Shown: positions 1 to 64,000 of the stretch, one piece after another
Position numbering within the stretch: the stretch's first letter is position 1
Layout of the letters: each line of letters begins with the position of its first letter
NCBI RefSeq assembly: GCF_029948125.1
Contig: NZ_JASAMB010000010.1
Coordinates: 186,001 to 250,000, forward strand
From: Catellatospora sp. KI3
Lineage (GTDB): Bacteria; Actinomycetota; Actinomycetes; Mycobacteriales; Micromonosporaceae
DNA: 64,000 bases
Direction: 5' to 3'
Program-made: the position numbers and the translations under genes
The notes under the pieces: generated by a model
Databases searched by the model: none
What the model was told of the DNA's origin: nothing
What the model saw: the letters and a program-made list of their open reading frames with translations, nothing else

Positions 1-12
1 CATAGGGCGGGC

Positions 13-65
13 GCGGGCGTTCCCGTATCGGTCGATCGACCCTCGCGACCAGCGGGAACGCCCGC
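13..65. repeat. 13-bp perfect inverted repeat upstream of first gene
   Basis: Arms GCGGGCGTTCCCG (13-25) and CGGGAACGCCCGC (53-65) are perfect inverted complements. The 27-nt loop contains the 12-bp palindrome GGTCGATCGACC (30-41). It ends just before a TAGGCT -10-like box (67-72). It may be the terminator of a gene left of the window or an operator for the gene starting at 81; the sequence does not decide between them. Confidence 0.6.
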
Positions 66-80
66 CTAGGCTCAGCCCCC

Positions 81-1490
81 GTGACCGACGACAGCTGGAT
101 CGCCCGCGCCCTGTCCGCCAACCCGTCCACCCCCGCCGACCTGCTGCTGACCATGGCGAACAGCCAGGACAGGTCGATCACCGTGGCGCTGTGCCACGAC
201 CGGCCCCAGGGGCTGATGCCCGCAGAGGTCGCGGCGGTGCTGGCGGGCAGCCCGCATGTCCCGGTCCGCACCGGTCTGGTGGTCCGGGGCGACACCTCAC
301 TGCAGTTGATCGCCGAACTCGCCCACGATCCAGCCGCCCGGGTTCGCTTGTTCATCGCTATGCGGCCCTACGTGGTGGAGGGGGTGGCCTTCGACCGGTA
401 TGCCATCGACGAGACATACGAGCTGCTCGCGCGCGACCCTGAGCCGAAGATCCGCTCCGAGGTGTTGATCAACCGGGACGTGCCCGGGTCGATCAAGCTC
501 GCGAACGCCGCCGGGTCGGGGCACGAGGACTGGATCCTGCTGCGCCACGGCGACGAAGAGCAGTCCCTGGCCGCCTTCCTGCGGCTGCTGTCCGCCGCCG
601 ACCCCGCCGACCGCAAGGCGGCCGTCACCGAGGGCCGTCACCAGGTGCCCGCCGAGTTCGTCGCGGCGCTGCTGGCAGATCCGCAGACCCGGTTCGATGC
701 CGTGAGGCACTGCCCGCTGACGCCGGAGCAGGCCGACGAGCTGGCCCGGGACGCCGATCCGACGATTCGGGCCCGGCTGGCGGGCAATCCCAGCACCTCG
801 GACGACCTGGTGCGGGAACTGGCCCTCGACTCCGACGAGGGGGTGCGCCGCGCCGTCCTCCACCGCCCGTTCATCCCCATCGACCTGCTCGACAGCATCG
901 CCGAGCCGGTGGCACCCGAGCAGCGCACAAACCCGGTCTACTGGATGCTGGACGGCCCGGCTGACGCCGCCACGGTCGCCGCGTACGCCCGCTCCCGCTC
1001 GGTGATCCATCGGCGGACCGCGGCCAACTACCGCGGGCTGACCGCCGAGTCGGTGGCCGAGCTGGCCGAGGACGAGGACTTCGCGGTCCGGCTGATGCTC
1101 ACCGAGCGCAATCCCGGCCGCGTCCCGCTGTCGCTGCTGGCGGAGATCTTCCGCGAGTGGCGCGGGTGGACCATCCACTGGATGCTCCGCAACCCGGAGC
1201 TGCCGCTGGCCTTCCTCGACCAGCTCGTCCGGTCCGACGATCCGCAGCAGCGGTGGTACGCGGCCCAGTCCGGCCGGCTCACCGCCGAACAGCGCGCCCT
1301 GCTCGCCGAGGATCCCGATCCAGCGCTCGCCGCGTACGTGGATCCGGCCCGGCCCGCCAGAGAGCTGGAGCAGCTGCTGGCCTCCGGCGACCCGGACGAT
1401 CTGAGGAAGGCGGCCCGCCACCCCGACGTGCCGGTCGAGGTCATGTGGGAGCTGTGGCACCGGATCGCGCCCGCCGCGCAGCCGGGCTGA
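81..1490 (+). CDS. Leucine-rich-repeat-variant (LRV)-like protein
   Basis: A 469-aa soluble protein starting at GTG 81, 8 nt after a TAGGCT -10-like hexamer, so the mRNA may be leaderless. Most of the chain is a degenerate repeat of roughly 20-25 residues with the pattern L-A-x-D-x-D-x-x-V/I-R-x-x-L-A-x-N-P, for example LARDADPTIRARLAGNP near residue 225 and LAEDEDFAVRLML near residue 330. This matches the LRV class of all-helical solenoids often seen in actinobacterial proteins of unknown role. There is no signal peptide, membrane segment or catalytic motif. A protein-protein interaction scaffold is the likely role, but the partner is unknown. Confidence 0.75.
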   Translation: MTDDSWIARALSANPSTPADLLLTMANSQDRSITVALCHDRPQGLMPAEVAAVLAGSPHVPVRTGLVVRGDTSLQLIAELAHDPAARVRLFIAMRPYVVEGVAFDRYAIDETYELLARDPEPKIRSEVLINRDVPGSIKLANAAGSGHEDWILLRHGDEEQSLAAFLRLLSAADPADRKAAVTEGRHQVPAEFVAALLADPQTRFDAVRHCPLTPEQADELARDADPTIRARLAGNPSTSDDLVRELALDSDEGVRRAVLHRPFIPIDLLDSIAEPVAPEQRTNPVYWMLDGPADAATVAAYARSRSVIHRRTAANYRGLTAESVAELAEDEDFAVRLMLTERNPGRVPLSLLAEIFREWRGWTIHWMLRNPELPLAFLDQLVRSDDPQQRWYAAQSGRLTAEQRALLAEDPDPALAAYVDPARPARELEQLLASGDPDDLRKAARHPDVPVEVMWELWHRIAPAAQPG

Positions 1491-1546
1491 CCGGATCGGG
1501 GTCGGGTCCGTCAGGGGCACGACCCCGATCTTGTACGGTCGAAGGC

Positions 1547-1951
1547 ATGGCCCGACGCGCATCCGAGGACGTCCTGGCGGCGGTGCACGCCTTCGTCACC
1601 CGCATCGACGCACTCGACCCGCACGCCCCGTCGTTCGGCGAGCTGACCCTGACCCTGGGCGGCGAGCAGGTCAGCCTGACGCTGCGGGCCCCGGTGGCCG
1701 AGGCTATGGTCGAGGCGCTGCGCGTCTACCACGATCCGCGTGACCGGGGCCGCTGCGACCACTGCGGCAGCGGCTGGCTCGACGACAACTTCCAGTGCCG
1801 CGACTGCGGCGCGTTCAACGGCGTGTTCGGGCAGCTGCTGGCCGAGCGGGCGGCCGGATACACCGAACCGGAGGCGGCCGCGCCGCTGCCAGGGCTGGGG
1901 CTGGCAGCGGGCCGCCACGCCCGCCGTGAGGAGCCCGGCGATCCGTCGTGA
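1547..1951 (+). CDS. Small zinc-ribbon protein
   Basis: A 134-aa protein. I chose ATG 1547 because TACGGT (1534-1539) lies 7 nt upstream, a leaderless-type promoter, and because the open frame upstream is only a shadow of the previous gene. The N-terminal ~60 residues look like a small alpha/beta domain. Residues ~69-86 hold C-x2-C-x10-C-x2-C (CDHCG ... CRDCG), a classic zinc ribbon. The tail is Ala/Pro-rich. Zinc binding is expected from the cysteines. Whether it binds nucleic acid or protein cannot be told. The stop codon overlaps a hairpin shared with the convergent gene. Confidence 0.75.
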   Translation: MARRASEDVLAAVHAFVTRIDALDPHAPSFGELTLTLGGEQVSLTLRAPVAEAMVEALRVYHDPRDRGRCDHCGSGWLDDNFQCRDCGAFNGVFGQLLAERAAGYTEPEAAAPLPGLGLAAGRHARREEPGDPS

Positions 1952-1978
1952 CCGCCCGTGCGGGGCGCGGGCGGTCAC
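1948..1978. terminator. Bidirectional hairpin between convergent genes
   Basis: Arms GTGACCGCCCG (1948-1958) and CGGGCGGTCAC (1968-1978) are perfect 11-bp complements with a 9-nt loop. The left arm includes the stop codon of the zinc-ribbon gene. The hairpin lies 11 bp from the end of the convergent gene, which fits a U-poor actinobacterial terminator. Confidence 0.75.
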
Positions 1979-1988
1979 CTGCGGGCGG

Positions 1989-2624
1989 TCAGCTGCCGGG
2001 CGGGCCGGCCCAGACGGTGGCGCTGAGCCCGACCGGGTCCTTGGTGTCGTTGCCGTTGGAGTTGATCCGCAGGCCGATGACCCGGTCCGGCATGATCAGG
2101 CAGAACGTGGTGCCCACGATGTTGTTCAGGCCGCCGCTGAACACGGTCCCGGTGGTGCACGCCTCGTAGCTGAGCGGCTTGGTCCTCAGGTCGACCATCT
2201 TGATGGACGGGTTGCCGGGCATGAAGTAGTTGTTCATCGCGCTGAAGCTCAGGTCTTCACCGTTGTTGCTGTTCACGTACTCCGACTGCTTCGGCGGGGC
2301 GGTGTCGTGCAGCGGCACCGCGTACCCCCGCACGATCTGGAACGTGTATGTGCCGAGCTGCGTGCCCTCGGCGACCGTCGCGGTCGACGGGGACGGGGAC
2401 GGCAGCGGGTTCGGGCTGGGCTGGCTCGCCGTCGTCGCGGCGGGCGACTGCGTCACGGGCGGAGCCGGGCACTCCGGGGCGGCGGCGTTCTGACCGAAGA
2501 AGAAACCCGCCCCTGTCAATGTGGCGAGGAGGGTGGCGATCGCGATGATCCACTGCGGTCCGAGTTCCCACGGGCTCGCCTTGCGGGGCGGGTGCGCGGC
2601 AGGTGTTGTCTCGTCGATGCTCAC
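1989..2624 (-). CDS. Membrane-anchored extracytoplasmic protein of unknown function
   Basis: A 211-aa protein. The GTG at 2624 is preferred over longer upstream frames because AAGGAG precedes it at about 9 nt. After ~25 cytoplasmic residues there is one membrane segment (QWIIAIATLLATLTGAGFFF). A Pro/Ser/Thr-rich linker (~45-85) follows, then a ~120-residue extracytoplasmic domain containing two cysteines (ACTTGTVF and TTFCLIMP) that could form a disulfide. The topology is type II-like. I do not recognise the outer domain. Serine/threonine kinase sensor partners and lipoprotein-like proteins often have this layout, but nothing identifies a role here. Confidence 0.7.
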   Translation of the reverse strand: MSIDETTPAAHPPRKASPWELGPQWIIAIATLLATLTGAGFFFGQNAAAPECPAPPVTQSPAATTASQPSPNPLPSPSPSTATVAEGTQLGTYTFQIVRGYAVPLHDTAPPKQSEYVNSNNGEDLSFSAMNNYFMPGNPSIKMVDLRTKPLSYEACTTGTVFSGGLNNIVGTTFCLIMPDRVIGLRINSNGNDTKDPVGLSATVWAGPPGS

Positions 2625-2813
2625 TGCGGCTGGGCTCCTTCGATGCCTCTGCGGGTTCCGGCCGCACGGTATCGAAACATCGAACATGATCAGGACCGCT
2701 GCACGGGCGCGGCCGCGCAGCCGCGCGGACGTCTTTTGTGACTGTTCGGCGACGCAGCGCACATGTCGGGCCATCCGGGCGCGCCGTTGAGACCCCGGCG
2801 GCCCCGGCCTTGA

Positions 2814-3299
2814 TCACAGCTTGAGCGACATCTCCAGCTCGCGGCGTACGCCGTCGGGCATCGGCTGCTCGTGGCCGGTCCCGGCGAAGCCGCAGCGCCG
2901 GTAGAGGCCGATCGCGGCGGCGTTGTCCACGACCACCATCAGCCGCAGTTCAGGCACCCCCTGGGTGCGCGACCAGGCCGCCACCGCACCGATCAGCGCG
3001 GCGGCCACGCCCCTGCCGCGTCCGGCCGGAGCCACCCACATGGAGATCAGCTCGGTGTGGCCCGGCTGCTCGCCGGGCACGCCGCTGGCCATGCCGACCG
3101 GCACGCCGTCCAGGTGCGCGATCAGGTTGTACGACGCGGCCAGCTCCAGGCGGGCCCGCCAGCGGTCCGCGCGGTCGCCCGCCCCGCTCCAGTCGGCCAG
3201 CGTGGACCCGAACACGCCCGGCGCCTCGGCCAGAGCCGCCAGGCGCAGCTCGCGCCACAGCGGCCAGTCGTCGGGGGACAGCACCTGGATCTCGATCAC
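2814..3299 (-). CDS. GNAT-family N-acetyltransferase
   Basis: A 161-aa single-domain acetyltransferase. The acetyl-CoA binding motif A is clear: SMWVAPAGRGRGVAAALIGA, with the R/Q-x-x-G-x-G/A signature RGRGVA. Motif B, with a conserved aromatic, follows at VVDNAAAIGLYRRCGFAGTG, which is typical of the family's C-terminal half. The start could be GTG 3299, used here with a GGA seven nt upstream, or ATG 3326, which adds nine residues. The substrate cannot be predicted. It is divergent from the DUF402 gene across an ~90-bp spacer, so the two may share a promoter region. Confidence 0.85.
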   Translation of the reverse strand: MIEIQVLSPDDWPLWRELRLAALAEAPGVFGSTLADWSGAGDRADRWRARLELAASYNLIAHLDGVPVGMASGVPGEQPGHTELISMWVAPAGRGRGVAAALIGAVAAWSRTQGVPELRLMVVVDNAAAIGLYRRCGFAGTGHEQPMPDGVRRELEMSLKL

Positions 3300-3386
3300 G
3301 CACGCATCCTGCCGTACCACCTCCATGCTCGCCAAACGCCGATAAATGCCTCGCGAGCGCGCGGGTGCCGCCGATACGGTCACGGC

Positions 3387-3920
3387 ATGACGACTGACCA
3401 GGTTCGGGTGGTTTACACCAAGTACGACGGCAGCCTGCACTGGCACCAGACCATGACCCGCCTCGGCGAGGACGAGCACGGGGTCTGGCTCGGCGCCCGC
3501 CCGGGGCTGATCGCCCGCAAGGGCCTCGACGGGCCGGCGGTGGTGGTCAAGCAGGCGAACGTGCTGCTGATCCCGCGCGACGCCTGGTGGACGGCCGTCT
3601 TCAACGGCGAGCCGCAGCACGTCGAGATCTACTGCGACGTCACCGGCCCGATCACCTGGCCGAGCGGGTCCGAGGTGACCATGGTCGACCTGGATCTGGA
3701 CGTGGCCCGGCTGCGCGCCGACGGGCGGGTCGAGCTGTGGGACGAGGACGAGTTCGCCGAGCACCAGGTGCGCTACGCCTATCCGCCGGAGGTGATCCGG
3801 CAGGCGTCGGCGGCGGCCGCGTGGCTCCACACCGCGCTGTCCGGCGGTGCCGAGCCCTTCGCCTCCGGCTACCGGTTCTGGTTGGCGCAGGTGGACGAGG
3901 CGGTCGAGGCGGCGAGCTGA
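3387..3920 (+). CDS. DUF402-family (FomD/nucleotide phosphatase-like) protein
   Basis: A 177-aa cytosolic protein. ATG 3387 lies 6 nt after TACGGT (3375-3380), a leaderless-type start. The chain follows the DUF402 pattern: a beta-barrel N-terminus with HWHQ near residue 17, a central FNGEPQHVEIYCDVTGPI, and the acidic VDLDLDV before WDEDEFAEHQ. In characterised members (FomD, Ntdp) these acidic residues bind divalent metals for hydrolysis of nucleotide phosphates. Metal-dependent phosphohydrolase activity is therefore likely, and the natural substrate is unknown. There are no operon partners. Confidence 0.8.
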   Translation: MTTDQVRVVYTKYDGSLHWHQTMTRLGEDEHGVWLGARPGLIARKGLDGPAVVVKQANVLLIPRDAWWTAVFNGEPQHVEIYCDVTGPITWPSGSEVTMVDLDLDVARLRADGRVELWDEDEFAEHQVRYAYPPEVIRQASAAAAWLHTALSGGAEPFASGYRFWLAQVDEAVEAAS

Positions 3921-4029
3921 CCGCCTCGCTCGATACAAGAAATTTTCTGGCCGTTGGCATCTAGCGAAACTTGGCTTCAGTGGCGATAGTGGCGGGTGAA
4001 TGTCCACCCCCGACCATCGCGGAGCAGCC

Positions 4030-5367
<1,338 letters not shown>

Positions 5368-5373
5368 ATCGAA

Positions 5374-5405
5374 GGTCCCGGGCGGCGTCCAGGCCGCCCG
5401 GGACC
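5374..5405 (+). terminator. Terminator hairpin after the C39-like peptidase gene
   Basis: Perfect 13-bp arms GGTCCCGGGCGGC (5374-5386) and GCCGCCCGGGACC (5393-5405) with a 6-nt loop, starting 6 bp after the stop codon. Confidence 0.8.
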
Positions 5406-5555
5406 ATACCTCAGCAGGGGATGCGGGCCGCCGCCGGTAATGGGGTGACGAACTGTCGGGGCGGGTGGGCAGAATGACCCCGCCGCAGTTCGATCACGGG
5501 GCGGCTTCACCACCGCGACAAGCGGCGACGCGTCGCGCATCCCCTCAAGGACGAC

Positions 5556-7580
5556 ATGTTCACGACAACCAGACGCCGCGCGGGCATCCTCGCCCTCGCG
5601 GCCGCACTCGGCGCGCTCGGCCTGGCCGCGCCCGCCCAGGCCGAGGAGACCGGCACCATCACCGGCACGCTCACCGACGCGGGCCGGCCCGTCGCCGGTG
5701 CCGCCGTCAGCGCGTACGGGCCCGGCTGGGGCTCGGCCACCACGGACGCGACCGGGCACTACGAACTGTCCGGCCTGGCGGCCGGGGCCTACCGGGTCCA
5801 GTTCGACGCGCCGGGCCACCCGAGCCAGTACGCCTACCAGCAGACCGAGTGGAGCAACGCGGCCGAGGTCAGCGTGCCCGGCGGCGGCCAGGTGACCGTC
5901 GACGACCAGCTGCTGCCGACCGGCACCATCACCGGCACGTTCACCGACCAGGCGGGCGACCCCGTCGCGTCGGTGCCCGTCTACGCCGAGAGCGACCTGG
6001 GCACCGGCGCCGCCGCCACCACCGGGTCCGACGGCGCGTACACGCTGGCCGTGCTGCCCGGCAGCTACCGGATCGCGTTCGAGTCCGTGCCCGGCAACCG
6101 CCAGTACGCGGTCGGCACCGCCGACCAGGGCAGTGCGACGGTCTACCCCGTCGCGGCCGGCCAGAACGTGGTGGTCGACGACACGGCCCTGCCGACCGGC
6201 CGCGTCGCCGGGCGGTTCACCGAGCGCGACGGCACCGGCATCGCCGACGTGCAGGTGCAGGTCTACTCCAGCTTCGGGCCGAACTTCGTCACCACGACGG
6301 ACCACAACGGCGAGTTCCACCTCGACCAGGTCTTCGCCGGGGTGTACCGGGTCCGGTTCGACCACTACGAGCGGAACTTCTTCCAGTTCTACCCTGGCAA
6401 GCTCGAAGACCAGTACGCCGACGCGATCACCGTGACCGCCGGGCAGACCACGACCACCGACGACACGCTGCTGCCGACCGGCTCGGTGCACTTCACGGTG
6501 ACCGACGCCCTCACCGGCGCCCCGATCGCCGCCTTCGGCGCCGGGACCTGGTTCACCTCCGTGGAGGGCACCGGCGGCTCGCTCACGATCGACGGCGTGT
6601 CCGTCGGCAACCAGCGGGTCTACGCCTCCGCCGCAGGCTACCTCTCCTCCGGGGAGGTCCGGGTCACGGTCACCGAGGGTGTCGTCGCCGAGGTCGCCAT
6701 CGCGCTCACCCCGACCGCGAAGATCGCCGCCACCGTCGTCGACGCCCGCACGGGCGCGCCGGTCGAGGGCTTCTGCGTGCTGGCGACCAAGCAGGACGAG
6801 ACCATGTTCCTCGACCGCTGCACCCGGTCCGACAGCGACGGCCACGTGCTCGTCGACTACCTGCGCGCGGGCAGCTACCAGCTGTTCGCCTACGGCAACC
6901 TGTACGAGGAGCAGCGCTCGCCGTACGGCGCGCAGTGGGTCACCGCCGACGGCGGCACCGGCAACCAGTCGCTGGCCGCGTGGGTCACCGTGACCGCGGG
7001 CCAGACCACCACCGGCCCGGTCATCAAGCTGGACCGCCGGGGCACCATCACCGGCACGATCAAGGGCGTCGGCGGCGCGGCCGTCACGAGCTCCGCGGTG
7101 ACCTTCGGCAACTTCCACTACCACAGCGGCGACGGTCCGATCACCATCGCGGCGAACGCCGACGGCGCCTACACCGTCGACTTCCTCGGGCCGTACCACT
7201 GGCCGCTGCGCTTCGTCGCGCGCGACTACCCGACGCAGTGGAGCGGCAACGCGCCGACCCGGCCGTCCGCCGCGAAGATCAAGGTGTGGGCGGACCGGTC
7301 CGTCACCTACGACATCCAGCTGGTCCAGGGCGCGACGCTGACCGTGGACGGGCCCGAGCGCGGCTGGTACGTGGCGTACAACGCCAGCAACGGCGAGACC
7401 GTGGGCGCCTGCAACACCATCACCGCGCACAGCTGCCAGATGCGGGTGCTCGGCCCGCAGAACGCGCGCTTCAAGGTCTGGGGCGACCAGGACTGGTGGT
7501 ACGGCGGCACGGACATCACCGACGCCACCCCGGTGAAGATCCCGGCGACCGGCACCAAGACGGTCACCATCACGCACTGA
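5556..7580 (+). CDS. Secreted protein with repeated carboxypeptidase-regulatory-like/Cna-B-type domains
   Basis: A 674-aa protein with AAGGA just upstream of ATG 5556. A signal peptide ends at APAQA-EE. The rest is a string of ~90-100-residue beta-sandwich units. They carry recurring G-T-I-T-G-T motifs (first near residue 30, again near 128 and near 490), followed by A/S-D-G-x-Y and G-x-Y-R-V/I-x-F, the CarboxypepD_reg/SdrD-B pattern. There is no LPxTG sorting signal, peptidase motif or C-terminal membrane segment, so it is probably released outside the cell. Such repeats act as stalks, adhesins or substrate-binding modules. The C-terminal ~150 residues diverge from the repeat. Confidence 0.8.
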   Translation: MFTTTRRRAGILALAAALGALGLAAPAQAEETGTITGTLTDAGRPVAGAAVSAYGPGWGSATTDATGHYELSGLAAGAYRVQFDAPGHPSQYAYQQTEWSNAAEVSVPGGGQVTVDDQLLPTGTITGTFTDQAGDPVASVPVYAESDLGTGAAATTGSDGAYTLAVLPGSYRIAFESVPGNRQYAVGTADQGSATVYPVAAGQNVVVDDTALPTGRVAGRFTERDGTGIADVQVQVYSSFGPNFVTTTDHNGEFHLDQVFAGVYRVRFDHYERNFFQFYPGKLEDQYADAITVTAGQTTTTDDTLLPTGSVHFTVTDALTGAPIAAFGAGTWFTSVEGTGGSLTIDGVSVGNQRVYASAAGYLSSGEVRVTVTEGVVAEVAIALTPTAKIAATVVDARTGAPVEGFCVLATKQDETMFLDRCTRSDSDGHVLVDYLRAGSYQLFAYGNLYEEQRSPYGAQWVTADGGTGNQSLAAWVTVTAGQTTTGPVIKLDRRGTITGTIKGVGGAAVTSSAVTFGNFHYHSGDGPITIAANADGAYTVDFLGPYHWPLRFVARDYPTQWSGNAPTRPSAAKIKVWADRSVTYDIQLVQGATLTVDGPERGWYVAYNASNGETVGACNTITAHSCQMRVLGPQNARFKVWGDQDWWYGGTDITDATPVKIPATGTKTVTITH

Positions 7581-7585
7581 TCCGC

Positions 7586-7615
7586 GCCGGGGCGGGCCGC
7601 AGTGCCCGCCCCGGC
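7586..7615 (+). terminator. Terminator hairpin after the repeat protein
   Basis: Perfect 12-bp arms GCCGGGGCGGGC (7586-7597) and GCCCGCCCCGGC (7604-7615) with a 6-nt loop, 5 bp after the stop codon. Confidence 0.8.
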
Positions 7616-7732
7616 ACCACGGTCGTCATCGGAGCCCGCTTGTGGCAGACGACACGGGCGGTCAGTCGGCATGTGGACGTAAGGCCTTTAAGGGCTGGAG
7701 GAGAGCGCTTCCCAGCCCCTAGGTTCGCCGTC

Positions 7733-10537
7733 GTGTCCGCAGTCCGCATCAATGTCCTGGGCGCCATGACCGCCACCGTCGACGGCGCCGAGACCCCGCT
7801 GGGCGGCCCCCGCCAGCGGGCCGTCCTGGCCAGCCTGGTCCTGGCCCGGCCCCGGGCCGTGTCGGCCGCCCGCATCGTCGAGGACGTGTGGGACGGCGAG
7901 GCGACCCCGTCGCCGACCACCCTGCACGCGTACGTCGCGGAGCTGCGCCGTGTCCTGGAACCGGGCCGGGCCGCCCGTGCCGCCGCCCGGGTGCTGGTCA
8001 CCGAGGGCACCGGCTACGCCCTGCGGCTGCCGCCCGACGCCGTCGACGCCGACCTGTTCGCCCGGCTCACCGCCGAGGGCGCCGAGCTGCTGCGCCGGGG
8101 CGACGCCGAGTCCGCCCACCGCACGCTGACCGGGGCGCTGGCCCTGTGGCGCGGCCCGGCCTTCGCCGACCTCGACGACCACGACTTCGTCGCCGCCGCC
8201 GTACGCCGGCTGGAGCGCCTGCGCGACACCGCCACCCTGGACCTGCTGGCAGCGGGCCTGGCTCTGGGCCGCCACGGCGAGCTGGTGCCGGAGCTGACCG
8301 CGCTGACCGAGCAGCAGCCGCTGGCCGAACGCGCCTGGCACCTGCTGGCCCTGGCGCTGTACCGCGGCGGCCGCCAGGCCGACGCCCTCGCGGCGATCCG
8401 GCAGGCCGCCGACCTGCTCGGGGAGCTGGGGCTGGACACCGGCGCGGCGCTGCGCGACCTGGAGGTGGCCATCCTGCGCCAGGATCCGGCGCTCGACCTG
8501 CCGACGACCGAGTCCGAAGTGCCCACGCACAACCTGCCGTGCGTGCTCACCGACCTGGTCGGCCGCCGCGACGAGCTGGGCACCCTCACCGACCAGCTGG
8601 AACGCGCCCGGCTGGTGACGGTCACCGGTACGGGCGGCATCGGCAAGACCCGCCTGGCCCTGCACGCCGCCGCGCAGCGCGCCGACGCCGACGGTCCCTG
8701 GCTGGTGGAGCTGGCCGGGCTGGCCCAGCCGGAGCTGGTCGTCGCGGAGATCGCCACCGCGCTGGGCGTGGCCGGCGCCGCCGACGCCACCCGGCTGGCG
8801 GCGGTGCTCGGCACCCGGCGCACGCTGCTGGTGCTGGACAACTGCGAGCACCTGGTCGACGCGGTACGCGACACCGTCGCGACCCTGCTGCGCCGCTGCC
8901 CGAACCTGCGCGTGCTCACCACCAGCCGCGAGTCGCTGGGCCTGACCGGCGAGGTCGTGGTCGAACTCGGGCCGATGCGCGGCGAGGCCGCCGAGCTGTT
9001 CCTCAGCCGCGCCCGGGCGCTGCTGCCCGGCTGGGCGCCGACCCCGGCCGACCTGGCCCGCATCGGTGAGATCTGCCGCGAGCTGGACGGCGTGCCGCTG
9101 GCCGTCGAGCTGGCCGCCGCCCAGTGCCGGGTGCTGTCGCTGGACCAGATCGCGGGCAGCCTGGGGGAGCGGGGCGCCGACGCCGACGGGCAGCGCCCGG
9201 CGCGCCACCGCGACCTGGCCGAGGCCATCTCCTGGAGCTTCGACCTGCTGCCGGTGCCCGAGCAGCTGCTGTTCGGGCGGCTGTCGGTGTTCGCGGGCGG
9301 GTTCGACCTCGACGCGGCGGCGGCCGTGGCCGGGCTGCGCCCCGCCGCGCTGCTGCCGGAGGTGTCGGCGCTGGTACGCAAGTCGCTGCTGGCCACCGAG
9401 CCGGGCACGGCGCCGCGCCGGTACCGGCTGCTGACCCCGGTACGCGCCTTCGCGGGTCGTACCGTGGCCGAGGCGGAGGCGCGGGCGCTGCGGCGCCGCC
9501 ACCGGGGCTGGGTGCTCGACTGGGCCGAGTCGGCCGCCTCGACGCTGCGCGGGCCGCAGTCGCACCTGGTCCTGGCCCGGATCGGCACCGACCAGCCGGA
9601 GACCCGGGCGGCCCTGTCCTCGGCGCTGCTGGACGGCGACGGCGAGTACGCGCTGCGCCTGGCCGCGGCGCTGAGCTGGTTCTGGTACCGGCGCGGCCAC
9701 ATCGCCGAAGGGCTGGGCTGGCTGCGCTCGGCGCTGGACCTGGCCGCCACGGCACCGCCCCGGGTGCGCGGCCAGGCCTGGCTGGGCGTGGCGGGGCTGA
9801 CCTACCTCACCGGCGACCCGGCCGAGGCGCTACGCGCCGCGAACGAGGCCGCCGACCTGGCCCGCGCCGGCCGCGACCGGATCGGCGAGGCGCACGCGGT
9901 GGTGTACCAGGCCCACTTCCACGCGATGCTGGGGCAGCTCGCCGAGGCGGTGCGCCTGGCCGAGCGCGGCCGCGCGCTGGCCGAACGCACCGGCCTGCCC
10001 TGGCTGCGGGCCGAGGCCATGATGATCCTCGGCATGCTGCGGCGGCTCACCGGCCCGCCGGGGCGGGCCCGCGCCGAACTCGACGCCGCCGTGCGGGCGG
10101 GCCGCTCCTGCGGCCACGTCTGGGCGGCCGGGTCGGCGGCGTGGGGCGCGATGAAGGGGGCCCTGGACGCGGGCGACCCCGACGCGGCGCTGCGGGTGGC
10201 GGCCGAGCTGCTGGGACCGCTGGACGCGGCCGCCGACGTCACGTCGTGGCTGGTGCTGGCGCACACCACGGCGGCGGCGCTGGCCCAGGCCGGGCGGGCC
10301 GAGGATGCGGCGGTGCTGCTGGGCGCGGTCGGCGCGCACGGTGCGCGTACCGGGTTCGCCCCCGCGGCGATGGACCCGATCGACGGCCCGGGCGAGGAGG
10401 CCGCGGTGCGCGCCGCGCTGCCGGCCGCGGAGCTGGACCGGTGCCTGGCCGTCGGGGCGGGCCTGAGCCGGGCCGAGGTGAGTGCGCTGATCCTGCGCGG
10501 CAGCCCGGCCGGGAACCTGGTCCTGAGCTCCTCTTGA
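7733..10537 (+). CDS. SARP/AfsR-type transcriptional regulator with NB-ARC and TPR domains
   Basis: A 934-aa regulator from GTG 7733, 7 nt after TAGGTT (7720-7725), so probably leaderless. Residues ~1-95 form an OmpR-like winged helix (RINVLGAMTATVDG ... GGPRQRAVLASLVL). Residues ~100-245 are a bacterial transcriptional activation (BTAD) domain. An NTPase follows, with P-loop GTGGIGKT at ~299-306 and LLVLDNCEHL as Walker B. The C-terminal third is helical and Ala/Leu-rich, consistent with TPRs. AfsR relatives activate secondary-metabolite or secreted-protein genes by binding direct repeats near -35. The adjacent downstream gene for a 1031-aa secreted protein is the obvious candidate target, by position only. 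Confidence 0.9.
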   Translation: MSAVRINVLGAMTATVDGAETPLGGPRQRAVLASLVLARPRAVSAARIVEDVWDGEATPSPTTLHAYVAELRRVLEPGRAARAAARVLVTEGTGYALRLPPDAVDADLFARLTAEGAELLRRGDAESAHRTLTGALALWRGPAFADLDDHDFVAAAVRRLERLRDTATLDLLAAGLALGRHGELVPELTALTEQQPLAERAWHLLALALYRGGRQADALAAIRQAADLLGELGLDTGAALRDLEVAILRQDPALDLPTTESEVPTHNLPCVLTDLVGRRDELGTLTDQLERARLVTVTGTGGIGKTRLALHAAAQRADADGPWLVELAGLAQPELVVAEIATALGVAGAADATRLAAVLGTRRTLLVLDNCEHLVDAVRDTVATLLRRCPNLRVLTTSRESLGLTGEVVVELGPMRGEAAELFLSRARALLPGWAPTPADLARIGEICRELDGVPLAVELAAAQCRVLSLDQIAGSLGERGADADGQRPARHRDLAEAISWSFDLLPVPEQLLFGRLSVFAGGFDLDAAAAVAGLRPAALLPEVSALVRKSLLATEPGTAPRRYRLLTPVRAFAGRTVAEAEARALRRRHRGWVLDWAESAASTLRGPQSHLVLARIGTDQPETRAALSSALLDGDGEYALRLAAALSWFWYRRGHIAEGLGWLRSALDLAATAPPRVRGQAWLGVAGLTYLTGDPAEALRAANEAADLARAGRDRIGEAHAVVYQAHFHAMLGQLAEAVRLAERGRALAERTGLPWLRAEAMMILGMLRRLTGPPGRARAELDAAVRAGRSCGHVWAAGSAAWGAMKGALDAGDPDAALRVAAELLGPLDAAADVTSWLVLAHTTAAALAQAGRAEDAAVLLGAVGAHGARTGFAPAAMDPIDGPGEEAAVRAALPAAELDRCLAVGAGLSRAEVSALILRGSPAGNLVLSSS

Positions 10538-10596
10538 GGCAGTCCGCGACTCCTCTCCAAGCCGGTCCCAAGTGGTGCCCGGCAGCGTATGGGTCA

Positions 10597-10629
10597 GGCG
10601 GCCCGCACTTCCCCGTGGCGCGGGCCGCC
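10597..10629 (+). terminator. Hairpin between the SARP gene and the next gene
   Basis: Arms GGCGGCCCGC (10597-10606) and GCGGGCCGCC (10620-10629) are perfect complements with a 13-nt loop. The hairpin could terminate the SARP transcript. It also sits only 25 bp before the next start codon, so a leader or attenuator role is possible. Confidence 0.5.
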
Positions 10630-10654
10630 CCATCCCCACGAGAGAGGAACGACA

Positions 10655-13600
10655 GTGAAGCTCCACTGGCGCGGCCTCGGGCACACCCGCCCGAAACGGA
10701 CCCGCCTGTCCCGGACCCTGGCCACCGTGACGACCGTCGCGGTTGCGGCGGTCCTCGCCCTCGGCAACGCGGCGCACGCCGGCGACCCGGTCGACGTCGA
10801 CAGCCAGGAACTGCGCGACAAGCTGTTCGTCGCCTCGGTGCGCCTGCACTCGCAGGGCAACCAGGGCCTGAAGGACCTGGTGCTCAGCACCGAGATGTAC
10901 GGCTACCGCCAGCTGCACCCCACGTTCACGCTGGAGCAGCTGCGCGATCACACCGCCGTGATGAGCCAGTGGTACGACGGCAAGCTGACCGGCAGCGACG
11001 CCAACCGGCAGGCCTACGAGCTGCTGCCGCACATGCTCAACATGCTGGCCCTGCACCCCGAGGCCGCGATCGCCGCTCCGATCATGAAGGAGCTGCTGGA
11101 CACGGTCGTCAGCCCGGACGCCAAGGCCTACGGCGAGCGCCTGGACCAGGTCGCCACGGCCCAGTTCTCCTACGACCAGTTCCAGCGCCTCTACCCGGTG
11201 CAGGACATGATGTGGCGCCGCATCACCACCCTGGCCCAGCAGGACGCGCAGTTCTCGGCGGCCTGGGACGGCAGCTTCGGCGCCCGCCTGGGCGTGCTGT
11301 CGACCGCGTCGCTGGACCAGCTCGCCGCCGACCCGATGATCTCGGTGTACCTCAACGTCGACGCGATCCTGGCGCACCAGCAGAACACCGAGCAGTACCT
11401 GGCCGAGGCCAAGGCGCAGCTGCTCACCGCGATGCAGCGGCTGGAGCAGCAGAACACCGTCATGGTGTCGACGGTCGGCCAGCTCAACGCGGCGTACCCG
11501 GCCACCGGCATCGGGCCGCGCCCCGACACCGCGGTCTTCAACCGGGAGCGTGACGCCGCGGCCGCGCGGCAGAAGATCATCGACGGCGCGGGCAGCGCGG
11601 TCGAGGTGCTGGCGAAGCTCATCGGCTACGTGGACGCCAAGTCCGGCCGGATCGCGGCCGGGGTCGGCAAGGCGGCGGTGCAGATCGCCACGTCGATCAA
11701 CAAGTACATCCCGTCGATCGCGGGGCTGAGCCTGGGCCAGGCGCTCACCTCGATGAGCACCGTGGCGCTGACCGGCAACATCATCGGCGCCATCGGCGCG
11801 CTGCTGCCGGTCTTCGCCGAGCAGACCACGCCCGAGCAGATGATCATGGATCAGATCAACCAGCTCCGGCAGGAGGTCGGCGCGCTGGCCAGCACCATGC
11901 AGAGCCGCTTCGACCGGGTCGAGCACGCGCTGACCGTCGTCTACACCGAGATGCTGGACAAGTTCGACCAGGTCATCGACCTGCAGCACGCGACCCTGGC
12001 CGAGCTCGCCGAGCTGGAGCGCGGGCTCTACCAGCTGAACACCACGGTGGACAACTGGGGCGTGCAGATCATGCAATCGCTGCAGCAGGGCCAGCTCAAC
12101 GCGGTCAAGGAGCGGATCAACTGGGGTATCGGCCACAAGCAGACCTACGGTGAGCCGATCCAGAGCTACTTCGACTACCAGACGGTGGAGAACCCGCTGC
12201 ACCTGATGGCGACCGACACCGCCTTCAACCCGCCCTTCGCCGGACCCGACGCCTCCACGTACGCCTCGCAGAACCCGATGACGGTGCTGCAGACGTACAA
12301 GGCCAAGGGGTCGGTGGACTACCTCGACTGGTACGCCCGGCAGAACTTCGGCTGGCAGGCGCCGCAGGTCAACCAGCCCGCCGACGTGGTCCCGTGGATC
12401 GTGGCGGCCCGCGCCTACGCCCGCCTGGTGGCCGAGAACCCGGCCTACGCCAGGCAGGTCAACCAGGCGCGCACCGGGGGCGTCCTCGGCGCCGGCCAGG
12501 GCATCATCAACTCCACCACCCAGTTCAGCAAGCCGCTGGCGACCCCGGACGCCAACGGCAGGCGCACCAACGCGCTGTTCAACGGCCTGTCGGCCGAGTA
12601 CCGCGCCGCGCTGCAGAACTTCTCGGGCCAGCTCGCGGCCATCCGCGGCACCAACCCGGGCGGCAAGACGTACAGCATGTTCGGCAACGGCGACCAGTTC
12701 ACCGCCGCCACCCTGCCCGACGCCGCCAAGATGAGCGACCCGGCGAAGGTGCCGCCGTGCACCGGCACCGGCCCCTCGCTGACCCGCCCCGCGACGGTCA
12801 CCCTCAACGGCACCCCGGCCAGCCTGCTGTTCGCGCAGTACGCCCACCCAGACGCGCCCACGGTCAAGCTGTGCTACTCCGGCGGCCTGGCCAACGTGGA
12901 GACCTACGACGACATCAAGTGGCACCACGAGTACGCCGACCTCCAGGTCACCATCCGGGTCTGGGTCCGCTGGGCGGGCCGGGAGTACGACTACCGCAGC
13001 TGGACCATGACCTGGGGCCTCGGCGAGGTCTGCCGCCAGTACCTGTCCGGCGCCCCCGGCGGGTTCTGCCGCAACTCCAGCTACTACCTGAACCTGTGGG
13101 ACGCCAACTACCTGGCCGGCTTCACCGCCGGCGCGCTGGACCAGACGGACCCGAACCTGGGCACCACGGCCCGCAACCGGATGAACGAGTACCTGTCCGG
13201 CCGGCAGAAGGCGTACTACGACCGCGTCCTGGGCGCCCTGGCCGACTCCAACAGCGAGCTGTTCAAGGCCGACGCGCGGGTGAGCAAGGCGGTGCGGCTG
13301 ATCCAGGCCTACACCCAGCTCGGCTTCGCCAAGGCGCTGATCAACGACGACGTGCTGGCGGTCATCACCAGCGGCGTCGAGCGGCTGCCGAGCAACCTGG
13401 ACGGCATCCAGTTCATCACCGGCTCGTTCGCCAAGGCCCAGGCCAACTACGCGGGCTGCAACCCGATCACCCCGGGTGGGGCCTGCGCGCCCGACACCGG
13501 CACGTTCAACCCGCTCGCGGGCCAGTTCTACCTCCCGACGAACTGCAATCCGGGCAACCCAGCCGGTGCGTCGGGCGATCCGATCGGCGACTGCGTGCTG

Positions 13601-13750
13601 GCCATCGGCAACGTGCGCGACGCCGTGTACGACCAGCAGATCGAGCAGCACTCCAAGGAGCTCGCCGCCGGGACCTACACCGAGGGCCTGCCGGACGTGC
13701 TGGCGGTGCTGGAGGAGCTGACCCTGGCCGACACGGTGGTCCGCCGCTGA
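10655..13750 (+). CDS. Large secreted alpha-helical protein, function unknown (pore-forming-toxin-like layout)
   Basis: A 1031-aa protein from GTG 10655, preceded by GAGAGGAA. A Sec signal peptide ends near AHA-GD (residue 42). Residues ~45-480 are predicted helical and lack cysteine. They include heptad-like segments (LAEAKAQLLTAMQRLEQQ, ~residue 250, and DQINQLRQEVGALASTMQSR, ~400) around one strongly hydrophobic stretch (ALTGNIIGAIGALLPVF, ~372-388). The C-terminal half has about ten cysteines (for example VCRQY and GFCRNSS) and looks globular. A long helical bundle interrupted by a hydrophobic hairpin resembles ClyA/Hbl-type alpha-pore-forming toxins, but I see no sequence signature proving it. 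A helical surface or spore-coat protein is the alternative. Confidence 0.75.
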   Translation: MKLHWRGLGHTRPKRTRLSRTLATVTTVAVAAVLALGNAAHAGDPVDVDSQELRDKLFVASVRLHSQGNQGLKDLVLSTEMYGYRQLHPTFTLEQLRDHTAVMSQWYDGKLTGSDANRQAYELLPHMLNMLALHPEAAIAAPIMKELLDTVVSPDAKAYGERLDQVATAQFSYDQFQRLYPVQDMMWRRITTLAQQDAQFSAAWDGSFGARLGVLSTASLDQLAADPMISVYLNVDAILAHQQNTEQYLAEAKAQLLTAMQRLEQQNTVMVSTVGQLNAAYPATGIGPRPDTAVFNRERDAAAARQKIIDGAGSAVEVLAKLIGYVDAKSGRIAAGVGKAAVQIATSINKYIPSIAGLSLGQALTSMSTVALTGNIIGAIGALLPVFAEQTTPEQMIMDQINQLRQEVGALASTMQSRFDRVEHALTVVYTEMLDKFDQVIDLQHATLAELAELERGLYQLNTTVDNWGVQIMQSLQQGQLNAVKERINWGIGHKQTYGEPIQSYFDYQTVENPLHLMATDTAFNPPFAGPDASTYASQNPMTVLQTYKAKGSVDYLDWYARQNFGWQAPQVNQPADVVPWIVAARAYARLVAENPAYARQVNQARTGGVLGAGQGIINSTTQFSKPLATPDANGRRTNALFNGLSAEYRAALQNFSGQLAAIRGTNPGGKTYSMFGNGDQFTAATLPDAAKMSDPAKVPPCTGTGPSLTRPATVTLNGTPASLLFAQYAHPDAPTVKLCYSGGLANVETYDDIKWHHEYADLQVTIRVWVRWAGREYDYRSWTMTWGLGEVCRQYLSGAPGGFCRNSSYYLNLWDANYLAGFTAGALDQTDPNLGTTARNRMNEYLSGRQKAYYDRVLGALADSNSELFKADARVSKAVRLIQAYTQLGFAKALINDDVLAVITSGVERLPSNLDGIQFITGSFAKAQANYAGCNPITPGGACAPDTGTFNPLAGQFYLPTNCNPGNPAGASGDPIGDCVLAIGNVRDAVYDQQIEQHSKELAAGTYTEGLPDVLAVLEELTLADTVVRR

Positions 13751-13766
13751 CGGCCGCCGCCTGACC

Positions 13767-13808
13767 GCCCGTGCGGCGGGACCGGTGATCCCGGCCCGCC
13801 GCACGGGC
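13767..13808 (+). terminator. Terminator hairpin after the 1031-aa protein gene
   Basis: Perfect 14-bp arms GCCCGTGCGGCGGG (13767-13780) and CCCGCCGCACGGGC (13795-13808), 17 bp after the stop codon. Confidence 0.85.
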
Positions 13809-13954
13809 GTCTCCACCTCTGTTCAGCCGATCGAAGATGACCGAAAGTACTGTCGCCCGTGCGGAGCGCAGTTCGCATCTTTCAGAGCGCAACGCGAACG
13901 TACGACGCCCGCCGGGCGACCCGCTTTCCGACCCTCGTCTCGATGGGATCCACC

Positions 13955-14479
13955 ATGGACAACCACGGGGATGACTATGCCGCGTTCGTCCGGTCCCGAA
14001 GTCATGCCCTGCTCCGCTCGGCCTACCTGCTCACCGGCGATCAGCACCTGGCCGAGGACCTGGTACAGGAGGCCCTCGCCCGGACCCACCGGGCCTGGTC
14101 CCGGCTCCACGAGTCCGGCAACGCCGAGGCCTACGCGCGCCGGATCATGTACCACACCCAGGTGTCGGTATGGCGGCGGCGCAGAGTCGCCGAGTACCTG
14201 CCCGGCGACCTCCCCGACCAGCCGGACCGCCGCACCGACGACGCCGAGTCGATCACCTGGCGGATGGCGCTGGCCCGAGCGCTGAGCTCGCTCAGCGCCA
14301 AGCAGCGGGCGGTCGTGGTGCTGCGCTACTTCGAGGACCACACCGAGGCCGAGGCGGCCGACCTGCTCGGGGTGTCGGTCAGCACCGTCAAGACCCAGAC
14401 CGCGCGCGCTCTGGACCATTTGCGCAAACGCGTGCCTGAGCTCCGGGAGTTCCGGGCCGCAGAGGGGACCGGACGATGA
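13955..14479 (+). CDS. SigE-family ECF RNA polymerase sigma factor
   Basis: A 174-aa sigma factor from ATG 13955, with GGGA nine nt upstream (an in-frame ATG at 13943 is the alternative). Region 2 is visible as FVRSRSHALLRSAYLLTGDQ and AEDLVQEALARTHRAW. Region 4 is LSAKQRAVVVLRYFEDHTEA followed by the helix-turn-helix AADLLGVSVSTVKTQTARAL. Length and sequence match the SigE-family clade that is expanded in Micromonosporaceae and Streptomyces. Its TGA overlaps the ATG of the next gene, so the membrane beta-propeller protein is its co-translated partner and may control it like an anti-sigma factor. Confidence 0.9.
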   Translation: MDNHGDDYAAFVRSRSHALLRSAYLLTGDQHLAEDLVQEALARTHRAWSRLHESGNAEAYARRIMYHTQVSVWRRRRVAEYLPGDLPDQPDRRTDDAESITWRMALARALSSLSAKQRAVVVLRYFEDHTEAEAADLLGVSVSTVKTQTARALDHLRKRVPELREFRAAEGTGR

Positions 14480-15585
14480 ACGACGACCTGCTGCGCGACG
14501 GCCTCGCGCGGATCGGCGACCAGGCGAGGCCGGTGGAGTTCCTCGACCGCGCGCTGTCGCGCTCCCAGCGCATCGGGCGCAATCAGAAGCTCGCGGCGAG
14601 CACCGGCGCGGCCGTCGCCATGGCGGTGATCGGCGGGCTCGTCTGGCAACTGGGCGGCCTGACGAACCCGGCCGAGCCCGCCACCCCCTCGGCGACCCCG
14701 TCCGCCGCCTCCGCTGCGCCTTCCACTCGGCCGTCGGCACCGCCGTCCGTGCAGGTGACGCCGGCGTTGCTGGCGCCGGGCGGGTTGCCGGGCCGGTTGT
14801 TCTACCGGGCCCCCGAGCGGGTGGTCTGGTGGTCGGCGTCGCAGCTCGGTGCCGTGCCGGGCGTGGACTCGGAGACGATGAACGTGTCGCCCGACGGCAG
14901 CAGCGTCTCGTTCGTCGACGGGAACGGGGACCTGGTGGTGGCCGACCTGCTCGGCGGGCACCGGACCACGGTGCTGCGCGGCGTGGTCGGAGTCGGGTAC
15001 GAGCCGGTCTGGTCGCCGGACTCGCGGCGGCTGCTGGTGGCGACGGGCCTGCCCGGCGAGATGGTCTACGGCGTGGTGACGGTCGCCTCTGGGGTCTTCG
15101 TGCCGCTGGCGCACCAGCCGGACGGGATGCACCCGCTGTGGTCGGCCGACGGCCGGCACCTGGCCTTCAGCACCGGCGAGTGCCGGCTGGTGACGGCCGA
15201 CGCCGACGGCGGCGGCGCGCGGGTGGTGCCGGTGTTCGGGGACGACGACCCCGCGGTTAACAAGCAGCGGCGGCGCAGCTGCGACCCGTTCAGCATCTCC
15301 GCCGCCGGCGGGTTCGTCGCCGTCCACCAGCGTACGGGCGACGAGCCCGACGGCGACTACGGCCGGGACTTCCTCGCCAACGCCGTGGTGGACACCCGCA
15401 CCGGCGCGGAGGTGGCGCTGCCGGTCACCGGACCGATCACGGCCGTGCTGTTCCTCACCGACGGCAGGATGCTGGTCCGCACCAGGGGAGAGCTGACGCT
15501 GCTGCGCCCCGACCGCACCGTCGAGACCCGGTTCCCCGAACCGGACCAGGTGAAGAACCAGTCGCTGCTGGCCTACACCAGCTGA
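14476..15585 (+). CDS. Membrane-anchored TolB/PD40-type beta-propeller protein, sigma factor partner
   Basis: A 369-aa protein that overlaps the sigma factor by 4 bp (ATGA). Residues 1-36 are cytoplasmic. One membrane helix follows (~37-55, AASTGAAVAMAVIGGLVW), then a Pro/Ser-rich linker (~60-92). The extracytoplasmic part carries WD40-like/PD40 propeller blades, seen as VSPDGSSVSFV, WSPDSRRLLVA and WSADGRHLAFS. There is no HxxxCxxC zinc anti-sigma motif, so if it holds the sigma factor it does so through a different N-terminal segment. Signal sensing outside with sigma control inside is inference from the operon. Confidence 0.8.
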   Translation: MNDDLLRDGLARIGDQARPVEFLDRALSRSQRIGRNQKLAASTGAAVAMAVIGGLVWQLGGLTNPAEPATPSATPSAASAAPSTRPSAPPSVQVTPALLAPGGLPGRLFYRAPERVVWWSASQLGAVPGVDSETMNVSPDGSSVSFVDGNGDLVVADLLGGHRTTVLRGVVGVGYEPVWSPDSRRLLVATGLPGEMVYGVVTVASGVFVPLAHQPDGMHPLWSADGRHLAFSTGECRLVTADADGGGARVVPVFGDDDPAVNKQRRRSCDPFSISAAGGFVAVHQRTGDEPDGDYGRDFLANAVVDTRTGAEVALPVTGPITAVLFLTDGRMLVRTRGELTLLRPDRTVETRFPEPDQVKNQSLLAYTS

Positions 15586-15593
15586 CGACTTCC

Positions 15594-15626
15594 GGCTCTG
15601 CCCGCGCCGCCCGCGCGGGCAGAGCC
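15594..15626. terminator. Bidirectional terminator between convergent sigma factor units
   Basis: Perfect 14-bp arms GGCTCTGCCCGCGC (15594-15607) and GCGCGGGCAGAGCC (15613-15626) with a 5-nt loop, lying between stops of the plus and minus transcripts. Confidence 0.9.
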
Positions 15627-15637
15627 GTCCAGCCTGG

Positions 15638-16882
15638 TCAGCCTGCCTGGCTCTCGTCCTCGGCCCGCTCCAGCAGGGCCTGCCGCTCCGGCTCGGTCCG
15701 CGCCGCGGCGGCCGCCCGGCGGAACAGCGCGGCGGCCCGGCCGTGGTCGCCGTCGCGGGCGGTGAGGTGCGCCTCGACCGCGATCGTGTGCGGGTAGTCG
15801 TCCAGCGCCCCGCCCGCGCGGGCCCGCGCCAGCAGGGCCAGCCCGGCCGCCGGGCCGTAGGCGTACCCGTGCGCCACCGCGCGGTTCAGCTCCACCACCG
15901 GGCTGGGCTGCTGCCGGGTCAGCGCGTCGTAGCAGTCCGCGATCCGGACCCAGTCCGTGTCGGCCGGGGTCGCCGCGGCGGCGTGGCAGGCCGCGATCCG
16001 GGCCTGCAGCGCGTACGGCCCGTCCTCGGGCACCTCCGCCAGCAGGGCCAGCCCCTCCACGATCGCGCCCCGGTCCCACCGGGACCGGTCCTGCTGGTCC
16101 AGGGTCAGCAGCCGGCCCTGCCCGTCGCGCCGGGCGGTCCGGCGCGAGTCCTGCAGCAGGCACAGCGCCAGCAGCGCCCGCACCTCCGGCTGGGCGGGCA
16201 TCAGGTGCGCCAGCAGCCTGGTCAGCCGGATCGCCTCGGCGGCGAACGCGGGCTCGCCGTCCGCGTTGTAGCCGTGCGTGAACAGCAGGTACAGCACCGC
16301 GAGCACGCCCGGCAGGCGCTCGGCCAGGGCCGGACCCTGCGGCACCCGGTACGGGATGCCCGCCTGGGCGATCTTCGTCTTCGCCCGGGTCAGCCGCCGG
16401 GTCATGGTCGACTCGCCGATCAGGAACGCGCGGGCGATGTCGCCGGTCGGCACGCCGCAGATGGTGCGCAGGGTCAGCGCCACCCGGGCCTCCAGCGGCA
16501 GCGCCGGATGGCAGCAGGTGAAGATCAGCCGCAGCCGGTCGTCCACCACCTCGCCGTCGTCGGCCGCCTGGTCCGCGCCGGACTCCTCGGTACGCGCCAG
16601 CACCGCCAGGTCGTGCAGCTTGCGGCGCTCCACCGCGGCCCGGCGCAGCACGTCCAGGGCCCGGTTGCGGGCCACGGTCATCAGCCAGCCGCCCGGATTG
16701 TCGGGCACGCCGCCACCCCATCGCTGCACCGCCTGGGCCAGCGCGTCCTGGGCGCAGTCCTCGGCCAGCGTCCAGTCGCCGGTGAGCCGGATCAGTGTCG
16801 CCACGATGCGCGGGTACGACTCGACCGCCGCGGCCGCGGCGGCCGAAGCCGCCGCGGCCCCCCGGTACGCGGTGCTGCTCAC
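15638..16882 (-). CDS. ECF42-type RNA polymerase sigma factor with TPR-like C-terminal extension
   Basis: A 414-aa protein starting at GTG 16882, which overlaps the stop of the DGPF gene by 4 bp (GTGA). Region 2 spans ~20-90 (LAEDCAQDALAQAVQRW, NRALDVLRR). Region 4 spans ~110-170 (LTLRTICGVPTGDIARAFLI). The remaining ~245 residues are the helical extension that defines this group, including LLFTHGYNA and LNRAVAHGYAYGP. ECF42 proteins are typically encoded beside YCII/DGPF-domain genes and lack an anti-sigma factor. The extension is thought to control activity. Both traits hold here. Confidence 0.9.
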   Translation of the reverse strand: MSSTAYRGAAAASAAAAAAVESYPRIVATLIRLTGDWTLAEDCAQDALAQAVQRWGGGVPDNPGGWLMTVARNRALDVLRRAAVERRKLHDLAVLARTEESGADQAADDGEVVDDRLRLIFTCCHPALPLEARVALTLRTICGVPTGDIARAFLIGESTMTRRLTRAKTKIAQAGIPYRVPQGPALAERLPGVLAVLYLLFTHGYNADGEPAFAAEAIRLTRLLAHLMPAQPEVRALLALCLLQDSRRTARRDGQGRLLTLDQQDRSRWDRGAIVEGLALLAEVPEDGPYALQARIAACHAAAATPADTDWVRIADCYDALTRQQPSPVVELNRAVAHGYAYGPAAGLALLARARAGGALDDYPHTIAVEAHLTARDGDHGRAAALFRRAAAAARTEPERQALLERAEDESQAG

Positions 16883-17214
16883 TGCTCGTAGACGGCGAAC
16901 GGCCGCAGCTCGATCCGGCCGCCCCGGGCCATCGGGTGCGTCCGCGCCACCTCGATCGCCTCGTCCAGGTCGGCGCACTCGAGCAGGTCGAAGCCGACGA
17001 TGATCTCCTTGGTCTCGGCGAACGGGCCGTCGGAGACGAGCAGCCGGCCGTTGCGCACCCGCACGGTCGTCGCCGTCGACAGCGGCCCCAGCTCGTGCCC
17101 GTCCAGCCGGCGCCCGGCGCCGTCGTTCTCGGCCACCCACGCGTGGATGTCGGGCTCCGGCGCGGTGTCGGTGTCCGGCTCGGTGTCCGTGCAAACCAGC
17201 ATCATGTACTTCAT
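16879..17214 (-). CDS. YCII-related DGPF-domain protein
   Basis: A 111-aa protein from ATG 17214, preceded by AAGGAG about 10 nt upstream. The fold begins MKYMMLV and carries the namesake SDGPFAETKEIIVGFDLL near residue 61, followed by DEAIEVARTHP and the C-terminal beta strand IELRPF. DGPF proteins are the standard genetic partners of ECF42 sigma factors. Their biochemical role is unsettled; a ferredoxin-like, possibly ligand-binding or hydrolase-like, function has been discussed. Translational coupling to the sigma gene suggests fixed stoichiometry. The 305-bp spacer upstream holds palindrome copy 1 and a likely promoter. Confidence 0.9.
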   Translation of the reverse strand: MKYMMLVCTDTEPDTDTAPEPDIHAWVAENDGAGRRLDGHELGPLSTATTVRVRNGRLLVSDGPFAETKEIIVGFDLLECADLDEAIEVARTHPMARGGRIELRPFAVYEQ

Positions 17215-17293
17215 CTGCCCTGCGCTCCTTCTGTCCTGGCCTGCTTACGAGACCTTGACGAACGTCCGCCGCCGGATCGGACAACCCCGCCCG

Positions 17294-17316
17294 GGAATTC
17301 TGCAACTTTCTTCCCC
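17294..17316. repeat. Possible degenerate half-copy of the dispersed palindrome
   Basis: ATTCTGCAACTTTCTTCCCC resembles the right arm of the dispersed palindrome (ATTCCTGCACTTTCCCCG) with indels. It lies about 25 bp before complete copy 1. It could be a decayed tandem copy or chance similarity. Confidence 0.35.
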
Positions 17317-17341
17317 ACGCCGTGATCTTGGCCCGGGGATT

Positions 17342-17408
17342 GGTGCAGTTTCGGGGAAAGTGCAGGTAAGAGCCCCAAGATTCCCGCAGTTTCCCCGAAC
17401 CTGCACCG
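17342..17408. repeat. Dispersed palindrome, copy 1
   Basis: Left arm GTGCAGTTTCGGGGAAAGTG begins at 17343. The right arm is CGCAGTTTCCCCGAACCTGC, ending near 17406. The loop contains CCCAAGATTCC, the loop type shared with copies 5 and 6. It lies in the 305-bp spacer between the divergent DGPF and amidase genes. The rest of that spacer shows only a TTGACC/TTGACG-type sequence and no gene. Confidence 0.85.
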
Positions 17409-17519
17409 CCCGCGCGTGGTGAAGGATTTTTTCGTAGCGTGAAGGTAGGGGGAAAGTATTGACCGGGCGGGGGATTGGGAGAAGGGTGGCTCGCATCGGA
17501 CATCGACAAGGAGTCATGC

Positions 17520-19490
17520 GTGTCACCCCGATCCCCCCTGCGCCGGTTGGCGCTGCTCACGACCGCCGGGCTCGCCCTCGGCACCGCCGCGGTCCCGGCC
17601 CCGGCCGGTGCCGAACCCGCCCCGCAGCCCCGTCAGGCGGCCTACCAGGCCGCGGCCGACGAGTTCGGCGTACCCGTGGACATCCTGCTGGGCGTCTCCT
17701 ATCTGGAGTCGCGCTGGGACGTGCACACCGGTGAACCCAGCACCTCCGGCGGCTTCGGCCCGATGCACCTGACCGACGCCGACTACGTGGCGGCCCTGCC
17801 CGTGCCGGAAGAGGTCGCCGTCGAGGCGCCCGAGGACGCCCGGGGCGACGACGCCCGCCCGAGGCCCGTCGGGCACCCCGCGCCGGCGCCCGCGCCCAGC
17901 GACGCCTCGCTGCGCACGCTGGCCGCCGCGGCGGAGCTGACCGGGCTGGACCCGGCGGTGCTGCGTACCGACGCGCAGGCCAACATCCGCGGCGGAGCCG
18001 CGCTGCTGTCGTCGTACCAGCGGGAACTGCAGGCGCCGGGCGGCGCCGGCAGTGACCCGGCGGCCTGGTACGGCGCGGTGGCCCGCTACTCCGGCGCCGA
18101 CGACGAGGCCGCCGCGGCCGCGTTCGCCGACGAGGTCTACGCCACGCTGGCCGAGGGCGCGGCCCGCACCACCGACGACGGCAGCGCGCTCAGCCTGCCC
18201 GCCCGCGCGGTCACCGCCGACAGGGGCTGGCTGTCCCACCTGCGCCTGCGCCGCCTGGAGCGGCCCGACGGCATCGAGTGCCCGATCGACGTCTCCTGCG
18301 AGTGGCTGCCCGCGCCGTACGAGGCCTTCGGCGACGGCGACTACGGCAACCACGACCTGGGCAACCGGCCGAGCAGCCAGCGCATCGAGTACATCGTCAT
18401 CCACGACACCGAGGCCAGCTGGGCCACCACCCTGCGGCTGGTCGACGATCCGACCTACCTGGCCTGGCACTACTCGCTGCGCTCGGTCGACGGCCACATC
18501 GCCCAGCACGTCAAGGCCAAGGACGTCGGCTGGCACGCGGGCAACTGGTACGTCAACGCCAAGTCGATCGGTTTGGAGCACGAGGGCTTCGCGGCCCAGG
18601 GCAGCTGGTACACCGAGGCGCTCTACCGCACGTCCGCGAAGCTGGTGCGGCACCTGGCGCTGCGGCTGGGCATCCCGCTGGACCGCCAGCACATCATCGG
18701 CCACGACAACGTCCCGGGCACGACCACCTCGACCGTGGCCGGGATGCACTGGGACCCGGGCCCGTACTGGGACTGGTCGCACTACTTCGACCTGCTCAAG
18801 GCGCCGTTCCGGGGCCTGCCGGACGTGCTGGCGCCGCACGCGGGCCTGGTCACCCTGGACCCGGACTTCGCCACCAACAAGCCCGCCTTCACCGGCTGCA
18901 CCGGCGCCGCGAGCAACCCGTGCCCGCTGCGCCCCAGCTCCGCCGTGATCCTGCGGACCGCCCCGGACCTGGGCGCGCCGCTGGTGCGCGACCCGGGCCG
19001 CTGCGGCACCAAGGCCAGCACCATGGTGGTCAGCGACCACTGCGCCCGCGCCTCGGCCGGGCAGACCTTCGCGGTGGCCGAGCGCTCCGGTGACTGGACC
19101 GCGATCTGGTACCTGGGCCAGAAGGCCTGGTTCCGCAACGCCGACGCCGGCCCGCGCTGGAGCATCGGCTTCGTGGTCGAGGCCAAGCCGAGCGTGGCCG
19201 CGGTCCCGGTGTACGGCCGGGCCTACCCCGAGGCGGCCGCCTACCCGGCCGGAGTGCCGGTCCAGGCGGTGAGCCCGTTCGCGCAGTACACCTTCGCGGC
19301 CGGGCAGCGCTACGCGGCCGGTCCGGTGCTGAGCCCGGAGTACTACCGGGCCAGCACCTTCGACTGGTCCTCACCCGGTGACGGCACCGTCATCCGGGGC
19401 GAGGACAGGTACGTGCAGATCCAGTTCGGACAGCGCATCGCATATGTCCGACTCGCCGACGTGGTCCTGCGCCCCTCGGTCCTGCCCTGA
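17520..19490 (+). CDS. Secreted peptidoglycan hydrolase: lysozyme-like plus N-acetylmuramoyl-L-alanine amidase
   Basis: A 656-aa protein. GTG 17520 is chosen because AAGGAG lies six nt upstream; the ATG at 17515 is out of frame. A signal peptide ends at PAGA-EP. Residues ~35-95 look like a transglycosylase (SLT/lysozyme-like) module with Glu63 in SYLESRWD and GGFGPMHLT. Residues ~285-410 are an Amidase_2/PGRP domain with zinc ligands His295 (IVIHDTE) and His395 (HIIGHDNVPG) and substrate residues in WHAGNWYVN. The C-terminal ~230 residues look like SH3-type or wall-binding modules. It probably cleaves the lactyl-Ala bond in cell-wall remodelling. A penicillin-binding protein gene follows. Confidence 0.85.
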   Translation: MSPRSPLRRLALLTTAGLALGTAAVPAPAGAEPAPQPRQAAYQAAADEFGVPVDILLGVSYLESRWDVHTGEPSTSGGFGPMHLTDADYVAALPVPEEVAVEAPEDARGDDARPRPVGHPAPAPAPSDASLRTLAAAAELTGLDPAVLRTDAQANIRGGAALLSSYQRELQAPGGAGSDPAAWYGAVARYSGADDEAAAAAFADEVYATLAEGAARTTDDGSALSLPARAVTADRGWLSHLRLRRLERPDGIECPIDVSCEWLPAPYEAFGDGDYGNHDLGNRPSSQRIEYIVIHDTEASWATTLRLVDDPTYLAWHYSLRSVDGHIAQHVKAKDVGWHAGNWYVNAKSIGLEHEGFAAQGSWYTEALYRTSAKLVRHLALRLGIPLDRQHIIGHDNVPGTTTSTVAGMHWDPGPYWDWSHYFDLLKAPFRGLPDVLAPHAGLVTLDPDFATNKPAFTGCTGAASNPCPLRPSSAVILRTAPDLGAPLVRDPGRCGTKASTMVVSDHCARASAGQTFAVAERSGDWTAIWYLGQKAWFRNADAGPRWSIGFVVEAKPSVAAVPVYGRAYPEAAAYPAGVPVQAVSPFAQYTFAAGQRYAAGPVLSPEYYRASTFDWSSPGDGTVIRGEDRYVQIQFGQRIAYVRLADVVLRPSVLP

Positions 19491-19497
19491 CGGCACG

Positions 19498-19530
19498 GCG
19501 GGTAGGGCGTCGCATCGACGCTCTACCCGC
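19498..19530 (+). terminator. Terminator hairpin after the amidase gene
   Basis: GCGGGTAG (19498-19505) pairs with CTACCCGC (19523-19530). The inner stem GCGTCG/CGACGC extends the pairing apart from one mismatch. It begins 8 bp after the stop. Confidence 0.75.
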
Positions 19531-19749
19531 CCGGTGGGTCCCATTCCGTCACGTATGTCGATCACCGATCGGCCCTGACGTGCGGGAACATGATCATTAC
19601 AGATACATCTTGGACAAATGGCGCGCACCTGAGATCCTTGTCACAGCGGAGATTCGCTGCTCAGTACGCGCGTCGTGCGGCCCGTCACGGGGGCTTGTCG
19701 CGGCAAGCCAGGCTGGGATCCGTCCCCCAGACCCGAGGCGGTGACCCCA

Positions 19750-22104
19750 ATGCGTAAGCGCCCCGTAGAAGTCCTGGTCAACCTCGCCTACCTACTGATC
19801 TGCGGCCTGCTCGCCGGAGTGGTGGTGGCTGCCGCGGTGTTCCCGGCGGCCGCCCTGTCCGGCTACGCCGCCGAGATCGGCGGCCACGCCCTGGGCCGGC
19901 TGCCCGACGACCTGATCGTCAAGCGCTCGCCCCAGATCAGCTACCTCTACGCCGCCGACGGCAAGACCCTGCTGGCCAGCATGTACGACGAGAACCGGCG
20001 CGACGTTCCGCTGTCGGAGATCCCGCTCGTGGTCCGGCAGGCGATCCTGGCCGCCGAGGACCAGGCTTTCTACAAGCACGACGGCGTCGACCTCAAGGGC
20101 ATCGCCCGCGCCTTCATCGCCAACAAGCAGGCCGGCGACGTCCAGCAGGGCGCCTCCACGCTGACCATGCAGTTCGTGCGCCTGTCCATCTCGTACTCGG
20201 CGGACACGCCCGAGGAGGTGGTGGCGGCCACCGAGGACACCGCCCAGCGCAAGCTGCGCGAGATGCGCTACGCCCTGGCCATCGAGCAGCGGCTCACCAA
20301 GGACGAGATCCTCGAGGGCTACCTGAACACCGCCTACTTCGGCAACCGGGCGTACGGCATCTTCGCCGCCGCCCACGTCTACTTCGGCAAGGAGCCCAGG
20401 GAGCTGGGCCTGGCCGAGGCGGCGTTCGTGGCGGCGCTGGTCAAGTTCCCCGGCGACTTCGACGCGATCACCGGCAGGGGCCAGGCGCTGGCCGTGGACC
20501 GGCGCAACTACGTGCTTGACGAGATGGCCCAGACCAAGTCGATCACCGACGCGCAGGCGATCGCGGCCAAGGCCGAGCCGCTGAAGGTGGTCGGCGAGTT
20601 CACCGCCAACGGCTGCGTGCAGGCCTCCAACATCAAGTGGGGCTTCTTCTGCGACTTCCTCGAGCGCTGGTGGAACCAGCAGGAGGTCTTCGGCGCCACG
20701 CCCTACGACCGGGAGCGGCAGCTGCGCTCGGGCGGCTACCGCATCATCACCTCGCTGGACCCGGCCACCCAGAGCGCCATGGACCGCAGCATCGACCGGG
20801 CGCTGAACAAGAACCCGGACCTGGACAAGAACCGGTGGCCGTGGAAGTCCGACGCGGTCATGCTCGCCGGCATCGAGCCGGGCACCGGCAAGGTGCGCGG
20901 TCTGGCGACCAACCGCAACTTCAAGCTCGACAGCAGGACCAAGCCGCAGAACGGCCCGGCGTCCAACCCGGCGCTGGCCCGGCGCGGCATCCGCGGCTCG
21001 TACCCGAACACCACGAACCCGCTGATCACCGGTAGCGCGGACCTCGGCGGCTACCAGGCCGGCTCGGTGATGAAGATCTTCACGCTGGTGTCGGCGCTGG
21101 AGAACGGCTTCCCGCTGTCGTACACGATCAACACGACCGCGCCGTACGTCTCCCGCACCCACATCACCGGCAGCCCGAGCTGCGGCGGGCGCTGGTGCCC
21201 GACCAACTCCGGCGGCAAGTCCTGGGGCGCGATGAACATGTGGACCGGCTTCGGCAACTCGGTCAACACGTACTTCGTGCCGCTGTTCGAGCGGGTCGGC
21301 GGTACCAAGGTCATCGACACGGCCAAGCGGATGGGCCTGACCTTCCACGACAACCCGGGCGTGGAGATCGACGACTACTACTGGTCCAACCACGCCGAGC
21401 TGTGGGGCCCGTTCACCCTGGGCGCCTCCGACCACACCCCGCTGCAGATCGCCAACGCGTTCGCGACCCTGGCCGCCGACGGCGTCTACTGCGAGCCGAT
21501 CCCGGTCGAGGCCATCTACAACAGCCGGGGCGAGAAGCTGGGCGTCGGCGACCCCCGCTGCGCTCAGAACCTGAAGGTCGACGTGGCGCGGGCGGCCATC
21601 GACGCGGCCCGGTGCCCGCTGGGCGACAAGTCGCTCTACGGCCGCTGCAACGGCACCACCGCCCGCGACTCCAAGGAGATCATCGGCCACCACATCGCGG
21701 GCAAGACCGGCACCACGGACAACTCCAAGTCGGTGACGCTGACCATCACCACCAGGCAGCTGGCCATCTCGGGCTTCCACACCGACCCGGACTGGGCGCA
21801 GATCAGCACGCACAAGATGTCGCACCGGGTGGTCAACCCGGCCGTGCAGTACGCGATGAAGTGGGCCATGCAGGGCAAGCAGGACATCCAGTTCAGCCGG
21901 CCCGGCAACCAGAAGATCGTGTTCGGCAACGCGCCGCCCGCGCCCGCCACCCAGACCAAGCCCAAGCCCAGCGCCAAGCCCACCCCCAGCGCCAAGCCGA
22001 AGCCGAGCGTCCAGCCCAGCCCGGTGACCCCGCCGCCTGCCGACGGCAACCCGGCGGCGCTGCCCGACGCCCTGGCCGCGCTGCCGCGCCGACTGCTGTT
22101 CTGA
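19750..22104 (+). CDS. Class A penicillin-binding protein (transglycosylase/transpeptidase)
   Basis: A 784-aa bifunctional peptidoglycan synthase. ATG 19750 is followed by a cationic start and one membrane helix (~8-33). The GT51 domain has catalytic Glu103 in AAEDQAFYKHDGVD, then GASTLTMQFVR, and EGYLNTAYFG near residue 195. The transpeptidase domain has all three penicillin-binding motifs: Ser439-x-x-Lys442 (SVMK), Ser504-Val-Asn506 and Lys652-Thr-Gly (KTGTT). The C-terminus is a Lys/Pro/Ser repeat tail typical of actinobacterial PBP1. It acts at the outer face of the membrane. The 259-bp upstream spacer has no gene; a hairpin GCTGGGATCCGTCCCCCAG lies ~40 bp before the start. Confidence 0.95.
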   Translation: MRKRPVEVLVNLAYLLICGLLAGVVVAAAVFPAAALSGYAAEIGGHALGRLPDDLIVKRSPQISYLYAADGKTLLASMYDENRRDVPLSEIPLVVRQAILAAEDQAFYKHDGVDLKGIARAFIANKQAGDVQQGASTLTMQFVRLSISYSADTPEEVVAATEDTAQRKLREMRYALAIEQRLTKDEILEGYLNTAYFGNRAYGIFAAAHVYFGKEPRELGLAEAAFVAALVKFPGDFDAITGRGQALAVDRRNYVLDEMAQTKSITDAQAIAAKAEPLKVVGEFTANGCVQASNIKWGFFCDFLERWWNQQEVFGATPYDRERQLRSGGYRIITSLDPATQSAMDRSIDRALNKNPDLDKNRWPWKSDAVMLAGIEPGTGKVRGLATNRNFKLDSRTKPQNGPASNPALARRGIRGSYPNTTNPLITGSADLGGYQAGSVMKIFTLVSALENGFPLSYTINTTAPYVSRTHITGSPSCGGRWCPTNSGGKSWGAMNMWTGFGNSVNTYFVPLFERVGGTKVIDTAKRMGLTFHDNPGVEIDDYYWSNHAELWGPFTLGASDHTPLQIANAFATLAADGVYCEPIPVEAIYNSRGEKLGVGDPRCAQNLKVDVARAAIDAARCPLGDKSLYGRCNGTTARDSKEIIGHHIAGKTGTTDNSKSVTLTITTRQLAISGFHTDPDWAQISTHKMSHRVVNPAVQYAMKWAMQGKQDIQFSRPGNQKIVFGNAPPAPATQTKPKPSAKPTPSAKPKPSVQPSPVTPPPADGNPAALPDALAALPRRLLF

Positions 22105-22130
22105 GCCTGGCCGTAGCCCGGCACGAAGAA

Positions 22131-22162
22131 GGCCGCCCCACCTCAGCCCAGGTGGGGCGGCC
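22131..22162. terminator. Bidirectional terminator between PBP and GH64 genes
   Basis: Perfect 13-bp arms GGCCGCCCCACCT (22131-22143) and AGGTGGGGCGGCC (22150-22162) between converging stop codons. Confidence 0.9.
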
Positions 22163-22176
22163 TGCGGTCGCGCAGG

Positions 22177-23829
22177 TCAGGGCTGCGCGGCCAGGCGGAA
22201 CGACTGAGCGGCGGTGCCGTTGCAGGTGTACTGCTGCAGCTGCACGCTGTCGCCGGTGGACGCGGCGGGCACGTCCAGGCACTTGCCGCTGTGCCGGGCC
22301 ACGAAGTGCCAGTAGCCGCCGCCCTCGTCGACCGGCAGCCACTGCTGGTTGTTGCCGCCGACGTAGTTCCACAGGTTGATCAGAGCGCCGTCGGCGGTGG
22401 AGACGCCGGACACGTCCAGCACCTGCGCGGAGTTGTTGCGGTTGTTGATCCGCACGTACCCGTTGCTGGTCGGCTGGAACTGGTACTGCTGGGCGTAGCT
22501 GTTGTTGCAGGTGTACTGCTGGATGACGGTGCCGTTGGCGGTGCCCGACGAGCGCGCGTCGACGCACTTGCCGCTGTTCTTGTTGATGACGGTGTTCCAG
22601 GTGTTCGACGGGATGCCGCCGCCGCCACCGCCGCCGCCCGCACCGAACGGGCTCAGGATGATGCTCGCCGAGCGCGGGTCGCCGTCGTTGACCAGCGACT
22701 CGAACGCGCCCACGTCGTCGAACGCGAACGCGTACGCCTTGCCGTCCACCATGTTCGCGTGGATGATCTTCGCGTACTGGTTGGTGGGGCTGTTCTGGTA
22801 GAACTGGGCCGCGTTGGTGCTCGGCTGGGTGTCGATCGTGCCCAGCGTGCCCCGGTTCAGCGCCGCGCACAGCGTACGTGAGATCGGTCCGACGACCTGG
22901 TCGTTCGGGGCGGCCAGGTTGCCGTCGCAGCCCCACACGTTGGCGCTGCTCGGCTTGTTGAACGAGGCCACCTGCGCGCCCGAGCTGTTGGTGAAGTTCA
23001 TGACGTTGCCGCTGGTGCGCCCGAAGTACTTGGTGTTGGGCTGGTCGGCGAACGGCACCACGGTCAGCGTCTTGGACGCGTACGCGTTCCACGCCGAGGT
23101 GATGTAGGAGTCCAGGTAGGTGGCGCTGAACAGCCCTGCCCCGGCGGCCTTGCCCGGCGCCAGCGCCCGCAGCACGGTGCCGTCGGACCGGGTGTAGACC
23201 GTGTTGGCCCACCCCGACTGCGCCTTGATCGAGTTGATGGTCTTGTTGCGGCCGTCGCTGACCACGTCACCGGTCCGCTTGGTGACCCCGGACGCGCCGG
23301 TCACGGTCACCGCGTGCGGGACGGCGAACATGTCCACCTGCGAGCTGTTGAGCCACAGCCCCGCGTCGTTGTAGGTGAACTCGCTCCAGTCGAACAGGAT
23401 GTTGTAGTTCGGATCGCCGGAGGCCCACGGCGCGGGCTGGACCAGCCCGTCCGGGGTCAGGAAGAACTTCAGCCTCTCGCCGAAGGAGAAGTAGACCCGG
23501 CCGGAGAAGCCGCGCGGGAACCGGATGGTGGTGCTGCCGCCGTTGCCGGGCCCGGGGATGGAGACGTCCGGGGCGGGGGAGGGCGGGAGCTGGCCGCCGC
23601 TCCAGGCGGTGAAGGTGCCGGCCGAGTTCACGTAGCCGAGGCGGCCGGTGGACAGGTTGATGCCGATGACGTACAGGAAGGTGGCGTCGGTGCGGCCGGT
23701 GCTGTTGGTGACGGTGACCGGGAGCAGGGACGGCCCGATCGCCTGGGCGGGCGTCGCCGCGGCGGCGGCCGCGGGCACGGCCAGCGCCGCGGCGGCCAGC
23801 GCGCCGAGGATTCTTCGTCGGGTACGCAT
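22177..23829 (-). CDS. Secreted GH64-type beta-1,3-glucanase with C-terminal RICIN lectin domain
   Basis: A 550-aa exported enzyme from ATG 23829 (GAGGG upstream). A signal peptide ends near AQA-IG. Residues ~33-395 follow the GH64/thaumatin-like glucanase pattern: PVTVTNSTGRTDATFLYVIG, then FPRGFSGRVYFSFGERLKFF, then ILFDWSEFTYND. The Glu and Asp of that last segment are candidate catalytic residues. A poly-Gly linker (~400) joins a beta-trefoil RICIN domain with three N/Q-x-W-type repeats (SGKCVDARSSGTANGT, QQW, SGKCLDVP). It would degrade fungal or plant laminarin-type glucan and bind polysaccharide. Two LacI-type palindromes upstream suggest sugar-responsive repression. Confidence 0.9.
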   Translation of the reverse strand: MRTRRRILGALAAAALAVPAAAAAATPAQAIGPSLLPVTVTNSTGRTDATFLYVIGINLSTGRLGYVNSAGTFTAWSGGQLPPSPAPDVSIPGPGNGGSTTIRFPRGFSGRVYFSFGERLKFFLTPDGLVQPAPWASGDPNYNILFDWSEFTYNDAGLWLNSSQVDMFAVPHAVTVTGASGVTKRTGDVVSDGRNKTINSIKAQSGWANTVYTRSDGTVLRALAPGKAAGAGLFSATYLDSYITSAWNAYASKTLTVVPFADQPNTKYFGRTSGNVMNFTNSSGAQVASFNKPSSANVWGCDGNLAAPNDQVVGPISRTLCAALNRGTLGTIDTQPSTNAAQFYQNSPTNQYAKIIHANMVDGKAYAFAFDDVGAFESLVNDGDPRSASIILSPFGAGGGGGGGGIPSNTWNTVINKNSGKCVDARSSGTANGTVIQQYTCNNSYAQQYQFQPTSNGYVRINNRNNSAQVLDVSGVSTADGALINLWNYVGGNNQQWLPVDEGGGYWHFVARHSGKCLDVPAASTGDSVQLQQYTCNGTAAQSFRLAAQP

Positions 23830-23940
23830 GTCGTTGAGCCCTCACATTCCGAGACAGGGACGGCGGTACGGGGCGGGTGCCCGAGCCGGGGCGGGACGCG
23901 GGCAGTCGGGGTGCGGGTGGGAGCCGCTCGCACGGGCCGG

Positions 23941-23958
23941 TGCGAGAGCGCTCTCTCA
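23941..23958. promoter_or_regulatory. LacI-family operator-like palindrome, site 1
   Basis: TGCGAGAGCGCTCTCTCA contains the perfect 12-bp palindrome GAGAGCGCTCTC (23944-23955), with partial symmetry extending to 18 bp. The CG-centred AGCGCT core is that of LacI-family operators such as CebR-type sites. It lies ~115 bp upstream of the glucanase start. The sequence between this site and site 2 holds nothing else obvious. Confidence 0.7.
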
Positions 23959-24039
23959 CTGCGGACGCGGGGTCGCCCGCGCGCACGAGACTCTTCGGTC
24001 TGAAGCGTCCGTGCAACGTCGGCGACATCTTCCGTTCAA

Positions 24040-24051
24040 GAGAGCGCTCTC
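24040..24051. promoter_or_regulatory. LacI-family operator-like palindrome, site 2
   Basis: GAGAGCGCTCTC is repeated exactly 96 bp from site 1, ~210 bp upstream of the glucanase start. Two identical copies in one spacer argue against chance. No LacI-family regulator gene is in the window. Confidence 0.7.
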
Positions 24052-24118
24052 ACGATACGCTCCGCGCAAACGCGCCGTCAATAGACACCCGGCGATGGCG
24101 TGCGCGGCGTCTCTGGGC

Positions 24119-24182
24119 TGCAGTTTCAGGGAAAGTGCACGAATCTCGGCCCCCATTCCTGCACTTTCCCCGAAACTGCACC
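24119..24182. repeat. Dispersed palindrome, copy 2
   Basis: The left arm TGCAGTTTCAGGGAAAGTGC starts at 24119. The right arm CTGCACTTTCCCCGAAACTG runs to the TGCACC at ~24182. The loop (GAATCTCGGCCCCCATTC) is of the second type shared with copy 4. It lies in the 649-bp spacer between divergent GH64 and PhzE-like genes. That spacer also holds a G-rich tract (24191-24220) and a TAGACT -10-like box at ~24427. Confidence 0.9.
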
Positions 24183-24478
24183 GAGGTCGCGGCGGGGCGG
24201 GGGCGGGGCGGGGCGGGGTGATCACCGCTGGGCTCGCCTGCGTGTCGGCTGTCAGTCGGCAAGTGGGTGGAGGGTGGGAGGGCGCTGGGCGTCCATGATA
24301 TGGGACGGCAGGATCGGGGCGGTGATGTCCCGTTGTCCCTGATCGTGGCTGAGGAGTTATCGCGGATGGTGGATTGGTGTGTCATAAGGCGGGACGATGG
24401 ATCCGGGGCGGGCGGCGGGGTGTCCTAGACTGAGACTTCGAGCACGAAATCGACTTCTTCTGCGCTAGGTGGCCGGTC

Positions 24479-26275
24479 ATGACGTTCGACTTCGCGAATC
24501 CCTACTGCCTCGTGCACAACCAGGGAACCGTGACGTACACGACCGGCTCGATCGTGCGCAGCACGCTGCTGGCCGACGTCCCGAAGTCGACCGCCCTGCC
24601 CGTGATCAGCATGGTGCCGTACACGCAGCTGCGCGAGCGCGGCTTCGTCTGCCACGACGGCGGCGAGCCGATCATCACCCTCGTCCCGGCCGAGTGCCGC
24701 GAGGTCGAGCTGGCCTCGTTCGACGTCGAGGTGCCGGTGCGCATCTCGGGCCAGCCCCGCTACTCGCCCGACGACGAGGAGTTCGAGCGGATCGTCCAGC
24801 GCGTCATCGACCAGGAGATATGCCGGGGCGAAGGCTCCAACTTCCTCATCTCCCGCCGCTGCGACCTCGACCTCGCCGACTTCGGCCCCGAGGTCGCCCA
24901 CGCGGTCTTCGCCCGGCTGGCGCGCAACGAGTTCGGGGCATACCTCACCTTCTGCTTCTTCGACGGCGAGCGCTACTTCATCGGGTCCTCGCCCGAGCGG
25001 CACCTGACCTACCGTCGCGGCACCGTGACCATGAACCCGATCTCCGGGACGCTGCCCCGCTCGGCGCTGACCTCCCGCGCCGATCTGGTGCAGTTCCTCT
25101 CCGACCCCAAGGAGATCAACGAGCTGTTCCAGGTCGTCGACGAGGAACTGAAGATGATGTCGCGCATCTGCCGCGAGGGCGGCGTGGTGCACGGGCCGTA
25201 CCTCAAGGAGATGAGCTCGCTCGTCCACACCGAGTACGTGCTGGAGGGCACGTCGTCGATGACCCCGATCGACGCCTTCCGCGAATCGATGTACGCCGCG
25301 ACCATGATCGGCGGCCCGCTCGAGAATGCCGCCCGGGTCATCCACCGGCACGAGACCGAGTCCCGCCGCTACTACTCCTCGGCCCTGCTCATCACCGGCG
25401 TGGACGACGACGGTGCGGAGTGGCTCGACAGCGCGATCACCATCCGGACCATGGAGGTCACCCGCGACGGGCACGCCATGATCCGCTCGGGTGCCAGCAT
25501 CGTGCGCGACTCGGTGCCGTGGAAGGAGGCCCGCGAGGTCCGGGCCAAGGCCGAGGGCATGATGAGGGCGATCACCAGCAACGAGTCGCCCGGCCGGTTC
25601 CTGCAGCAGTATGTCGACCCGTTCGTCACCGACCTGCTCCAGCTGCGCAACAAGTACCTGTCCCGGTTCTGGACCGACCGGCAGGCCGACGACCGCTACG
25701 CCGCACCGCGGCTCATCGGCCGTACCGTGCTGATCATCGACAACGAGGACCAGTTCACCGAGATGCTCAAGCACGCGCTGGAGCACCTGGGCATGAAGGT
25801 CACCATGTCGGGGTACCGGGACCCGGAGATCGCGCTCGACGGATACGACCTGGTCCTGGTCGGCCCCGGCCCCGGCGATCCGAACGACCTCGACATGCCG
25901 AAGATCGCCCGCCTGAACGAGCTGACCCGCGAGCTGCTGGACCGGGAGCTGCCGTTCCTGGCTGTGTGCCTGGGGCACCAGATCCTGTCGCGCAACCTGG
26001 GCATGTCGGTCGTGGTCAACGACCCGCCGATGCAGGGCGTGCAGCAGACCGTCGACCTGTTCGGCCGCAGCGAGCCGGTCGGCTTCTACAACACCTTCTT
26101 CCCCCGGGTGCCCGAGGTGGCACCCGCCGGCGTGGAGCTCGCGGCCGAGGCCGACGGGCGGGTGATCGCGCTGCGCGCGCAGAACTTCTACAGCTTCCAG
26201 TTCCACGTCGAGTCGGTCCTCACCACCAACTGCATCTCTATCCTGCGCGAAGCCCTGCTGTGGCTGGTCCGCTGA
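24479..26275 (+). CDS. PhzE/TrpEG-type fusion: chorismate-utilising synthase with glutamine amidotransferase
   Basis: A 598-aa cytosolic enzyme with AGGTGG ~10 nt before ATG 24479. Residues ~95-395 form the chorismate-binding domain (YLTFCFFDGERYFIGSSPER, MNPISGTLPR, IGGPLENA, IRSGASIV). A type 1 glutamine amidotransferase follows from ~415, with nucleophile Cys497 (AVCLGHQ), His576 and Glu578 (FQFHVES). The order TrpE-then-TrpG in one chain and the length match PhzE, which makes 2-amino-2-desoxyisochorismate, and also some fused anthranilate synthases. No phz, trp or other aromatic genes are adjacent, so the product and pathway are open. Confidence 0.85.
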   Translation: MTFDFANPYCLVHNQGTVTYTTGSIVRSTLLADVPKSTALPVISMVPYTQLRERGFVCHDGGEPIITLVPAECREVELASFDVEVPVRISGQPRYSPDDEEFERIVQRVIDQEICRGEGSNFLISRRCDLDLADFGPEVAHAVFARLARNEFGAYLTFCFFDGERYFIGSSPERHLTYRRGTVTMNPISGTLPRSALTSRADLVQFLSDPKEINELFQVVDEELKMMSRICREGGVVHGPYLKEMSSLVHTEYVLEGTSSMTPIDAFRESMYAATMIGGPLENAARVIHRHETESRRYYSSALLITGVDDDGAEWLDSAITIRTMEVTRDGHAMIRSGASIVRDSVPWKEAREVRAKAEGMMRAITSNESPGRFLQQYVDPFVTDLLQLRNKYLSRFWTDRQADDRYAAPRLIGRTVLIIDNEDQFTEMLKHALEHLGMKVTMSGYRDPEIALDGYDLVLVGPGPGDPNDLDMPKIARLNELTRELLDRELPFLAVCLGHQILSRNLGMSVVVNDPPMQGVQQTVDLFGRSEPVGFYNTFFPRVPEVAPAGVELAAEADGRVIALRAQNFYSFQFHVESVLTTNCISILREALLWLVR

Positions 26276-26467
26276 GGTGCCGACCGCGGCGAGCACTGCG
26301 GAACACCGGTCTGGGTGCCGACGGCCTGTTCGTCGGCTTCTTGATCTTGATTGCCGGCTGCTGCTCCGGATAGAGGCAGTGGTCACCGCCGGTCCGTGGC
26401 GGCCCCGGAGCGGGGACGGGCCGTCCGTACGTACCTGACCATCCGTGTGGCGGGGCGCTTCGCCCGG

Positions 26468-27013
26468 TCACACGCGATCGAGCGGCAGGTGCGGCTCGGG
26501 CGGCAGCTCCACGGTGATGGCGTCGCCGGGCCGCACCGGGCCGCCCGCCAGCACGATGCTCATGATCCCGGCCCGGCGGACGAGACCGCCGTCCTCGTCG
26601 CGGTAGACCACCTGCTTGAGCAGGCCGTCGTCGAAGCGGTCGATCTGCGCGCACGGGTTGCGCAGCCCCGTCACCTCGACCGCCGCCTGCTCCCCGAACC
26701 GCAGCACGGTGCCGCGCGGCAGCGACAGCAGGTCGATGCCGCGGGTGGTGATGTTCTCGCCCAACTCGCCGGGCGCCACCTCGAACCCCTGCTCGCGCAC
26801 TTCGTCGTGCAGCTCGGCGTGGATCAGGTGGACCTGGCGCAGGTTGGGCTGGCTCGGATCGGCGGCGACCCGGGACAGGTGCTGCACGGTCACGCCCGCG
26901 TGGGCGTCCCCGGCCACCCCGATCCCCGCGATCAGCTGGATCTCGTCGGCGTTCGGCTTGCTGAACCGGTGCTCGCCGTCCCGGCTGACGGCGACGACCC
27001 TCGCAGAAGACAT
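26468..27013 (-). CDS. MOSC-domain protein
   Basis: A 181-aa protein. ATG 27013 is preferred because GGAGGA lies eight nt upstream. The MOSC domain spans most of the chain: the N-terminal GIGVAGDAHAG and HLIHAEL are followed by GELGENITTRGIDL. The conserved cysteine sits in GLRNPCAQIDRF, the residue thought to carry sulfur from the molybdenum cofactor in MOSC proteins. As a stand-alone protein it may handle metal-sulfur groups or molybdopterin ligands. It lacks the beta-barrel extension of YiiM and mARC. The neighbours are unrelated. The 192-bp spacer to the previous convergent gene shows no clear hairpin. Confidence 0.85.
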   Translation of the reverse strand: MSSARVVAVSRDGEHRFSKPNADEIQLIAGIGVAGDAHAGVTVQHLSRVAADPSQPNLRQVHLIHAELHDEVREQGFEVAPGELGENITTRGIDLLSLPRGTVLRFGEQAAVEVTGLRNPCAQIDRFDDGLLKQVVYRDEDGGLVRRAGIMSIVLAGGPVRPGDAITVELPPEPHLPLDRV

Positions 27014-27058
27014 GCCCGCATCCTCCCACCGCACGGTCGACCCCGGCGAGGGCAAGCC

Positions 27059-27484
27059 TCAGTTCGAGCTGATCAACGACGAGACGGCGGCCGCCAGGGC
27101 GGCCAGGATCGCGGTGCCGGTGAGCACCTCGGTCCACAGCTTGCCCAGTGCGGCGGGCATCGGGCTGACCGCGCGGAAGCCGTCTAGGAACTGATTGCGC
27201 TCCTCCGCCGGGACCAGCTTGTCGAGCCAGTACTCCGACTCGGCGTGGAAGAAGCGGGTCCAGTGGCGGCACGCGGACACTCCGACCGCGGCGGCGCCGT
27301 TGACGACGGCCACCAGCAGCAGCGTCCCGAGTAGAGCCGCGCCGCTGGCCGCCAGTGCGACCCAGAGCAGCAGCGCCGAGATGCCGAGGCTGGCTCCGGT
27401 GATGACGTTGGTCGTGGTCTGGTACTGCTTCACGCGTCGGCAGGCCAGCAGCCACAACTGCTGGTACGTGTCGGGAGAGGTCAC
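27059..27484 (-). CDS. Small membrane protein of unknown family
   Basis: A 141-aa protein starting at GTG 27484. A short cytoplasmic start is followed by two adjacent membrane helices at ~27-47 (VITGASLGISALLLWVALAA) and ~50-70 (GTLLLVAVVNGAAAVGVSA). A ~40-residue loop rich in Trp/Phe/His (HWTRFFHAESEYWLDKL) comes next, then a C-terminal hydrophobic helix ending at the tail. The layout is like small SLATT- or DUF4231-type membrane proteins, but I cannot assign a family. It is separated by 45 bp from the MOSC gene on the same strand. Confidence 0.65.
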   Translation of the reverse strand: MTSPDTYQQLWLLACRRVKQYQTTTNVITGASLGISALLLWVALAASGAALLGTLLLVAVVNGAAAVGVSACRHWTRFFHAESEYWLDKLVPAEERNQFLDGFRAVSPMPAALGKLWTEVLTGTAILAALAAAVSSLISSN

Positions 27485-27513
27485 GGCAGCTTTTCTAGCA
27501 CGTACGGGCGACC

Positions 27514-27546
27514 TGCGGCGGCCCGGCGAAACGCCCGGCCACCGCA
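27514..27546 (-). terminator. Terminator hairpin after the secreted Asp-rich protein gene
   Basis: TGCGGCGGCCCGGCG (27514-27528) pairs with CGCCCGGCCACCGCA (27532-27546) with two mismatches and a 3-nt loop, 11 bp past the minus-strand stop at 27557. Confidence 0.65.
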
Positions 27547-27556
27547 GCGGTCCGCC

Positions 27557-28957
27557 TCAGCAGAGGCCGCCCCCGCACCCGCCGACCGGTGCCGGCTCGC
27601 CGGTCATCGGGTCGGGCAGGTCGGGCCGCGACTCCGGCTGCGCCCGTGCCGCGTTGGTCGGTTCGACCAGCACGAACAGGTCGTCGGCGTTCGGGTCGAC
27701 GAGGATCAGCGAGCCCAGGTCGGGCAGCTCGGGCTCCTCCGAGCCGGGCCGCTGCCAGCCCTCCAGCACCGTCACCGCCGCGCCGCGCGTCCGCAGCACA
27801 CCGGCGACCACTTCCTCGGTCACGACCGGCGGGCCGTAGTCGGGGTCGTACATGCCGCCCTCGGCCGTGCCGCTGCCCGTCTGGGTGCAGTTCTCGGCGT
27901 TGGCGTCGCAGCGGTAGGTGACCGTGCTGCTGGTGGTCTTGCCGTCCTTGGAACTCGTCTCGGTGTGGCTGACGGAGGTGTCCATGACCTGGCCGTTGGC
28001 GTTCAGGTTGTACCTGACCGTGTCGGTCTGGCTCTCGGTGTGCCCGTCCTTGAAGTTGAGCGTGACCGTGGTGGACTCCTTGATGATGTTGCCGTCCGCG
28101 TCCTTGGTCGTCTCGTGCTCCTCGTCGACGCGTACGTCACCCTCCCAGTGGCTGTCCAGGGTGGTCGTCACGGTCGGCCCCGCCGAGCCGCCGGAGTTGG
28201 TGTACTCGACGGTGGTCGTCCCGTCCTTGCCGCTCGTGGTGTGCGTCTCCGAGCCGTCGCCGTACGTGGTGATGTCGCCGCTGCCGAGGCCTCCCCAGTC
28301 CTTGGTGCTGTCCACCACCCCGCCGCGCTCGGCCCCGTAGGTGGCCCTGCCGTCCACGCCCAGCATCGAGGTCTGTGTGCGGCCCAGCTTGACCCCGGCC
28401 AGCTTCAGGCCGCCCCCGGTGGTGCCGCCGTTGGTGCCGGGCAGGTCGAGGCCGAGGCTGAACGGGTCCTTCGTCGGGTCGAGGCCGAACTTCTTCATCA
28501 GGTCCCCGGTCACGCCGAACTTGCCCGCGATGTCGGCACGGCCGGAGAGCGGGAACGCGCCCAGCCAGTCGTGGGCGATCTCCTGCCGCTGCCGCACCAG
28601 CTCGGCGGGCAGCAGGAAGAACGCGCCCGCGCCCGCTTCGAACGAGGGCAGCGCCCGGTCTACCGCGAGGTCGACCACCTTCTGCAGCAGCGGGCGGCTG
28701 TACTTGTCGTCCGGGTCGGTGCCGGCGGCCATCTCGTCGGCGTCGCAGTAGCCGTCGCCGTCGGAGTCGACCACGAGCCAGGCCGCGTAGCAGGCGGTCG
28801 TATCGCAGGCGAGCAGGTTGCGGATGGGGCGGCGGGGCGGGTCCTCGGCGGCGGCAGCGGGCGTCGCCACGACGGCCAGCGCCAGCACGGCGGCGGCGGC
28901 GAGTGCTCGCCGCGTGGCCGCGAACGTGCTGCCTCGGTATACGGAGGGGCTTGTCAT
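27557..28957 (-). CDS. Secreted Thr/Ser/Gly-rich protein with a calcium-binding-type DxDxDG motif
   Basis: A 466-aa exported protein from ATG 28957. A signal peptide ends near AAA-EDP. Residues ~60-85 hold VDSDGDGYCDADEMAAGTDP, a thrombospondin type 3/EF-like calcium loop with the usual x-G-T-D-P ending. The middle (~190-360) is very rich in Thr, Ser, Gly and Asp and reads as repeated beta strands (GKDGTTTVEYTNSGG, SKDGKTTSSTVTYR). The tail ends GGCGGGLC, and six Cys in all suggest disulfides. I do not recognise the whole protein. A calcium-stabilised extracellular or spore-surface role is plausible. Confidence 0.7.
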   Translation of the reverse strand: MTSPSVYRGSTFAATRRALAAAAVLALAVVATPAAAAEDPPRRPIRNLLACDTTACYAAWLVVDSDGDGYCDADEMAAGTDPDDKYSRPLLQKVVDLAVDRALPSFEAGAGAFFLLPAELVRQRQEIAHDWLGAFPLSGRADIAGKFGVTGDLMKKFGLDPTKDPFSLGLDLPGTNGGTTGGGLKLAGVKLGRTQTSMLGVDGRATYGAERGGVVDSTKDWGGLGSGDITTYGDGSETHTTSGKDGTTTVEYTNSGGSAGPTVTTTLDSHWEGDVRVDEEHETTKDADGNIIKESTTVTLNFKDGHTESQTDTVRYNLNANGQVMDTSVSHTETSSKDGKTTSSTVTYRCDANAENCTQTGSGTAEGGMYDPDYGPPVVTEEVVAGVLRTRGAAVTVLEGWQRPGSEEPELPDLGSLILVDPNADDLFVLVEPTNAARAQPESRPDLPDPMTGEPAPVGGCGGGLC

Positions 28958-29187
28958 GTGGCGAATGCTGGCACCGCCGATCGCGCCCGTACCCTCTATG
29001 CCTTTTCTGCGACACCCGGTGCCGCCTGTCCCAGTGGATTCCCTAGCTCGCCATCACGTTTTCGCGCTGTCACGCGCGCCGACCGTCCGGCTTTACCGGC
29101 CGATCGACGGGGTCGCACGAATTGATCATCTTCTTATGATCGTGTGCGATGTGGACCCGATCGGTCCCACTGACCAGTGGAGGATCT

Positions 29188-29655
29188 GTGCGTAAGTGGT
29201 ATGCGGCGGCAATGGCGGCGCTCGGTCTGGCGGTTCTGCTCGTGGTGCCCGGCACCGCGGGTGCGAAGCCGGACGCGGCGCCCGGGTGCGAGCGGCACTT
29301 CGACGAGGCGGTGGCCGACTTCGACGCCGTCTTCCTGGCCAAGGACCTGCCCGCGGTGATGGCCTACTACCACGAGGACGCGGTGCAGATCGGCTCGACC
29401 GGCGCCTACCGTCCGACCAAGGCGGCGATCGAGGCCAACTTCACCAACCTGTTCAAGTACAACTTCACCGCGACGTTCCCTGAGGTCACGAAGAGGATCG
29501 ACGGCTGCCACGGGGCGACCCTGGTGGTCGACTTCACCCTGGCCATCCCGTCGGTGAACTTCAAGCAGCACTTCTACAACGCGCTGACCTTCGTACGCGA
29601 GCGCGGCCAGTGGCAGATCATCCTGGACGTCAGCTCGCCGCTGCCGGTGGTCTGA
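29188..29655 (+). CDS. Secreted SnoaL/DUF4440-like (NTF2-fold) protein
   Basis: A 155-aa protein. GTG 29188 has GGAGG at 29179-29183, and the upstream ATG frame lacks a ribosome site. A signal peptide ends at AGA-KP. The mature part follows the NTF2-like cone fold: a first helix with HFDEAVADFDAVFLAKDLPA, then VMAYYHEDAVQIGSTGAYRP, then strand-rich VVDFTLAIP and HFYNALTFVRERGQWQII. SnoaL/DUF4440 proteins range from cyclases to binding proteins. The mature domain has two cysteines, which fits an exported form. No specific reaction can be named. Confidence 0.75.
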   Translation: MRKWYAAAMAALGLAVLLVVPGTAGAKPDAAPGCERHFDEAVADFDAVFLAKDLPAVMAYYHEDAVQIGSTGAYRPTKAAIEANFTNLFKYNFTATFPEVTKRIDGCHGATLVVDFTLAIPSVNFKQHFYNALTFVRERGQWQIILDVSSPLPVV

Positions 29656-29666
29656 TCGTCGTGACC

Positions 29667-29701
29667 CGGCCCGCCGCCGGCAGTGCGCCGGTGGCGGGCC
29701 G
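29667..29701. terminator. Bidirectional terminator
   Basis: CGGCCCGCCGCCGGC (29667-29681) pairs with GCCGGTGGCGGGCCG (29687-29701), one G-T mismatch, followed by CTTTCG. It lies between converging stops at 29655 and 29711. Confidence 0.85.
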
Positions 29702-29710
29702 CTTTCGACC

Positions 29711-30364
29711 CTAGTCGGAGGCTTTGCGGGCCAGCAGGTGGACGCTCTGGAACTGCCGCTTGTCGGTGGGCTCGGGCTCGCGGACCATCCGGGCGACCTC
29801 GGTCAGCCCGGCTTCCTGCAGGGTCGCGGCGAGATGGTCGGGCCACCACCGGTAGGCGGGCGCGACCAGGTGGTCGAAGACCTGCGTCGGGTGCGCCGGA
29901 CCCTCGCTGGCCGAGAAGCCGATCAGCAGGTGGCCGCCGGGTGCCAGCACCCGGTGGAACTCCGCCAGGATGGCGGGCACCTCGGGCGGCGGAGTGTGGA
30001 TCACGGACCAGCGCGACAGCACGCCGCCCAGTTCGCCGTCGGCGATGTCCAGCGCGGCCATGGTGCCGACCTCGAACCGCAGACCCGGATGGGCCTGCCG
30101 GGCCAGCTCGATCATCGCGGGGGACACGTCGACCCCGAACACGGCCAGCCCCAGCCCGGCCAGGTGACCGGTGACGTAGCCGGGTCCGCACCCCAGATCC
30201 GCCACCCGGCCGTCGCCGCTGCCGCGCGCGACCTCCGCGAACGCACCCAGGATCGCGCGGTCCAGCGGGCTGTCGCGCAGCGAGTCCCGGAACAGCTGCT
30301 CGTACTCGGCCGCCGCGCCGTCGTAGCCCGCGCGGGTGGCGGTGAGGGCATCAGATTCGATCAC
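29711..30364 (-). CDS. Class I SAM-dependent methyltransferase
   Basis: A 217-aa enzyme from GTG 30364, 7 nt downstream of TAGTGT (30377-30372), so probably leaderless. SAM-binding motif I is VADLGCGPGYVTGHLAG (~residue 53). Motif II is the acidic VFGVDVSPAMIELAR, and EFHRVLAPGGHLLIGF is the post-III motif. It belongs to the Methyltransf_11/25 small-molecule group. The acceptor is unknown. The next upstream gene on the same strand encodes an SGNH hydrolase, 50 bp away, but each has its own leaderless-type promoter. Confidence 0.9.
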   Translation of the reverse strand: MIESDALTATRAGYDGAAAEYEQLFRDSLRDSPLDRAILGAFAEVARGSGDGRVADLGCGPGYVTGHLAGLGLAVFGVDVSPAMIELARQAHPGLRFEVGTMAALDIADGELGGVLSRWSVIHTPPPEVPAILAEFHRVLAPGGHLLIGFSASEGPAHPTQVFDHLVAPAYRWWPDHLAATLQEAGLTEVARMVREPEPTDKRQFQSVHLLARKASD

Positions 30365-30415
30365 GCCCGCGACACTAGCGCCGACGCCGGGCGGGCCGCT
30401 GCCCCCGCGGGCCGG

Positions 30416-31186
30416 TCACGTCGTCGGTTCCACCCGGGTCGGGGCGGGGCGCTTGGCCGTGATGCCGTCGCCGGAGGACTGGCCGCGGGCGTGCCGGACG
30501 AGCCACGGCCACAGGTGCCCGCGCAGCCAGGCGCCCTCGGCGGCGGCCCGCTGCCGTACCGTGCGGGCGGGTTCGGCGGGCAGCGGCTGCCCCCAGGACT
30601 CGTCGAAGCCGGGCAGCCCCAGCGCCCACGCCAGCCCGCGCCCGATCCGCTCGTGCCCGGCGCTGTTGGCGTGCAGCCGGTCCAGGCTCCACAGCCGCGG
30701 ATCCCCGGCGACCGGGTACGCCCCCAGGTCCAGCAGCACCGCACCCGTGCTCGCGCTCACCTCGCGCAGCGCCGCGTTGTACGCCGCGAACCGGCCGCGC
30801 AGCGGGCGCGCCAGCGGCAGCACCCGCATCGGGTCGGGCATGGTGAAGGTGAGCACGGTCGCCCCGGCGCCGATCAGGGCCGACTGCATCTGCCCGATCC
30901 GCCCGACCACGTCGTCGACGTCGAAGCGGCGCCGCAGCATGTCGTTGACCCCGGACACCACCGTGCACAGGTCGGGCCGCAGCTCCAGCGCGAGCGGCAG
31001 CTGCTCCTGCTGGATCTGGGCGGTCTCGCGGCCCCGGATGGCCAGGTTGGCGTACTCCAGCCCGGGGTGGGCCGCCGCGACGTGCTCGGCGAACCGGTCC
31101 GCCCAGCCCCGGAACCCGCCCCGGCCGTCCGGGTCGTCGAGCCCTTCGCTGGTGCTGTCACCGATCGCCACATACCGCCGCCACAT
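30416..31186 (-). CDS. SGNH/GDSL-family hydrolase
   Basis: A 256-aa enzyme from ATG 31186, 8 nt after TACGCT (31200-31195). Block I has the nucleophile Ser11 in AIGDSTSEG. Block II Gly/Ala is at IRGRETAQ. Block III Asn is in SGVNDML. Block V has the Asp/His pair in LDRLHANSAGHERIG. This is the cytosolic SGNH type common in actinomycetes, acting as an esterase or lipase on short acyl esters. There is no signal peptide. The C-terminal ~40 residues are basic and Pro-rich beyond the core fold. The substrate is unknown. Confidence 0.9.
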   Translation of the reverse strand: MWRRYVAIGDSTSEGLDDPDGRGGFRGWADRFAEHVAAAHPGLEYANLAIRGRETAQIQQEQLPLALELRPDLCTVVSGVNDMLRRRFDVDDVVGRIGQMQSALIGAGATVLTFTMPDPMRVLPLARPLRGRFAAYNAALREVSASTGAVLLDLGAYPVAGDPRLWSLDRLHANSAGHERIGRGLAWALGLPGFDESWGQPLPAEPARTVRQRAAAEGAWLRGHLWPWLVRHARGQSSGDGITAKRPAPTRVEPTT

Positions 31187-31213
31187 GGTCGGTGAGCGTA
31201 CCCGGGCCCGCGG

Positions 31214-32227
31214 TCACCGCTGCTGGACGAGGGCGCGGACGTGGTCCGGGACGCTCCGGTTGAAGACGGCGCGGCGGTCGGAGTAGCGGGCGTTGCCGGT
31301 CGACCAGGCCAGCTGCCCGCTGGTCCACACGCCGGGGGCGGCGGCGACGGCGCGCACCGCCGGGGCCCATACCGGGAAGGCGCGTACGGCGGCCTCGACG
31401 GCCGCGACCGCGCCGCGGTAGTCGGCCAGCCGCCGCCGGTACCGCGCGACCAGCAGTCCGGTGGCCGCGCCGAGCGAGCACGACTCCTGCGCGGCCAGGA
31501 TCGCGACCAGGTTCAGGGTGCTGCCCTGGGCCAGCTCCACCTCGGCCGACAGCAGGTCGTTGGAGATGGCGATCAGCTCGATGCCGGCGTCCAGGGCGCT
31601 GCGCAGCAGGGGGTCGTCGACGACCGCTTCGGGCAGTTCGATGTCGAGCGCGGCCTCGGTGAGCACGATCGCGATGTGCGCGCCGAGGTAGCGCGGCCGC
31701 TGGTCGAGGTACTCGGCGACGGTCGGGGTGCGCCCGGCGCCGGTCTGGACGGCCTCCCAGCGGCAGCCCTCGACGTACTCGTGCCAGGCCTGGCGGAAGC
31801 GGGCCTGCCACTGCGCGGAGGTGCGCGCCGCCAGCGCCTGCCACGCGTGCGCGACGGCGGTGCCGAGCACGCTGTCCTCGGCCGGGCCGGGGGCGGCGAG
31901 CAGGCCGGTCAGCCTGGTGCAGAGGGCGTCCAGCTCCGCGGGCGGCAGCTGCGGCGCGAGGGCTTCGAGCTGGTCGTCGGCGACCGACCACAGCGCCATC
32001 CACTGGGCCAGCAGCGGCAGCATCTCCGGCCGGGCGTCGGGGTACATGCAGCCGACCATGGCGCCGAAGTCGGTCTCGGCGAGGTAGTCGTCGCCGAGTT
32101 CGGGGTCGACGACGCCGTGGCGGTAGAGGAAGTCACGCGCGGCCTGGTCGGCCTGGTCTGCGGCGGGGTGCAGCCGCAGTGGCACCGGTGGTTCCAGGTC
32201 GGCGGCACGCAGCGAGAACGAGGTCAC
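31214..32227 (-). CDS. Class I terpene synthase
   Basis: A 337-aa cyclase from GTG 32227 (ATG 32254 and 32284 are in frame upstream but lack better signals). The aspartate-rich motif is D84-D-Q-L-E88 in WSVADDQLE. The NSE triad is N223-D-x-x-S227-x-x-x-E231 in SNDLLSAEVE. Arg178 lies 45 residues before it, as expected for the pyrophosphate sensor, and a C-terminal ARY is present. All bacterial sesqui/diterpene synthase signatures are thus intact, so it should be active with Mg2+ on a prenyl diphosphate. There is no dedicated prenyltransferase or P450 next to it; the LAL regulator is upstream on the same strand. Confidence 0.9.
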   Translation of the reverse strand: MTSFSLRAADLEPPVPLRLHPAADQADQAARDFLYRHGVVDPELGDDYLAETDFGAMVGCMYPDARPEMLPLLAQWMALWSVADDQLEALAPQLPPAELDALCTRLTGLLAAPGPAEDSVLGTAVAHAWQALAARTSAQWQARFRQAWHEYVEGCRWEAVQTGAGRTPTVAEYLDQRPRYLGAHIAIVLTEAALDIELPEAVVDDPLLRSALDAGIELIAISNDLLSAEVELAQGSTLNLVAILAAQESCSLGAATGLLVARYRRRLADYRGAVAAVEAAVRAFPVWAPAVRAVAAAPGVWTSGQLAWSTGNARYSDRRAVFNRSVPDHVRALVQQR

Positions 32228-32293
32228 GTGTCCAGGATGGACGGTCCGGGCCATTGCCGCCAGGCCGTTCGGCCAACGTGGCACGCTGAGCGC

Positions 32294-34996
32294 TCAGTCT
32301 GTCACCCGCAGTAGTGCCGACCTGTTGGGGACGCCGTAGCGCCGGTACAGCCGGGTCAGGTTCGCCTCGACGGCCTTGACCGAAAGGTGCATCGCCCCGG
32401 CGATGGCCCGGTTGGTGGCGCCCGAGCGCAGCAGGTCCAGCAGGCGCCGGTCGGCGTCGCTCAGATCGGTCTCGCCCGCGTCCAGCCGCGCCAGCTCCTG
32501 CCGCGCGAACAGCGCGTACGGGGCGCAGCCCGCCTGCTCGTACCCCTCCAGCGCCTCGGCCAGCGCCGCCCGCGCGGCACCGCGCCGCCGGGCCCGCCGC
32601 TCCAGCCCGGCCAGGGTCAGCACGCACCGCAGCCGCTCCAGCGGGTACGGGTGCGGCGCCGCCATCAGCGCCCGCAGCCGGTCGGCGGCCTGCCGCGCAT
32701 CCCCGGCCGCCCCGTCCAGCAGCGCCGCGACCCGGTCCAGCCCGAGCAGGACCACGGTGCGGTTCTGCCGCAGCGCGGCCGCCCGCGCCTGGGCCAGCAC
32801 CTCCCGGGCCCGCACCGGTTCGCCCGCGAGCGCCAGCGCCTCGGCCAGGTCCGCGTCGACCAGGATCATCGTCGGGTCGTGGTAGCCCAGCTCGGCCAGC
32901 AGCTGGCGGCCCCGGTCGAGGTTGCGCGCGGCCGCCGCCGCGTCGCGCCGCAGCAGGTCGCAGCGGCCCACGAAGATCAGCGCGTACGCCTCCCACTCGC
33001 GGTCGGCCAGGGTGCCGCCGAGCACCACCGCCTCGGCCAGGTGCGCCGCCGCCCGCTCCACGGTGCCGCTGTTCAGCTCGGCCGCACCGGCCATGACCAG
33101 CGCGCCGGTCGGGGGCAGGTCGACCTCGCGCCACAGCAGCGCGCACAGCCGCCCCGCCTCGCCCGCGTCGGCGCACAGCCCGGCCCGGTTGTACACCGAC
33201 GACGCCGTGTACAGGGTGCGAGCCAGGTCGCGGGTGCGCCCCGCCCGCTCGGCGTCGACGACCGAGCGGCGGGCCGCGTCGACGGCCGCACCCATCTCGC
33301 CCCGGCGCATCTGCACGATCGCGTACCCCATCCGCACCCACACCGACGCCTTGTGCAGCGGCAGCGCCTGCGCCAGCGTCAGCGCCTCGGCCAGCGCGGG
33401 CAGCTCGCCGCCGCGGTCGGCCTGCATCTCGGTCTGCAGGCGGTGCGCCATCACCTCCAGCAGCAGGTCCGGGTCGCCGGAGACGCGGGCCAGCCGCTCG
33501 GCCTCGTCGACCTCCGACACCGCCACGGCGACCCCCAGGTCGCGGGCGAGCACGTCGGCGCGCATCGCGTGCAGCAGGCCGAGCAGCCGGGCGTCGCCCT
33601 CGGCGTCGGGCCGGGCCGCGTCGAGCACCACCCGGATCGCCTCCGGGGTGTCGGTGAGCAGCTCGGCCAGCAGCAGCCGGGCGCCGACCCGGGCGGTGCG
33701 GTCCGGGCGGCGCAGCACCGCCGCGCAGGTGGCGCGGGCCTGCTCGGTCAGCCCGGCCGCGGCCGCGTGCTCGGCGCAGGCGAGCAGCCGCCGCGCCGAC
33801 CGGCCCGGGTCGGGGCTGCGCGCGGCGGCCAGCCGGCACAGGGCGGCGGCGGTCGCGGGCGCACCGCGGTCGCGGGCGATCCGGGCGGCGGCCACGAGCT
33901 GCTCGGCCAGCTCCTCATCGGGGCGGGCGGCGGCCAGCGCCCGGTGCCGGGCCGACTCGACCGGGTCGTCGACCAGCGCGGCGAGCCGGGCGTGGGCGGT
34001 GCGGCGGGCGCGCGGGGTGGCGTCGCCGTACACGAGCTCGGCCAGCAGCGGGTGGCTGAACCGCAGCACCCCGTCCCGCTCGACCAGCAGAATGCCCGCG
34101 GCCAGCGCGGCGGCCAGGCCCGGATCGTTGTCGGGCAGCATCTCCCGGCCCGGTTTGGCACCGGTGGCCACCAGCAGCAGCGCGGGCGCGGCGGCGGCGG
34201 GCAGCGCGGCCAGCCGGTCGGCGAGCAGGTCGCGCAGCCGCTGCGGCACCGGCAGCGGGTCGTCGGGGCTGTCCCCGGCGCGGGCGTGCAGCGCTGCCCG
34301 GGCCAGCTCCAAAGCGAACAGCGGGTTGCCGCCGCTGGCCGCGCAGACCCGGTCGGCGGCCACCGCGGGCAGCGCCTGCGCCAGCCGGTCGGCCAGCAGG
34401 CGGCGCAGCGCGGCGGCGGGCAGCGTACTGACCTCCAGCTCCAGCAGCGGTGCCGGGCACAGGCGCCCGGCGGTGGCGGCGGCGCCCTCGTCGACCAGCT
34501 CGGCGGCCAGCACCCGGACCGGGGTGCCCGCCAGCCGCCGGGCGGCGAAGGCCAGCACCTCGGCGCTGGCCTCGTCGAGGAACTGGGCGTCGTCCAGTAC
34601 CAGCAGCACCGGCACCTCGGCCGCGACCAGCCGCAGCCCCTCGACCACCGCGACCCGGATGGCGAGCTGGTCGGTGGCGCGGCCGGTCGGCGGCGCGGCC
34701 CGCAGCAGCGCGCTGTCCAGCGCCTCGCGCAGGTGCTGCGGCAGGCCGGACAGCCGCCCCAGCACCGGCCCGAACAGGTCGATCAGCGCCAGGTACGGCA
34801 GCTCGCGCTCGGCCGCCGTCGGGCAGGCGCGCAGCACCAGCTCACCGGCGTGCCCGGCCTGTGCCGCCAGCGCCGCCAGCAGCGTCGACTTACCGATCCC
34901 CCCGGGTCCGCGCAGCAGGACGCTCCCGCCGGTGCGCAGCTGCGCCCAGCACTGCTCCTGCTCCTCGGTGCGGCCCAGCATCGCGCCCGCGTCCAT
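32294..34996 (-). CDS. LuxR-family transcriptional regulator of the LAL (large ATP-binding) type
   Basis: A 900-aa protein from ATG 34996. The N-terminal AAA/STAND ATPase has Walker A GPGGIGKSTLLAAL (~residue 29) and Walker B VLLVLDDAQFLDEAS. A long Ala/Leu-rich helical middle resembles TPRs. The C-terminal LuxR helix-turn-helix lies at ~840-895 (LLRSGATNRAIAGAMHLSVK, EANLTRLYRRYGV). LAL proteins activate antibiotic or sugar-use operons. It stands 67 bp upstream of the terpene synthase on the same strand, so regulation of terpene formation or a shared transcript is plausible but unproven. Confidence 0.9.
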   Translation of the reverse strand: MDAGAMLGRTEEQEQCWAQLRTGGSVLLRGPGGIGKSTLLAALAAQAGHAGELVLRACPTAAERELPYLALIDLFGPVLGRLSGLPQHLREALDSALLRAAPPTGRATDQLAIRVAVVEGLRLVAAEVPVLLVLDDAQFLDEASAEVLAFAARRLAGTPVRVLAAELVDEGAAATAGRLCPAPLLELEVSTLPAAALRRLLADRLAQALPAVAADRVCAASGGNPLFALELARAALHARAGDSPDDPLPVPQRLRDLLADRLAALPAAAAPALLLVATGAKPGREMLPDNDPGLAAALAAGILLVERDGVLRFSHPLLAELVYGDATPRARRTAHARLAALVDDPVESARHRALAAARPDEELAEQLVAAARIARDRGAPATAAALCRLAAARSPDPGRSARRLLACAEHAAAAGLTEQARATCAAVLRRPDRTARVGARLLLAELLTDTPEAIRVVLDAARPDAEGDARLLGLLHAMRADVLARDLGVAVAVSEVDEAERLARVSGDPDLLLEVMAHRLQTEMQADRGGELPALAEALTLAQALPLHKASVWVRMGYAIVQMRRGEMGAAVDAARRSVVDAERAGRTRDLARTLYTASSVYNRAGLCADAGEAGRLCALLWREVDLPPTGALVMAGAAELNSGTVERAAAHLAEAVVLGGTLADREWEAYALIFVGRCDLLRRDAAAAARNLDRGRQLLAELGYHDPTMILVDADLAEALALAGEPVRAREVLAQARAAALRQNRTVVLLGLDRVAALLDGAAGDARQAADRLRALMAAPHPYPLERLRCVLTLAGLERRARRRGAARAALAEALEGYEQAGCAPYALFARQELARLDAGETDLSDADRRLLDLLRSGATNRAIAGAMHLSVKAVEANLTRLYRRYGVPNRSALLRVTD

Positions 34997-35052
34997 CACC
35001 GCACAGTGTTGCGCGCGCGACCGATTCGCGCGAGGCCCCCGCACACGGCAGA

Positions 35053-35082
35053 GCCCCCCGCACCGAGCCGGGTGCGGGGGGC
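35053..35082 (-). terminator. Terminator hairpin after the M4 protease gene
   Basis: Perfect 12-bp arms GCCCCCCGCACC (35053-35064) and GGTGCGGGGGGC (35071-35082) with a 6-nt loop, 26 bp past the minus-strand stop at 35108 and before the next start at 34996. Confidence 0.85.
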
Positions 35083-35107
35083 GGTCCTGTCCGGAAGGTG
35101 CTCCGGC

Positions 35108-37303
35108 TCAGCTCAGCGACACGTCGTCGAGGTTGAAGGCGGTGGCCAGGTTCGAGTCCTCGGTGCCGTAGAAGCGCAGCGTGACGGTCTGCCCCCGGTA
35201 GGCGGACAGGTCCAGGGTGCGCAGCTGGTAGCCGCCACCGGCGTTGAGGTTCGAGTAGGTCAGCTTCGTCGTGCCGTTGATCTGCACCCGCATGTAGTCG
35301 TAGGCCAGGGCCTCCCACTCCTGCGTGGTGATGTTCAGGTAGAACGACAGCGTCGCGGTGCCGGTCGTCGGGACGGTCACGTTCTGGGAGATGTACTCGG
35401 TGGCGGTGAAGCCGTTGCCGAGGATCCAGGCGTACCGGGACCCGCCGTGGGCGTTGGCGGCGTTGGTGACGATGATCTGCGAGCCGGTCCAGCCGGTCAT
35501 GCCCGCCTCGAAGTCACCGTTGACGATCACGTTGGTGCCCGGGTTGCCGGTCGGCGACGGGCTCGGCGAGGTCGGCGGGGTGCTCGGCGAGGCCGACGGG
35601 GACGGCGACGACGGAGCCGACGGGGAGGCGGTCGGGCTGGTGGTGGGCGAGGGCAGGGCGGTGCCGACGCTGCACGCCGCCCACGCGACCGAGACCTGCC
35701 AGTACTCGACGCTGGTGGCGCCGTACAGGTCCTTGGCGGCGTTGAGCGAGGCGGTGCGGGCCGCGGCGTAGTTGGTGTTGGACGTCATGTACGTGGTCAG
35801 CGCCCGGTACCAGATCCGCGCCGCCTTGTCCCGGCCGATGCCCGCCACGGTGGAGCTGTTGCAGGTGACGCCGTTGTGCGCGCGGCCGCCGATGGTCTTG
35901 CTGCCGCTGCCCTCCGACAACAGGTAGAAGAAGTGGTTGCCGATGCCGGAGGAGTAGTGCACGTCGAGGTTGCCGACGCCGGAGTACCAGCAGCCCTTGC
36001 TGTTGCCGTCCAGGGTCGGGTCGTCCATGCGGCGCAGCGCCCCGGCGTTGCCGGAGTTCCAGTTGATCTTCTCGCCGATGTAGTAGTCGCCCGGGTCGCT
36101 GCTGTTGGCGGTGTAGAACTCCACCACCGTGCCGAAGATGTCCGAGGTGGACTCGTTCAGGCCGCCGGACTCGCCGCTGTACACCAGCCCGGCGGTGTTG
36201 GAGGTGACGCCGTGGGTCAGCTCGTGGCCGGCCACGTCCAGCGACGCCAGCGGCGTCGTCTGGTTGCTGGAGTTGCCGTCGCCGAACACCATGCAGAAGC
36301 AGCTGTCCTGCCAGTACGCGTTGAGCAGGTTGCTGCCCACGTGCGCGTACGCCCGCGCGCCGACGCCGTCGCCCCGGATGCCGGAGCGGCCGAACGTCTC
36401 CTTGTAGTAGTCCCAGGTCTTGGCCAGGCCGTAGTTGACGTCCACGCCGACCGTGGCGCGGTCGGTCTTGGCCCCGTTGCCCCACACGTTGTCGCTGTCG
36501 GTGTAGAGCGTCGCGCCCGAGGACGGGTTGTTCTCCGAAGCCCCGTGCGAGTCGTAGATCTTCGTGTTGCCGCGCACCGGGTCGGTCATCGTGTACGAGC
36601 CGCCCGACAGCGTGGTGTCGATGCTGACCTGCCCGACGAGCAGGCTGTTGCCGGTGCCCTGCACCTCGTGCAGCAGCTCGTACCCGCCGAGCACCGCGCC
36701 GGACGCGGCGTCGGTGATGACCGCCTCGCGGGCCAGGTTGCCCGCGGCGTCGGTGCCGTCGACCGTGGTGCGGTAGGCCAGCACCGGCGCGCCCATACTG
36801 GCGAACACGACCAGGTCCGGGGTCGCCGCGCGCGGCTTGCGGGCGTGCCGGGCGTGGCCCGGGGCGGCCGCCGCCGCCTGCTGGCGGGTCAGCTTCGGGG
36901 TGGTCGTGGGCAGCGAGATCGCGCCGCGCACCGCCGCCGCCCAGTCCGAGGCGGTCAGGCCGCCGCCGGGGGCCAGGTGCACCACCAGGTCGCCGCCGAC
37001 CACCGGCAGTCCGGCGTACGTGCGGTCGAAGCGCAGGTGGCGGCTGCCGTCGGAGTCGACGACCACGTCCTTGGCCACCAGCCGCTCGGCCGGGCCCAGG
37101 CCCAGCTGCTTGGCGACCGAGGTCGCCTCGGCGCCCGCCTGGCGCAGCTGCCGCTCCCGCGCGGCCGGGTCCAGCCGGACCTGGCTGATCCCCGCCGACA
37201 CGCTCGTGGCGGTGTCGGCGTGGGCCTGCGCCAGCCCGATGCCGGCGGCGCCCAGCGCCGTCGCCACCGTCGCGGCCGCGGCCACGATTGCTCTGCGTGA
37301 CAT
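35108..37303 (-). CDS. Secreted M4-family (thermolysin-like) metalloprotease with C-terminal carbohydrate-binding-like domain
   Basis: A 731-aa preproenzyme from ATG 37303 (AGAGGA eight nt upstream). A signal peptide ends at AHA-DT. Residues ~35-215 are the FTP/PepSY-type propeptide. The catalytic domain has the zinc motif His360-Glu-Leu-Thr-His364 and the third ligand Glu384 in GGLNESTSDIFG, plus a His/Asp pair in NHFF and GRAHNGVT for the second sub-domain. A Ser/Pro/Thr linker (~535-560) leads to a beta-sandwich module starting NVIVNGDFEAGMTGW. It acts outside the cell as a neutral protease. It shares no operon. Confidence 0.95.
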   Translation of the reverse strand: MSRRAIVAAAATVATALGAAGIGLAQAHADTATSVSAGISQVRLDPAARERQLRQAGAEATSVAKQLGLGPAERLVAKDVVVDSDGSRHLRFDRTYAGLPVVGGDLVVHLAPGGGLTASDWAAAVRGAISLPTTTPKLTRQQAAAAAPGHARHARKPRAATPDLVVFASMGAPVLAYRTTVDGTDAAGNLAREAVITDAASGAVLGGYELLHEVQGTGNSLLVGQVSIDTTLSGGSYTMTDPVRGNTKIYDSHGASENNPSSGATLYTDSDNVWGNGAKTDRATVGVDVNYGLAKTWDYYKETFGRSGIRGDGVGARAYAHVGSNLLNAYWQDSCFCMVFGDGNSSNQTTPLASLDVAGHELTHGVTSNTAGLVYSGESGGLNESTSDIFGTVVEFYTANSSDPGDYYIGEKINWNSGNAGALRRMDDPTLDGNSKGCWYSGVGNLDVHYSSGIGNHFFYLLSEGSGSKTIGGRAHNGVTCNSSTVAGIGRDKAARIWYRALTTYMTSNTNYAAARTASLNAAKDLYGATSVEYWQVSVAWAACSVGTALPSPTTSPTASPSAPSSPSPSASPSTPPTSPSPSPTGNPGTNVIVNGDFEAGMTGWTGSQIIVTNAANAHGGSRYAWILGNGFTATEYISQNVTVPTTGTATLSFYLNITTQEWEALAYDYMRVQINGTTKLTYSNLNAGGGYQLRTLDLSAYRGQTVTLRFYGTEDSNLATAFNLDDVSLS

Positions 37304-37515
37304 CGTGTGTCCTCTCAGGGCCCGTGGGTCGGGGTTGGGGTGACCGGGCGGTGAACGTCCGGCGACGGGCCCGAAGCGAAAGCTAGAGCCGGTCGCACCG
37401 GCTCCAGAAGGTCCGCAAGGGACGGGCAAGGGTCGGGCGAGGGGCACCCGAGGGAACCGGCGGGGGCACGGCCGGGTCGGGCAGGGGCCATCGACGGATG
37501 TCGTACGGGTGCGCG

Positions 37516-38220
37516 ATGCTGGCGGGCATGTTCGACTCCCGCTGGGGCGCGGCCGCGCGCCTGGACGACGAGCGGCTGGCCGCCGAGGCGGCGCTGGTCG
37601 CGGCCGGTGACGCCGGGGCGGCGTACCGGATCGGGTGCCACCACGCGAACCAGGAGGACTGGGAGCTGCGCCCGCAGGCCGAGGCCTGGTTCGTGCGCGC
37701 CGCCCAGCTCGGCGGTCCTGACGCGGCCTGGTGGATCGCCCACGCGTACGCGTACGCGTTCGACGGCAGGTCCCGGCAGTGGCTGCGCCGGGCCGTCGGC
37801 ACCGAGAGCGATCCCGACGGCATCGCCGTCGACCACGGCACCCTGGCGATCGTCCTCGACCACGGCTACCCGACGCACCAGCGCTGGCGCGTCCGGGTCC
37901 GCTCCGACGACCGGGCCCGGGCGGTCGCGGCGCTGACGGCGGCGTGCGCCCGGGTGATGTGCGTGGCCGAGGACGGGCGCGAGTTCGGGCCGGACGAGGA
38001 CCTCCCGGTGCTCGACGGCGACGGCCATGAGCTGTACACGCCCAACCACGCCGCCGTCGACGACACCGGCGCGGTGCCCGAACTGCACCTGGACTGCAAG
38101 GACGGCGTCATGCCGCTGCTGGCGCGGACCGTCATCCGGATCGTGGCGCAGGAACTGCGCGCCGCGGGGCTGCCCTGGGCGCTGCTGTTCACCGAGGAGA
38201 TACCGTCACCTGCGAACTGA
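37516..38220 (+). CDS. Sel1/TPR-like protein of unknown function
   Basis: A 234-aa cytosolic protein. I chose ATG 37516 because TACGGG (37504-37509) lies 6 nt upstream, a near-consensus leaderless signal; ATG 37498 and 37528 are also in frame. Residues ~25-90 have helix-pair repeats of Sel1/TPR character: AAYRIGCHHANQEDWELRPQ, AEAWFVRAAQLGGPDAAWWI and AHAYAYAFDGRSRQW. The C-terminal half (RARAVAALTAACARVMCVAE onward) is alpha/beta and I do not recognise it. It lies 24 bp before the aminotransferase gene and may be co-transcribed with it. Confidence 0.65.
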   Translation: MLAGMFDSRWGAAARLDDERLAAEAALVAAGDAGAAYRIGCHHANQEDWELRPQAEAWFVRAAQLGGPDAAWWIAHAYAYAFDGRSRQWLRRAVGTESDPDGIAVDHGTLAIVLDHGYPTHQRWRVRVRSDDRARAVAALTAACARVMCVAEDGREFGPDEDLPVLDGDGHELYTPNHAAVDDTGAVPELHLDCKDGVMPLLARTVIRIVAQELRAAGLPWALLFTEEIPSPAN

Positions 38221-38244
38221 GGGCCACGCCGGAGGGAGACAGGC

Positions 38245-39144
38245 ATGCTGCAGCGCTACGACCAGCGCAACGCCGAGGTGAAGTACTGGGTCAACGGGGT
38301 GCTGCGCCACCGCGACGAACCCGGGATCTCCCCGTTCGACTCGGTGGTGCAGGGCGGCGACGCGGTGTGGGAGGGGCTGCGGCTGTACCAGGGGAGGATC
38401 TTCGCCCTGGACGCCCACCTGGCCCGGCTGCGGCGCTCGGCGGCCGCGCTCGGCTTCGCCGCCGTGCCGTCGGACAAGGAGATCACCGACGCGCTGACCG
38501 AGACGCTGCGCGCCAACGGCATGACCGACGGCGTGCACATCCGGCTCACCCTCACCCGCGGCGTCAAGGTCACCAGCGGCATGGACCCGCGCCTGAACCA
38601 GTCCGGCTGCACCCTGATCGTGCTGGCGGAGCACAAGCCGCCCGTGTACGACACCGGCGGCCTCGCCCTGGCCACGTCCAGCGTCCGCCGCCCCGGCCCC
38701 GACGTGCTCGACCCGAAGATCCACCACAACAACCTGATCAACTCGATCCTGGCCAAGATGGAGGCGACCGTCGCCGGCGCCGACGACGCGCTCATGCTCG
38801 ACGGGCGCGGCTTCGTCGCCGAGACCAACGCCACCCACCTGTTCGCCGTCATCGGCGGGGCGCTGGCCACCCCGCGCACCGTCGCCTGCCCGGAGGGCGT
38901 CACCCGGCTGACCGTGCTGGCCCTGGCCGCGCAGGCGGGCATCGAGGCGGTCGAGCGCGACATCTCGCTGGCCGAGATGTACTCCGCCGACGAGGTCTTC
39001 TGCACCGGCACCATGGGCGAGATCGCCGGAGTGACCGTGATCGACGGCCGCACCATCGGCGAGGGCGGCATCGGCCCGGTCACCCGGCGCGTCGCCGAGA
39101 TCTACCTGGCCCACGCCCGCAGCGCGGGCACGCCGCTGCTCTGA
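38245..39144 (+). CDS. Class IV (fold-type IV) PLP-dependent aminotransferase
   Basis: A 299-aa enzyme with a strong GGAGGGAG site before ATG 38245. The PLP Schiff-base lysine is Lys158 in DPKIHHNN. Glu193 in FVAETNATHLF binds the pyridine nitrogen, and the phosphate cup is visible at GVTRLTVLAL and GTMGEIAGV. The family includes branched-chain aminotransferase, D-amino-acid aminotransferase and aminodeoxychorismate lyase. The motif set (VVQGGDAVWEGLRLYQG) is closest to BCAT-like proteins. The convergent neighbour, only 6 bp away, is a sulfotransferase-like protein; both folds are reported fused in plant BCAT-like proteins. Confidence 0.9.
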   Translation: MLQRYDQRNAEVKYWVNGVLRHRDEPGISPFDSVVQGGDAVWEGLRLYQGRIFALDAHLARLRRSAAALGFAAVPSDKEITDALTETLRANGMTDGVHIRLTLTRGVKVTSGMDPRLNQSGCTLIVLAEHKPPVYDTGGLALATSSVRRPGPDVLDPKIHHNNLINSILAKMEATVAGADDALMLDGRGFVAETNATHLFAVIGGALATPRTVACPEGVTRLTVLALAAQAGIEAVERDISLAEMYSADEVFCTGTMGEIAGVTVIDGRTIGEGGIGPVTRRVAEIYLAHARSAGTPLL

Positions 39145-39150
39145 GCCCGC

Positions 39151-39864
39151 TCAGCCCGCCGTGACGCGGTGGGCGCGCAGCTCGTCGTAGTACGGCTGCG
39201 CCGCCTCGACCAGGTGGCGCAGCCGGTCCGGCACCCGCGCGGGGGAGGGGTCGTAGGGGGCGAAGCCGGTCGAGGCCTCCACCGAGGCGTACCAGTGCGG
39301 CGCCCACACCCCGTCGGTGCCGCGCGGCCCCTTCGCCCAGGTCAGCATCGCCGGGGTGTAGCCGATGCCCAGCGCCGCGCACAGCGCCGACAGCACCCCG
39401 GCCGGGTCGCGCAGCAGGTCGGCCGAGTCCACCACCGGGCCGCCGTACGCGCGGAAGATCTCGGCCTGCTGCGTGAAGCCCAGATCGGCCAGGGTCGGCT
39501 CGCCGCGCACCTTCGCGTACGACGCCACCACGTGTGCCGGGTCGCGGATCAGGTACGCGTTGGCCAGCGCGCCCAGCCAGTCCCGCCCGACCTCCGGCAG
39601 CAGGTGGTGGGTCATGTGCTTCTGGTAGTGGACCGCGACCCCGTCGGGCAGCGGGCCCGTCAACTCGGCCGCCACGTCCTGCCAGCGCGCGGGCTGCGAG
39701 GCGATCACCTCGTCGCGGCCCGGGTGGTCCAGGCCGGTCGCGAGCAGGTAGTGCGCGTACAGCGGCTCGTCGACCACCAGCGTGTCCGGGCGGGCGCCGA
39801 AGCTGCGCATCAGCGCCGTCGACACGTTGCGGGGCCCCGACCACATCGCCACCCGAACCACCAT
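39151..39864 (-). CDS. Sulfotransferase-like P-loop protein (BCAT-like associated)
   Basis: A 237-aa protein from ATG 39864 with GGAGGAGG eight nt upstream. It starts RVAMWSGPRNVSTALMRSF, a P-loop-like 5'-phosphosulfate-binding loop with Ser/Thr in place of Lys. The chain continues with the family's VVDEPLYAHYL and KHMTHHLL, then NAYLIRDPAHVVASYAK, the 3'-phosphate-binding type Arg/Ser segment. Bacterial sulfotransferase-like proteins of this type act on unknown substrates. Its 3' end is 6 bp from that of the class IV aminotransferase gene, a pairing that fits a shared small-molecule pathway. Confidence 0.8.
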   Translation of the reverse strand: MVVRVAMWSGPRNVSTALMRSFGARPDTLVVDEPLYAHYLLATGLDHPGRDEVIASQPARWQDVAAELTGPLPDGVAVHYQKHMTHHLLPEVGRDWLGALANAYLIRDPAHVVASYAKVRGEPTLADLGFTQQAEIFRAYGGPVVDSADLLRDPAGVLSALCAALGIGYTPAMLTWAKGPRGTDGVWAPHWYASVEASTGFAPYDPSPARVPDRLRHLVEAAQPYYDELRAHRVTAG

Positions 39865-40033
39865 CAGCGCACCCTCCTCCGGTCCGCAGCGTACCCCCGA
39901 GATCCCTGGTCAGGTACCGGCATCGCCCCGGTGATCATCATCGTTGGACGGAGCCCTAGAGTTCGGTCACGGTGCCGTCCTCTTCGGAGGGCGGCGCTCG
40001 CGCTTGAACCACCCCACGGGACGGAGAACACCC

Positions 40034-40525
40034 ATGCGCTACCCCCTCGCCCTCGCCCTCGCGGCCGGGCTGCTCGCCCTGGCCGCCTGCGACTCCGGCG
40101 GCGCCTCGACCGCGGCACCGTCGGCGGCGGCGTCACCTTCGGCAGCCGCCCCGGCCATGACGACCGAGACCGCGTGCGAGGTGGTCGACGCGGCATACCA
40201 CGAGCTGGGGCCCGGAGCGCGGGCGCAGATCGTCAAGGGCGTCACCGCCGAGCGCAACGGCGACACCGCCACCGCGACCAAGGCGCTGGAGGCGCTGCGC
40301 CCGCTGTTCTCCGCCAACGCGCAGGCACTGCACGGCGCGTCCACGAAGGTCGCCGACCCCGAGCTGGCGGACGCGCTGGACGCCCTGGGCACCGTGGCGG
40401 CCCGCGAGACGCTGTTCGTGACGTTCATGGAGTTCGAGTCGGTGGCGGTGGAGGCCGCACCCGCCGAATCCGTCCTCAAGCGCAAGTGCGCCGAGGCGGG
40501 TCGGCCGCTGAAAAACCTTGAGTAG
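40034..40525 (+). CDS. Small lipoprotein of unknown function
   Basis: A 163-aa protein with CGGAG ~10 nt before ATG 40034. The signal sequence ends in the lipobox L-A-A-Cys19, so it should be acylated and held on the outer face of the membrane. An Ala/Ser/Pro linker (~22-40) precedes a helical domain (ETACEVVDAAYHELGPGARAQ ... FVTFMEFESVAVEA) with two cysteines, in TACEV and KRKCAEAG, that could pair. I do not recognise the domain. The K+/ion-channel-like gene begins 104 bp downstream and has its own ribosome site. Confidence 0.75.
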   Translation: MRYPLALALAAGLLALAACDSGGASTAAPSAAASPSAAAPAMTTETACEVVDAAYHELGPGARAQIVKGVTAERNGDTATATKALEALRPLFSANAQALHGASTKVADPELADALDALGTVAARETLFVTFMEFESVAVEAAPAESVLKRKCAEAGRPLKNLE

Positions 40526-40629
40526 CAACGGCTGACCCGACCGAGCCGCCGATCGGAGCGTGGCTAGAGTGACCCCTCTGCACAGACCGCAGCGCCTCCC
40601 CCTCCCTGCGTTCGAAGGACACTCCCGCC

Positions 40630-42495
40630 ATGTCCCGGAAGGTCAGCACCCGCGCCAAGCTGCGGTACTGGTTCGACAACACGATGTCGCGCGGCACCAC
40701 CGGCCTCATCGGCTGGCTCGCCGTCGCGTCGGCGGGACTCATCGTCGTGCTCACCACGGCGATCGAGCTGGTCCAGCCCACCGAGGAGCGCGAGAACCCG
40801 CTGCGGCTGCTGTGGCAGACCTTCATCACCACGTTCAGCCTCGCCGCCCCGACCAAGGGCCGGTGGCAGGAGCTGGCGCTGTGGTTCGTGCTGGCACTGG
40901 GCGGCATCTTCATCGTCAGCGCCCTGGTCGGTCTGCTCACCAGCGGCGTCAACCGGCGCCTGGAGCAGCTGCGCAAGGGCCGCTCGCAGGTGGTCGAGCG
41001 CGACCACACGGTGGTGCTGGGCTGGTCGGACCAGATCTACACGGTCATCGGCGAGCTGGTCGAGGCCAACGCCAGCCGCCGCCGCGCCTCCGTGGTGATC
41101 CTGGCCGACCAGGACAAGGTCACCATGGAGGACCGGGTCTGGCACCGCCTCGGGGGCACCGGGCGGACCCGGCTGGTGTTCCGCACCGGCAGCCCGCTGG
41201 ACCTGAAGGACCTGGAGATGGTCAACCTCAACGAGGCCCGCTCCATCATCGTGCTCGCCCCCGACGGCGGCACCGCCGAGGACGCCGACGCGTACGTGCT
41301 CAAGACCCTGCTCGCCATCAACAAGGGCCCGGCCTTCCGCGGCCGCCCGCACCACGTGATCGCGGCGGTACGCGACAGCCGCAACCGGGCCGTGGCCAAA
41401 CTGGCCGGCGGCGACGCGATCGTGCTCGACGGCGACGACATCGGCGCCCGGCTCATCGTGCAGACGGCCCGGCAGTCCAAACTGTCGGTGGTCTACCACG
41501 ACCTGTTCGACTTCGGCGGCGACGAGATCTACATGACCGTCGAGCCGACGCTGGTCGGCAAGCAGTTCGGCCAGGCGCTGCTGGCGTACCGGGAGTGCTG
41601 CCCGCTGGGGCTGCGGCTGGCTGACGGCAAGACCGTGCTCAACCCGCCGCCCGGCACCGTGATCAGCCCCGGCGACCAGCTCGTGCTGCTGGCCCGCGAC
41701 GACTCGATGATCAAACTGGCGCCCCGGCCGCTGACCGTCGACCCGTCGGCCATCCTGCACGCCGTACGCGGCCCGGCCGCCCCGGAGAGCACCCTGATCC
41801 TGGGCTGGAACCGGCGCGCCGGCCGGATCATCGAGCAGCTCGACATCTACGTCGCCGCCGGCTCGACCGTCGACGTCGTCACCGACCGCCCCGACGCCGC
41901 GGCCGCCGTGGTCCGGCTCGCCCCTAAGCTGCGGCGGCTGCTGATCCGGTCCAAGAGCGGCGACACCCGCGACCGGGGCGTGCTGGAGACGCTCGACGTC
42001 ATGGCGTACCACAACGTGATCGTGCTGGCCGACGACGACCTCGACGCGCTCACCGCCGACTCGCGGGTCCTGGTCACCCTGCTGCACCTGCGCGACCTGC
42101 TCGCCGGGCGCGGCCCCGGCATCGTCAGCGAGATGCGCGACGACCGCGACCGGGCGCTGGCCCAGCTCACCAAGGCCGACGACTTCGTGGTCAGCGAGCA
42201 GCTGGTCAGCCTGCTGATGACGCAGATCTCGGAGAACCGCGACCTGGAGTCGGTGTTCGAGGACCTGTTCGACGCCGACGGCGCCGAGATCTACATCCGG
42301 CCCGCCAGCTACTACCTGCGCCCCGGTGCCTCGGTGACCTTCTCGACCGTGGTCGAGGCGGCGTACCGGCGCGGCGAGGTCGCCATCGGCTACCGGGTCA
42401 CCGAGCCCGGCGACAGCCACGGCGTGGTCCTCAACCCGGACAAGGAGCAGATCATGCCCCCCATCGACCGGGTGATCGTCCTGTCCAGCAGCTGA
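40630..42495 (+). CDS. CASTOR/POLLUX (DMI1)-related ion channel with RCK domains
   Basis: A 621-aa membrane protein with GAAGGA before ATG 40630. There are two membrane helices at ~24-46 (LIGWLAVASAGLIVVLTTA) and ~84-106 (LALWFVLALGGIFIVSALVG). A pore-loop-like FITTFSLAAPTKG lies between them; it is not the canonical TVGYG of potassium channels. The long cytosolic part holds two tandem RCK/Rossmann units (HTVVLGWSDQIYTVI ~125, and STLILGWNRRAGRII ~390), each with a C-terminal sub-domain. This is the layout of bacterial relatives of plant symbiosis channels CASTOR and POLLUX. Cation conduction gated by nucleotide or Ca2+ is inferred from relatives. Confidence 0.9.
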   Translation: MSRKVSTRAKLRYWFDNTMSRGTTGLIGWLAVASAGLIVVLTTAIELVQPTEERENPLRLLWQTFITTFSLAAPTKGRWQELALWFVLALGGIFIVSALVGLLTSGVNRRLEQLRKGRSQVVERDHTVVLGWSDQIYTVIGELVEANASRRRASVVILADQDKVTMEDRVWHRLGGTGRTRLVFRTGSPLDLKDLEMVNLNEARSIIVLAPDGGTAEDADAYVLKTLLAINKGPAFRGRPHHVIAAVRDSRNRAVAKLAGGDAIVLDGDDIGARLIVQTARQSKLSVVYHDLFDFGGDEIYMTVEPTLVGKQFGQALLAYRECCPLGLRLADGKTVLNPPPGTVISPGDQLVLLARDDSMIKLAPRPLTVDPSAILHAVRGPAAPESTLILGWNRRAGRIIEQLDIYVAAGSTVDVVTDRPDAAAAVVRLAPKLRRLLIRSKSGDTRDRGVLETLDVMAYHNVIVLADDDLDALTADSRVLVTLLHLRDLLAGRGPGIVSEMRDDRDRALAQLTKADDFVVSEQLVSLLMTQISENRDLESVFEDLFDADGAEIYIRPASYYLRPGASVTFSTVVEAAYRRGEVAIGYRVTEPGDSHGVVLNPDKEQIMPPIDRVIVLSSS

Positions 42496-42532
42496 GCCCC
42501 GCGCCGCCCGCCGCCCGCCTCGCGCGGGGTTC

Positions 42533-42596
42533 GTGCAGTTTCGGGGAAAGTGCTGGAATCCTGACCATGATTCGTGCAGTTTCCCCGGAACTGCAC
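42533..42596. repeat. Dispersed palindrome, copy 3
   Basis: Left arm GTGCAGTTTCGGGGAAAGTG (42533-42552). Right arm GTGCAGTTTCCCCGGAACTG, ending in TGCAC at 42596. It starts 38 bp after the channel gene stop. The loop (GGAATCCTGACCATGATTC) differs from the other two loop types. The following ~175 bp before the next start hold a promoter-like region and no gene. Confidence 0.9.
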
Positions 42597-42773
42597 GACC
42601 CGCCGCGGACGGTGCGGCGCGCCGGGGCCCGGGTACGGTGGGCGGCGGGGGTGGCCGTTCGTCTACTTAGGACTACACCCGTGAGGGTGAACGAGTGGAC
42701 GAAGGAGCATTCTGCCTGCTCGGATACCACCATAGGCTGGCTCGGTCCGTTCGAGCGCCGTGGAGGTCCGTGA

Positions 42774-43823
42774 GTGAGACTGCCTGGTCGTTTCGCGCTG
42801 ACCGTCAGCGTCACCGCGTTGCTCAGCGTCACCGGGGGCCTGGCCACCAACATGGTCAGCGAACTGCTGCCCGAGCAGCGCCACCCCTGGGACTTCCTCA
42901 CCATCGGGGCGATGGTGCTGGCGGCCTTCGTCTCGGCGCTGATCGAGCTGCGCCGCCAAGCCGTCCCGGCCGTGCCCCAACCGGTGCCGCACCACGCCGT
43001 GGGCACCGCGCCGCAGCGCCGCTTCGTGCCGCCCGCCCAGCGCCCGCCCACGCGGGCACCGCTGTTCTTCGCGCTGGCGGCGATGCTGGTCGCGGCCGTG
43101 TGGGGCGCCGTGATCGTGCTCGAGGAGCCCGGCTCCGGCAGCAGCGGGGCCAGTGGCCTGCACGTGTCGACGGCCTGGTGCATGGGCAGCGGCGGCAACT
43201 GCGACTACGCCCGGGACCACCTGTACGTGGCCGGGTCGCCCGAGCAGCTGCGGTCGGCGCTGACGGCCGGTGGCCGTGCCGCGGTCAAGGACTTCGAGCA
43301 CGGCGCGGAGGTCCCGGCCGGGCAGACCCAGCTGGACGTGACGGTGCAGACCGACAGCGCCGAGTCGGTCATCCTGGAGGCGCTCCGGGTGCGGGTGCTG
43401 CACCGCGGCCAGAGCAGCCCCGCCGACGGGTTCGTGGTCACGATGCCGTGCGGGGACTGCGGTGGCTCCGTGATCACCCGGCCGTTCCAGGTGCGGCTCG
43501 ACGACGCCGAACCGGTGCTGCGGCCGCTGCAGAACAGCCGGAACTTCCCGTACGAGGTGTCGCTGACCGACGTCGAGGTGTTCACCCTGGACCTGCGCGA
43601 CAACGCCTGCGACTGCACGTTCGACCTGGTGCTCGAATGGGTGGCCAAGGGCAGGCACGGCGAGACGGTGCTCGACAACGAGGGCCGGCACTTCCGCATG
43701 GTCGGCCCGGCCGGGCTCGCGCACTACGCCCTGAGCCTGTCCGAGCAGGGCGAGCTGCGGCTGCCCGAAGCCCCGGGCAAGCCGCTGACCTGCCTGGTGA
43801 ACGGAGACAAGCTGTGCGCGTGA
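42774..43823 (+). CDS. Triple-spanning membrane protein with Cys-rich outer domain
   Basis: A 349-aa protein from GTG 42774, with GGAGG ~8 nt upstream. Hydrophobic helices lie at ~5-25 (RFALTVSVTALLSVTGGLA), ~40-60 (FLTIGAMVLAAFVSALIEL) and ~97-117 (FFALAAMLVAAVWGAVIVL), separated by a Pro-rich loop. The C-terminal ~230 residues are outside and carry paired cysteines (WCMGSGGNC, MPCGDCGG, ACDC, TCLVNGDKLCA), so disulfides are likely. I do not recognise the domain. It overlaps the next gene by 10 bp, so the two are made together. Confidence 0.7.
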   Translation: MRLPGRFALTVSVTALLSVTGGLATNMVSELLPEQRHPWDFLTIGAMVLAAFVSALIELRRQAVPAVPQPVPHHAVGTAPQRRFVPPAQRPPTRAPLFFALAAMLVAAVWGAVIVLEEPGSGSSGASGLHVSTAWCMGSGGNCDYARDHLYVAGSPEQLRSALTAGGRAAVKDFEHGAEVPAGQTQLDVTVQTDSAESVILEALRVRVLHRGQSSPADGFVVTMPCGDCGGSVITRPFQVRLDDAEPVLRPLQNSRNFPYEVSLTDVEVFTLDLRDNACDCTFDLVLEWVAKGRHGETVLDNEGRHFRMVGPAGLAHYALSLSEQGELRLPEAPGKPLTCLVNGDKLCA

Positions 43824-44935
43824 CCTCCGGGCGGCTCGTGGCGGCCTGCGTGGCGCTCGCCGCGCTGATCGTGGGCGGGGCGGTGGCGGTCCGGCTGCTG
43901 CGCGCCGACCCGGCGTCCTCGGGTACGACCCCGGTGGCGGTGCCCTCGGGCGCGACCGTGTTCGACCCGGTCCATCAGGTCGTCGACGGCGGGGTGCAGG
44001 TCGACGTGTCGGTCGGTGCCCGCGTCTGCCCGTCGCTGCAGTACGTCAAGGAGACCGAGGCCGCGGTGCGGGAGCGGATGGCGCACCATCCCCGCAACGA
44101 CATCGAGGGCTTCTTCGCCGGGCTGATGCCGCAGGAGGTCAACGCGGCGATGACCGTGTCGGCGATGCGCCAGGAGGACGGCTCGCCGGTGCGCATCACC
44201 GACGTCCGGGTGGACGTGGTGCGTACCGTGGACGAGCAGGTGCAGCACGGTGTCTACATGATCTACGACCTGCAGTGCGAGTTCGTCGCGCCGGGCGTGC
44301 AGCCGATGGGCGGTGACGAGGACACGCTGGAACCGACGGTGTTCGCCCGCTTCGGCGGCGACGGGGTGGCGATGGGCAACAACGCGACCTTCGTCGCCGC
44401 GCCGACCGAGCGGGTGCACCGGCTCAACCTGCGGCCGCTGGGGTGCGGGCGGCAGGTGAGCGACTGGATCGCGACGGTCGGCTGGGCCGACGGCGACCGT
44501 ACCGGCACGGCCGTGTTCGGGCCGTTCCGGACGGTGCCGCAGCAGGACCTGCCCCAGTTCAAGCTGGGTCGGCGCGAGTTCGGGGCGCCGTTCACGTTGA
44601 CGCCGCAGACCGGGGGCAAGGAGTTCCGGCCGTGCGTGACCGGGCCGGTGCCCGACCCGCGGCAGCCGGCGGCGGCGCCGTACTGCGGGTCGGTGGACGG
44701 GCCGGGCGGCAAGGTGTTCGTGCGGATCGCCCGGGGGCCGGTGGACTGCGCCAAGGGCCGCGAGCTGATCGACGCGTACCTCAACCATCCGCCGACGCCG
44801 CCGCAGGGCACCGGCCGCTTCGTCGAGATCGGCGGCTGGGAGTGCACGACGCAGGGGTGGGTGTACAAGGCGGTGTCCGGCGTGGGCGGAGACTGCGGCA
44901 CCAAGGAGTCCTCGGTGGAGTTCAGCGTGCCGTGA
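43814..44935 (+). CDS. Single-pass membrane protein with Cys-containing outer domain
   Basis: A 373-aa protein starting at GTG 43814, preceded by GGAG at 43803-43806; a second in-frame GTG lies at 43820. One membrane helix (LVAACVALAALIVGGAVAVR) is followed by an extracytoplasmic domain of ~340 residues with about nine cysteines, for example GARVCPSLQ, YDLQCEF, PLGCGRQ and GGDCGTKE. No enzyme motif is seen. It overlaps the preceding triple-spanning protein gene by 10 bp; shared cysteine pattern and topology suggest a complex at the cell surface. Its function is unknown. Confidence 0.7.
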   Translation: MRVTSGRLVAACVALAALIVGGAVAVRLLRADPASSGTTPVAVPSGATVFDPVHQVVDGGVQVDVSVGARVCPSLQYVKETEAAVRERMAHHPRNDIEGFFAGLMPQEVNAAMTVSAMRQEDGSPVRITDVRVDVVRTVDEQVQHGVYMIYDLQCEFVAPGVQPMGGDEDTLEPTVFARFGGDGVAMGNNATFVAAPTERVHRLNLRPLGCGRQVSDWIATVGWADGDRTGTAVFGPFRTVPQQDLPQFKLGRREFGAPFTLTPQTGGKEFRPCVTGPVPDPRQPAAAPYCGSVDGPGGKVFVRIARGPVDCAKGRELIDAYLNHPPTPPQGTGRFVEIGGWECTTQGWVYKAVSGVGGDCGTKESSVEFSVP

Positions 44936-45120
44936 CCATCTGACGCCACGCTCCGTGTCGGTGCCCCAGCGCTTCGCAAGCGTGTCGGTGGGCAGGGTGA
45001 ACCGCTTTCCCCGGTCACCGCGCGCCAGCTACGATCGTCGCTGTTCTCGACGGTGGGTTACACCGGGACGGATCCGGCCACGGGACCCGCGGCGCGCAGA
45101 CTCAGGGTGGGGAGAGCGTC

Positions 45121-45831
45121 ATGACGGACAACCGCTTGAAAGGCCGGGTCAAGGGACTGTTCGGCAGCGGACCGGCCGAACTGGAGGCACTGCCGGAGCA
45201 GCCGGAGTCGGTGCTGGCCGATCCGGAGGCCGAGCGCCAGGCGCTGCAGGTGCTGGTGCTGGCGCGGCGTACGGCCGACGAGCACATCTCCACCGCGCAG
45301 CAGGAGGCCAGCCGCATCCGGCAGGAGGCGCGGGCCAAGGCCGAGGAGACCGCCCGGGAGGCGCGCGCCCTGGTCGAGGGCGCCCGCGAGGACGCCGCGA
45401 AGATCATGGCGGCGGCGCAGGCGAAGGCGGTCGAGACCGCCCGCGAGGCGCAGGCCCACGCCGAGAGCTCCCGGCGCGAGAGCGACCTGGTGCTGTCGGA
45501 GGCCCGCCAGCGCGCGATGAAGATCGGCGAGGACGCCCGGGCCAAGGCCGACGAGCTGGAGCAGGACGCCCTGCAGCAGTACGAGGACGTCGTGGGCAGC
45601 CTGGAGGGCAAGCGCGACGCGCTCAACGAGCGGATCGAGGCGCTGCAGCAGTTCGACCGGGAGTACCGGGCGCGGCTGCGCCGCTTCATGAACAGCCAGC
45701 TCGACGCGCTGGCCCAGGACGATCCGGCCGGCGAAGCCGACGCGCGCGACGCCGAGCCGCGCGAGGCCGAGCCCCGGCCGCCGGTCGGCCGCCAGCGCAA
45801 GCCCGCCGCCGAGGGCAACGTGGCCGTCTGA
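45121..45831 (+). CDS. DivIVA-like coiled-coil protein lacking the N-terminal membrane-binding domain
   Basis: A 236-aa protein with GGGGAG before ATG 45121. A short basic start (NRLKGRVKGLFG) leads into one long coiled coil (~40-195) rich in Ala, Glu, Arg and Gln, with heptads such as AQQEASRIRQEARAKAEETA. This matches the C-terminal half of DivIVA/Wag31 (LVLARRTADEHISTAQQEA). The N-terminal DivIVA motif with the F-x-x-x-x-x-G-Y-x-x-x-x-V-D pattern is missing. The tail is acidic, then basic. A role in polar growth, division or cytoskeleton is inferred. A full DivIVA-domain protein is encoded ~0.9 kb downstream. Confidence 0.75.
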   Translation: MTDNRLKGRVKGLFGSGPAELEALPEQPESVLADPEAERQALQVLVLARRTADEHISTAQQEASRIRQEARAKAEETAREARALVEGAREDAAKIMAAAQAKAVETAREAQAHAESSRRESDLVLSEARQRAMKIGEDARAKADELEQDALQQYEDVVGSLEGKRDALNERIEALQQFDREYRARLRRFMNSQLDALAQDDPAGEADARDAEPREAEPRPPVGRQRKPAAEGNVAV

Positions 45832-45844
45832 GCACCCCGTCCTG

Positions 45845-45867
45845 CTATCTTGTCGATGGAAAGATAG
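45845..45867. promoter_or_regulatory. Inverted repeat before the TetR gene, likely autoregulatory operator
   Basis: CTATCTT (45845-45851) and AAGATAG (45861-45867) are perfect complements 9 bp apart, ending 8 bp before the GTG start. The left arm overlaps a TATCTT -10-like hexamer. The size and position fit a TetR-family operator controlling its own gene. Confidence 0.65.
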
Positions 45868-45875
45868 CGTGAGGG

Positions 45876-46430
45876 GTGAGGGCGATCGCGTACCACCACG
45901 GAGACCTGCGCCGGACCATCCTGTCCGCCGCCGTCGATGCGATCACCGAATCCGGTGTGGACGGCTGGAGCCTGCGCGAGCTGGCCCGCCGGGCGGGCGT
46001 CTCCCACGCCGCCCCCGCCCACCACTTCGGCGACCGCACCGGCCTGCTCACCGCGGTCGCCGCCGAGGGCTACCAGCTGCTGGCCGACGCCCTGCAAGCG
46101 GCCGAGCCCGGCTTCCTGGAGGCCGGACTGGCCTACATCGGCTTCGCCACCGAGCACCCGGCCCACTTCACGGTGATGTTCCAGCCCGCGCTGTACCGGC
46201 CCGACGACGACGCCGTCACCGATGCGCGCGAGCGGGCCGGCGCGCTGCTGCGGGCGGGCGCGCAGGCGGTGGCCGGCGAGCGGTCCGACGCCGAGAGCAC
46301 CGCCCTGGCGGGCTGGTCCATCGCGCACGGCTTCGCCAGCCTGTGGCTGGCCCGGGCCCTGCCCGCGCACACCCGCGCCGACGCGGTGGCCGCCGCCCGC
46401 CCGGTCCTGCGCCGCCTGGTCGAGCACTGA
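45876..46430 (+). CDS. TetR/AcrR-family transcriptional regulator
   Basis: A 184-aa repressor from GTG 45876. The N-terminal DNA-binding domain includes RRTILSAAVDAITESGVDGW and the helix-turn-helix LRELARRAGVSHAAPAHHF, followed by the family's F-G-D-R-T-G-L-L-T-A-V. The C-terminal ligand domain has the WHG-type features AHFTVMFQPALYR and AGWSIAHGFASLWLARALP. The ligand is unknown. A 7-bp inverted repeat sits directly upstream. The gene lies between two DivIVA-like genes, and palindrome copy 4 begins 9 bp after its stop codon. Confidence 0.9.
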   Translation: MRAIAYHHGDLRRTILSAAVDAITESGVDGWSLRELARRAGVSHAAPAHHFGDRTGLLTAVAAEGYQLLADALQAAEPGFLEAGLAYIGFATEHPAHFTVMFQPALYRPDDDAVTDARERAGALLRAGAQAVAGERSDAESTALAGWSIAHGFASLWLARALPAHTRADAVAAARPVLRRLVEH

Positions 46431-46438
46431 GGCGTTGT

Positions 46439-46501
46439 GTGCAGTTTCGGGGAAAGTGCGCGAATCCGAGCCCCGATTCCAACACCTTCCCCGAAACTGC
46501 A
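46439..46501. repeat. Dispersed palindrome, copy 4
   Basis: Left arm GTGCAGTTTCGGGGAAAGTG (46439-46458). Right arm AACACCTTCCCCGAAACTGC, ending at 46500. The loop GAATCCGAGCCCCGATTCC is of the copy-2 type. It starts 9 bp after the TetR stop codon. The remaining ~190 bp before the next gene contain a CATAAT -10-like box (46630-46635) and no gene. Confidence 0.9.
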
Positions 46502-46691
46502 AGATCACACGCGCGCCCGCCGCGCGTCGCAGGTGCGTAATGTCCGGATCATCCTGTTAGGGCATCGGCCAGGTGTACCGGATTCGTTGCGAACGCGCAG
46601 GCGGCTGGTACTTTCCCCCGGCCGGGACGCATAATGCCCTCCGGTGCGGCATCCGCGCCGGGCGTCGTGGTCGTATGGAGAGGTTGACGCA

Positions 46692-48131
46692 ATGTCCCAG
46701 GGTGAGGAACCGTACGCAACACGTGACCACGTGTCCGCGCGTCCGGCCTTTGACGTCGCGATGCGCGGCTACGAGAAGCGCCAGGTCGACCAGTTCGTCG
46801 CCCGCGCCGACAGCGAGATCTCGACCCTGTCGGCCGAGCGCGACCGGGCGTTCGCCCGCATCCAGGACCTGACCTCGCAGTACAAGCAGCTGTCGCTGGA
46901 GATGGCCGAGCTGCGCCAGAAGCCCACGCAGGTCGAGCGCGCCTCGTTCCGCGACCTCGGCCCGATGGTCGAGCAGATCCTGGACCTGGCCGAGAAGCAG
47001 GCCGAGGCGATCACCACCACGACCGCCCAGCAGATGGCGGCGCACAAGTCCGACTCCGAGAAGCTGCTGGCCGAGGCCCGCGAGCACGCCGAGAAGCTGC
47101 GCGCCGAGAGCGAGGCCGCCAACGAGCGCGCCGAGCAGGAGGCCAAGCGCATCAACGACGTCAGCGCCCAGCAGATGGAGCACGCCCGCGCCGAGGCCGA
47201 CGCACTGGTCGAGGCCGCCCGCCTGCGGGTGCAGCAGGAGGTCGAGGCCGCGCACGCGCAGACCCAGCAGGAGGTCGCGCAGTGGAAGGCCAACGCCGAG
47301 CGTGAGATCGCCGAGCTGCGCGCCGGTGCCGAGCGGGAGCTGGCCGCCCAGCGCACCGCCACGAACCAGAAGAACGCGGCGCTGCACGCCGAGGCCCAGC
47401 AGTACACCACCGACCTGCGCCGCCGGGCCGACGAGCAGACCGCCGCGCACCAGCAGCAGCTGACCGTGGTGCAGCAGGAGATCCGGGCCCGCCGCCAGGC
47501 GCTGGCCCAGCTGCAGGCCGAGCTGGACATCGCCCAGCAGCGCCTGGCCCAGTCCCGCCAGGAGGGGTCGGCCGCCGAGCGCGAGGTCGCCCAGCTGCAG
47601 CAGCGGCACAGCCAGGTCAGCCAGGAGCTCGGCGCGGAGATGACCCGCCTGGAGGAGGCGCGCCGCCAGGCCGACTCGGCCGAGCGGCACGCGCTCGCGG
47701 TGCGGGCCCGGGTGCAGCGCGAGGCGGAGCGGGTGGCCAACCTGGCCGCCGCGGCCGTCATGGCCGCCGCCACCGGCTCGGCCGAGACCGGCGAGTACCC
47801 GCGCGTGGTGCCCCGCGACCTGCAGGACCCGTCCCCGGTGCACGCCATGCAGGAGGTGCAGGAGGCGGTCGAGCAGCTGGCCGAGGAGGTCGCCGAGTTC
47901 GCCGACTTCCCGGAGGACAGCGACGCCGCCGAGGAGCAGCCGCTGAGCCGCCACGCCCGGCGCGAGGAGTACGCCCGGCGCGAGGAGGAGGAGCTGCAGG
48001 TGCCGATGCAGCGCCAGCCGCACGACGAGCTGCCGCAGCGCCAGCCGTTCAGCGAGCTGCCGCAGCGCGGGTACGAGGAGCTGCCGCACCGCCAGTCGCG
48101 CGACGAGATGGTCGCCGCCGACGCGGAGTGA
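46692..48131 (+). CDS. DivIVA-domain long coiled-coil protein
   Basis: A 479-aa protein. ATG 46692 has GGAGAGG at the right spacing; an in-frame ATG at 46644 has none. Residues ~20-45 are a DivIVA-type head (FDVAMRGYEKRQVDQFVARA). A nearly continuous coiled coil (~45-360) rich in Glu, Gln, Ala and Arg follows. The last ~90 residues are Gln/Glu/Arg/Pro-rich and repeat a D/S-E-L-P-Q-R type unit (DELPQRQPFSELPQRGYEEL). The layout resembles Scy/FilP-like polar cytoskeletal proteins of filamentous actinomycetes. A role in tip growth or septum placement is inferred. Confidence 0.85.
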   Translation: MSQGEEPYATRDHVSARPAFDVAMRGYEKRQVDQFVARADSEISTLSAERDRAFARIQDLTSQYKQLSLEMAELRQKPTQVERASFRDLGPMVEQILDLAEKQAEAITTTTAQQMAAHKSDSEKLLAEAREHAEKLRAESEAANERAEQEAKRINDVSAQQMEHARAEADALVEAARLRVQQEVEAAHAQTQQEVAQWKANAEREIAELRAGAERELAAQRTATNQKNAALHAEAQQYTTDLRRRADEQTAAHQQQLTVVQQEIRARRQALAQLQAELDIAQQRLAQSRQEGSAAEREVAQLQQRHSQVSQELGAEMTRLEEARRQADSAERHALAVRARVQREAERVANLAAAAVMAAATGSAETGEYPRVVPRDLQDPSPVHAMQEVQEAVEQLAEEVAEFADFPEDSDAAEEQPLSRHARREEYARREEEELQVPMQRQPHDELPQRQPFSELPQRGYEELPHRQSRDEMVAADAE

Positions 48132-48158
48132 CCTGGGCTCGCCCGAGCGGATGAGCAG

Positions 48159-48197
48159 CGGAGCCCGGCACCGGACCTGATCCGGTGCCGGGCTCCG
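48159..48197. terminator. Strong bidirectional terminator
   Basis: Perfect 17-bp arms CGGAGCCCGGCACCGGA (48159-48175) and TCCGGTGCCGGGCTCCG (48181-48197) with a 5-nt loop, lying between converging stops at 48131 and 48217. Confidence 0.9.
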
Positions 48198-48216
48198 GCG
48201 TCTGTCGGGCGGCGGC

Positions 48217-49677
48217 TCAGCCGCGGGCGCCGCCGAGGCCGAGCAGGGCGGCCAGGCCCAGGGCGCTGCGCGGGGCGTACGGCATCCGCCACAGCCCGCC
48301 GTGCGCCGCCCCGTCGGCCTCCTCCTGCCACACGTGCTCGCGCACCGGCGGCGGGTTGCGCAGGTCGTGCACGAGCAGCGCCGCCATCAGCGTGTTGCTC
48401 GTCGCCGGGTCGAAGATCTCCACCCCGAACGCCGGCGCCCCCGCGTACGCCGCCGCCAGCACCCTGTTCTTCACCACCGACCGGGTCCGGGTCGGCGGGG
48501 CCACCTTGAAGCTGACCGTGGCGCCCTGCTGCCGGGCCACCGCCGCGCGCCACCGCTGCAGCCGCTTGGCCAGCGCGTAGTTCGGCCCCTGCTGGGCCAC
48601 CAGGCTGTCGCAGACGCCCGGGTCGGCGCCGGGGGCGTAGTTGCGCCGCAGCAGCCGCCCCGCCGACACCATCCGCAGCGGCCCGCGCAGCGTACGCAGC
48701 AGCGACGACTCGTGGTAGTTGCGCTCGGCCCGCGCCACCGCATCGGCCGGGACGGCGAACACGTCGGTCGGGGTGGCCAGGAACGACAGGGCCGTGTCCG
48801 GCCGGTGGGCGCGCAGGTGCTCGGTCAGCGCGTCGACGGCGGTGCAGACGCGGACGTTGACCGCCCCGTCGGCGTAGACGTAGTTGCCGACGACCAGGCG
48901 GCCCTCGAACCCGCGCAGCCAGGCGCCGACGGCGGGCAGGTGGTGCAGCAGGTCCGCGCCCGCGACCTCGGCCACGTCGCCGCCGCCGTCGTACCCGGCG
49001 GGCACCGGCAGGTGCACCCGGCCGCCGGAGCGGCGTACCGCCTCCAGCAGCTCGCGCCACAGGCCCGGCCGGGGCAGGTCGACGGCGACCACGTCGGCGC
49101 CCCAGCGCAGCAGCGACCGCGTCGGCCCCATCTCCGCGCCCGCGCCCAGCACCGCCACCCGCAGGTCGGACAGGTCCAGCCAGTCCGGATTGGCCTGCAC
49201 CGCGCGCACCGCCTCGGCGCAGCCCGGCTCGATCACGCCCGCCTCGGTCCACGCGTCCAGGCGCCGCAGGAGAGCGTCCCCGCGCAGCCGCTCGCCCCGG
49301 TACGGCAGGGACAGCTCGCGGTCGACCGGGCCGTCCCCGGCGACCACGGCCGTGCCCAGCTCGGCGCCCGGCTTCGCGTCGAACGCCTCGCGCAGCCCGA
49401 TCTCGGTGCCGTCGGGGTCGGCCACCCGCATCCGGTCGTGCAGCGAGGCGAGCCCCGCCGCGGCGACGGCCCGCGCGGTGTCGCCGGAGCCCAGCCCGGC
49501 CTCGACCAGCCGCCGGAAGTGCACCAGGTAGTCGGCGCGCCAGTTCGTCTCATGGTCGGCGGCGCGGGCTCCGACCGGGTCCGCGGCCCGCAGCGCGTCG
49601 GCGACGACGGCGCGGCCGAGCGCGGAGGTGCTGCGGTCGGTGCCGTCGCTGAGGGGGAAGACCACGCCAGTCGTCAT
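48217..49677 (-). CDS. Rossmann-fold protein of unknown function
   Basis: A 486-aa protein. ATG 49677 is chosen because AGGAGG lies seven nt upstream; earlier in-frame ATGs at 49683 and 49701 are badly spaced. The clearest motif is a nucleotide-binding beta-alpha-beta unit near residue 175 (LRVAVLGAGAEMGPTRSLLR) followed by WGADVVAVDLPRP, as in dehydrogenase-like folds. Other regions (DVFAVPADAVARAERNYHES, VAQQGPNYALAKRLQRW) are unfamiliar. No membrane segment or signal peptide is convincing, apart from a hydrophobic tail (ALGLAALLGLG). An NAD(P)- or SAM-binding enzyme is likely, but the reaction is unknown. Confidence 0.7.
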   Translation of the reverse strand: MTTGVVFPLSDGTDRSTSALGRAVVADALRAADPVGARAADHETNWRADYLVHFRRLVEAGLGSGDTARAVAAAGLASLHDRMRVADPDGTEIGLREAFDAKPGAELGTAVVAGDGPVDRELSLPYRGERLRGDALLRRLDAWTEAGVIEPGCAEAVRAVQANPDWLDLSDLRVAVLGAGAEMGPTRSLLRWGADVVAVDLPRPGLWRELLEAVRRSGGRVHLPVPAGYDGGGDVAEVAGADLLHHLPAVGAWLRGFEGRLVVGNYVYADGAVNVRVCTAVDALTEHLRAHRPDTALSFLATPTDVFAVPADAVARAERNYHESSLLRTLRGPLRMVSAGRLLRRNYAPGADPGVCDSLVAQQGPNYALAKRLQRWRAAVARQQGATVSFKVAPPTRTRSVVKNRVLAAAYAGAPAFGVEIFDPATSNTLMAALLVHDLRNPPPVREHVWQEEADGAAHGGLWRMPYAPRSALGLAALLGLGGARG

Positions 49678-49705
49678 GTCCATGCCTCCTGTCGGCGGCA
49701 CCCGA

Positions 49706-49930
49706 TCAGCGGCGCCGCGCGCCAGCGGACCCTACCGGCCCGCCCCGGCGACGGCAACGACCACTCGCCGGGGCTGTGCGGAGCGCGCTGCTCAGGTGGG
49801 CCGCGGCGAGATCCACCCAGTCACCCGCGCGGACCACCACGTCGGCGCGGTCGACCGCCTCCCAGAGCGGTGTGGGCAGGTCCCGCGCCCGCTTCGGCAG
49901 GTGCGTATCCGCCATGACCACGACAAGCAC
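49706..49930 (-). pseudogene. Truncated metallophosphoesterase (N-terminal remnant)
   Basis: A 74-aa frame from the start near 49930. Its first ~40 residues (LVVVMADTHLPKRARDLP, then VDRADVVVRAGDWVD) match the beginning of YfcE/MJ0936-type phosphodiesterases, including the D-x-H metal motif. The next motif, normally H-x-G-D, reads R-A-G-D. The rest of the domain, with the N-H-D/E and G-H motifs, is missing, and the tail (SGRCRRRGGPVG) is low-complexity. It looks like a decayed gene, although a functional short protein cannot be excluded. Confidence 0.6.
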
Positions 49931-49953
49931 CCCCGCGACGCTACGCGGGCAGC

Positions 49954-50015
49954 GTGCAGTTTCGGGGAAAGTGCACGAAAGGACGCCAAGATTCCTGCAC
50001 TTCCCCCGAAACTGC
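49954..50015. repeat. Dispersed palindrome, copy 5
   Basis: Left arm GTGCAGTTTCGGGGAAAGTG (49954-49973). Right arm CTGCACTTCCCCCGAAACTG, ending near 50014. The loop contains GCCAAGATTCC, as in copies 1 and 6. It lies 3 bp past the stop of the last gene of the carotenoid operon, so it could act as that operon's terminator or as a 3'-end stabiliser. Confidence 0.9.
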
Positions 50016-50017
50016 CC

Positions 50018-51169
50018 CTAACGACGGCGGGTGAGGAGGAGGGGGCCGACGGGGCGGAGGGCGATCGCGGCGGTGGGGGTCGGGTTGCCTGAGACCTGCG
50101 TGAGGGGGCCGTCGCACCAGGGGGTCAGGGCGGCGAGCAGCATCGCGCGGGCCAGGTGGGCGCCCAGGCAGGTGCGGCGGCCCGCGCTGAACGGCAGGAA
50201 CCCCCAGGCCGGGCGGCCGCCGTCGGCGAAGCGCTGCGGCCGGAACTCGTCCGGGTGCGGCCACAGGTCCGGATCGCGGTGGGTTAGCAGCGGCGAGTAC
50301 AGCACCAGCGTGCGCGCGCGCAGCGGCACCCCGGCCACCTCGGTGTCGGTCGAGGTGATCCGGCTGCCCAGCCACCCCGCCGGGTACAGCCGCAGGATCT
50401 CGTCCAGCACCAGCGGCAGCGCCTGCGCGGTGCGCCACTCGGGCGCGCCGGCCAGGTGCCACAGCGCCCACGCGAGGGTATGCGCCGTGGTGTCGTACCC
50501 CGCCGCCAGCGCCACCCTCGTCTCGGCGACCGCGTCGTCCATCCCGGACAGCGCGCCGGCGAGGCTGCCCTCGGGCGGGTCGGCCAGCACCCGCGCGATC
50601 GCCGCGTCCAGGCGCCGGAACAGCAGCGGCCGGGGCAGCATCGGGCCCGGCACCGGGCGCTCCAGCGGGCGCAGGAACGCCGCCAGCAGCCGCTCGTCGA
50701 GCGCGCCGCCGAAGAACGCCGCGTTCAGCATCCGCCGCACCGTGTGCCCGGCCCATTCGAGCGCCTCGAACGGGCTCTCGGGCAGCCGCGCGGCCGCCGC
50801 CTCCGCCAGGCGGGTCTGCAGGTGGGCCAGGCCGCGCGAGTGGAAGTGCGGGTTCAGCTCGCGCCGCCTCGGGTCGTGCGCGGGCACGTCGGTGTAGACG
50901 ACGCCCGCCGACAGGTACGGCGTGAGCCCGCTCAGGCTGCCCCGGCTGCGGAACGTGTCGAGGTCGCCGAGGACGGCCCGGTTCCACTCCGGCCGGTAGC
51001 CGACCACGGCGGGGCGCCACAGCCGCAGCCGGAACACCGGCCCGGTCCGGGCGCCCTCGGTGAGCAGGCGCACCGGGTCACGGGTCCACCGCCACAGGTG
51101 CCCGAACACCGGCGTGGTCGCGGGGGCGGGCAGCCGGACCGGGGTCGATCGGGCCAGTAGCGCGGTCAC
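50018..51169 (-). CDS. Cytochrome P450 of the carotenoid operon
   Basis: A 383-aa P450 from GTG 51169, overlapping the stop of the glycosyltransferase gene by 4 bp. The heme-binding loop is FSAGRRTCLG with Cys ~334. The I-helix is ALAAGYDTTAHTLAWAL and the K-helix E-x-x-R is in LDEILRLYPAGW. It lacks a membrane anchor. Short P450s of similar layout (CYP175A1 of Thermus) hydroxylate beta-carotene rings. Its place at the end of a crt operon supports oxidation of the cyclised carotenoid, which would supply the hydroxyl for glycosylation. The exact position oxidised is not predictable. A redox partner is not encoded nearby. Confidence 0.9.
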   Translation of the reverse strand: MTALLARSTPVRLPAPATTPVFGHLWRWTRDPVRLLTEGARTGPVFRLRLWRPAVVGYRPEWNRAVLGDLDTFRSRGSLSGLTPYLSAGVVYTDVPAHDPRRRELNPHFHSRGLAHLQTRLAEAAAARLPESPFEALEWAGHTVRRMLNAAFFGGALDERLLAAFLRPLERPVPGPMLPRPLLFRRLDAAIARVLADPPEGSLAGALSGMDDAVAETRVALAAGYDTTAHTLAWALWHLAGAPEWRTAQALPLVLDEILRLYPAGWLGSRITSTDTEVAGVPLRARTLVLYSPLLTHRDPDLWPHPDEFRPQRFADGGRPAWGFLPFSAGRRTCLGAHLARAMLLAALTPWCDGPLTQVSGNPTPTAAIALRPVGPLLLTRRR

Positions 51170-52236
51170 GGGTAGCGGCGTCCCTTCCAGACGGCGGTGC
51201 GCCGCAGCGCGACGGCGTAAACCGGGAGCGCGGCCGGGGCGATGAACGGCACCAGCGCGGCCTCGGCGTACGCCCCGCGCCCGGTCTTGGCGTTGGCCAG
51301 CAACCGCTCGGCCAGGCCGAGCACCGCCGCGACCCGCCACGCCGCCCCGCGCCGCCACAGCAGCCACGGCACCGTGTACGCGGTGACGTTGAACGCGGCG
51401 CTGGCCGCCAGCACCAGGTCGCTGCCGCCGTGCGCGGCCCGCATGCTCTTGCCCATGCCGCGCACCGTGGCCGGGTAGCCGTCGTACATCCGGGTGCTGA
51501 TCAGGTCGCCGCCCAGCGCGAGCCCGAGCTTGAGGCCCTTGCGGCGGCTGAGCCGGGCCAGCTCCAGATCCTCCACGATCTGGTCGGCGACGGCCGCGTG
51601 CCCGCCGACGTGCTCGTACGCCGCCCGGCGGAACGCCAGCAGCTGCCCGTTGGCCACCGCCGCCGCCCGGATGGGCAGGTCCAGCAGCTGGTGCGGCAGG
51701 AACGCGAGCAGGTTCTCGTCGATCAGCGGCACCAGCATCCGCTCGCCCAGGGTGCCGGTCTGCTGGCGCGGGAACACGCTGAACACGTCGGCGCGCTGGC
51801 GGCGCAGCTGCGCCCATACCGCGTCCAGGGCGCCGGGCCGCAGGGTGACGTCGGCGTCGGCGTACACCAGCAGGTCGCCGGTGGCGGCCTGCGCGAGCTG
51901 GTGGCAGGCCCAGTTCTTGCCGATCCACCCGTCGGGCCGGGGGGTGCCGGTGAGCAGCCGCAGCCGGGGGTCGGCGAAGCCGCGCACGATCGCGGCGGTG
52001 TCGTCGGTGGAGCCGTCGTCGAGGATCAGGATCTCCTCGGCGGGCTGGGCGAGCAGACCCGGGATCGTGTACGGCAGCCGCCGCGCCTCATCGCGCGCGG
52101 GCACCAGCAGCGACGTCCGAGGCCGCCCCGGCGCCCGCTGCCCGAGCCGCAGCACCGGGAACGACCGCGCGTTGGCGACCAGCCCCGCCGTCTTGGCCAG
52201 GTGGAACGCCGCGACCAGGGTGCCTACGACCGCCAC
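51166..52236 (-). CDS. Family 2 glycosyltransferase of the carotenoid operon
   Basis: A 356-aa protein from GTG 52236, overlapping the acyltransferase gene by 13 bp. A hydrophobic start is followed by the GT-A fold: SLLVPARDEARRLP, LILDDGSTDDTAAIV, and the D-x-D-like VYADADVTLRPG. The acceptor-side motif is EDLELARLSRRKG, which has the Glu-Asp of GT2 enzymes. C-terminal hydrophobic helices suggest membrane association. Related GT2 proteins (CrtQ/CruC type) transfer sugars to carotenoid hydroxyl or carboxyl groups. Operon position supports carotenoid glycosylation. The sugar donor is unknown. Confidence 0.9.
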   Translation of the reverse strand: MAVVGTLVAAFHLAKTAGLVANARSFPVLRLGQRAPGRPRTSLLVPARDEARRLPYTIPGLLAQPAEEILILDDGSTDDTAAIVRGFADPRLRLLTGTPRPDGWIGKNWACHQLAQAATGDLLVYADADVTLRPGALDAVWAQLRRQRADVFSVFPRQQTGTLGERMLVPLIDENLLAFLPHQLLDLPIRAAAVANGQLLAFRRAAYEHVGGHAAVADQIVEDLELARLSRRKGLKLGLALGGDLISTRMYDGYPATVRGMGKSMRAAHGGSDLVLAASAAFNVTAYTVPWLLWRRGAAWRVAAVLGLAERLLANAKTGRGAYAEAALVPFIAPAALPVYAVALRRTAVWKGRRYP

Positions 52237-52895
52237 GGCAGCGCCCCCGTCAGCCGGTCGATCCGCTCGTCGCGACCGGCCCGCCCGGCGACCACCCGCC
52301 GGAACCCGGCCAGCGGCGTACGCGGGTCCGCCACGGCCAGCTGCCCGTCCAGGTTGGCCAGGTCCTCGGCCAGCGTCTCGGCCAGCAGCTCAGTGGTGTC
52401 GGCGACCCTGCCCTTGCCCGGCACCGCCGTGCACGACACGTACGCCTCCGGCCGGTCGTGGCCGCGCAGCACCACCCGGACCGCGACCGACAGCAGGGGC
52501 AGCCCGGCGCGCTCGGCGTACCAGGCGGCGCCGGGCGACAGCGGGCCGGGCGGGGCGGCCGGGCGCAGCTCGCCCTCGGGGTAGATGACCAGGGTGCGGC
52601 CCCGGGCCAGCAGCCGCAGGCCGGTGGCCAGCTCGGCGCTGCCGAAGACGCCGGCGTGCCGGAAGAACCGGTAGCGGTCCAGGTTCTCCTGCAGCATCAG
52701 CAGGCAGGCGGGGCGACCGGCCCGGCGCAGCACCGCCGAGGCCACGAACGGGTCCCACCAGCTGTGGTGGTTGGCCGCCCAGACGAACGGGCCGACGGGC
52801 AGCCCGCCGCGCAGGTACACCCCGCGCAGCTCGCGCCGCACCATCCGGTCGAACCCCGTTCGCAGCAGACCGCCGAGCAGGCTCGGCTCAGTCAT
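52224..52895 (-). CDS. PlsC-type acyltransferase of the carotenoid operon
   Basis: A 223-aa enzyme from ATG 52895, overlapping crtYd by 8 bp. Motif I, N-H-x-x-x-x-D, reads ANHHSWWDPF (~residue 42). Motif III is VIYPEGELRP, and the block with the conserved Gly/Pro follows at GLPLLSVAVRV. This is the 1-acylglycerol-phosphate acyltransferase fold. In a carotenoid operon it is more likely to esterify the carotenoid glycoside with a fatty acid, as CrtO does in staphyloxanthin. That assignment is by context. A lipid-synthesis role remains possible. Confidence 0.85.
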   Translation of the reverse strand: MTEPSLLGGLLRTGFDRMVRRELRGVYLRGGLPVGPFVWAANHHSWWDPFVASAVLRRAGRPACLLMLQENLDRYRFFRHAGVFGSAELATGLRLLARGRTLVIYPEGELRPAAPPGPLSPGAAWYAERAGLPLLSVAVRVVLRGHDRPEAYVSCTAVPGKGRVADTTELLAETLAEDLANLDGQLAVADPRTPLAGFRRVVAGRAGRDERIDRLTGALPWRS

Positions 52896-53220
52896 CGGCG
52901 CCCCGTTCGGCGGCGCGGGCCGGGCGCAGCTTCAGCCACAGCAGCAGCGTCAGCGTCATCAGCGCGAACCCGAACCCGTAGTCCTCGACCGGGATGTGCC
53001 ACGGCACCCGCAGCCCCGAGATCGCCGCGTCGTCATAGTGCACGACGGTCGCGTCCGGCCTGGTCAGCCAGCCGTCGACGGGCACCTGGAACGCGAACGC
53101 GATGGCCATGGTGAGCCAGTACCGCGCGCTGCGCAGCAGCCCGGTCCGCAGCACCCACAACTCCAGCGCCACCACCGCCAGCGGCGCCGCTATCGCGGCG
53201 ACGGTGTACTCACCGCCCAC
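52888..53220 (-). CDS. crtYd: Lycopene cyclase subunit B (CrtYd-like)
   Basis: A 110-aa integral membrane protein from GTG 53220. Three helices are visible: TVAAIAAPLAVVALELWVL, WLTMAIAFAFQVPVD, and GFGFALMTLTLLLWLKL. The cyclase signature P-V-E-D is in WHIPVEDYGFGF. Actinobacterial lycopene cyclases are heterodimers of two such ~110-130-aa proteins, and both halves are needed. The gene overlaps crtYc upstream by 11 bp and the acyltransferase downstream by 8 bp, which means strict co-translation. Whether it makes beta-, gamma- or epsilon-rings cannot be read from sequence. Confidence 0.85.
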   Translation of the reverse strand: MGGEYTVAAIAAPLAVVALELWVLRTGLLRSARYWLTMAIAFAFQVPVDGWLTRPDATVVHYDDAAISGLRVPWHIPVEDYGFGFALMTLTLLLWLKLRPARAAERGADD

Positions 53221-53605
53221 GCCCGCCCCCCGCCTGCGGTGAAAGGAAGGGACCCTTCTTATCGCTTTCCGTAGTAGAAGGGCCCCTTCCCAACCGGAGC
53301 AGGTGGCGGGTGCGGCCGAGGACCTCGTAGGTCAGCAGGGCGCAGAGGGGGACGACCACGAAGAACAGCCACTCCTCGACAGGCAGCCCGAGCAGCCGTA
53401 CGCCGGTGGTGTAGCGCGGGTCGAACCACCAGTGGCCGCGCGCGACCGCGGCCAGGTCCCACAGCACGAACAGCGCCACCACCGGGGCGAGCGCGGCCAG
53501 CAGGCGCCGCGGGCGGCGGTAGACGCGGGCGCCGAGCAGCAGCTCCAGCGGCAGGGTCACGGCCAGGCAGGCGAGCAGAATCAGCAGGTAGCGCAGCGGA
53601 TCCAT
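53210..53605 (-). CDS. crtYc: Lycopene cyclase subunit A (CrtYc-like) with repeat-derived C-terminal tail
   Basis: A 131-aa membrane protein from ATG 53605, sharing one base with the crtB stop (TGATG). Helices are LRYLLILLACLAVTLPLELL, LAALAPVVALFVLWDLAA and EWLFFVVVPLCALLTYEVLG. The cyclase signature P-V-E-E is in GLPVEEWLFF. The last ~25 residues (GPSTTESDKKGPFLSPQ) are encoded by a 46-bp palindromic repeat and look foreign to the fold. They lie after the third helix and probably do not harm function. It should act with CrtYd to cyclise lycopene. Confidence 0.85.
   Translation of the reverse strand: MDPLRYLLILLACLAVTLPLELLLGARVYRRPRRLLAALAPVVALFVLWDLAAVARGHWWFDPRYTTGVRLLGLPVEEWLFFVVVPLCALLTYEVLGRTRHLLRLGRGPSTTESDKKGPFLSPQAGGGRGR
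53245..53290. repeat. GGAAGGG-type palindrome inside the crtYc 3' coding end
   Basis: GGAAGGGACCCTTCT (53245-53259) and AGAAGGGCCCCTTCC (53276-53290) are inverted complements at 14 of 15 positions, separated by 16 nt. Each arm is itself nearly palindromic. It is translated as the C-terminal tail of CrtYc. I believe similar palindromes are frequent in Micromonosporaceae, but this window alone cannot prove it. Confidence 0.8.
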
Positions 53606-54543
53606 CACGGCACCGGCTGCGGGTCCAGCACCGGCGGCGCGGTGACGGGCGTGCCGGGCCGGGTCAGCAGGCAGCGGGCGGCCACCGCCAGGCGGCGCCG
53701 GTTGGGCACCACGGCACGGCGGGCGAACACGTCGTGGTCGGCCGCCTCCACCTCGTCGAGGATGCCCGCGTACAGGTGGTACGCGGTGCGGATGCAGGCC
53801 TGCGAGGTCGGGGCGAGCATGGTCACCCCGGGCGCGGCCAGGGCGTAGTGCTCGCGTGCGCGGGCGATCTCGAACCGGACCAGCTCGCGTACGGCTGTGG
53901 TCGACGTGCCGCGCTGGGCGCACAGGTGCAGGTCGGCGGTGCTGAGCCCGAATCGACGCAGGTCCTCCTGCGGCAGGTAGACCCGGCCCCGGTCCAGGTC
54001 CTCGGCCACGTCGCGGATGAAGTTGGTCAGCTGGAACGCCAGCCCCAGCTGCCGGGCGGGCTCGCGGGCCTGGGCCGGGTCGGCCGGGTCGAGGATGGGC
54101 AGCATCATCGTGCCGATCACCGCCGCCGAGCCCTCCATGTACTCCAGCAGCGCGTCGTAGTCGGCGTACTCGGCGATCTCCAGGTCCATGGCCATGGAGT
54201 GCAGGAACGAGGCGAAGTCGGCGCGGTCCAGGTCGAACGCGGCGATGGTGTGCAGCACCGCGGGCAGCAGCGGGTCGTCGGTGCGGGCGCCGTGCAGCCC
54301 GGCGACGAACCGGTCTGACCAGTCGCGCAGCAGCCGGGCCCGTTCGGCGGGCGGTAGCGCCTCGGTCTGGTCGACGATCTCGTCGGCGTGGCGGGTGAAG
54401 CCGTAGAGGGCGTGCACATGCGGCCGTTTCCAGGCCGGCAGCAGCCGGGTAGCCAGGTAGTAGGTGCGGCCGTGCTGTCGGTGCAGGTCCCGGCAGCGGG
54501 CGTACGCCGCCGCGAGTTCCGCCTCCGCGAATTGCGGCTCCAC
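53605..54543 (-). CDS. crtB: Phytoene synthase
   Basis: A 312-aa enzyme. I place the start at GTG 54543 because GGGGAGGG lies five nt upstream; the longer frame to 54612 would overlap the divergent crtE. The first aspartate-rich motif is D54-E-I-V-D58 in TRHADEIVDQ, and the second is RDVAEDLDRGRVYLP. These bind Mg2+ and two GGPP molecules, which are condensed head to head to phytoene. TYYLATRLLP is the usual N-terminal flap. It heads the minus-strand operon and is divergent from crtE across 62 bp. Confidence 0.95.
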   Translation of the reverse strand: MEPQFAEAELAAAYARCRDLHRQHGRTYYLATRLLPAWKRPHVHALYGFTRHADEIVDQTEALPPAERARLLRDWSDRFVAGLHGARTDDPLLPAVLHTIAAFDLDRADFASFLHSMAMDLEIAEYADYDALLEYMEGSAAVIGTMMLPILDPADPAQAREPARQLGLAFQLTNFIRDVAEDLDRGRVYLPQEDLRRFGLSTADLHLCAQRGTSTTAVRELVRFEIARAREHYALAAPGVTMLAPTSQACIRTAYHLYAGILDEVEAADHDVFARRAVVPNRRRLAVAARCLLTRPGTPVTAPPVLDPQPVP

Positions 54544-54605
54544 GAAGCCCTCCCCAAATCGACTCAGTAATCGACGCAACTTCGACTCTACGCTAGTCTG
54601 GCCCC
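54544..54605. promoter_or_regulatory. crtB-crtE divergent promoter region with phased TCGAC motifs
   Basis: Three TCGAC motifs begin at 54559 (TCGACTC), 54571 (TCGACG) and 54582 (TCGACTC), spaced 12 and 11 bp, close to one helical turn. TAGTCT (54594-54599) lies 6 nt before the crtE GTG and is a likely leaderless -10. The minus-strand ribosome site GGGGAGGG serves crtB. The repeats are good candidates for a regulator or sigma factor site controlling both units. Confidence 0.6.
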
Positions 54606-55760
54606 GTGGCAAACGACACCTCTTCCGCTCCTGCCTCCATGCTCGCTGCTTCCGGGCCGTTGACCTGTGAAAACGGCCATGGCGCGGCCGCCGTACCCGG
54701 TCCGGCCGAGCTGCCCGCCGCCGTCGAGCGCGTGCTGGCCGACTTCGTCCGGGAGGAGAGCGCCGCCCTGATGGCGGTCGACCCGGCCCTGCAGCCGCTG
54801 GTCTCGGCCGCCCGCGCGGCGGTGCTGGGCGGCGGCAAGCGGGTGCGTCCGCTCTTCGCGTACTGGGGCTGGCGCAGCGCCGCCGGGCCGCACGCCCCGC
54901 TGCACCGGGTCCTGCCCGCGCTGGCGGCCCTCGAACTGCTGCACGCGTTCGCGCTGGTCCACGACGACGTCATGGACCGCTCCGACACCCGGCGCGGCCG
55001 CCCCACGGCCCACCGGCAGCTGGCCGCCACGCACACCGCCCAGCGGTTGCGCGGCGACGCCGACCGGTTCGGCGACGCGGGCGCGATCCTCGTCGGCGAC
55101 CTGTGCCTGGTCTGGGCCGACCGGCTGATGGCCCGCGCCGACGTACCCGCCGCGGTGCTGGCCACCGCCCGCGCCGCCTACGACCGGATGCGGATCGAGG
55201 CCGTGGCCGGCCAGTTCCTCGACGTGCTCGGCGACTGCGCCCGCACCTGGTCGCCCGAGCGGGCCCTGCGCACCGCCCGCCTCAAGACCGCCGGCTACAC
55301 CGCCACCTGGCCGCTGCACTTCGGCGCCGCGCTGGCCGGATCCGGCGGCGCCGCCTTCGCGCACGGGCCGCTCGGCCGCGCCTTCACCGGCTACGGCCTG
55401 GCCGTCGGCGAGGCGTTCCAGCTGCGCGACGACCTGCTCGGCCTGTACGGCGAACCCGCCGTCACCGGCAAGCCCGTCGGCGACGACCTCGGCAAACCCA
55501 CCATGCTGCTGCTGCTCGCCCGGCAGCGCGCCACCCCCGCCCAGGCCGCCGAACTCGACGCGATCCTGGCCGCACCCCGCCCCGACGTGGGCCGGCTGGC
55601 CGCCGCCGTGCGGGTCACCGGCGCGGCCGAGCAGCTCAGTGACATGATCGGCGAGCGGGTCGCCGACGCTCGGGCCGCGCTGGGGTCCGCGCCGATGCCA
55701 GAGGCCGTCCGCGACGGGCTCGGCGAGCTGGCCGCCGCGGTCGCCTGGCGCGCGGCATGA
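54606..55760 (+). CDS. crtE: Polyprenyl (geranylgeranyl) diphosphate synthase
   Basis: A 384-aa enzyme from GTG 54606, 6 nt after a TAGTCT box. The first aspartate-rich motif is D120-D-V-M-D124 in LVHDDVMDRSDTRRG. The second is D275-D-L-L-G in QLRDDLLGLYG, where the last Asp of the usual DDxxD is Gly, as in many actinobacterial members. GGGKRVRP binds the IPP phosphate. It extends DMAPP or FPP with IPP to GGPP, the substrate of CrtB. A ~35-residue low-complexity N-terminal extension is unusual. Its stop overlaps the first ATG of crtI. Confidence 0.9.
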   Translation: MANDTSSAPASMLAASGPLTCENGHGAAAVPGPAELPAAVERVLADFVREESAALMAVDPALQPLVSAARAAVLGGGKRVRPLFAYWGWRSAAGPHAPLHRVLPALAALELLHAFALVHDDVMDRSDTRRGRPTAHRQLAATHTAQRLRGDADRFGDAGAILVGDLCLVWADRLMARADVPAAVLATARAAYDRMRIEAVAGQFLDVLGDCARTWSPERALRTARLKTAGYTATWPLHFGAALAGSGGAAFAHGPLGRAFTGYGLAVGEAFQLRDDLLGLYGEPAVTGKPVGDDLGKPTMLLLLARQRATPAQAAELDAILAAPRPDVGRLAAAVRVTGAAEQLSDMIGERVADARAALGSAPMPEAVRDGLGELAAAVAWRAA

Positions 55761-57259
55761 GCACGAGGAAGGAGCAGGCGGGGATGCGTACCGTCAGCGG
55801 ACCCAGCGAGCACGTGGTCGTGGTCGGCGCCGGACTCGGTGGACTGGCCTGCGCGCTGCACCTGGCGGGCGCCGGGCGGCAGGTGACCGTGCTGGAACGC
55901 GAGGCCGAACCGGGCGGCCGCGCCGGGCGCCTGCTGCGCGACGGGTACGAGTTCGACACCGGCCCGACCGTGCTGACCATGCCCGAACTGATCGCCGAGG
56001 CGTTCGCCGCCGTCGGTGAGGAGCTGGCCGACTGGCTCACCCTCACCCCGCTCGACCCGGCCTACCGGGCCTGGTTCCCGGACGGGTCGAAGCTCGACGT
56101 CATCGCCGACCCGGCGCGGATGGCCGAGGAGATCGCGACGGTGTGCGGCCGGGCGGAGGCGGACGGATACCTGCGCTTCGTCGCGTACGCGCGCCGCCTG
56201 TGGGAGCTGGAGCGCAACGACTTCATCGACCGGAACTTCGACAGCCCGCGCGACCTGCTCACGGCCAACCTGCTGCGGCTGGTCGCCGCCGGTGCCTTCG
56301 GCCGCCTCCAGTCGCGCATCGACCACTTCCTGAAGGACCCCCGCACCCGCCGCATCTTCTCCTTCCAGGCCATGTACGCGGGCCTGTCCCCGCACAAGGC
56401 CCTGGCCGTCTACACCGTGATCTCCTACCTGGACTCCGTCGCCGGGGTCTACTTCCCGCACGGCGGCATGCACGCCGTCCCGCGCGCCCTGGCCGCGGCG
56501 GGGGAGAAGCACGGCGTGGTCATGCGGTACGGCACCGAGGTGGCCCGGGTCGAGTCGCGCGGCGGCCGCGCCACCGCCGTGGTGACCACCTCCGGCGAGC
56601 GGATCCCGGCCGACGCGGTCGTCCTCAACCCCGACACCGCCGCCGCGCATGCCCTGGTCACCGGGGCCGCCGCCCCGCGCCGCCGCCTGCGCTACTCGCC
56701 CTCCTGCGTCGTCATGCACGTCGGCTCCGACCGCGGGTACGCCAAGGCCGGGCATCACAACATCCACTTCGGGCGGGCCTGGCGGTCGACGTTCGACGAG
56801 GTGATCAACCAGGGGCGGCTGATGAGCGATCCGTCGCTGCTGGTCACCAACCCCAGCCGCACCGACCCGAGCGTCGCCCCGGCCGGCGGGCACACCTACT
56901 ACGTGCTCGCGCCCGTGCCGAACCTGGCCACGGGCCGGCAGGACTGGCGCGGCGGGCTGGCCGAGTCGTACGCCGACGAGCTGGTCGAGGTGCTGGAGCA
57001 GCGCGGGTACGTCGGCTTCGGCGACGGCATCCGCAGTCGGCATGTGGTGACCCCCGCCGACTGGGCCGACGCGGGGATGGCGGCGGGGACCCCGTTCGCC
57101 GCCGCGCACACGCTGACCCAGTCGGGCCCGTTCCGGCCCCGGAACCTGCATCCGTCGCTGTCCAACGTGGTCTTCACCGGCTCCGGCACCACGCCCGGCG
57201 TCGGCGTGCCGATGGTGCTGATCTCCGGCAAACTCGCCGCCGCCCGCATCACCGGCTGA
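55757..57259 (+). CDS. crtI: Phytoene desaturase
   Basis: A ~500-aa flavoprotein. ATG 55757 overlaps the crtE stop (ATGA). ATG 55784, with AAGGAG nine nt upstream, is an equally good start and would remove nine residues. The FAD dinucleotide fold is VVVVGAGLGGLACALHLAG with Glu in VLEREAEPGGRAGR. The family's C-terminal FAD/substrate block is FTGSGTTPGVGVPMVLISGK. It converts phytoene to lycopene, or to neurosporene or a didehydro product, by successive desaturations; the number of steps cannot be predicted. Confidence 0.95.
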   Translation: MSTRKEQAGMRTVSGPSEHVVVVGAGLGGLACALHLAGAGRQVTVLEREAEPGGRAGRLLRDGYEFDTGPTVLTMPELIAEAFAAVGEELADWLTLTPLDPAYRAWFPDGSKLDVIADPARMAEEIATVCGRAEADGYLRFVAYARRLWELERNDFIDRNFDSPRDLLTANLLRLVAAGAFGRLQSRIDHFLKDPRTRRIFSFQAMYAGLSPHKALAVYTVISYLDSVAGVYFPHGGMHAVPRALAAAGEKHGVVMRYGTEVARVESRGGRATAVVTTSGERIPADAVVLNPDTAAAHALVTGAAAPRRRLRYSPSCVVMHVGSDRGYAKAGHHNIHFGRAWRSTFDEVINQGRLMSDPSLLVTNPSRTDPSVAPAGGHTYYVLAPVPNLATGRQDWRGGLAESYADELVEVLEQRGYVGFGDGIRSRHVVTPADWADAGMAAGTPFAAAHTLTQSGPFRPRNLHPSLSNVVFTGSGTTPGVGVPMVLISGKLAAARITG

Positions 57260-57297
57260 CCCTGCCCTCAGCCGCCCTCATCACGTCGGCAACCGCA

Positions 57298-57545
57298 GGT
57301 CTCCCGCGCTTGCGGGCGTGATGATCGCGGCTTGCGGCCACGGGGTGGACGTCGGGGCGACGTTCTGACCGCGAAGGCCGATCATGAGGCTGCACTGGTC
57401 TCGGCGCTACGCCCGCGAGCGCCGGTCTCCAGCGCCTGCGGGCGTGATGATCGCGGCCTGTGGTCACTGAGTGGACTTCAGGGCGACCTCCCGACCCCAA
57501 GCGCCGATCATCACGTCCCACCCAGGACACACGCCGATCATGAAG
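57298..57545. repeat. 126-bp imperfect tandem duplication
   Basis: GGTCTCC (57298 and 57424) and GGGCGTGATGATCGCGGC (57314 and 57440) recur at exactly 126 bp, with GCCGATCAT at 57378 and 57504. The two units are similar over ~90 bp and diverge toward their ends; GCCGATCATGA recurs again at 57533. More decayed GATGATCG-type pieces continue to ~57790. The whole 615-bp spacer from crtI to marR (57260-57874) has no convincing gene: its reading frames lack ribosome sites and family motifs. Confidence 0.75.
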
Positions 57546-57838
57546 CTGGCGCGGCGAGTTTCGGCGTGGCGCGGCCGACTCCGGTGGTGACGCGCCTGGG
57601 CCGGGAGGCCGAGGCGGTCGGTTCGGGGTTGTGGTGCAGGTGGTGACCGCTGAGGGTGATCTTGTGCGGCCGTGGCTCGATGATCGTTGGTTGCGGTCAT
57701 CGGATGGGTTCGAGCGGCCGGGTTCGACCGCAGGTGCTGACCATCGGGGCGCTGCGGACGGATGATCGCCGTTTCGGTCCTTCAACCTCGATGTTCGCTC
57801 AGGGGTGGACCCGGGCGGGTCTCGGAGCCGAGAAATAC

Positions 57839-57874
57839 TAGCCATGGCGATAGTAGCCATGTACATTAAACGGC
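57839..57874 (+). promoter_or_regulatory. marR promoter/operator region
   Basis: An AT-rich patch in GC-rich DNA. TAGCCATG occurs twice (57839-57846 and 57854-57861), 15 bp apart. GCCATGGC (57841-57848) and ATGTACAT (57859-57866) are palindromes. TACATT (57862-57867) is a -10-like box 7 nt before the GTG start. The overlap of repeats and -10 fits autoregulation by the MarR protein. Confidence 0.6.
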
Positions 57875-58345
57875 GTGAGTGAAGCGCGGATGCGGATAGC
57901 GACGCCGGGGTTCCTGGTCTGGCGGCTGTCGATGAAGCTCAGGGTCGCGGTGGATCGGGCGGTGGCGCCCCTCGGCCTCACCCATGCGCAGTACTCGGTG
58001 CTCGCGTCCCTCTACGGCATGCATCACGCGGGCGAGAGCCCCAGCCAGCGCCGCCTGGCCGACCACACCGGCCTGGAGCCGCTCTACATCTCCAAACTGG
58101 CCCGCGGCCTCGAATCCGCCGGGCTGGTGGACCGCGCCCCCGACCCCGCCGACAGCCGCGCCGTGCGGCTGAACCTGACCGATCAGGGTCGCGACGTGAC
58201 CGCCAGGGCCGTCGTCGTCGTCCGCGACCTCCAGGAACGACTGCTCGCCCCGCTGGGCGGGCTTGCGGGCGAGCGCGCCGCCGCGTTCGTACGCGACCTG
58301 AATCTCCTGCTCGACGTGCAGTTGGACCCGAAGGAGCAAGCATGA
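57875..58345 (+). CDS. MarR-family transcriptional regulator
   Basis: A 156-aa winged-helix protein from GTG 57875 (leaderless-type promoter). Helix 1 and the dimer region are FLVWRLSMKLRVAVDRAVAP. The recognition unit is SQRRLADHTGLEPLYISKLA followed by RGLESAGLV. The wing carries D-R-A-P-D-P-A-D-S-R-A-V, the MarR hallmark with the conserved Asp-x-Arg. It is 615 bp downstream of crtI. In Corynebacterium, a MarR-type protein (CrtR) represses the carotenoid operon, so the same role is a reasonable hypothesis here. It overlaps the next gene by 4 bp. Confidence 0.85.
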   Translation: MSEARMRIATPGFLVWRLSMKLRVAVDRAVAPLGLTHAQYSVLASLYGMHHAGESPSQRRLADHTGLEPLYISKLARGLESAGLVDRAPDPADSRAVRLNLTDQGRDVTARAVVVVRDLQERLLAPLGGLAGERAAAFVRDLNLLLDVQLDPKEQA

Positions 58346-58767
58346 CCACGCTGAATGGACAGATCCTCGGCCAGGCCGAACGGGCCACCCGTGCCGTCCT
58401 CGACCGGCTGCTCGACCGGGCCGGAACCGACTTCCACGGCTGGGTGCTGCTCAACCTGACCGCGGACGGCGCCGAGCCGGTGCCGCATGCGGCGCTGGCT
58501 GCCCGGATGGCCGCCGGACTCAAGATCGGCGAGGTGGAGGCCGCCGCCGTGGTCGAGCGGCTGGTCGGCGCGGGGCTGATCGCGGGCGGCGGGGACCGGG
58601 GTCTGGCCCAGACCGCCGCGGGTGCCGAACTGTACCGGCGGATCGGCGCGGGCGTCGCCGAGGTCACCACCCGGCTCTACGGCGGCATCCCGGCCGACGA
58701 GCTGGCCGTCGCGGGGCGGGTGCTGCGGCTGGTCACCGTACGTGCGGACGCGGAGCTGGCGGCCTGA
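58342..58767 (+). CDS. Winged-helix-like protein coupled to the MarR regulator
   Basis: A 141-aa protein whose ATG 58342 overlaps the marR stop (ATGA). The layout is MarR-like: an N-terminal dimer helix (LGQAERATRAVLDRLLDRAG), then HGWVLLNLTADG, a helix-turn-helix-like ARMAAGLKIGEVEAAAVV, ERLVGAGLIAGGG as helix 4 into the wing, and a C-terminal helix pair. The wing is short and lacks the usual basic residues, so DNA binding may be weak. It may dimerise with the preceding MarR protein or sense a ligand. No direct family assignment is possible. Confidence 0.7.
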   Translation: MTTLNGQILGQAERATRAVLDRLLDRAGTDFHGWVLLNLTADGAEPVPHAALAARMAAGLKIGEVEAAAVVERLVGAGLIAGGGDRGLAQTAAGAELYRRIGAGVAEVTTRLYGGIPADELAVAGRVLRLVTVRADAELAA

Positions 58768-58886
58768 CCGGACGGTCACCCGCGCGGGGGTCAATCGCCC
58801 TCGCGCGCGTGACAGTCCGGCGTCCAGGCATTGTGCGTACACCACTTAACGGGCATTTTGGACTCCACCGGCTGAGGGGGTCTGAG

Positions 58887-60134
58887 ATGCGGGCACGGCA
58901 GTCACTGGCGGCGGGCGCGGCGATCCTGGTCGCGTTCGCCTGGGCGCAGGCCGGGGCGGCACCGGTCGGCCGGGCGGCGGCGCTGCCCGGCGCGGCGACA
59001 CCGCCGCTGGTCGCGTACTCGGGGCGGGCGTTCGGCGGCGACTGGCAGTCGTATGGCACGGGCGTGTTCGACAACGCCCGGGGCGAACTGGGCACCGTGG
59101 GGAACGACGCGATCAGCTCGCTGCGGGTGGCGCCCGGCTACCGGGCCGTGGGCTGCGTCGAGGGCGGCGGAGAAGGCCGGGTCGACGAGGGCGACCTCGG
59201 CCGGTGCCGCATCTTCGGGCCGGGCGGCCACGACTCCGTGGGCAGGGACCTCGACGACAAGATCTCCCTGCTGGCCGTGTACGGCGGCCCCGCCCGCCAC
59301 GCGGGCGCCACCGCGTACCAGGGGCCGGGGTTCACCGGCGCGGACCTGCCGCTGGGGCCTGGCGGGTTCGAGGCGGCCACGGGCGCGCTCGACCGGCTCG
59401 GGGCGGCGATCTCCTCGCTGGCCGTCGAGGACGGCTACCGGGTGGTGGCCTGCGACCGCGACAGCGTGTCGGCCGGCAGCGACGCCGACCTCGGGCTGTG
59501 CCGCCTGTTCGGACCCGGCCGGCACAGCGGCGTCGGCGACGACCTGCAGCGCAGGATCTCGCTGGTCGCGGTCGGCGGTCCCGCGCTGACCGCGACCAGC
59601 GACGCCGGTATGGCCGGACTCCGCCAGACCTTCGGCCCCGGCATCCACCAGGCGCTGGCCGGCGAGCTGTCCCAGGTCGGCAACGACGCGGTCACCGCAC
59701 TGCGCGTGGCCGACGGCTACCGCGTGATCGCGTGCGCGGACGACCGCACCGACCTCATCGGACAGGGCGACCTCGGCCTGTGCCGCCTGTACGGCCCCGG
59801 CGACCGGGACCTGTCCGACGGCCGCCTCAACGACGCCGTGTCCCTGCTCGCGGTCTACCCGGGCGGCGCGAGCGGCGACTCCGTCCTGGCCTACGCCGAC
59901 CGCGACCTCAACGGCGCCTCCGCCGCGTTCGGCCCCGGCTGGTACCCGGCCGCCGACCTCGGCAAGGTCGGCAACGACACCGCCAGCTCCCTCAAGGTCC
60001 GCTCCGGCCGCGCCGTCGCCTGCGAACACGACCGCGAGCGGCTGGGCACCTGCCGCCTGTACACCGTGGGCGACCACCCCTTCGTAGGCACCTCCCTCAA
60101 CGACCGCATCTCCCTGCTCGCCGTCGCCCCCTGA
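58887..60134 (+). CDS. Secreted beta/gamma-crystallin-like protein with eight Greek-key-type motifs
   Basis: A 415-aa exported protein from ATG 58887 (GAGGGGG upstream). A signal peptide ends near AGA-AP. The mature part is four ~90-residue units, each with two motifs of the form N/D-D-x-x-S/T-S/L: NDAISSL and DDKISLL, AAISSL and RRISLV, NDAVTAL and NDAVSLL, NDTASSL and NDRISLL. Each unit also has GYR-V/A-x-x-C and C-R-x-F/Y-G-P-G. The acidic pairs plus Ser are the Ca2+ sites of microbial beta/gamma-crystallins; the second unit has lost them, so calcium affinity may differ between domains. Cysteine pairs may form disulfides. The biological role is unknown. Confidence 0.8.
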   Translation: MRARQSLAAGAAILVAFAWAQAGAAPVGRAAALPGAATPPLVAYSGRAFGGDWQSYGTGVFDNARGELGTVGNDAISSLRVAPGYRAVGCVEGGGEGRVDEGDLGRCRIFGPGGHDSVGRDLDDKISLLAVYGGPARHAGATAYQGPGFTGADLPLGPGGFEAATGALDRLGAAISSLAVEDGYRVVACDRDSVSAGSDADLGLCRLFGPGRHSGVGDDLQRRISLVAVGGPALTATSDAGMAGLRQTFGPGIHQALAGELSQVGNDAVTALRVADGYRVIACADDRTDLIGQGDLGLCRLYGPGDRDLSDGRLNDAVSLLAVYPGGASGDSVLAYADRDLNGASAAFGPGWYPAADLGKVGNDTASSLKVRSGRAVACEHDRERLGTCRLYTVGDHPFVGTSLNDRISLLAVAP

Positions 60135-60171
60135 CCGGGACGTGCGGCCCCGCAGCCCGCGTCGCGGGTTC

Positions 60172-60235
60172 GTGCAGTTTCGGGGAAAGTGCAGGAAAGG
60201 CGCCCAAGATTCCTGCACTTTCCCCGAAACTGCAG
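60172..60235. repeat. Dispersed palindrome, copy 6
   Basis: Left arm GTGCAGTTTCGGGGAAAGTG (60172-60191). Right arm CTGCACTTTCCCCGAAACTG, ending in TGCAG at 60235. The loop (GCGCCCAAGATTC) is nearly identical to that of copy 5. It is the least decayed copy and starts 38 bp after the crystallin-like gene stop. Confidence 0.9.
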
Positions 60236-60360
60236 CCACCTGCCTCCCTCGTACGCGGCGGGTGGATCGCAGACCCTGCCGATCGAGCACGGGTGAGCCG
60301 GGCCGGGGCGCCGCCCGACGCGGCGGCGTCCCGGCACCGACGGCTGGATACGATGCGCCG

Positions 60361-60915
60361 ATGCAGCCTGATCTGTCCCGGCCCTGTTCATGCCGCCTGT
60401 GCGTGCCCTCGGGGGAGGAGTTGGAAGCACACCGGCAGACGGTCGTGGACCATGTCGGTGAGTACGGCTGGCACGCGGCCGGGGTGCTCGCCGACGACCA
60501 GTCGCCGGGGTGGGCGTACACGGTGGGGTTGTGGCACAGCCTGGGCCGCCCCGAGGTGTCGGTGTTCGGGCTGCCGGTGGAGAAGGCGATGGACATCGTG
60601 AACGTGGCGGGGCGGCTGGTCCGCGACGGCGGCACGCTGGTCGACGGCCGCGACAGCGACGAGATCCTGCGCGGCGTCCCGGTCGCGGTGCGCAAGGTGC
60701 ATTTCAGCTGGTACGCCGACCTGTTCGGTCAGGCCGTCGGCTTCTACCAGGGCAAGGTCCCGCCGATGCTGCAGCTGGTGTGGCCGGACCGGTCGGGCCG
60801 CTGGCCGTGGGAGGCCGAAGTGGAGGCGTCCTGCCGCGACAGCCAGCCGATGCTGTGGCTGCCCTGGGACGACCACCCCCGCAACGCCTGGACCGCCCTG
60901 CGCGACGGGCAGTAG
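60361..60915 (+). CDS. DUF4262-domain protein
   Basis: A 184-aa protein from ATG 60361, 6 nt after TACGAT (60349-60354), so probably leaderless. The DUF4262 pattern is clear: GWHAAGVLADDQSPGWAYTV, then GLWHSLGRPEVSVFGLPVEK and MDIVNVAGRLVRDGG. The C-terminal half holds VHFSWYADLFGQAVGFYQGK and MLQLVWPDRSGRWPW. The N-terminal CSCRLC could bind a metal but is not a family feature I know. DUF4262 proteins are widespread in bacteria with no established activity. The gene stands alone. Confidence 0.85.
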   Translation: MQPDLSRPCSCRLCVPSGEELEAHRQTVVDHVGEYGWHAAGVLADDQSPGWAYTVGLWHSLGRPEVSVFGLPVEKAMDIVNVAGRLVRDGGTLVDGRDSDEILRGVPVAVRKVHFSWYADLFGQAVGFYQGKVPPMLQLVWPDRSGRWPWEAEVEASCRDSQPMLWLPWDDHPRNAWTALRDGQ

Positions 60916-60966
60916 CCGGCGATAAATCGGCTGCGTCCGGCGGCGGGGCGCGGCTACCGTCCTTGC

Positions 60967-61164
60967 ATGACGACGATGCTGGTACAGGTGGATCTGAGGT
61001 CGAGCGGGCGCTATCTGACGTGCTGGGTCGAGCCGAAGGTGCGCGTAGGGGACCAGGTCACGCTCAAGTCTTCCGAAGAGCCCGCCCGCCGCTGGGACGT
61101 GCTGCGCGTGGGCGAGCCCCGCGTGACCACGGACATCAAGCGCGGCTGGAGCAACAACATCTGA
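60967..61164 (+). CDS. Small hypothetical protein (65 aa)
   Basis: ATG 60967 lies 6 nt after TACCGT (60955-60960), which supports expression from a leaderless mRNA. The 65-aa product is strand-rich (MLVQVDLRSSGRYLTCWVEP, then VRVGDQVTLKSSEEPARRW and VLRVGEPRV) and looks like a small beta-barrel with a basic C-terminal tail (DIKRGWSNNI). Codon bias matches that of neighbouring genes. A hairpin follows the stop. I do not recognise the family; nucleic-acid or protein binding is a guess from fold alone. Confidence 0.6.
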   Translation: MTTMLVQVDLRSSGRYLTCWVEPKVRVGDQVTLKSSEEPARRWDVLRVGEPRVTTDIKRGWSNNI

Positions 61165-61183
61165 GCCGCTGGACAAGTGGCGC

Positions 61184-61215
61184 ACCCGCCTCGTCCCACC
61201 CGGGACGGGGCGGGT
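61184..61215 (+). terminator. Terminator hairpin after the 65-aa gene
   Basis: ACCCGCC-T-CGTCCC (61184-61197) pairs with GGGACG-G-GGCGGGT (61202-61215), with one internal mismatch and a 4-nt loop, followed by TTTCG. Confidence 0.75.
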
Positions 61216-61264
61216 TTCGCATGTTGGGTGAATGGAACGGGCCCGGATTGGGCATGCTGGACCC

Positions 61265-62995
61265 ATGAGCGAGGCGGGAGCAGGGCTGGCGGCGTCGCTG
61301 GTGCGCCTGCGCGACGAGCTGGCCGGGGTCGCGTACCCGCTGCCGCTGCCTGACGCCGCCACCGACGCGGCTCTGGCCAGGGCGAGCGTGGGGCAGCTCG
61401 ACGACTACCTGATCCCGCGCCTGGCCCGGCTGGACGCGCCGCTGCTGGCGGTGGCCGGCGGTTCCACCGGGGCGGGCAAGTCGACGCTGGTCAACAGCCT
61501 GGTGCAGGCGCCGGTGAGCGTGGCCGGGGCGCGCCGCCCGACGACCCGGGCCCCGGTGCTGGTGTGCCATCCGGGCGACGCGACCTGGTTCGGGCAGGCG
61601 CAGCTGCTGCCGCGCCTGGGGCGTACCCATACCCCCGGCGGACCCGGCACCGACCTGGTGATCGTCACGTCGGCCGCGTTGACCCCGGGCCTGGCGCTGC
61701 TGGACGCCCCGGACATCGACTCGGTCGAGGAGGCCAACCGGGCGCTGGCCGAGCAGCTGCTGGCCGCCGCGGACCTGTGGCTGTTCGTCACGACCGCGGT
61801 CCGCTACGCCGACGCGGTGCCGTGGGAGCTGCTGACCACCGCCCGCGAGCGGGGCACCGCCGTGGCGGTGGTGCTCAACCGAGTGCCGTCCGGCGCCGAC
61901 GACGAGGTCGTGCCGCACCTGCGGGAGATGCTGGCCGAGCACGGCCTGGGCGAGATCGGCCTGTACGTGGTGGCCGAGCGCCGCCTGGACGAGCAGGGCC
62001 TGCTGCCGCCGGAGGCGGTCGCGCCGCTGCGCGACTGGCTGGACCAGCTGGCCCGCTCGGCGGCCGAGCGGGCCCGGGTGATCCGGCAGACCGTCGACGG
62101 GGCGGTGGCCGCGCTGGTCCCCGCCACCGACCGGCTGGCCGCCGGCGCCGACGGTCAGGCCGCGGCGGTCGGCGAGCTCCGGGAGGCCGCCGAGCGGGCG
62201 TACCGGGACGCGGAGCTGACCGTCGACCACGGGCTGCGCGACGGGGTGCTGTTCCGGGGCGAGGTGCTGACCCGGTGGCAGGAGCTGGTCGGCACGGGCG
62301 AGTTCATGCGCGGGCTGCAGGCGAGGGTGGGCCGCTGGCGCGACCGGATCGTCGCGGCGGTCTCCGGCAAGCCGATGCCCGACGAGCAGCTCAAGACGGC
62401 GCTGGAGTCGGGCCTGGTGACGTTCCTGCACGGTACGGCCGCCGACGCCGCCGAGCAGGCGGTCACCGCGTGGCGCACCCGCCCGGCGGGCGCGGCGGTG
62501 CTGGCCGCCCCGGGCGGTCCGGAGCTGGCCGCGCCGTCGCCGGACCTGCCCGACCGCGCCGACCGGCTGGTGCGTGACTGGCAGCGCGGCGTGCTGGAGC
62601 TGGTGCGCACCGAGTCCGGCAACCGCCTGTTCGCGGCCAAGGCCAGCGCGTACGCGGTGAACGCGCTCGGGCTGTGCCTGATGGTCGCCACGTTCGCGGC
62701 CACCGCGTTCATCCCGACCGGGGCCGAGATCGCGGTCGCGGGCGGCACCACCATCGCCGCGCAGAAGGTGCTGGAGGCGGTCTTCGGCGACCAGGCGGTG
62801 CGGCGGCTGGCCGAGCAGGCCCGCCAGGACCTGCTGGCCCGGGTGCGCACCCTCTACGGCGAGGAGGCGCGGCGGTTCCACGCGGTGCTCGCCGCGGTCG
62901 GCGTCGACCCGGACGCGGGGCAGCGGCTGCGCGCCGCGGCCTCGGCGGTGCGCGCGGCCCGGCAGGCCGACCCGGTCCCGGGCGGGGCGGCATGA
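61265..62995 (+). CDS. Dynamin-like/HSR1-type membrane-associated GTPase
   Basis: A 576-aa protein from ATG 61265. The G domain lies in the first ~220 residues: G1 P-loop GGSTGAGKSTLVNSL, G2 Thr in RRPTTRAP, G3 LLDAPDIDSV (Asp-Ala-Pro in place of D-x-x-G), and G4-like VVLNRVPSG. A helical stalk follows, then a hydrophobic double span near the C-terminus (ALGLCLMVATFAATAFIP and IAVAGGTTIAAQKVLEAVF). The layout recalls bacterial dynamin-like proteins that act on membranes. It overlaps the next GTPase gene by 4 bp, and the two probably work as a pair. Confidence 0.85.
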   Translation: MSEAGAGLAASLVRLRDELAGVAYPLPLPDAATDAALARASVGQLDDYLIPRLARLDAPLLAVAGGSTGAGKSTLVNSLVQAPVSVAGARRPTTRAPVLVCHPGDATWFGQAQLLPRLGRTHTPGGPGTDLVIVTSAALTPGLALLDAPDIDSVEEANRALAEQLLAAADLWLFVTTAVRYADAVPWELLTTARERGTAVAVVLNRVPSGADDEVVPHLREMLAEHGLGEIGLYVVAERRLDEQGLLPPEAVAPLRDWLDQLARSAAERARVIRQTVDGAVAALVPATDRLAAGADGQAAAVGELREAAERAYRDAELTVDHGLRDGVLFRGEVLTRWQELVGTGEFMRGLQARVGRWRDRIVAAVSGKPMPDEQLKTALESGLVTFLHGTAADAAEQAVTAWRTRPAGAAVLAAPGGPELAAPSPDLPDRADRLVRDWQRGVLELVRTESGNRLFAAKASAYAVNALGLCLMVATFAATAFIPTGAEIAVAGGTTIAAQKVLEAVFGDQAVRRLAEQARQDLLARVRTLYGEEARRFHAVLAAVGVDPDAGQRLRAAASAVRAARQADPVPGGAA

Positions 62996-64000
62996 CCGCG
63001 TCCACCGTGTACGACCGCATCGAGGCGCTGCGCCGGTTCACCACCGCCGCGCAGCCGTACCTGCCGGAGTCCGAGCTGGCCGCCGCGCGGGCCCTGGCCG
63101 TCAAGGCCGACGAGCGGCTGGCGCTGTCGCGGGCGCACACCGTGGTGGCGCTGGCCGGGGCGACCGGCACCGGCAAGTCCAGCATCTTCAACGCCCTGGC
63201 CGGGCTGACGCTGTCGCAGGCGGGCCTGCGCCGCCCCACCACCGGCCAGGCGCACGCCTGCGTCTGGGGCGACCAGCCCGCCGACGACCTGCTCGACTGG
63301 CTCGGCGTGGGCAAGCGCTTCGCCCGGCCCGGCGGCACCGACCCGGACCTGTCCGGCCTGGTGCTGCTGGACCTGCCCGACTTCGACTCGGTGCACGACG
63401 CGCACCGGGCCGAGGTCGACCGGCTGCTGAAGGTCGTCGACCAGATCGTGTGGGTGCTGCACCCGCAGAAGTACGCCGACCGCGTCGTCCACCACGGCTA
63501 CCTGGCCCGGTTCCACCGCCACCGCGAGATCACCGTCGTCGACCTCAACCAGGTCGACCTGCTGTCCGCCGACGACCTGCAGGTGTGCCTGCTGGACCTG
63601 CGCCGCCTGCTCGCCGACGACGGCCTGGCCGACGTGCCCGTGCTGACCAGTTCCACCGTCGGCCCGCCGGGGCTGTCCGCGCTGGCCGACACGGTCGGCG
63701 CGGCGGTCGCGGCCCGGCAGGCGGCGCAGCGGCGGCTGGCCGCCGATGTGGACGACGCCGTCGCCGACCTCGGCCCGCTGGTCGCCGCGGACCTGCCGAA
63801 GGATGCGCTGGGCAAGCAGGTGCTGCGGCCACTGACCGACGCGCTGGCGCGGGCGGCGGGCGTGCCGCTGGTCGCCGACGCCACCGAGCGGGCGTACGTG
63901 CACCGCGCCCGCAAGCGCACCGGCTGGCCGCCGCTGCGCTGGGTCCGCCGGCTGCGCCCCGACCCGCTGATCCGCCTGCACCTGGGCGGTCCCGCCGGGG
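62992..64000 (+). CDS. GTPase (YfjP/HSR1-related), truncated by window end
   Basis: At least 336 residues from ATG 62992, overlapping the previous GTPase stop (ATGA); no stop codon is reached before 64000. G1 is LAGATGTGKSSIFNALAG (~residue 55), G2 Thr is in RRPTTGQAH, G3 is LLDLPDFDSVHD and G4 is VVDLNQVD, which matches the N-x-x-D specificity motif better than its partner does. The C-terminal part visible is basic (ARKRTGWPPLRWVRRLRP), perhaps preceding a membrane segment outside the window. A paired GTPase system at the membrane is inferred; its role is unknown. Confidence 0.85.
   Translation, partial: MTASTVYDRIEALRRFTTAAQPYLPESELAAARALAVKADERLALSRAHTVVALAGATGTGKSSIFNALAGLTLSQAGLRRPTTGQAHACVWGDQPADDLLDWLGVGKRFARPGGTDPDLSGLVLLDLPDFDSVHDAHRAEVDRLLKVVDQIVWVLHPQKYADRVVHHGYLARFHRHREITVVDLNQVDLLSADDLQVCLLDLRRLLADDGLADVPVLTSSTVGPPGLSALADTVGAAVAARQAAQRRLAADVDDAVADLGPLVAADLPKDALGKQVLRPLTDALARAAGVPLVADATERAYVHRARKRTGWPPLRWVRRLRPDPLIRLHLGGPAG

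Follow-up and report, generated by a model that had tools for sequence, protein, structure and literature searches.

REPINs are described as two inverted REP units held at a set distance around a less conserved spacer, and as extragenic and persistent (PMC3116915, PMC8049555). Compensatory changes are called common in them (PMC3116915), and E. coli genomes without a RAYT are reported to keep REPINs in lower number (PMC8049555). CGTC REP units are described as having 8-9-bp stems and short loops and as forming mostly head-to-head dimers, and they are listed without an associated transposase gene in a paper whose main text does not carry the terms Actinobacteria, Streptomyces or Frankia (PMC3733652). 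Among DNA uptake signals of Neisseria and Pasteurellaceae, closely spaced inverted pairs are described as terminators enriched between convergent genes (PMC1852404). Streptomyces terminators are described as long, stable hairpins with few U's past the stem (PMC12207403). Within the literature consulted on Catellatospora repeats and Micromonosporaceae palindromes, nothing was recognised as the element described below.

The window analysed here is a stretch of 64,000 nucleotides from a Catellatospora strain, a soil bacterium. A sequence-only reading of the window had claimed six palindrome copies; all are present at positions within 1-2 bp of those given, and we placed them in register as 64-mers. 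Every statement below about intergenic position or stop codons is based on our own simple codon-usage gene caller, which bears out the claims that all six are intergenic and that two (copies 1 and 2) lie in divergent spacers. The other four had been put 3-38 bp from a stop; copies 3-6 do lie near stops, at measured distances of 37, 8, 0 and 37 bases. The copies are as follows.

Copy 1, 17343..17406, minus strand: two-arm palindrome in a divergent spacer; site also filled in genomes G005 and G009.
Copy 2, 24118..24181, plus strand: in a divergent spacer; site also filled in G005 and G009.
Copy 3, 42533..42596, plus strand (orientation weak): 37 bases past the stop of a plus-strand gene ending at 42495; site filled in G005 (spacing 41) and G009.
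Copy 4, 46439..46502, plus strand (orientation weak): 8 bases past the stop at 46430; in G005 and G009 no element was found between the flanking anchors, where each has longer unrelated DNA.
Copy 5, 49954..50017, minus strand: adjoins, at 0 bases, the stop (50018) of a minus-strand gene; site filled in G005 and G009.
Copy 6, 60172..60235, minus strand: near-perfect palindrome 37 bases past the stop at 60134; site filled in G005 and G009.

Allowing up to three mismatches, the window holds 12 arm matches, and 100 shuffles gave none. The sequence-only reading had named a scarcity of further copies and a lack of arm pairing as grounds against it, and neither was found: extrapolation gives about 300 copies of the 62-64-bp palindrome family in the genome of this Catellatospora strain (G000). 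The family was found in all 11 Catellatospora genomes, with 25 to 570 arm matches per genome (both strands summed), and strict arm pairs were found in none of the 289 other Micromonosporaceae genomes searched.

Each copy consists of two inverted 20-21-bp arms around a loop that varies in sequence and is fixed in length. The loop is exactly 22 bp long in 649 of 657 arm pairs, and arm spacing is 42 in all 65 paired copies of the G000 DNA examined. Two inverted units at a conserved distance, a variable spacer, an extragenic location and many copies together match the published description of REPINs, and the head-to-head two-unit form without associated transposase genes recalls the CGTC REP units as described. 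The family also resembles the DNA uptake signals, as reported, in being a dispersed repeat with inverted pairs enriched in convergent gaps. Those signals, however, are described as a single 9-11-nt word whose hairpin copies lie within 10 nt, whereas in Catellatospora the arms measure 20-21 bp, the gap between them is fixed at 22 bp, and several unrelated families occur side by side. The TTTC..GAAA half-sites of parS/Noc-type sites also bear a likeness to the arms, which we set aside since the half-site gap is 3, not 4.

The six window copies fold at −34 to −47 kcal/mol, with z of −6.9 to −10.6 (one strand each). Compensatory changes had been claimed for the arms. In the outer arms they do exceed expectation, with 5 pairs against 1.5 in shuffles and 1 of 500 shuffles as high (one column was left out of this count after the data were seen). 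The claim does not extend to the whole palindrome, where pairing (84.8%) is not above that of shuffles (85.7%), 492 of 500 of which equalled or exceeded it, since co-variation is lacking in the loop and at position pairs 17/46 and 22/41. Nor was loop co-variation found among G002 or G003 copies, a test that left out one G002 copy with a 21-bp loop and one G003 copy with a 23-bp loop. Pairing within arms is at the level of shuffles, and two small hairpins per copy were set aside on that ground.

The locked 42-bp arm distance combined with free loop sequence would also suit a double-stranded DNA binding site in which a supercoiling or nucleoid protein, for example, would bind two dyads spaced by about four turns of the helix. 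In line with this, arm pairs in direct orientation keep the same gap in 22 of 25 cases, and positions 22/41 pair in 19 of 65 G000 copies where 31.8 would be expected, which amounts to avoidance. This avoidance, however, is slight in G002 and is not seen in G003, the outer arms co-vary as a hairpin would, and a single binding protein would not account for the shared placement of several unrelated families. We regard a binding site as improbable.

By our gene calls for 1.087 Mb of G000, 64 of the 65 copies are intergenic. Of these, 25 are convergent, 30 tandem and 9 divergent, against 17, 52 and 31% of available positions (chi-square p 4.6e-6), and in tandem gaps the upstream stop is the nearer gene boundary for 28 of 30 copies (p 8.7e-7). 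Orientation is independent of the gene, 14 copies pointing with the gene direction and 16 against it. A stable hairpin follows a stop codon except at the 9 divergent copies, where no gene ends. The placement suggests a terminator-like function, and the hairpins resemble the Streptomyces terminators as described in being long, stable and U-poor; the account of the latter describes no common repeat family, whereas one family occurs at hundreds of places in Catellatospora. A strict U-tract terminator was set aside, since none of the 65 copies has, on either flank of the stem, an 8-nt window with at least five T. A known structured RNA was likewise set aside, the window being without a match to any Rfam family at gathering scores.

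The same placement and hairpin evidence, together with the lack of a U-tract, would also fit a hairpin by which mRNA 3' ends are protected or processed while transcription is not ended. Against this, enrichment is greatest in convergent gaps, where blocking read-through matters most, and we consider mRNA-end protection without termination scarcely probable. The terminator reading has evidence against it as well: a terminator needs neither an exact 22-bp loop nor a fixed stem sequence, the U-tract is missing, 9 of 65 copies are divergent, and at site G000:C1:509046 the copy adjoins an ordinary hairpin that is retained in all three species.

The gene gaps of G000 contain at least six unrelated palindrome families. 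The palindrome described so far, family A, is the most frequent, and the other five are designated B-F. Families B, C and F share the lean toward 3' ends, family D does not (4 convergent, 16 tandem and 4 divergent gaps), and family E is rare (3, 5 and 1). Counting gaps of at least 64 bp, one or more of the six occur in 73 of the 109 convergent, 80 of the 305 tandem and 18 of the 168 divergent ones. Gaps that hold a family are poorer in other hairpins. In gaps of 64-400 bp, from which 31 convergent and 11 tandem family gaps dropped out as too short after masking, we counted those with a further inverted repeat scoring above 10 shuffles. Among convergent gaps these were 9 of the 35 that hold a family and 22 of the 30 that do not (p 1.7e-4; residual lengths 90 and 119 bp); among tandem gaps they were 9 of 48 and 92 of 205, respectively (p 9e-4; residual lengths 146 and 151 bp). 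Divergent gaps showed no difference (1 of 15 against 15 of 130). These data suggest that palindrome families may take the place of a gene's own terminator hairpin.

Families may also replace one another. Where a copy is missing from G005 or G009, a second family was present in the same gap in 13 of 25 scored comparisons, a raw count that includes one G009 region twice and covers 25 of 29 absent comparisons, the 4 with target gaps above 1,200 bp being left out. Family A shares 6 of its 25 convergent gaps with another family (Fisher p 0.003), but this avoidance fades as the minimum gap length is raised to 150 bp (p 0.066), 200 bp (0.35) and 250 bp (0.88) and is not significant in tandem gaps. 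Avoidance between families is mostly lack of room, and strict exclusion was set aside because it weakens once a gap has space for two families.

Copy sites have been both gained and lost between species. Among 34 sites, 16 are present and 15 absent in G005, and 18 present and 14 absent in G009; anchors were missing for 3 and 2 sites respectively, and one of these G009 sites is otherwise shown to be filled. At shared sites the arms are 92% identical, a sign of constraint, since third codon positions reach 87/85% and the adjoining 20 bp 44/40%; these identities omit three filled sites whose spacing is not 42. One copy lies in frame within an MFS gene near recA in G000 and G005, and no arm was found in the stretches examined from the other nine species.

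This turnover, with about half of the sites unshared in each comparison, is what a selfish, REPIN-like non-autonomous repeat would produce if its arms and spacing were kept because a trans-acting enzyme read them and its 3'-end bias came only from selection removing other insertions. The inverted dyad arms, locked distance and variable spacer match the REPIN description (PMC3116915), and the range of arm matches across the genus and the in-frame MFS copy also speak for such a repeat. The search for a mover does not. The PF01797 (Y1/RAYT) profile matched 5 of 14 control genomes and nothing in G000, so that the REP-associated tyrosine transposase that the sequence-only reading had proposed to look for was not found, and no such gene was found in G000, G002, G005, G007 and G009, which include the three genomes richest in copies. 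Relatives gave ten Y1 matches (nine within the genus, one outside), and at the eight loci examined (seven in the genus, one outside; 3.2-3.4 kb each) no arm was found at up to four mismatches. A RAYT-driven REP was accordingly set aside, though a RAYT may have been lost; since E. coli REPINs are reported to persist without one (PMC8049555), its absence alone is not enough to exclude a selfish repeat.

Other marks of a REP or a transposon were also sought. An oriented logo of the 65 copies with 31-bp flanks has, by eye, no GTAG or CGTC tag at the unit end; the family differs from REPINs as described in lacking a RAYT in G000, a GTAG-type tag and apparently a co-varying spacer, and from GTAG/CGTC-tagged REPs in having no CGTC/TGTC/CCTC end or CCA tail (by eye). 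The MITE-style mobility that had been suggested found no support in target-site duplications: of 28 tests for direct repeats flanking the 65 copies, those at 4-5 and 8-9 bp all stayed within shuffle levels and two at 3 bp reached p about 0.05, and a DDE-type MITE was set aside for want of a consistent duplication. Spread by phages or plasmids was set aside as well, copy 6 having no match in phages or plasmids and the strict arm-pair pattern none in viral contigs. Where two copies lie within 4.5 kb of each other, the intervening genes look ordinary by eye. The lack of a consistent target duplication and of near-identical pairs among the 65 copies (the closest are 59/62 identical) counts against a selfish repeat, which moreover does not predict that copy-bearing gaps should lack a hairpin of their own, and we consider it possible but unlikely.

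The reading we prefer, though only tentatively, is that the family consists of exchangeable, bidirectional, terminator-like 3'-end hairpins dispersed in the manner of REPINs. The observations behind it are how many copies there are and how they are built, where they lie relative to gene 3' ends, their gain and loss between species, and the scarcity of other hairpins in gaps that hold a family. Each 62-64-bp cassette would form a long RNA hairpin once transcribed and, being a palindrome, should do so from either strand, so that after a stop codon, above all between convergent genes, it could serve as a bidirectional terminator-like 3' end. The cassettes would disperse as non-autonomous two-arm repeats of REPIN-like geometry, and the factor moving them would not be a recognisable RAYT. 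A role in ending or protecting transcripts, the interchangeability of the families and an enzyme as mover are what we infer. A bolder version strikes us as rather doubtful: that Catellatospora keeps a standing set of mobile hairpin cassettes, from six or more unrelated families and mostly fixed in geometry, as exchangeable bidirectional gene-end signals, that one family replaces another at a gene end over evolution, and that a non-RAYT enzyme moves them and reads the arm-to-arm distance. If such a reading holds, the gene-end signals of Catellatospora would be reused mobile parts and not separate inventions for each gene, and terminators, like transposons, could be followed from species to species as they are gained and exchanged. 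The genus would also offer a natural example of repeats that look selfish but are retained because they do a job, an open question for REPINs, and would raise the question of what moves a two-arm repeat where a RAYT is not found. The compact symmetric hairpins are candidates for testing as bidirectional terminators in GC-rich hosts.

The loops add a smaller observation. Recurring loops had been taken to mark subfamilies, and they do recur as described; most, however, represent one directional loop fitted in two orientations. CCAAGATTC is the reverse complement of GAATCTTGG, so that copies 1, 5 and 6 carry the loop in the opposite orientation to copies 2-4. At 5 of 17 shared sites, that of copy 1 among them, the G009 loop fits better when flipped, two of them at 19/22, a score also reached by 45 of 1,088 unrelated loop comparisons; some loops in G009 may have been inverted in place.

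The six palindromes that the sequence-only reading had described in the window (G000:C2:186001-250000) are real, with 12 arm matches at three or fewer mismatches against none in 100 shuffles, and in register each is 64 bp long. We refer to them as family A, in which two inverted arms surround a 22-bp loop. Allowing up to two mismatches, the arm has 281 and 289 matches on the two strands of the 8.2-Mb genome of Catellatospora sp. KI3 (G000; C1 and C2 are contigs), is present in 11 of 11 Catellatospora genomes, and outside the genus occurs as a single match apiece in 3 of the 30 other genomes of the same search. The 1.087 Mb of G000 that we read holds 65 full copies, and scaling three counts extrapolates to 294-317 copies in the whole genome. 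Pairs with exact inner arms were found in 11 of 300 genomes searched in the Micromonosporaceae, to which Catellatospora belongs, and all 11 are Catellatospora. Phage, plasmid and viral-contig collections yielded no match to family A, and the listings and opening lines of abstracts returned by literature searches held no description of it.

Placement is strongly skewed. Sixty-four of the 65 copies are intergenic, 25 of them in convergent, 30 in tandem and 9 in divergent gaps, against 17, 52 and 31% of available positions (p 4.6e-6), and in tandem gaps the upstream stop codon is the nearer one for 28 of 30 copies. Genes were called with our own codon-usage caller, so start positions are approximate. 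Orientation in tandem gaps is independent of the neighbouring gene (14 same, 16 opposite), and a U-tract accompanies none of the 65 copies on either side. An MFS transporter gene near recA carries an in-frame copy in both G000 and Catellatospora tritici NEAU-YM18 (G005), with a linker too variable to place the exact joint; no arm was found at five or fewer mismatches in the stretches fetched for this site from nine other Catellatospora species. One further intragenic copy was seen in another species of the genus:
G008:C1:7921449-7922495 (L145:1449-2495), where the copy lies within a DUF58 gene of G008

All 65 paired G000 copies have their arms 42 bp apart; by eye, two seemingly unpaired arms in this DNA also proved to have a partner, with a one-base indel in an arm. 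The same spacing recurs in other genomes of the genus, namely G005 (4/5 and 11/12 in two counts), G009 (7/7 and 16/17 in two counts), G008 (5/5) and G002 (1/1). With a pattern permitting loops of 10-38 bp, 649 of 657 pairs genus-wide have a loop of exactly 22 bp; among the copies listed, the loops of G002, G003 and G008 seem unrelated to those of G000 and their length is unchanged. A second arm in direct orientation is rare (25 matches), and 22 of these keep the 22-bp gap. Termination does not account for this locked spacing, which points to a factor reading both arms in trans. In a likelihood fit, run without a shuffled control, 79 of 82 copies favour one orientation over the other with a margin above 2 log units, giving the oriented consensus TGCAGTTTCGGGGAAASTGC-WSGAATCTTGGSCCNNATTCSW-GCASTTTCCCCGAAACTGCA. 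Thus the loop classes first taken for subfamilies do recur, and are mostly one loop in two orientations. In some G000 copies the palindrome continues a few bases past the arms (p 0.01-0.05 in several tests of inverted matches between the flanks), and one array was noted in G008:
G008:C1:7880989-7881091 (L143:989-1091), three arms spaced 41 and 42 bp, first pair direct and second inverted

An all-against-all comparison of G000 gaps revealed, on C1 (L091-L130), five further families, B-F, unrelated to family A in sequence; in B, C, D and E spacing is mostly fixed where both arms are found. Their patterns have 323 noncoding and 37 coding matches, compared with 5 and 22 for a backward-read control.

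Palindrome families in G000: arms; spacing; gaps occupied (convergent, tandem, divergent; totals of at least 64 bp: 109, 305, 168)
Family A; arms as in the oriented consensus; 42; 25, 30, 9
Family B; GAAGGGNCCCTTC; 34 in 30/32 pairs on C1; 17, 16, 2
Family C; TTGACGCTGGCCTATC; 47 in 29/30 on C1, the two pairs of C2 37 and 48; 24, 9, 1
Family D; GATCATGAACTTATG; 46 in 8/23 arm matches for which a partner was found; 4, 16, 4
Family E; AAGTTGCCGGGCAATCGGGC; 39 in 8/10; 3, 5, 1
Family F; GATCGCCGCCTGCGGTCAGAAC; no fixed geometry found, partner in 4/22; 10, 15, 1

On these counts the lean to 3' ends seen for A is shared by B, C and F; D does not show it, and E is too rare to judge. At least one of families A-F occupies 73 of 109 convergent, 80 of 305 tandem and 18 of 168 divergent gaps. 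One family B palindrome lies in the window:
53243-53292, two GAAGGGNCCCTTC arms, inside a short predicted gene call on the - strand (53210-53608)

Where a family is present, other hairpins are scarce. In gaps of 64-400 bp, additional hairpins above shuffles occur in 9 of 35 convergent gaps with a family versus 22 of 30 without (residual DNA 90 versus 119 bp) and in 9 of 48 versus 92 of 205 tandem gaps (residual length 146 versus 151 bp); divergent gaps do not differ (1/15 versus 15/130). When a copy is absent in a relative, another family sits in the same gap in 13 of 25 comparisons, a count that includes one region twice and has no matched background. Family A and another family share 6 convergent gaps versus 14.0 expected, and this avoidance is mostly lack of room, since it fades with gap length (p 0.066 for gaps of at least 150 bp, 0.35 for at least 200 and 0.88 for at least 250). 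Convergent gaps of at least 150 bp hold at least one family in 41 cases versus 35.8 under independence (p 0.009), and avoidance between families in tandem gaps is not significant.

Compensatory arm changes, also claimed from sequence alone, are supported for the outer arms and not for the palindrome as a whole. Across 28 column pairs, standard pairs make up 84.8% versus 85.7% in shuffles, and 492 of the 500 shuffles equal or exceed the observed value; positions 17/46 lack covariation, and 22/41 shun pairing in G000 (19/65 versus 31.8 expected), an avoidance weak in G002 and absent in G003. Among the 19 outer pairs minus position 17, a set chosen after inspecting the data, 5 pairs have compensated changes versus 1.5 expected (1/500 shuffles as high). 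Within-arm hairpins do not exceed shuffle level. When one strand of each of the six copies in the window is folded as RNA, the predicted structures are strong.

Placement, two-strand symmetry, covarying arms and the shortage of other hairpins lead us to propose, tentatively, that family A may be a bidirectional, terminator-like 3'-end hairpin. Known relatives include the paired uptake signals of Neisseria and Pasteurellaceae, which act as terminators and occur in excess in convergent gaps (PMC1852404), and Streptomyces terminators, which are long and U-poor (PMC12207403).

Copies are also gained and lost between species. Of 34 G000 sites, G005 has a copy at 16, none at 15 and no anchors at 3; the G009 figures are 18, 14 and 2. 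Both relatives could be scored at 30 sites: 9 hold the copy in all three genomes, 6 in G000 and G005 alone, 8 in G000 and G009 alone and 7 in G000 alone. Such gain and loss, with the two-arm geometry, fit a dispersing REPIN-type repeat, which as a full explanation we consider less likely than the terminator-like hairpin; REPINs have this geometry in common with family A (PMC3116915). REPINs are accompanied by RAYTs (PMC8049555). In the search for a REP-associated tyrosine transposase proposed from sequence alone, the PF01797 (Y1/RAYT) profile has no match in G000, G002, G005, G007 or G009, and six other Catellatospora genomes have one to three matches each; of ten Y1 matches, nine of them in the genus, eight loci were fetched and none has a family A arm nearby. 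By eye, nothing unusual stands out among the genes that lie between neighbouring copies, and no consistent target duplication was found at copies. PMC8049555 reports that E. coli genomes lacking the RAYT still keep REPINs in lower number, so a lost mover is possible for family A; the three genomes richest in family A, however, are all without a PF01797 match. CGTC-tagged REPs have no transposase link yet carry tags not seen in family A (PMC3733652). The terminator-like and REPIN-type readings are compatible, and both can hold.

At shared sites the arms show 92% identity to G005 and to G009 alike, against 87% (G005) and 85% (G009) at third codon positions and 44% and 40% in the 20 bp next to the element, which suggests that arms are constrained after insertion. 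Loops are 80% identical in G005 and 68% in G009; because the G009 loops diverge more than third codon positions, this suggests that loops there may have been replaced, or elements inserted repeatedly at the same gene ends. G000 orientation is retained in 14 of 14 G005 copies, and the loop fits better flipped in 5 of 17 G009 copies. At the G009 sites matching G000:C1:288413 and 452267 the flipped loops fit better (19/22), perhaps because the element was inverted in place; a score of 19 also turns up in 45 of 1,088 unrelated comparisons. The closest pair among the 65 G000 copies matches at 59/62.

Two other kinds of element were noted in G000. The repeat listed first may represent a structured RNA or a family of hairpins, and an Rfam search of L100 and L123 (two C1 stretches) gave no match to it.
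G000:C1:199378, 637384, 652021, 660472, 733619, 734203 and 734323, repeat CTGGACTGAGGAGCGTGACC...GGCAGCGACGAGGGAAGAC within longer inverted repeats
L094:8984-9042 (a G000:C1 stretch), Guanidine-III riboswitch match

Two other genomes have long stretches free of strict copies. G008:C1:4962742-6994426 is a 2.03-Mb stretch without one, on a chromosome with 50 (a gap as large in 1 of 20,000 random draws), and the largest gap among 25 in G003 is 2.58 Mb, a size reached in 126 of 20,000 draws.
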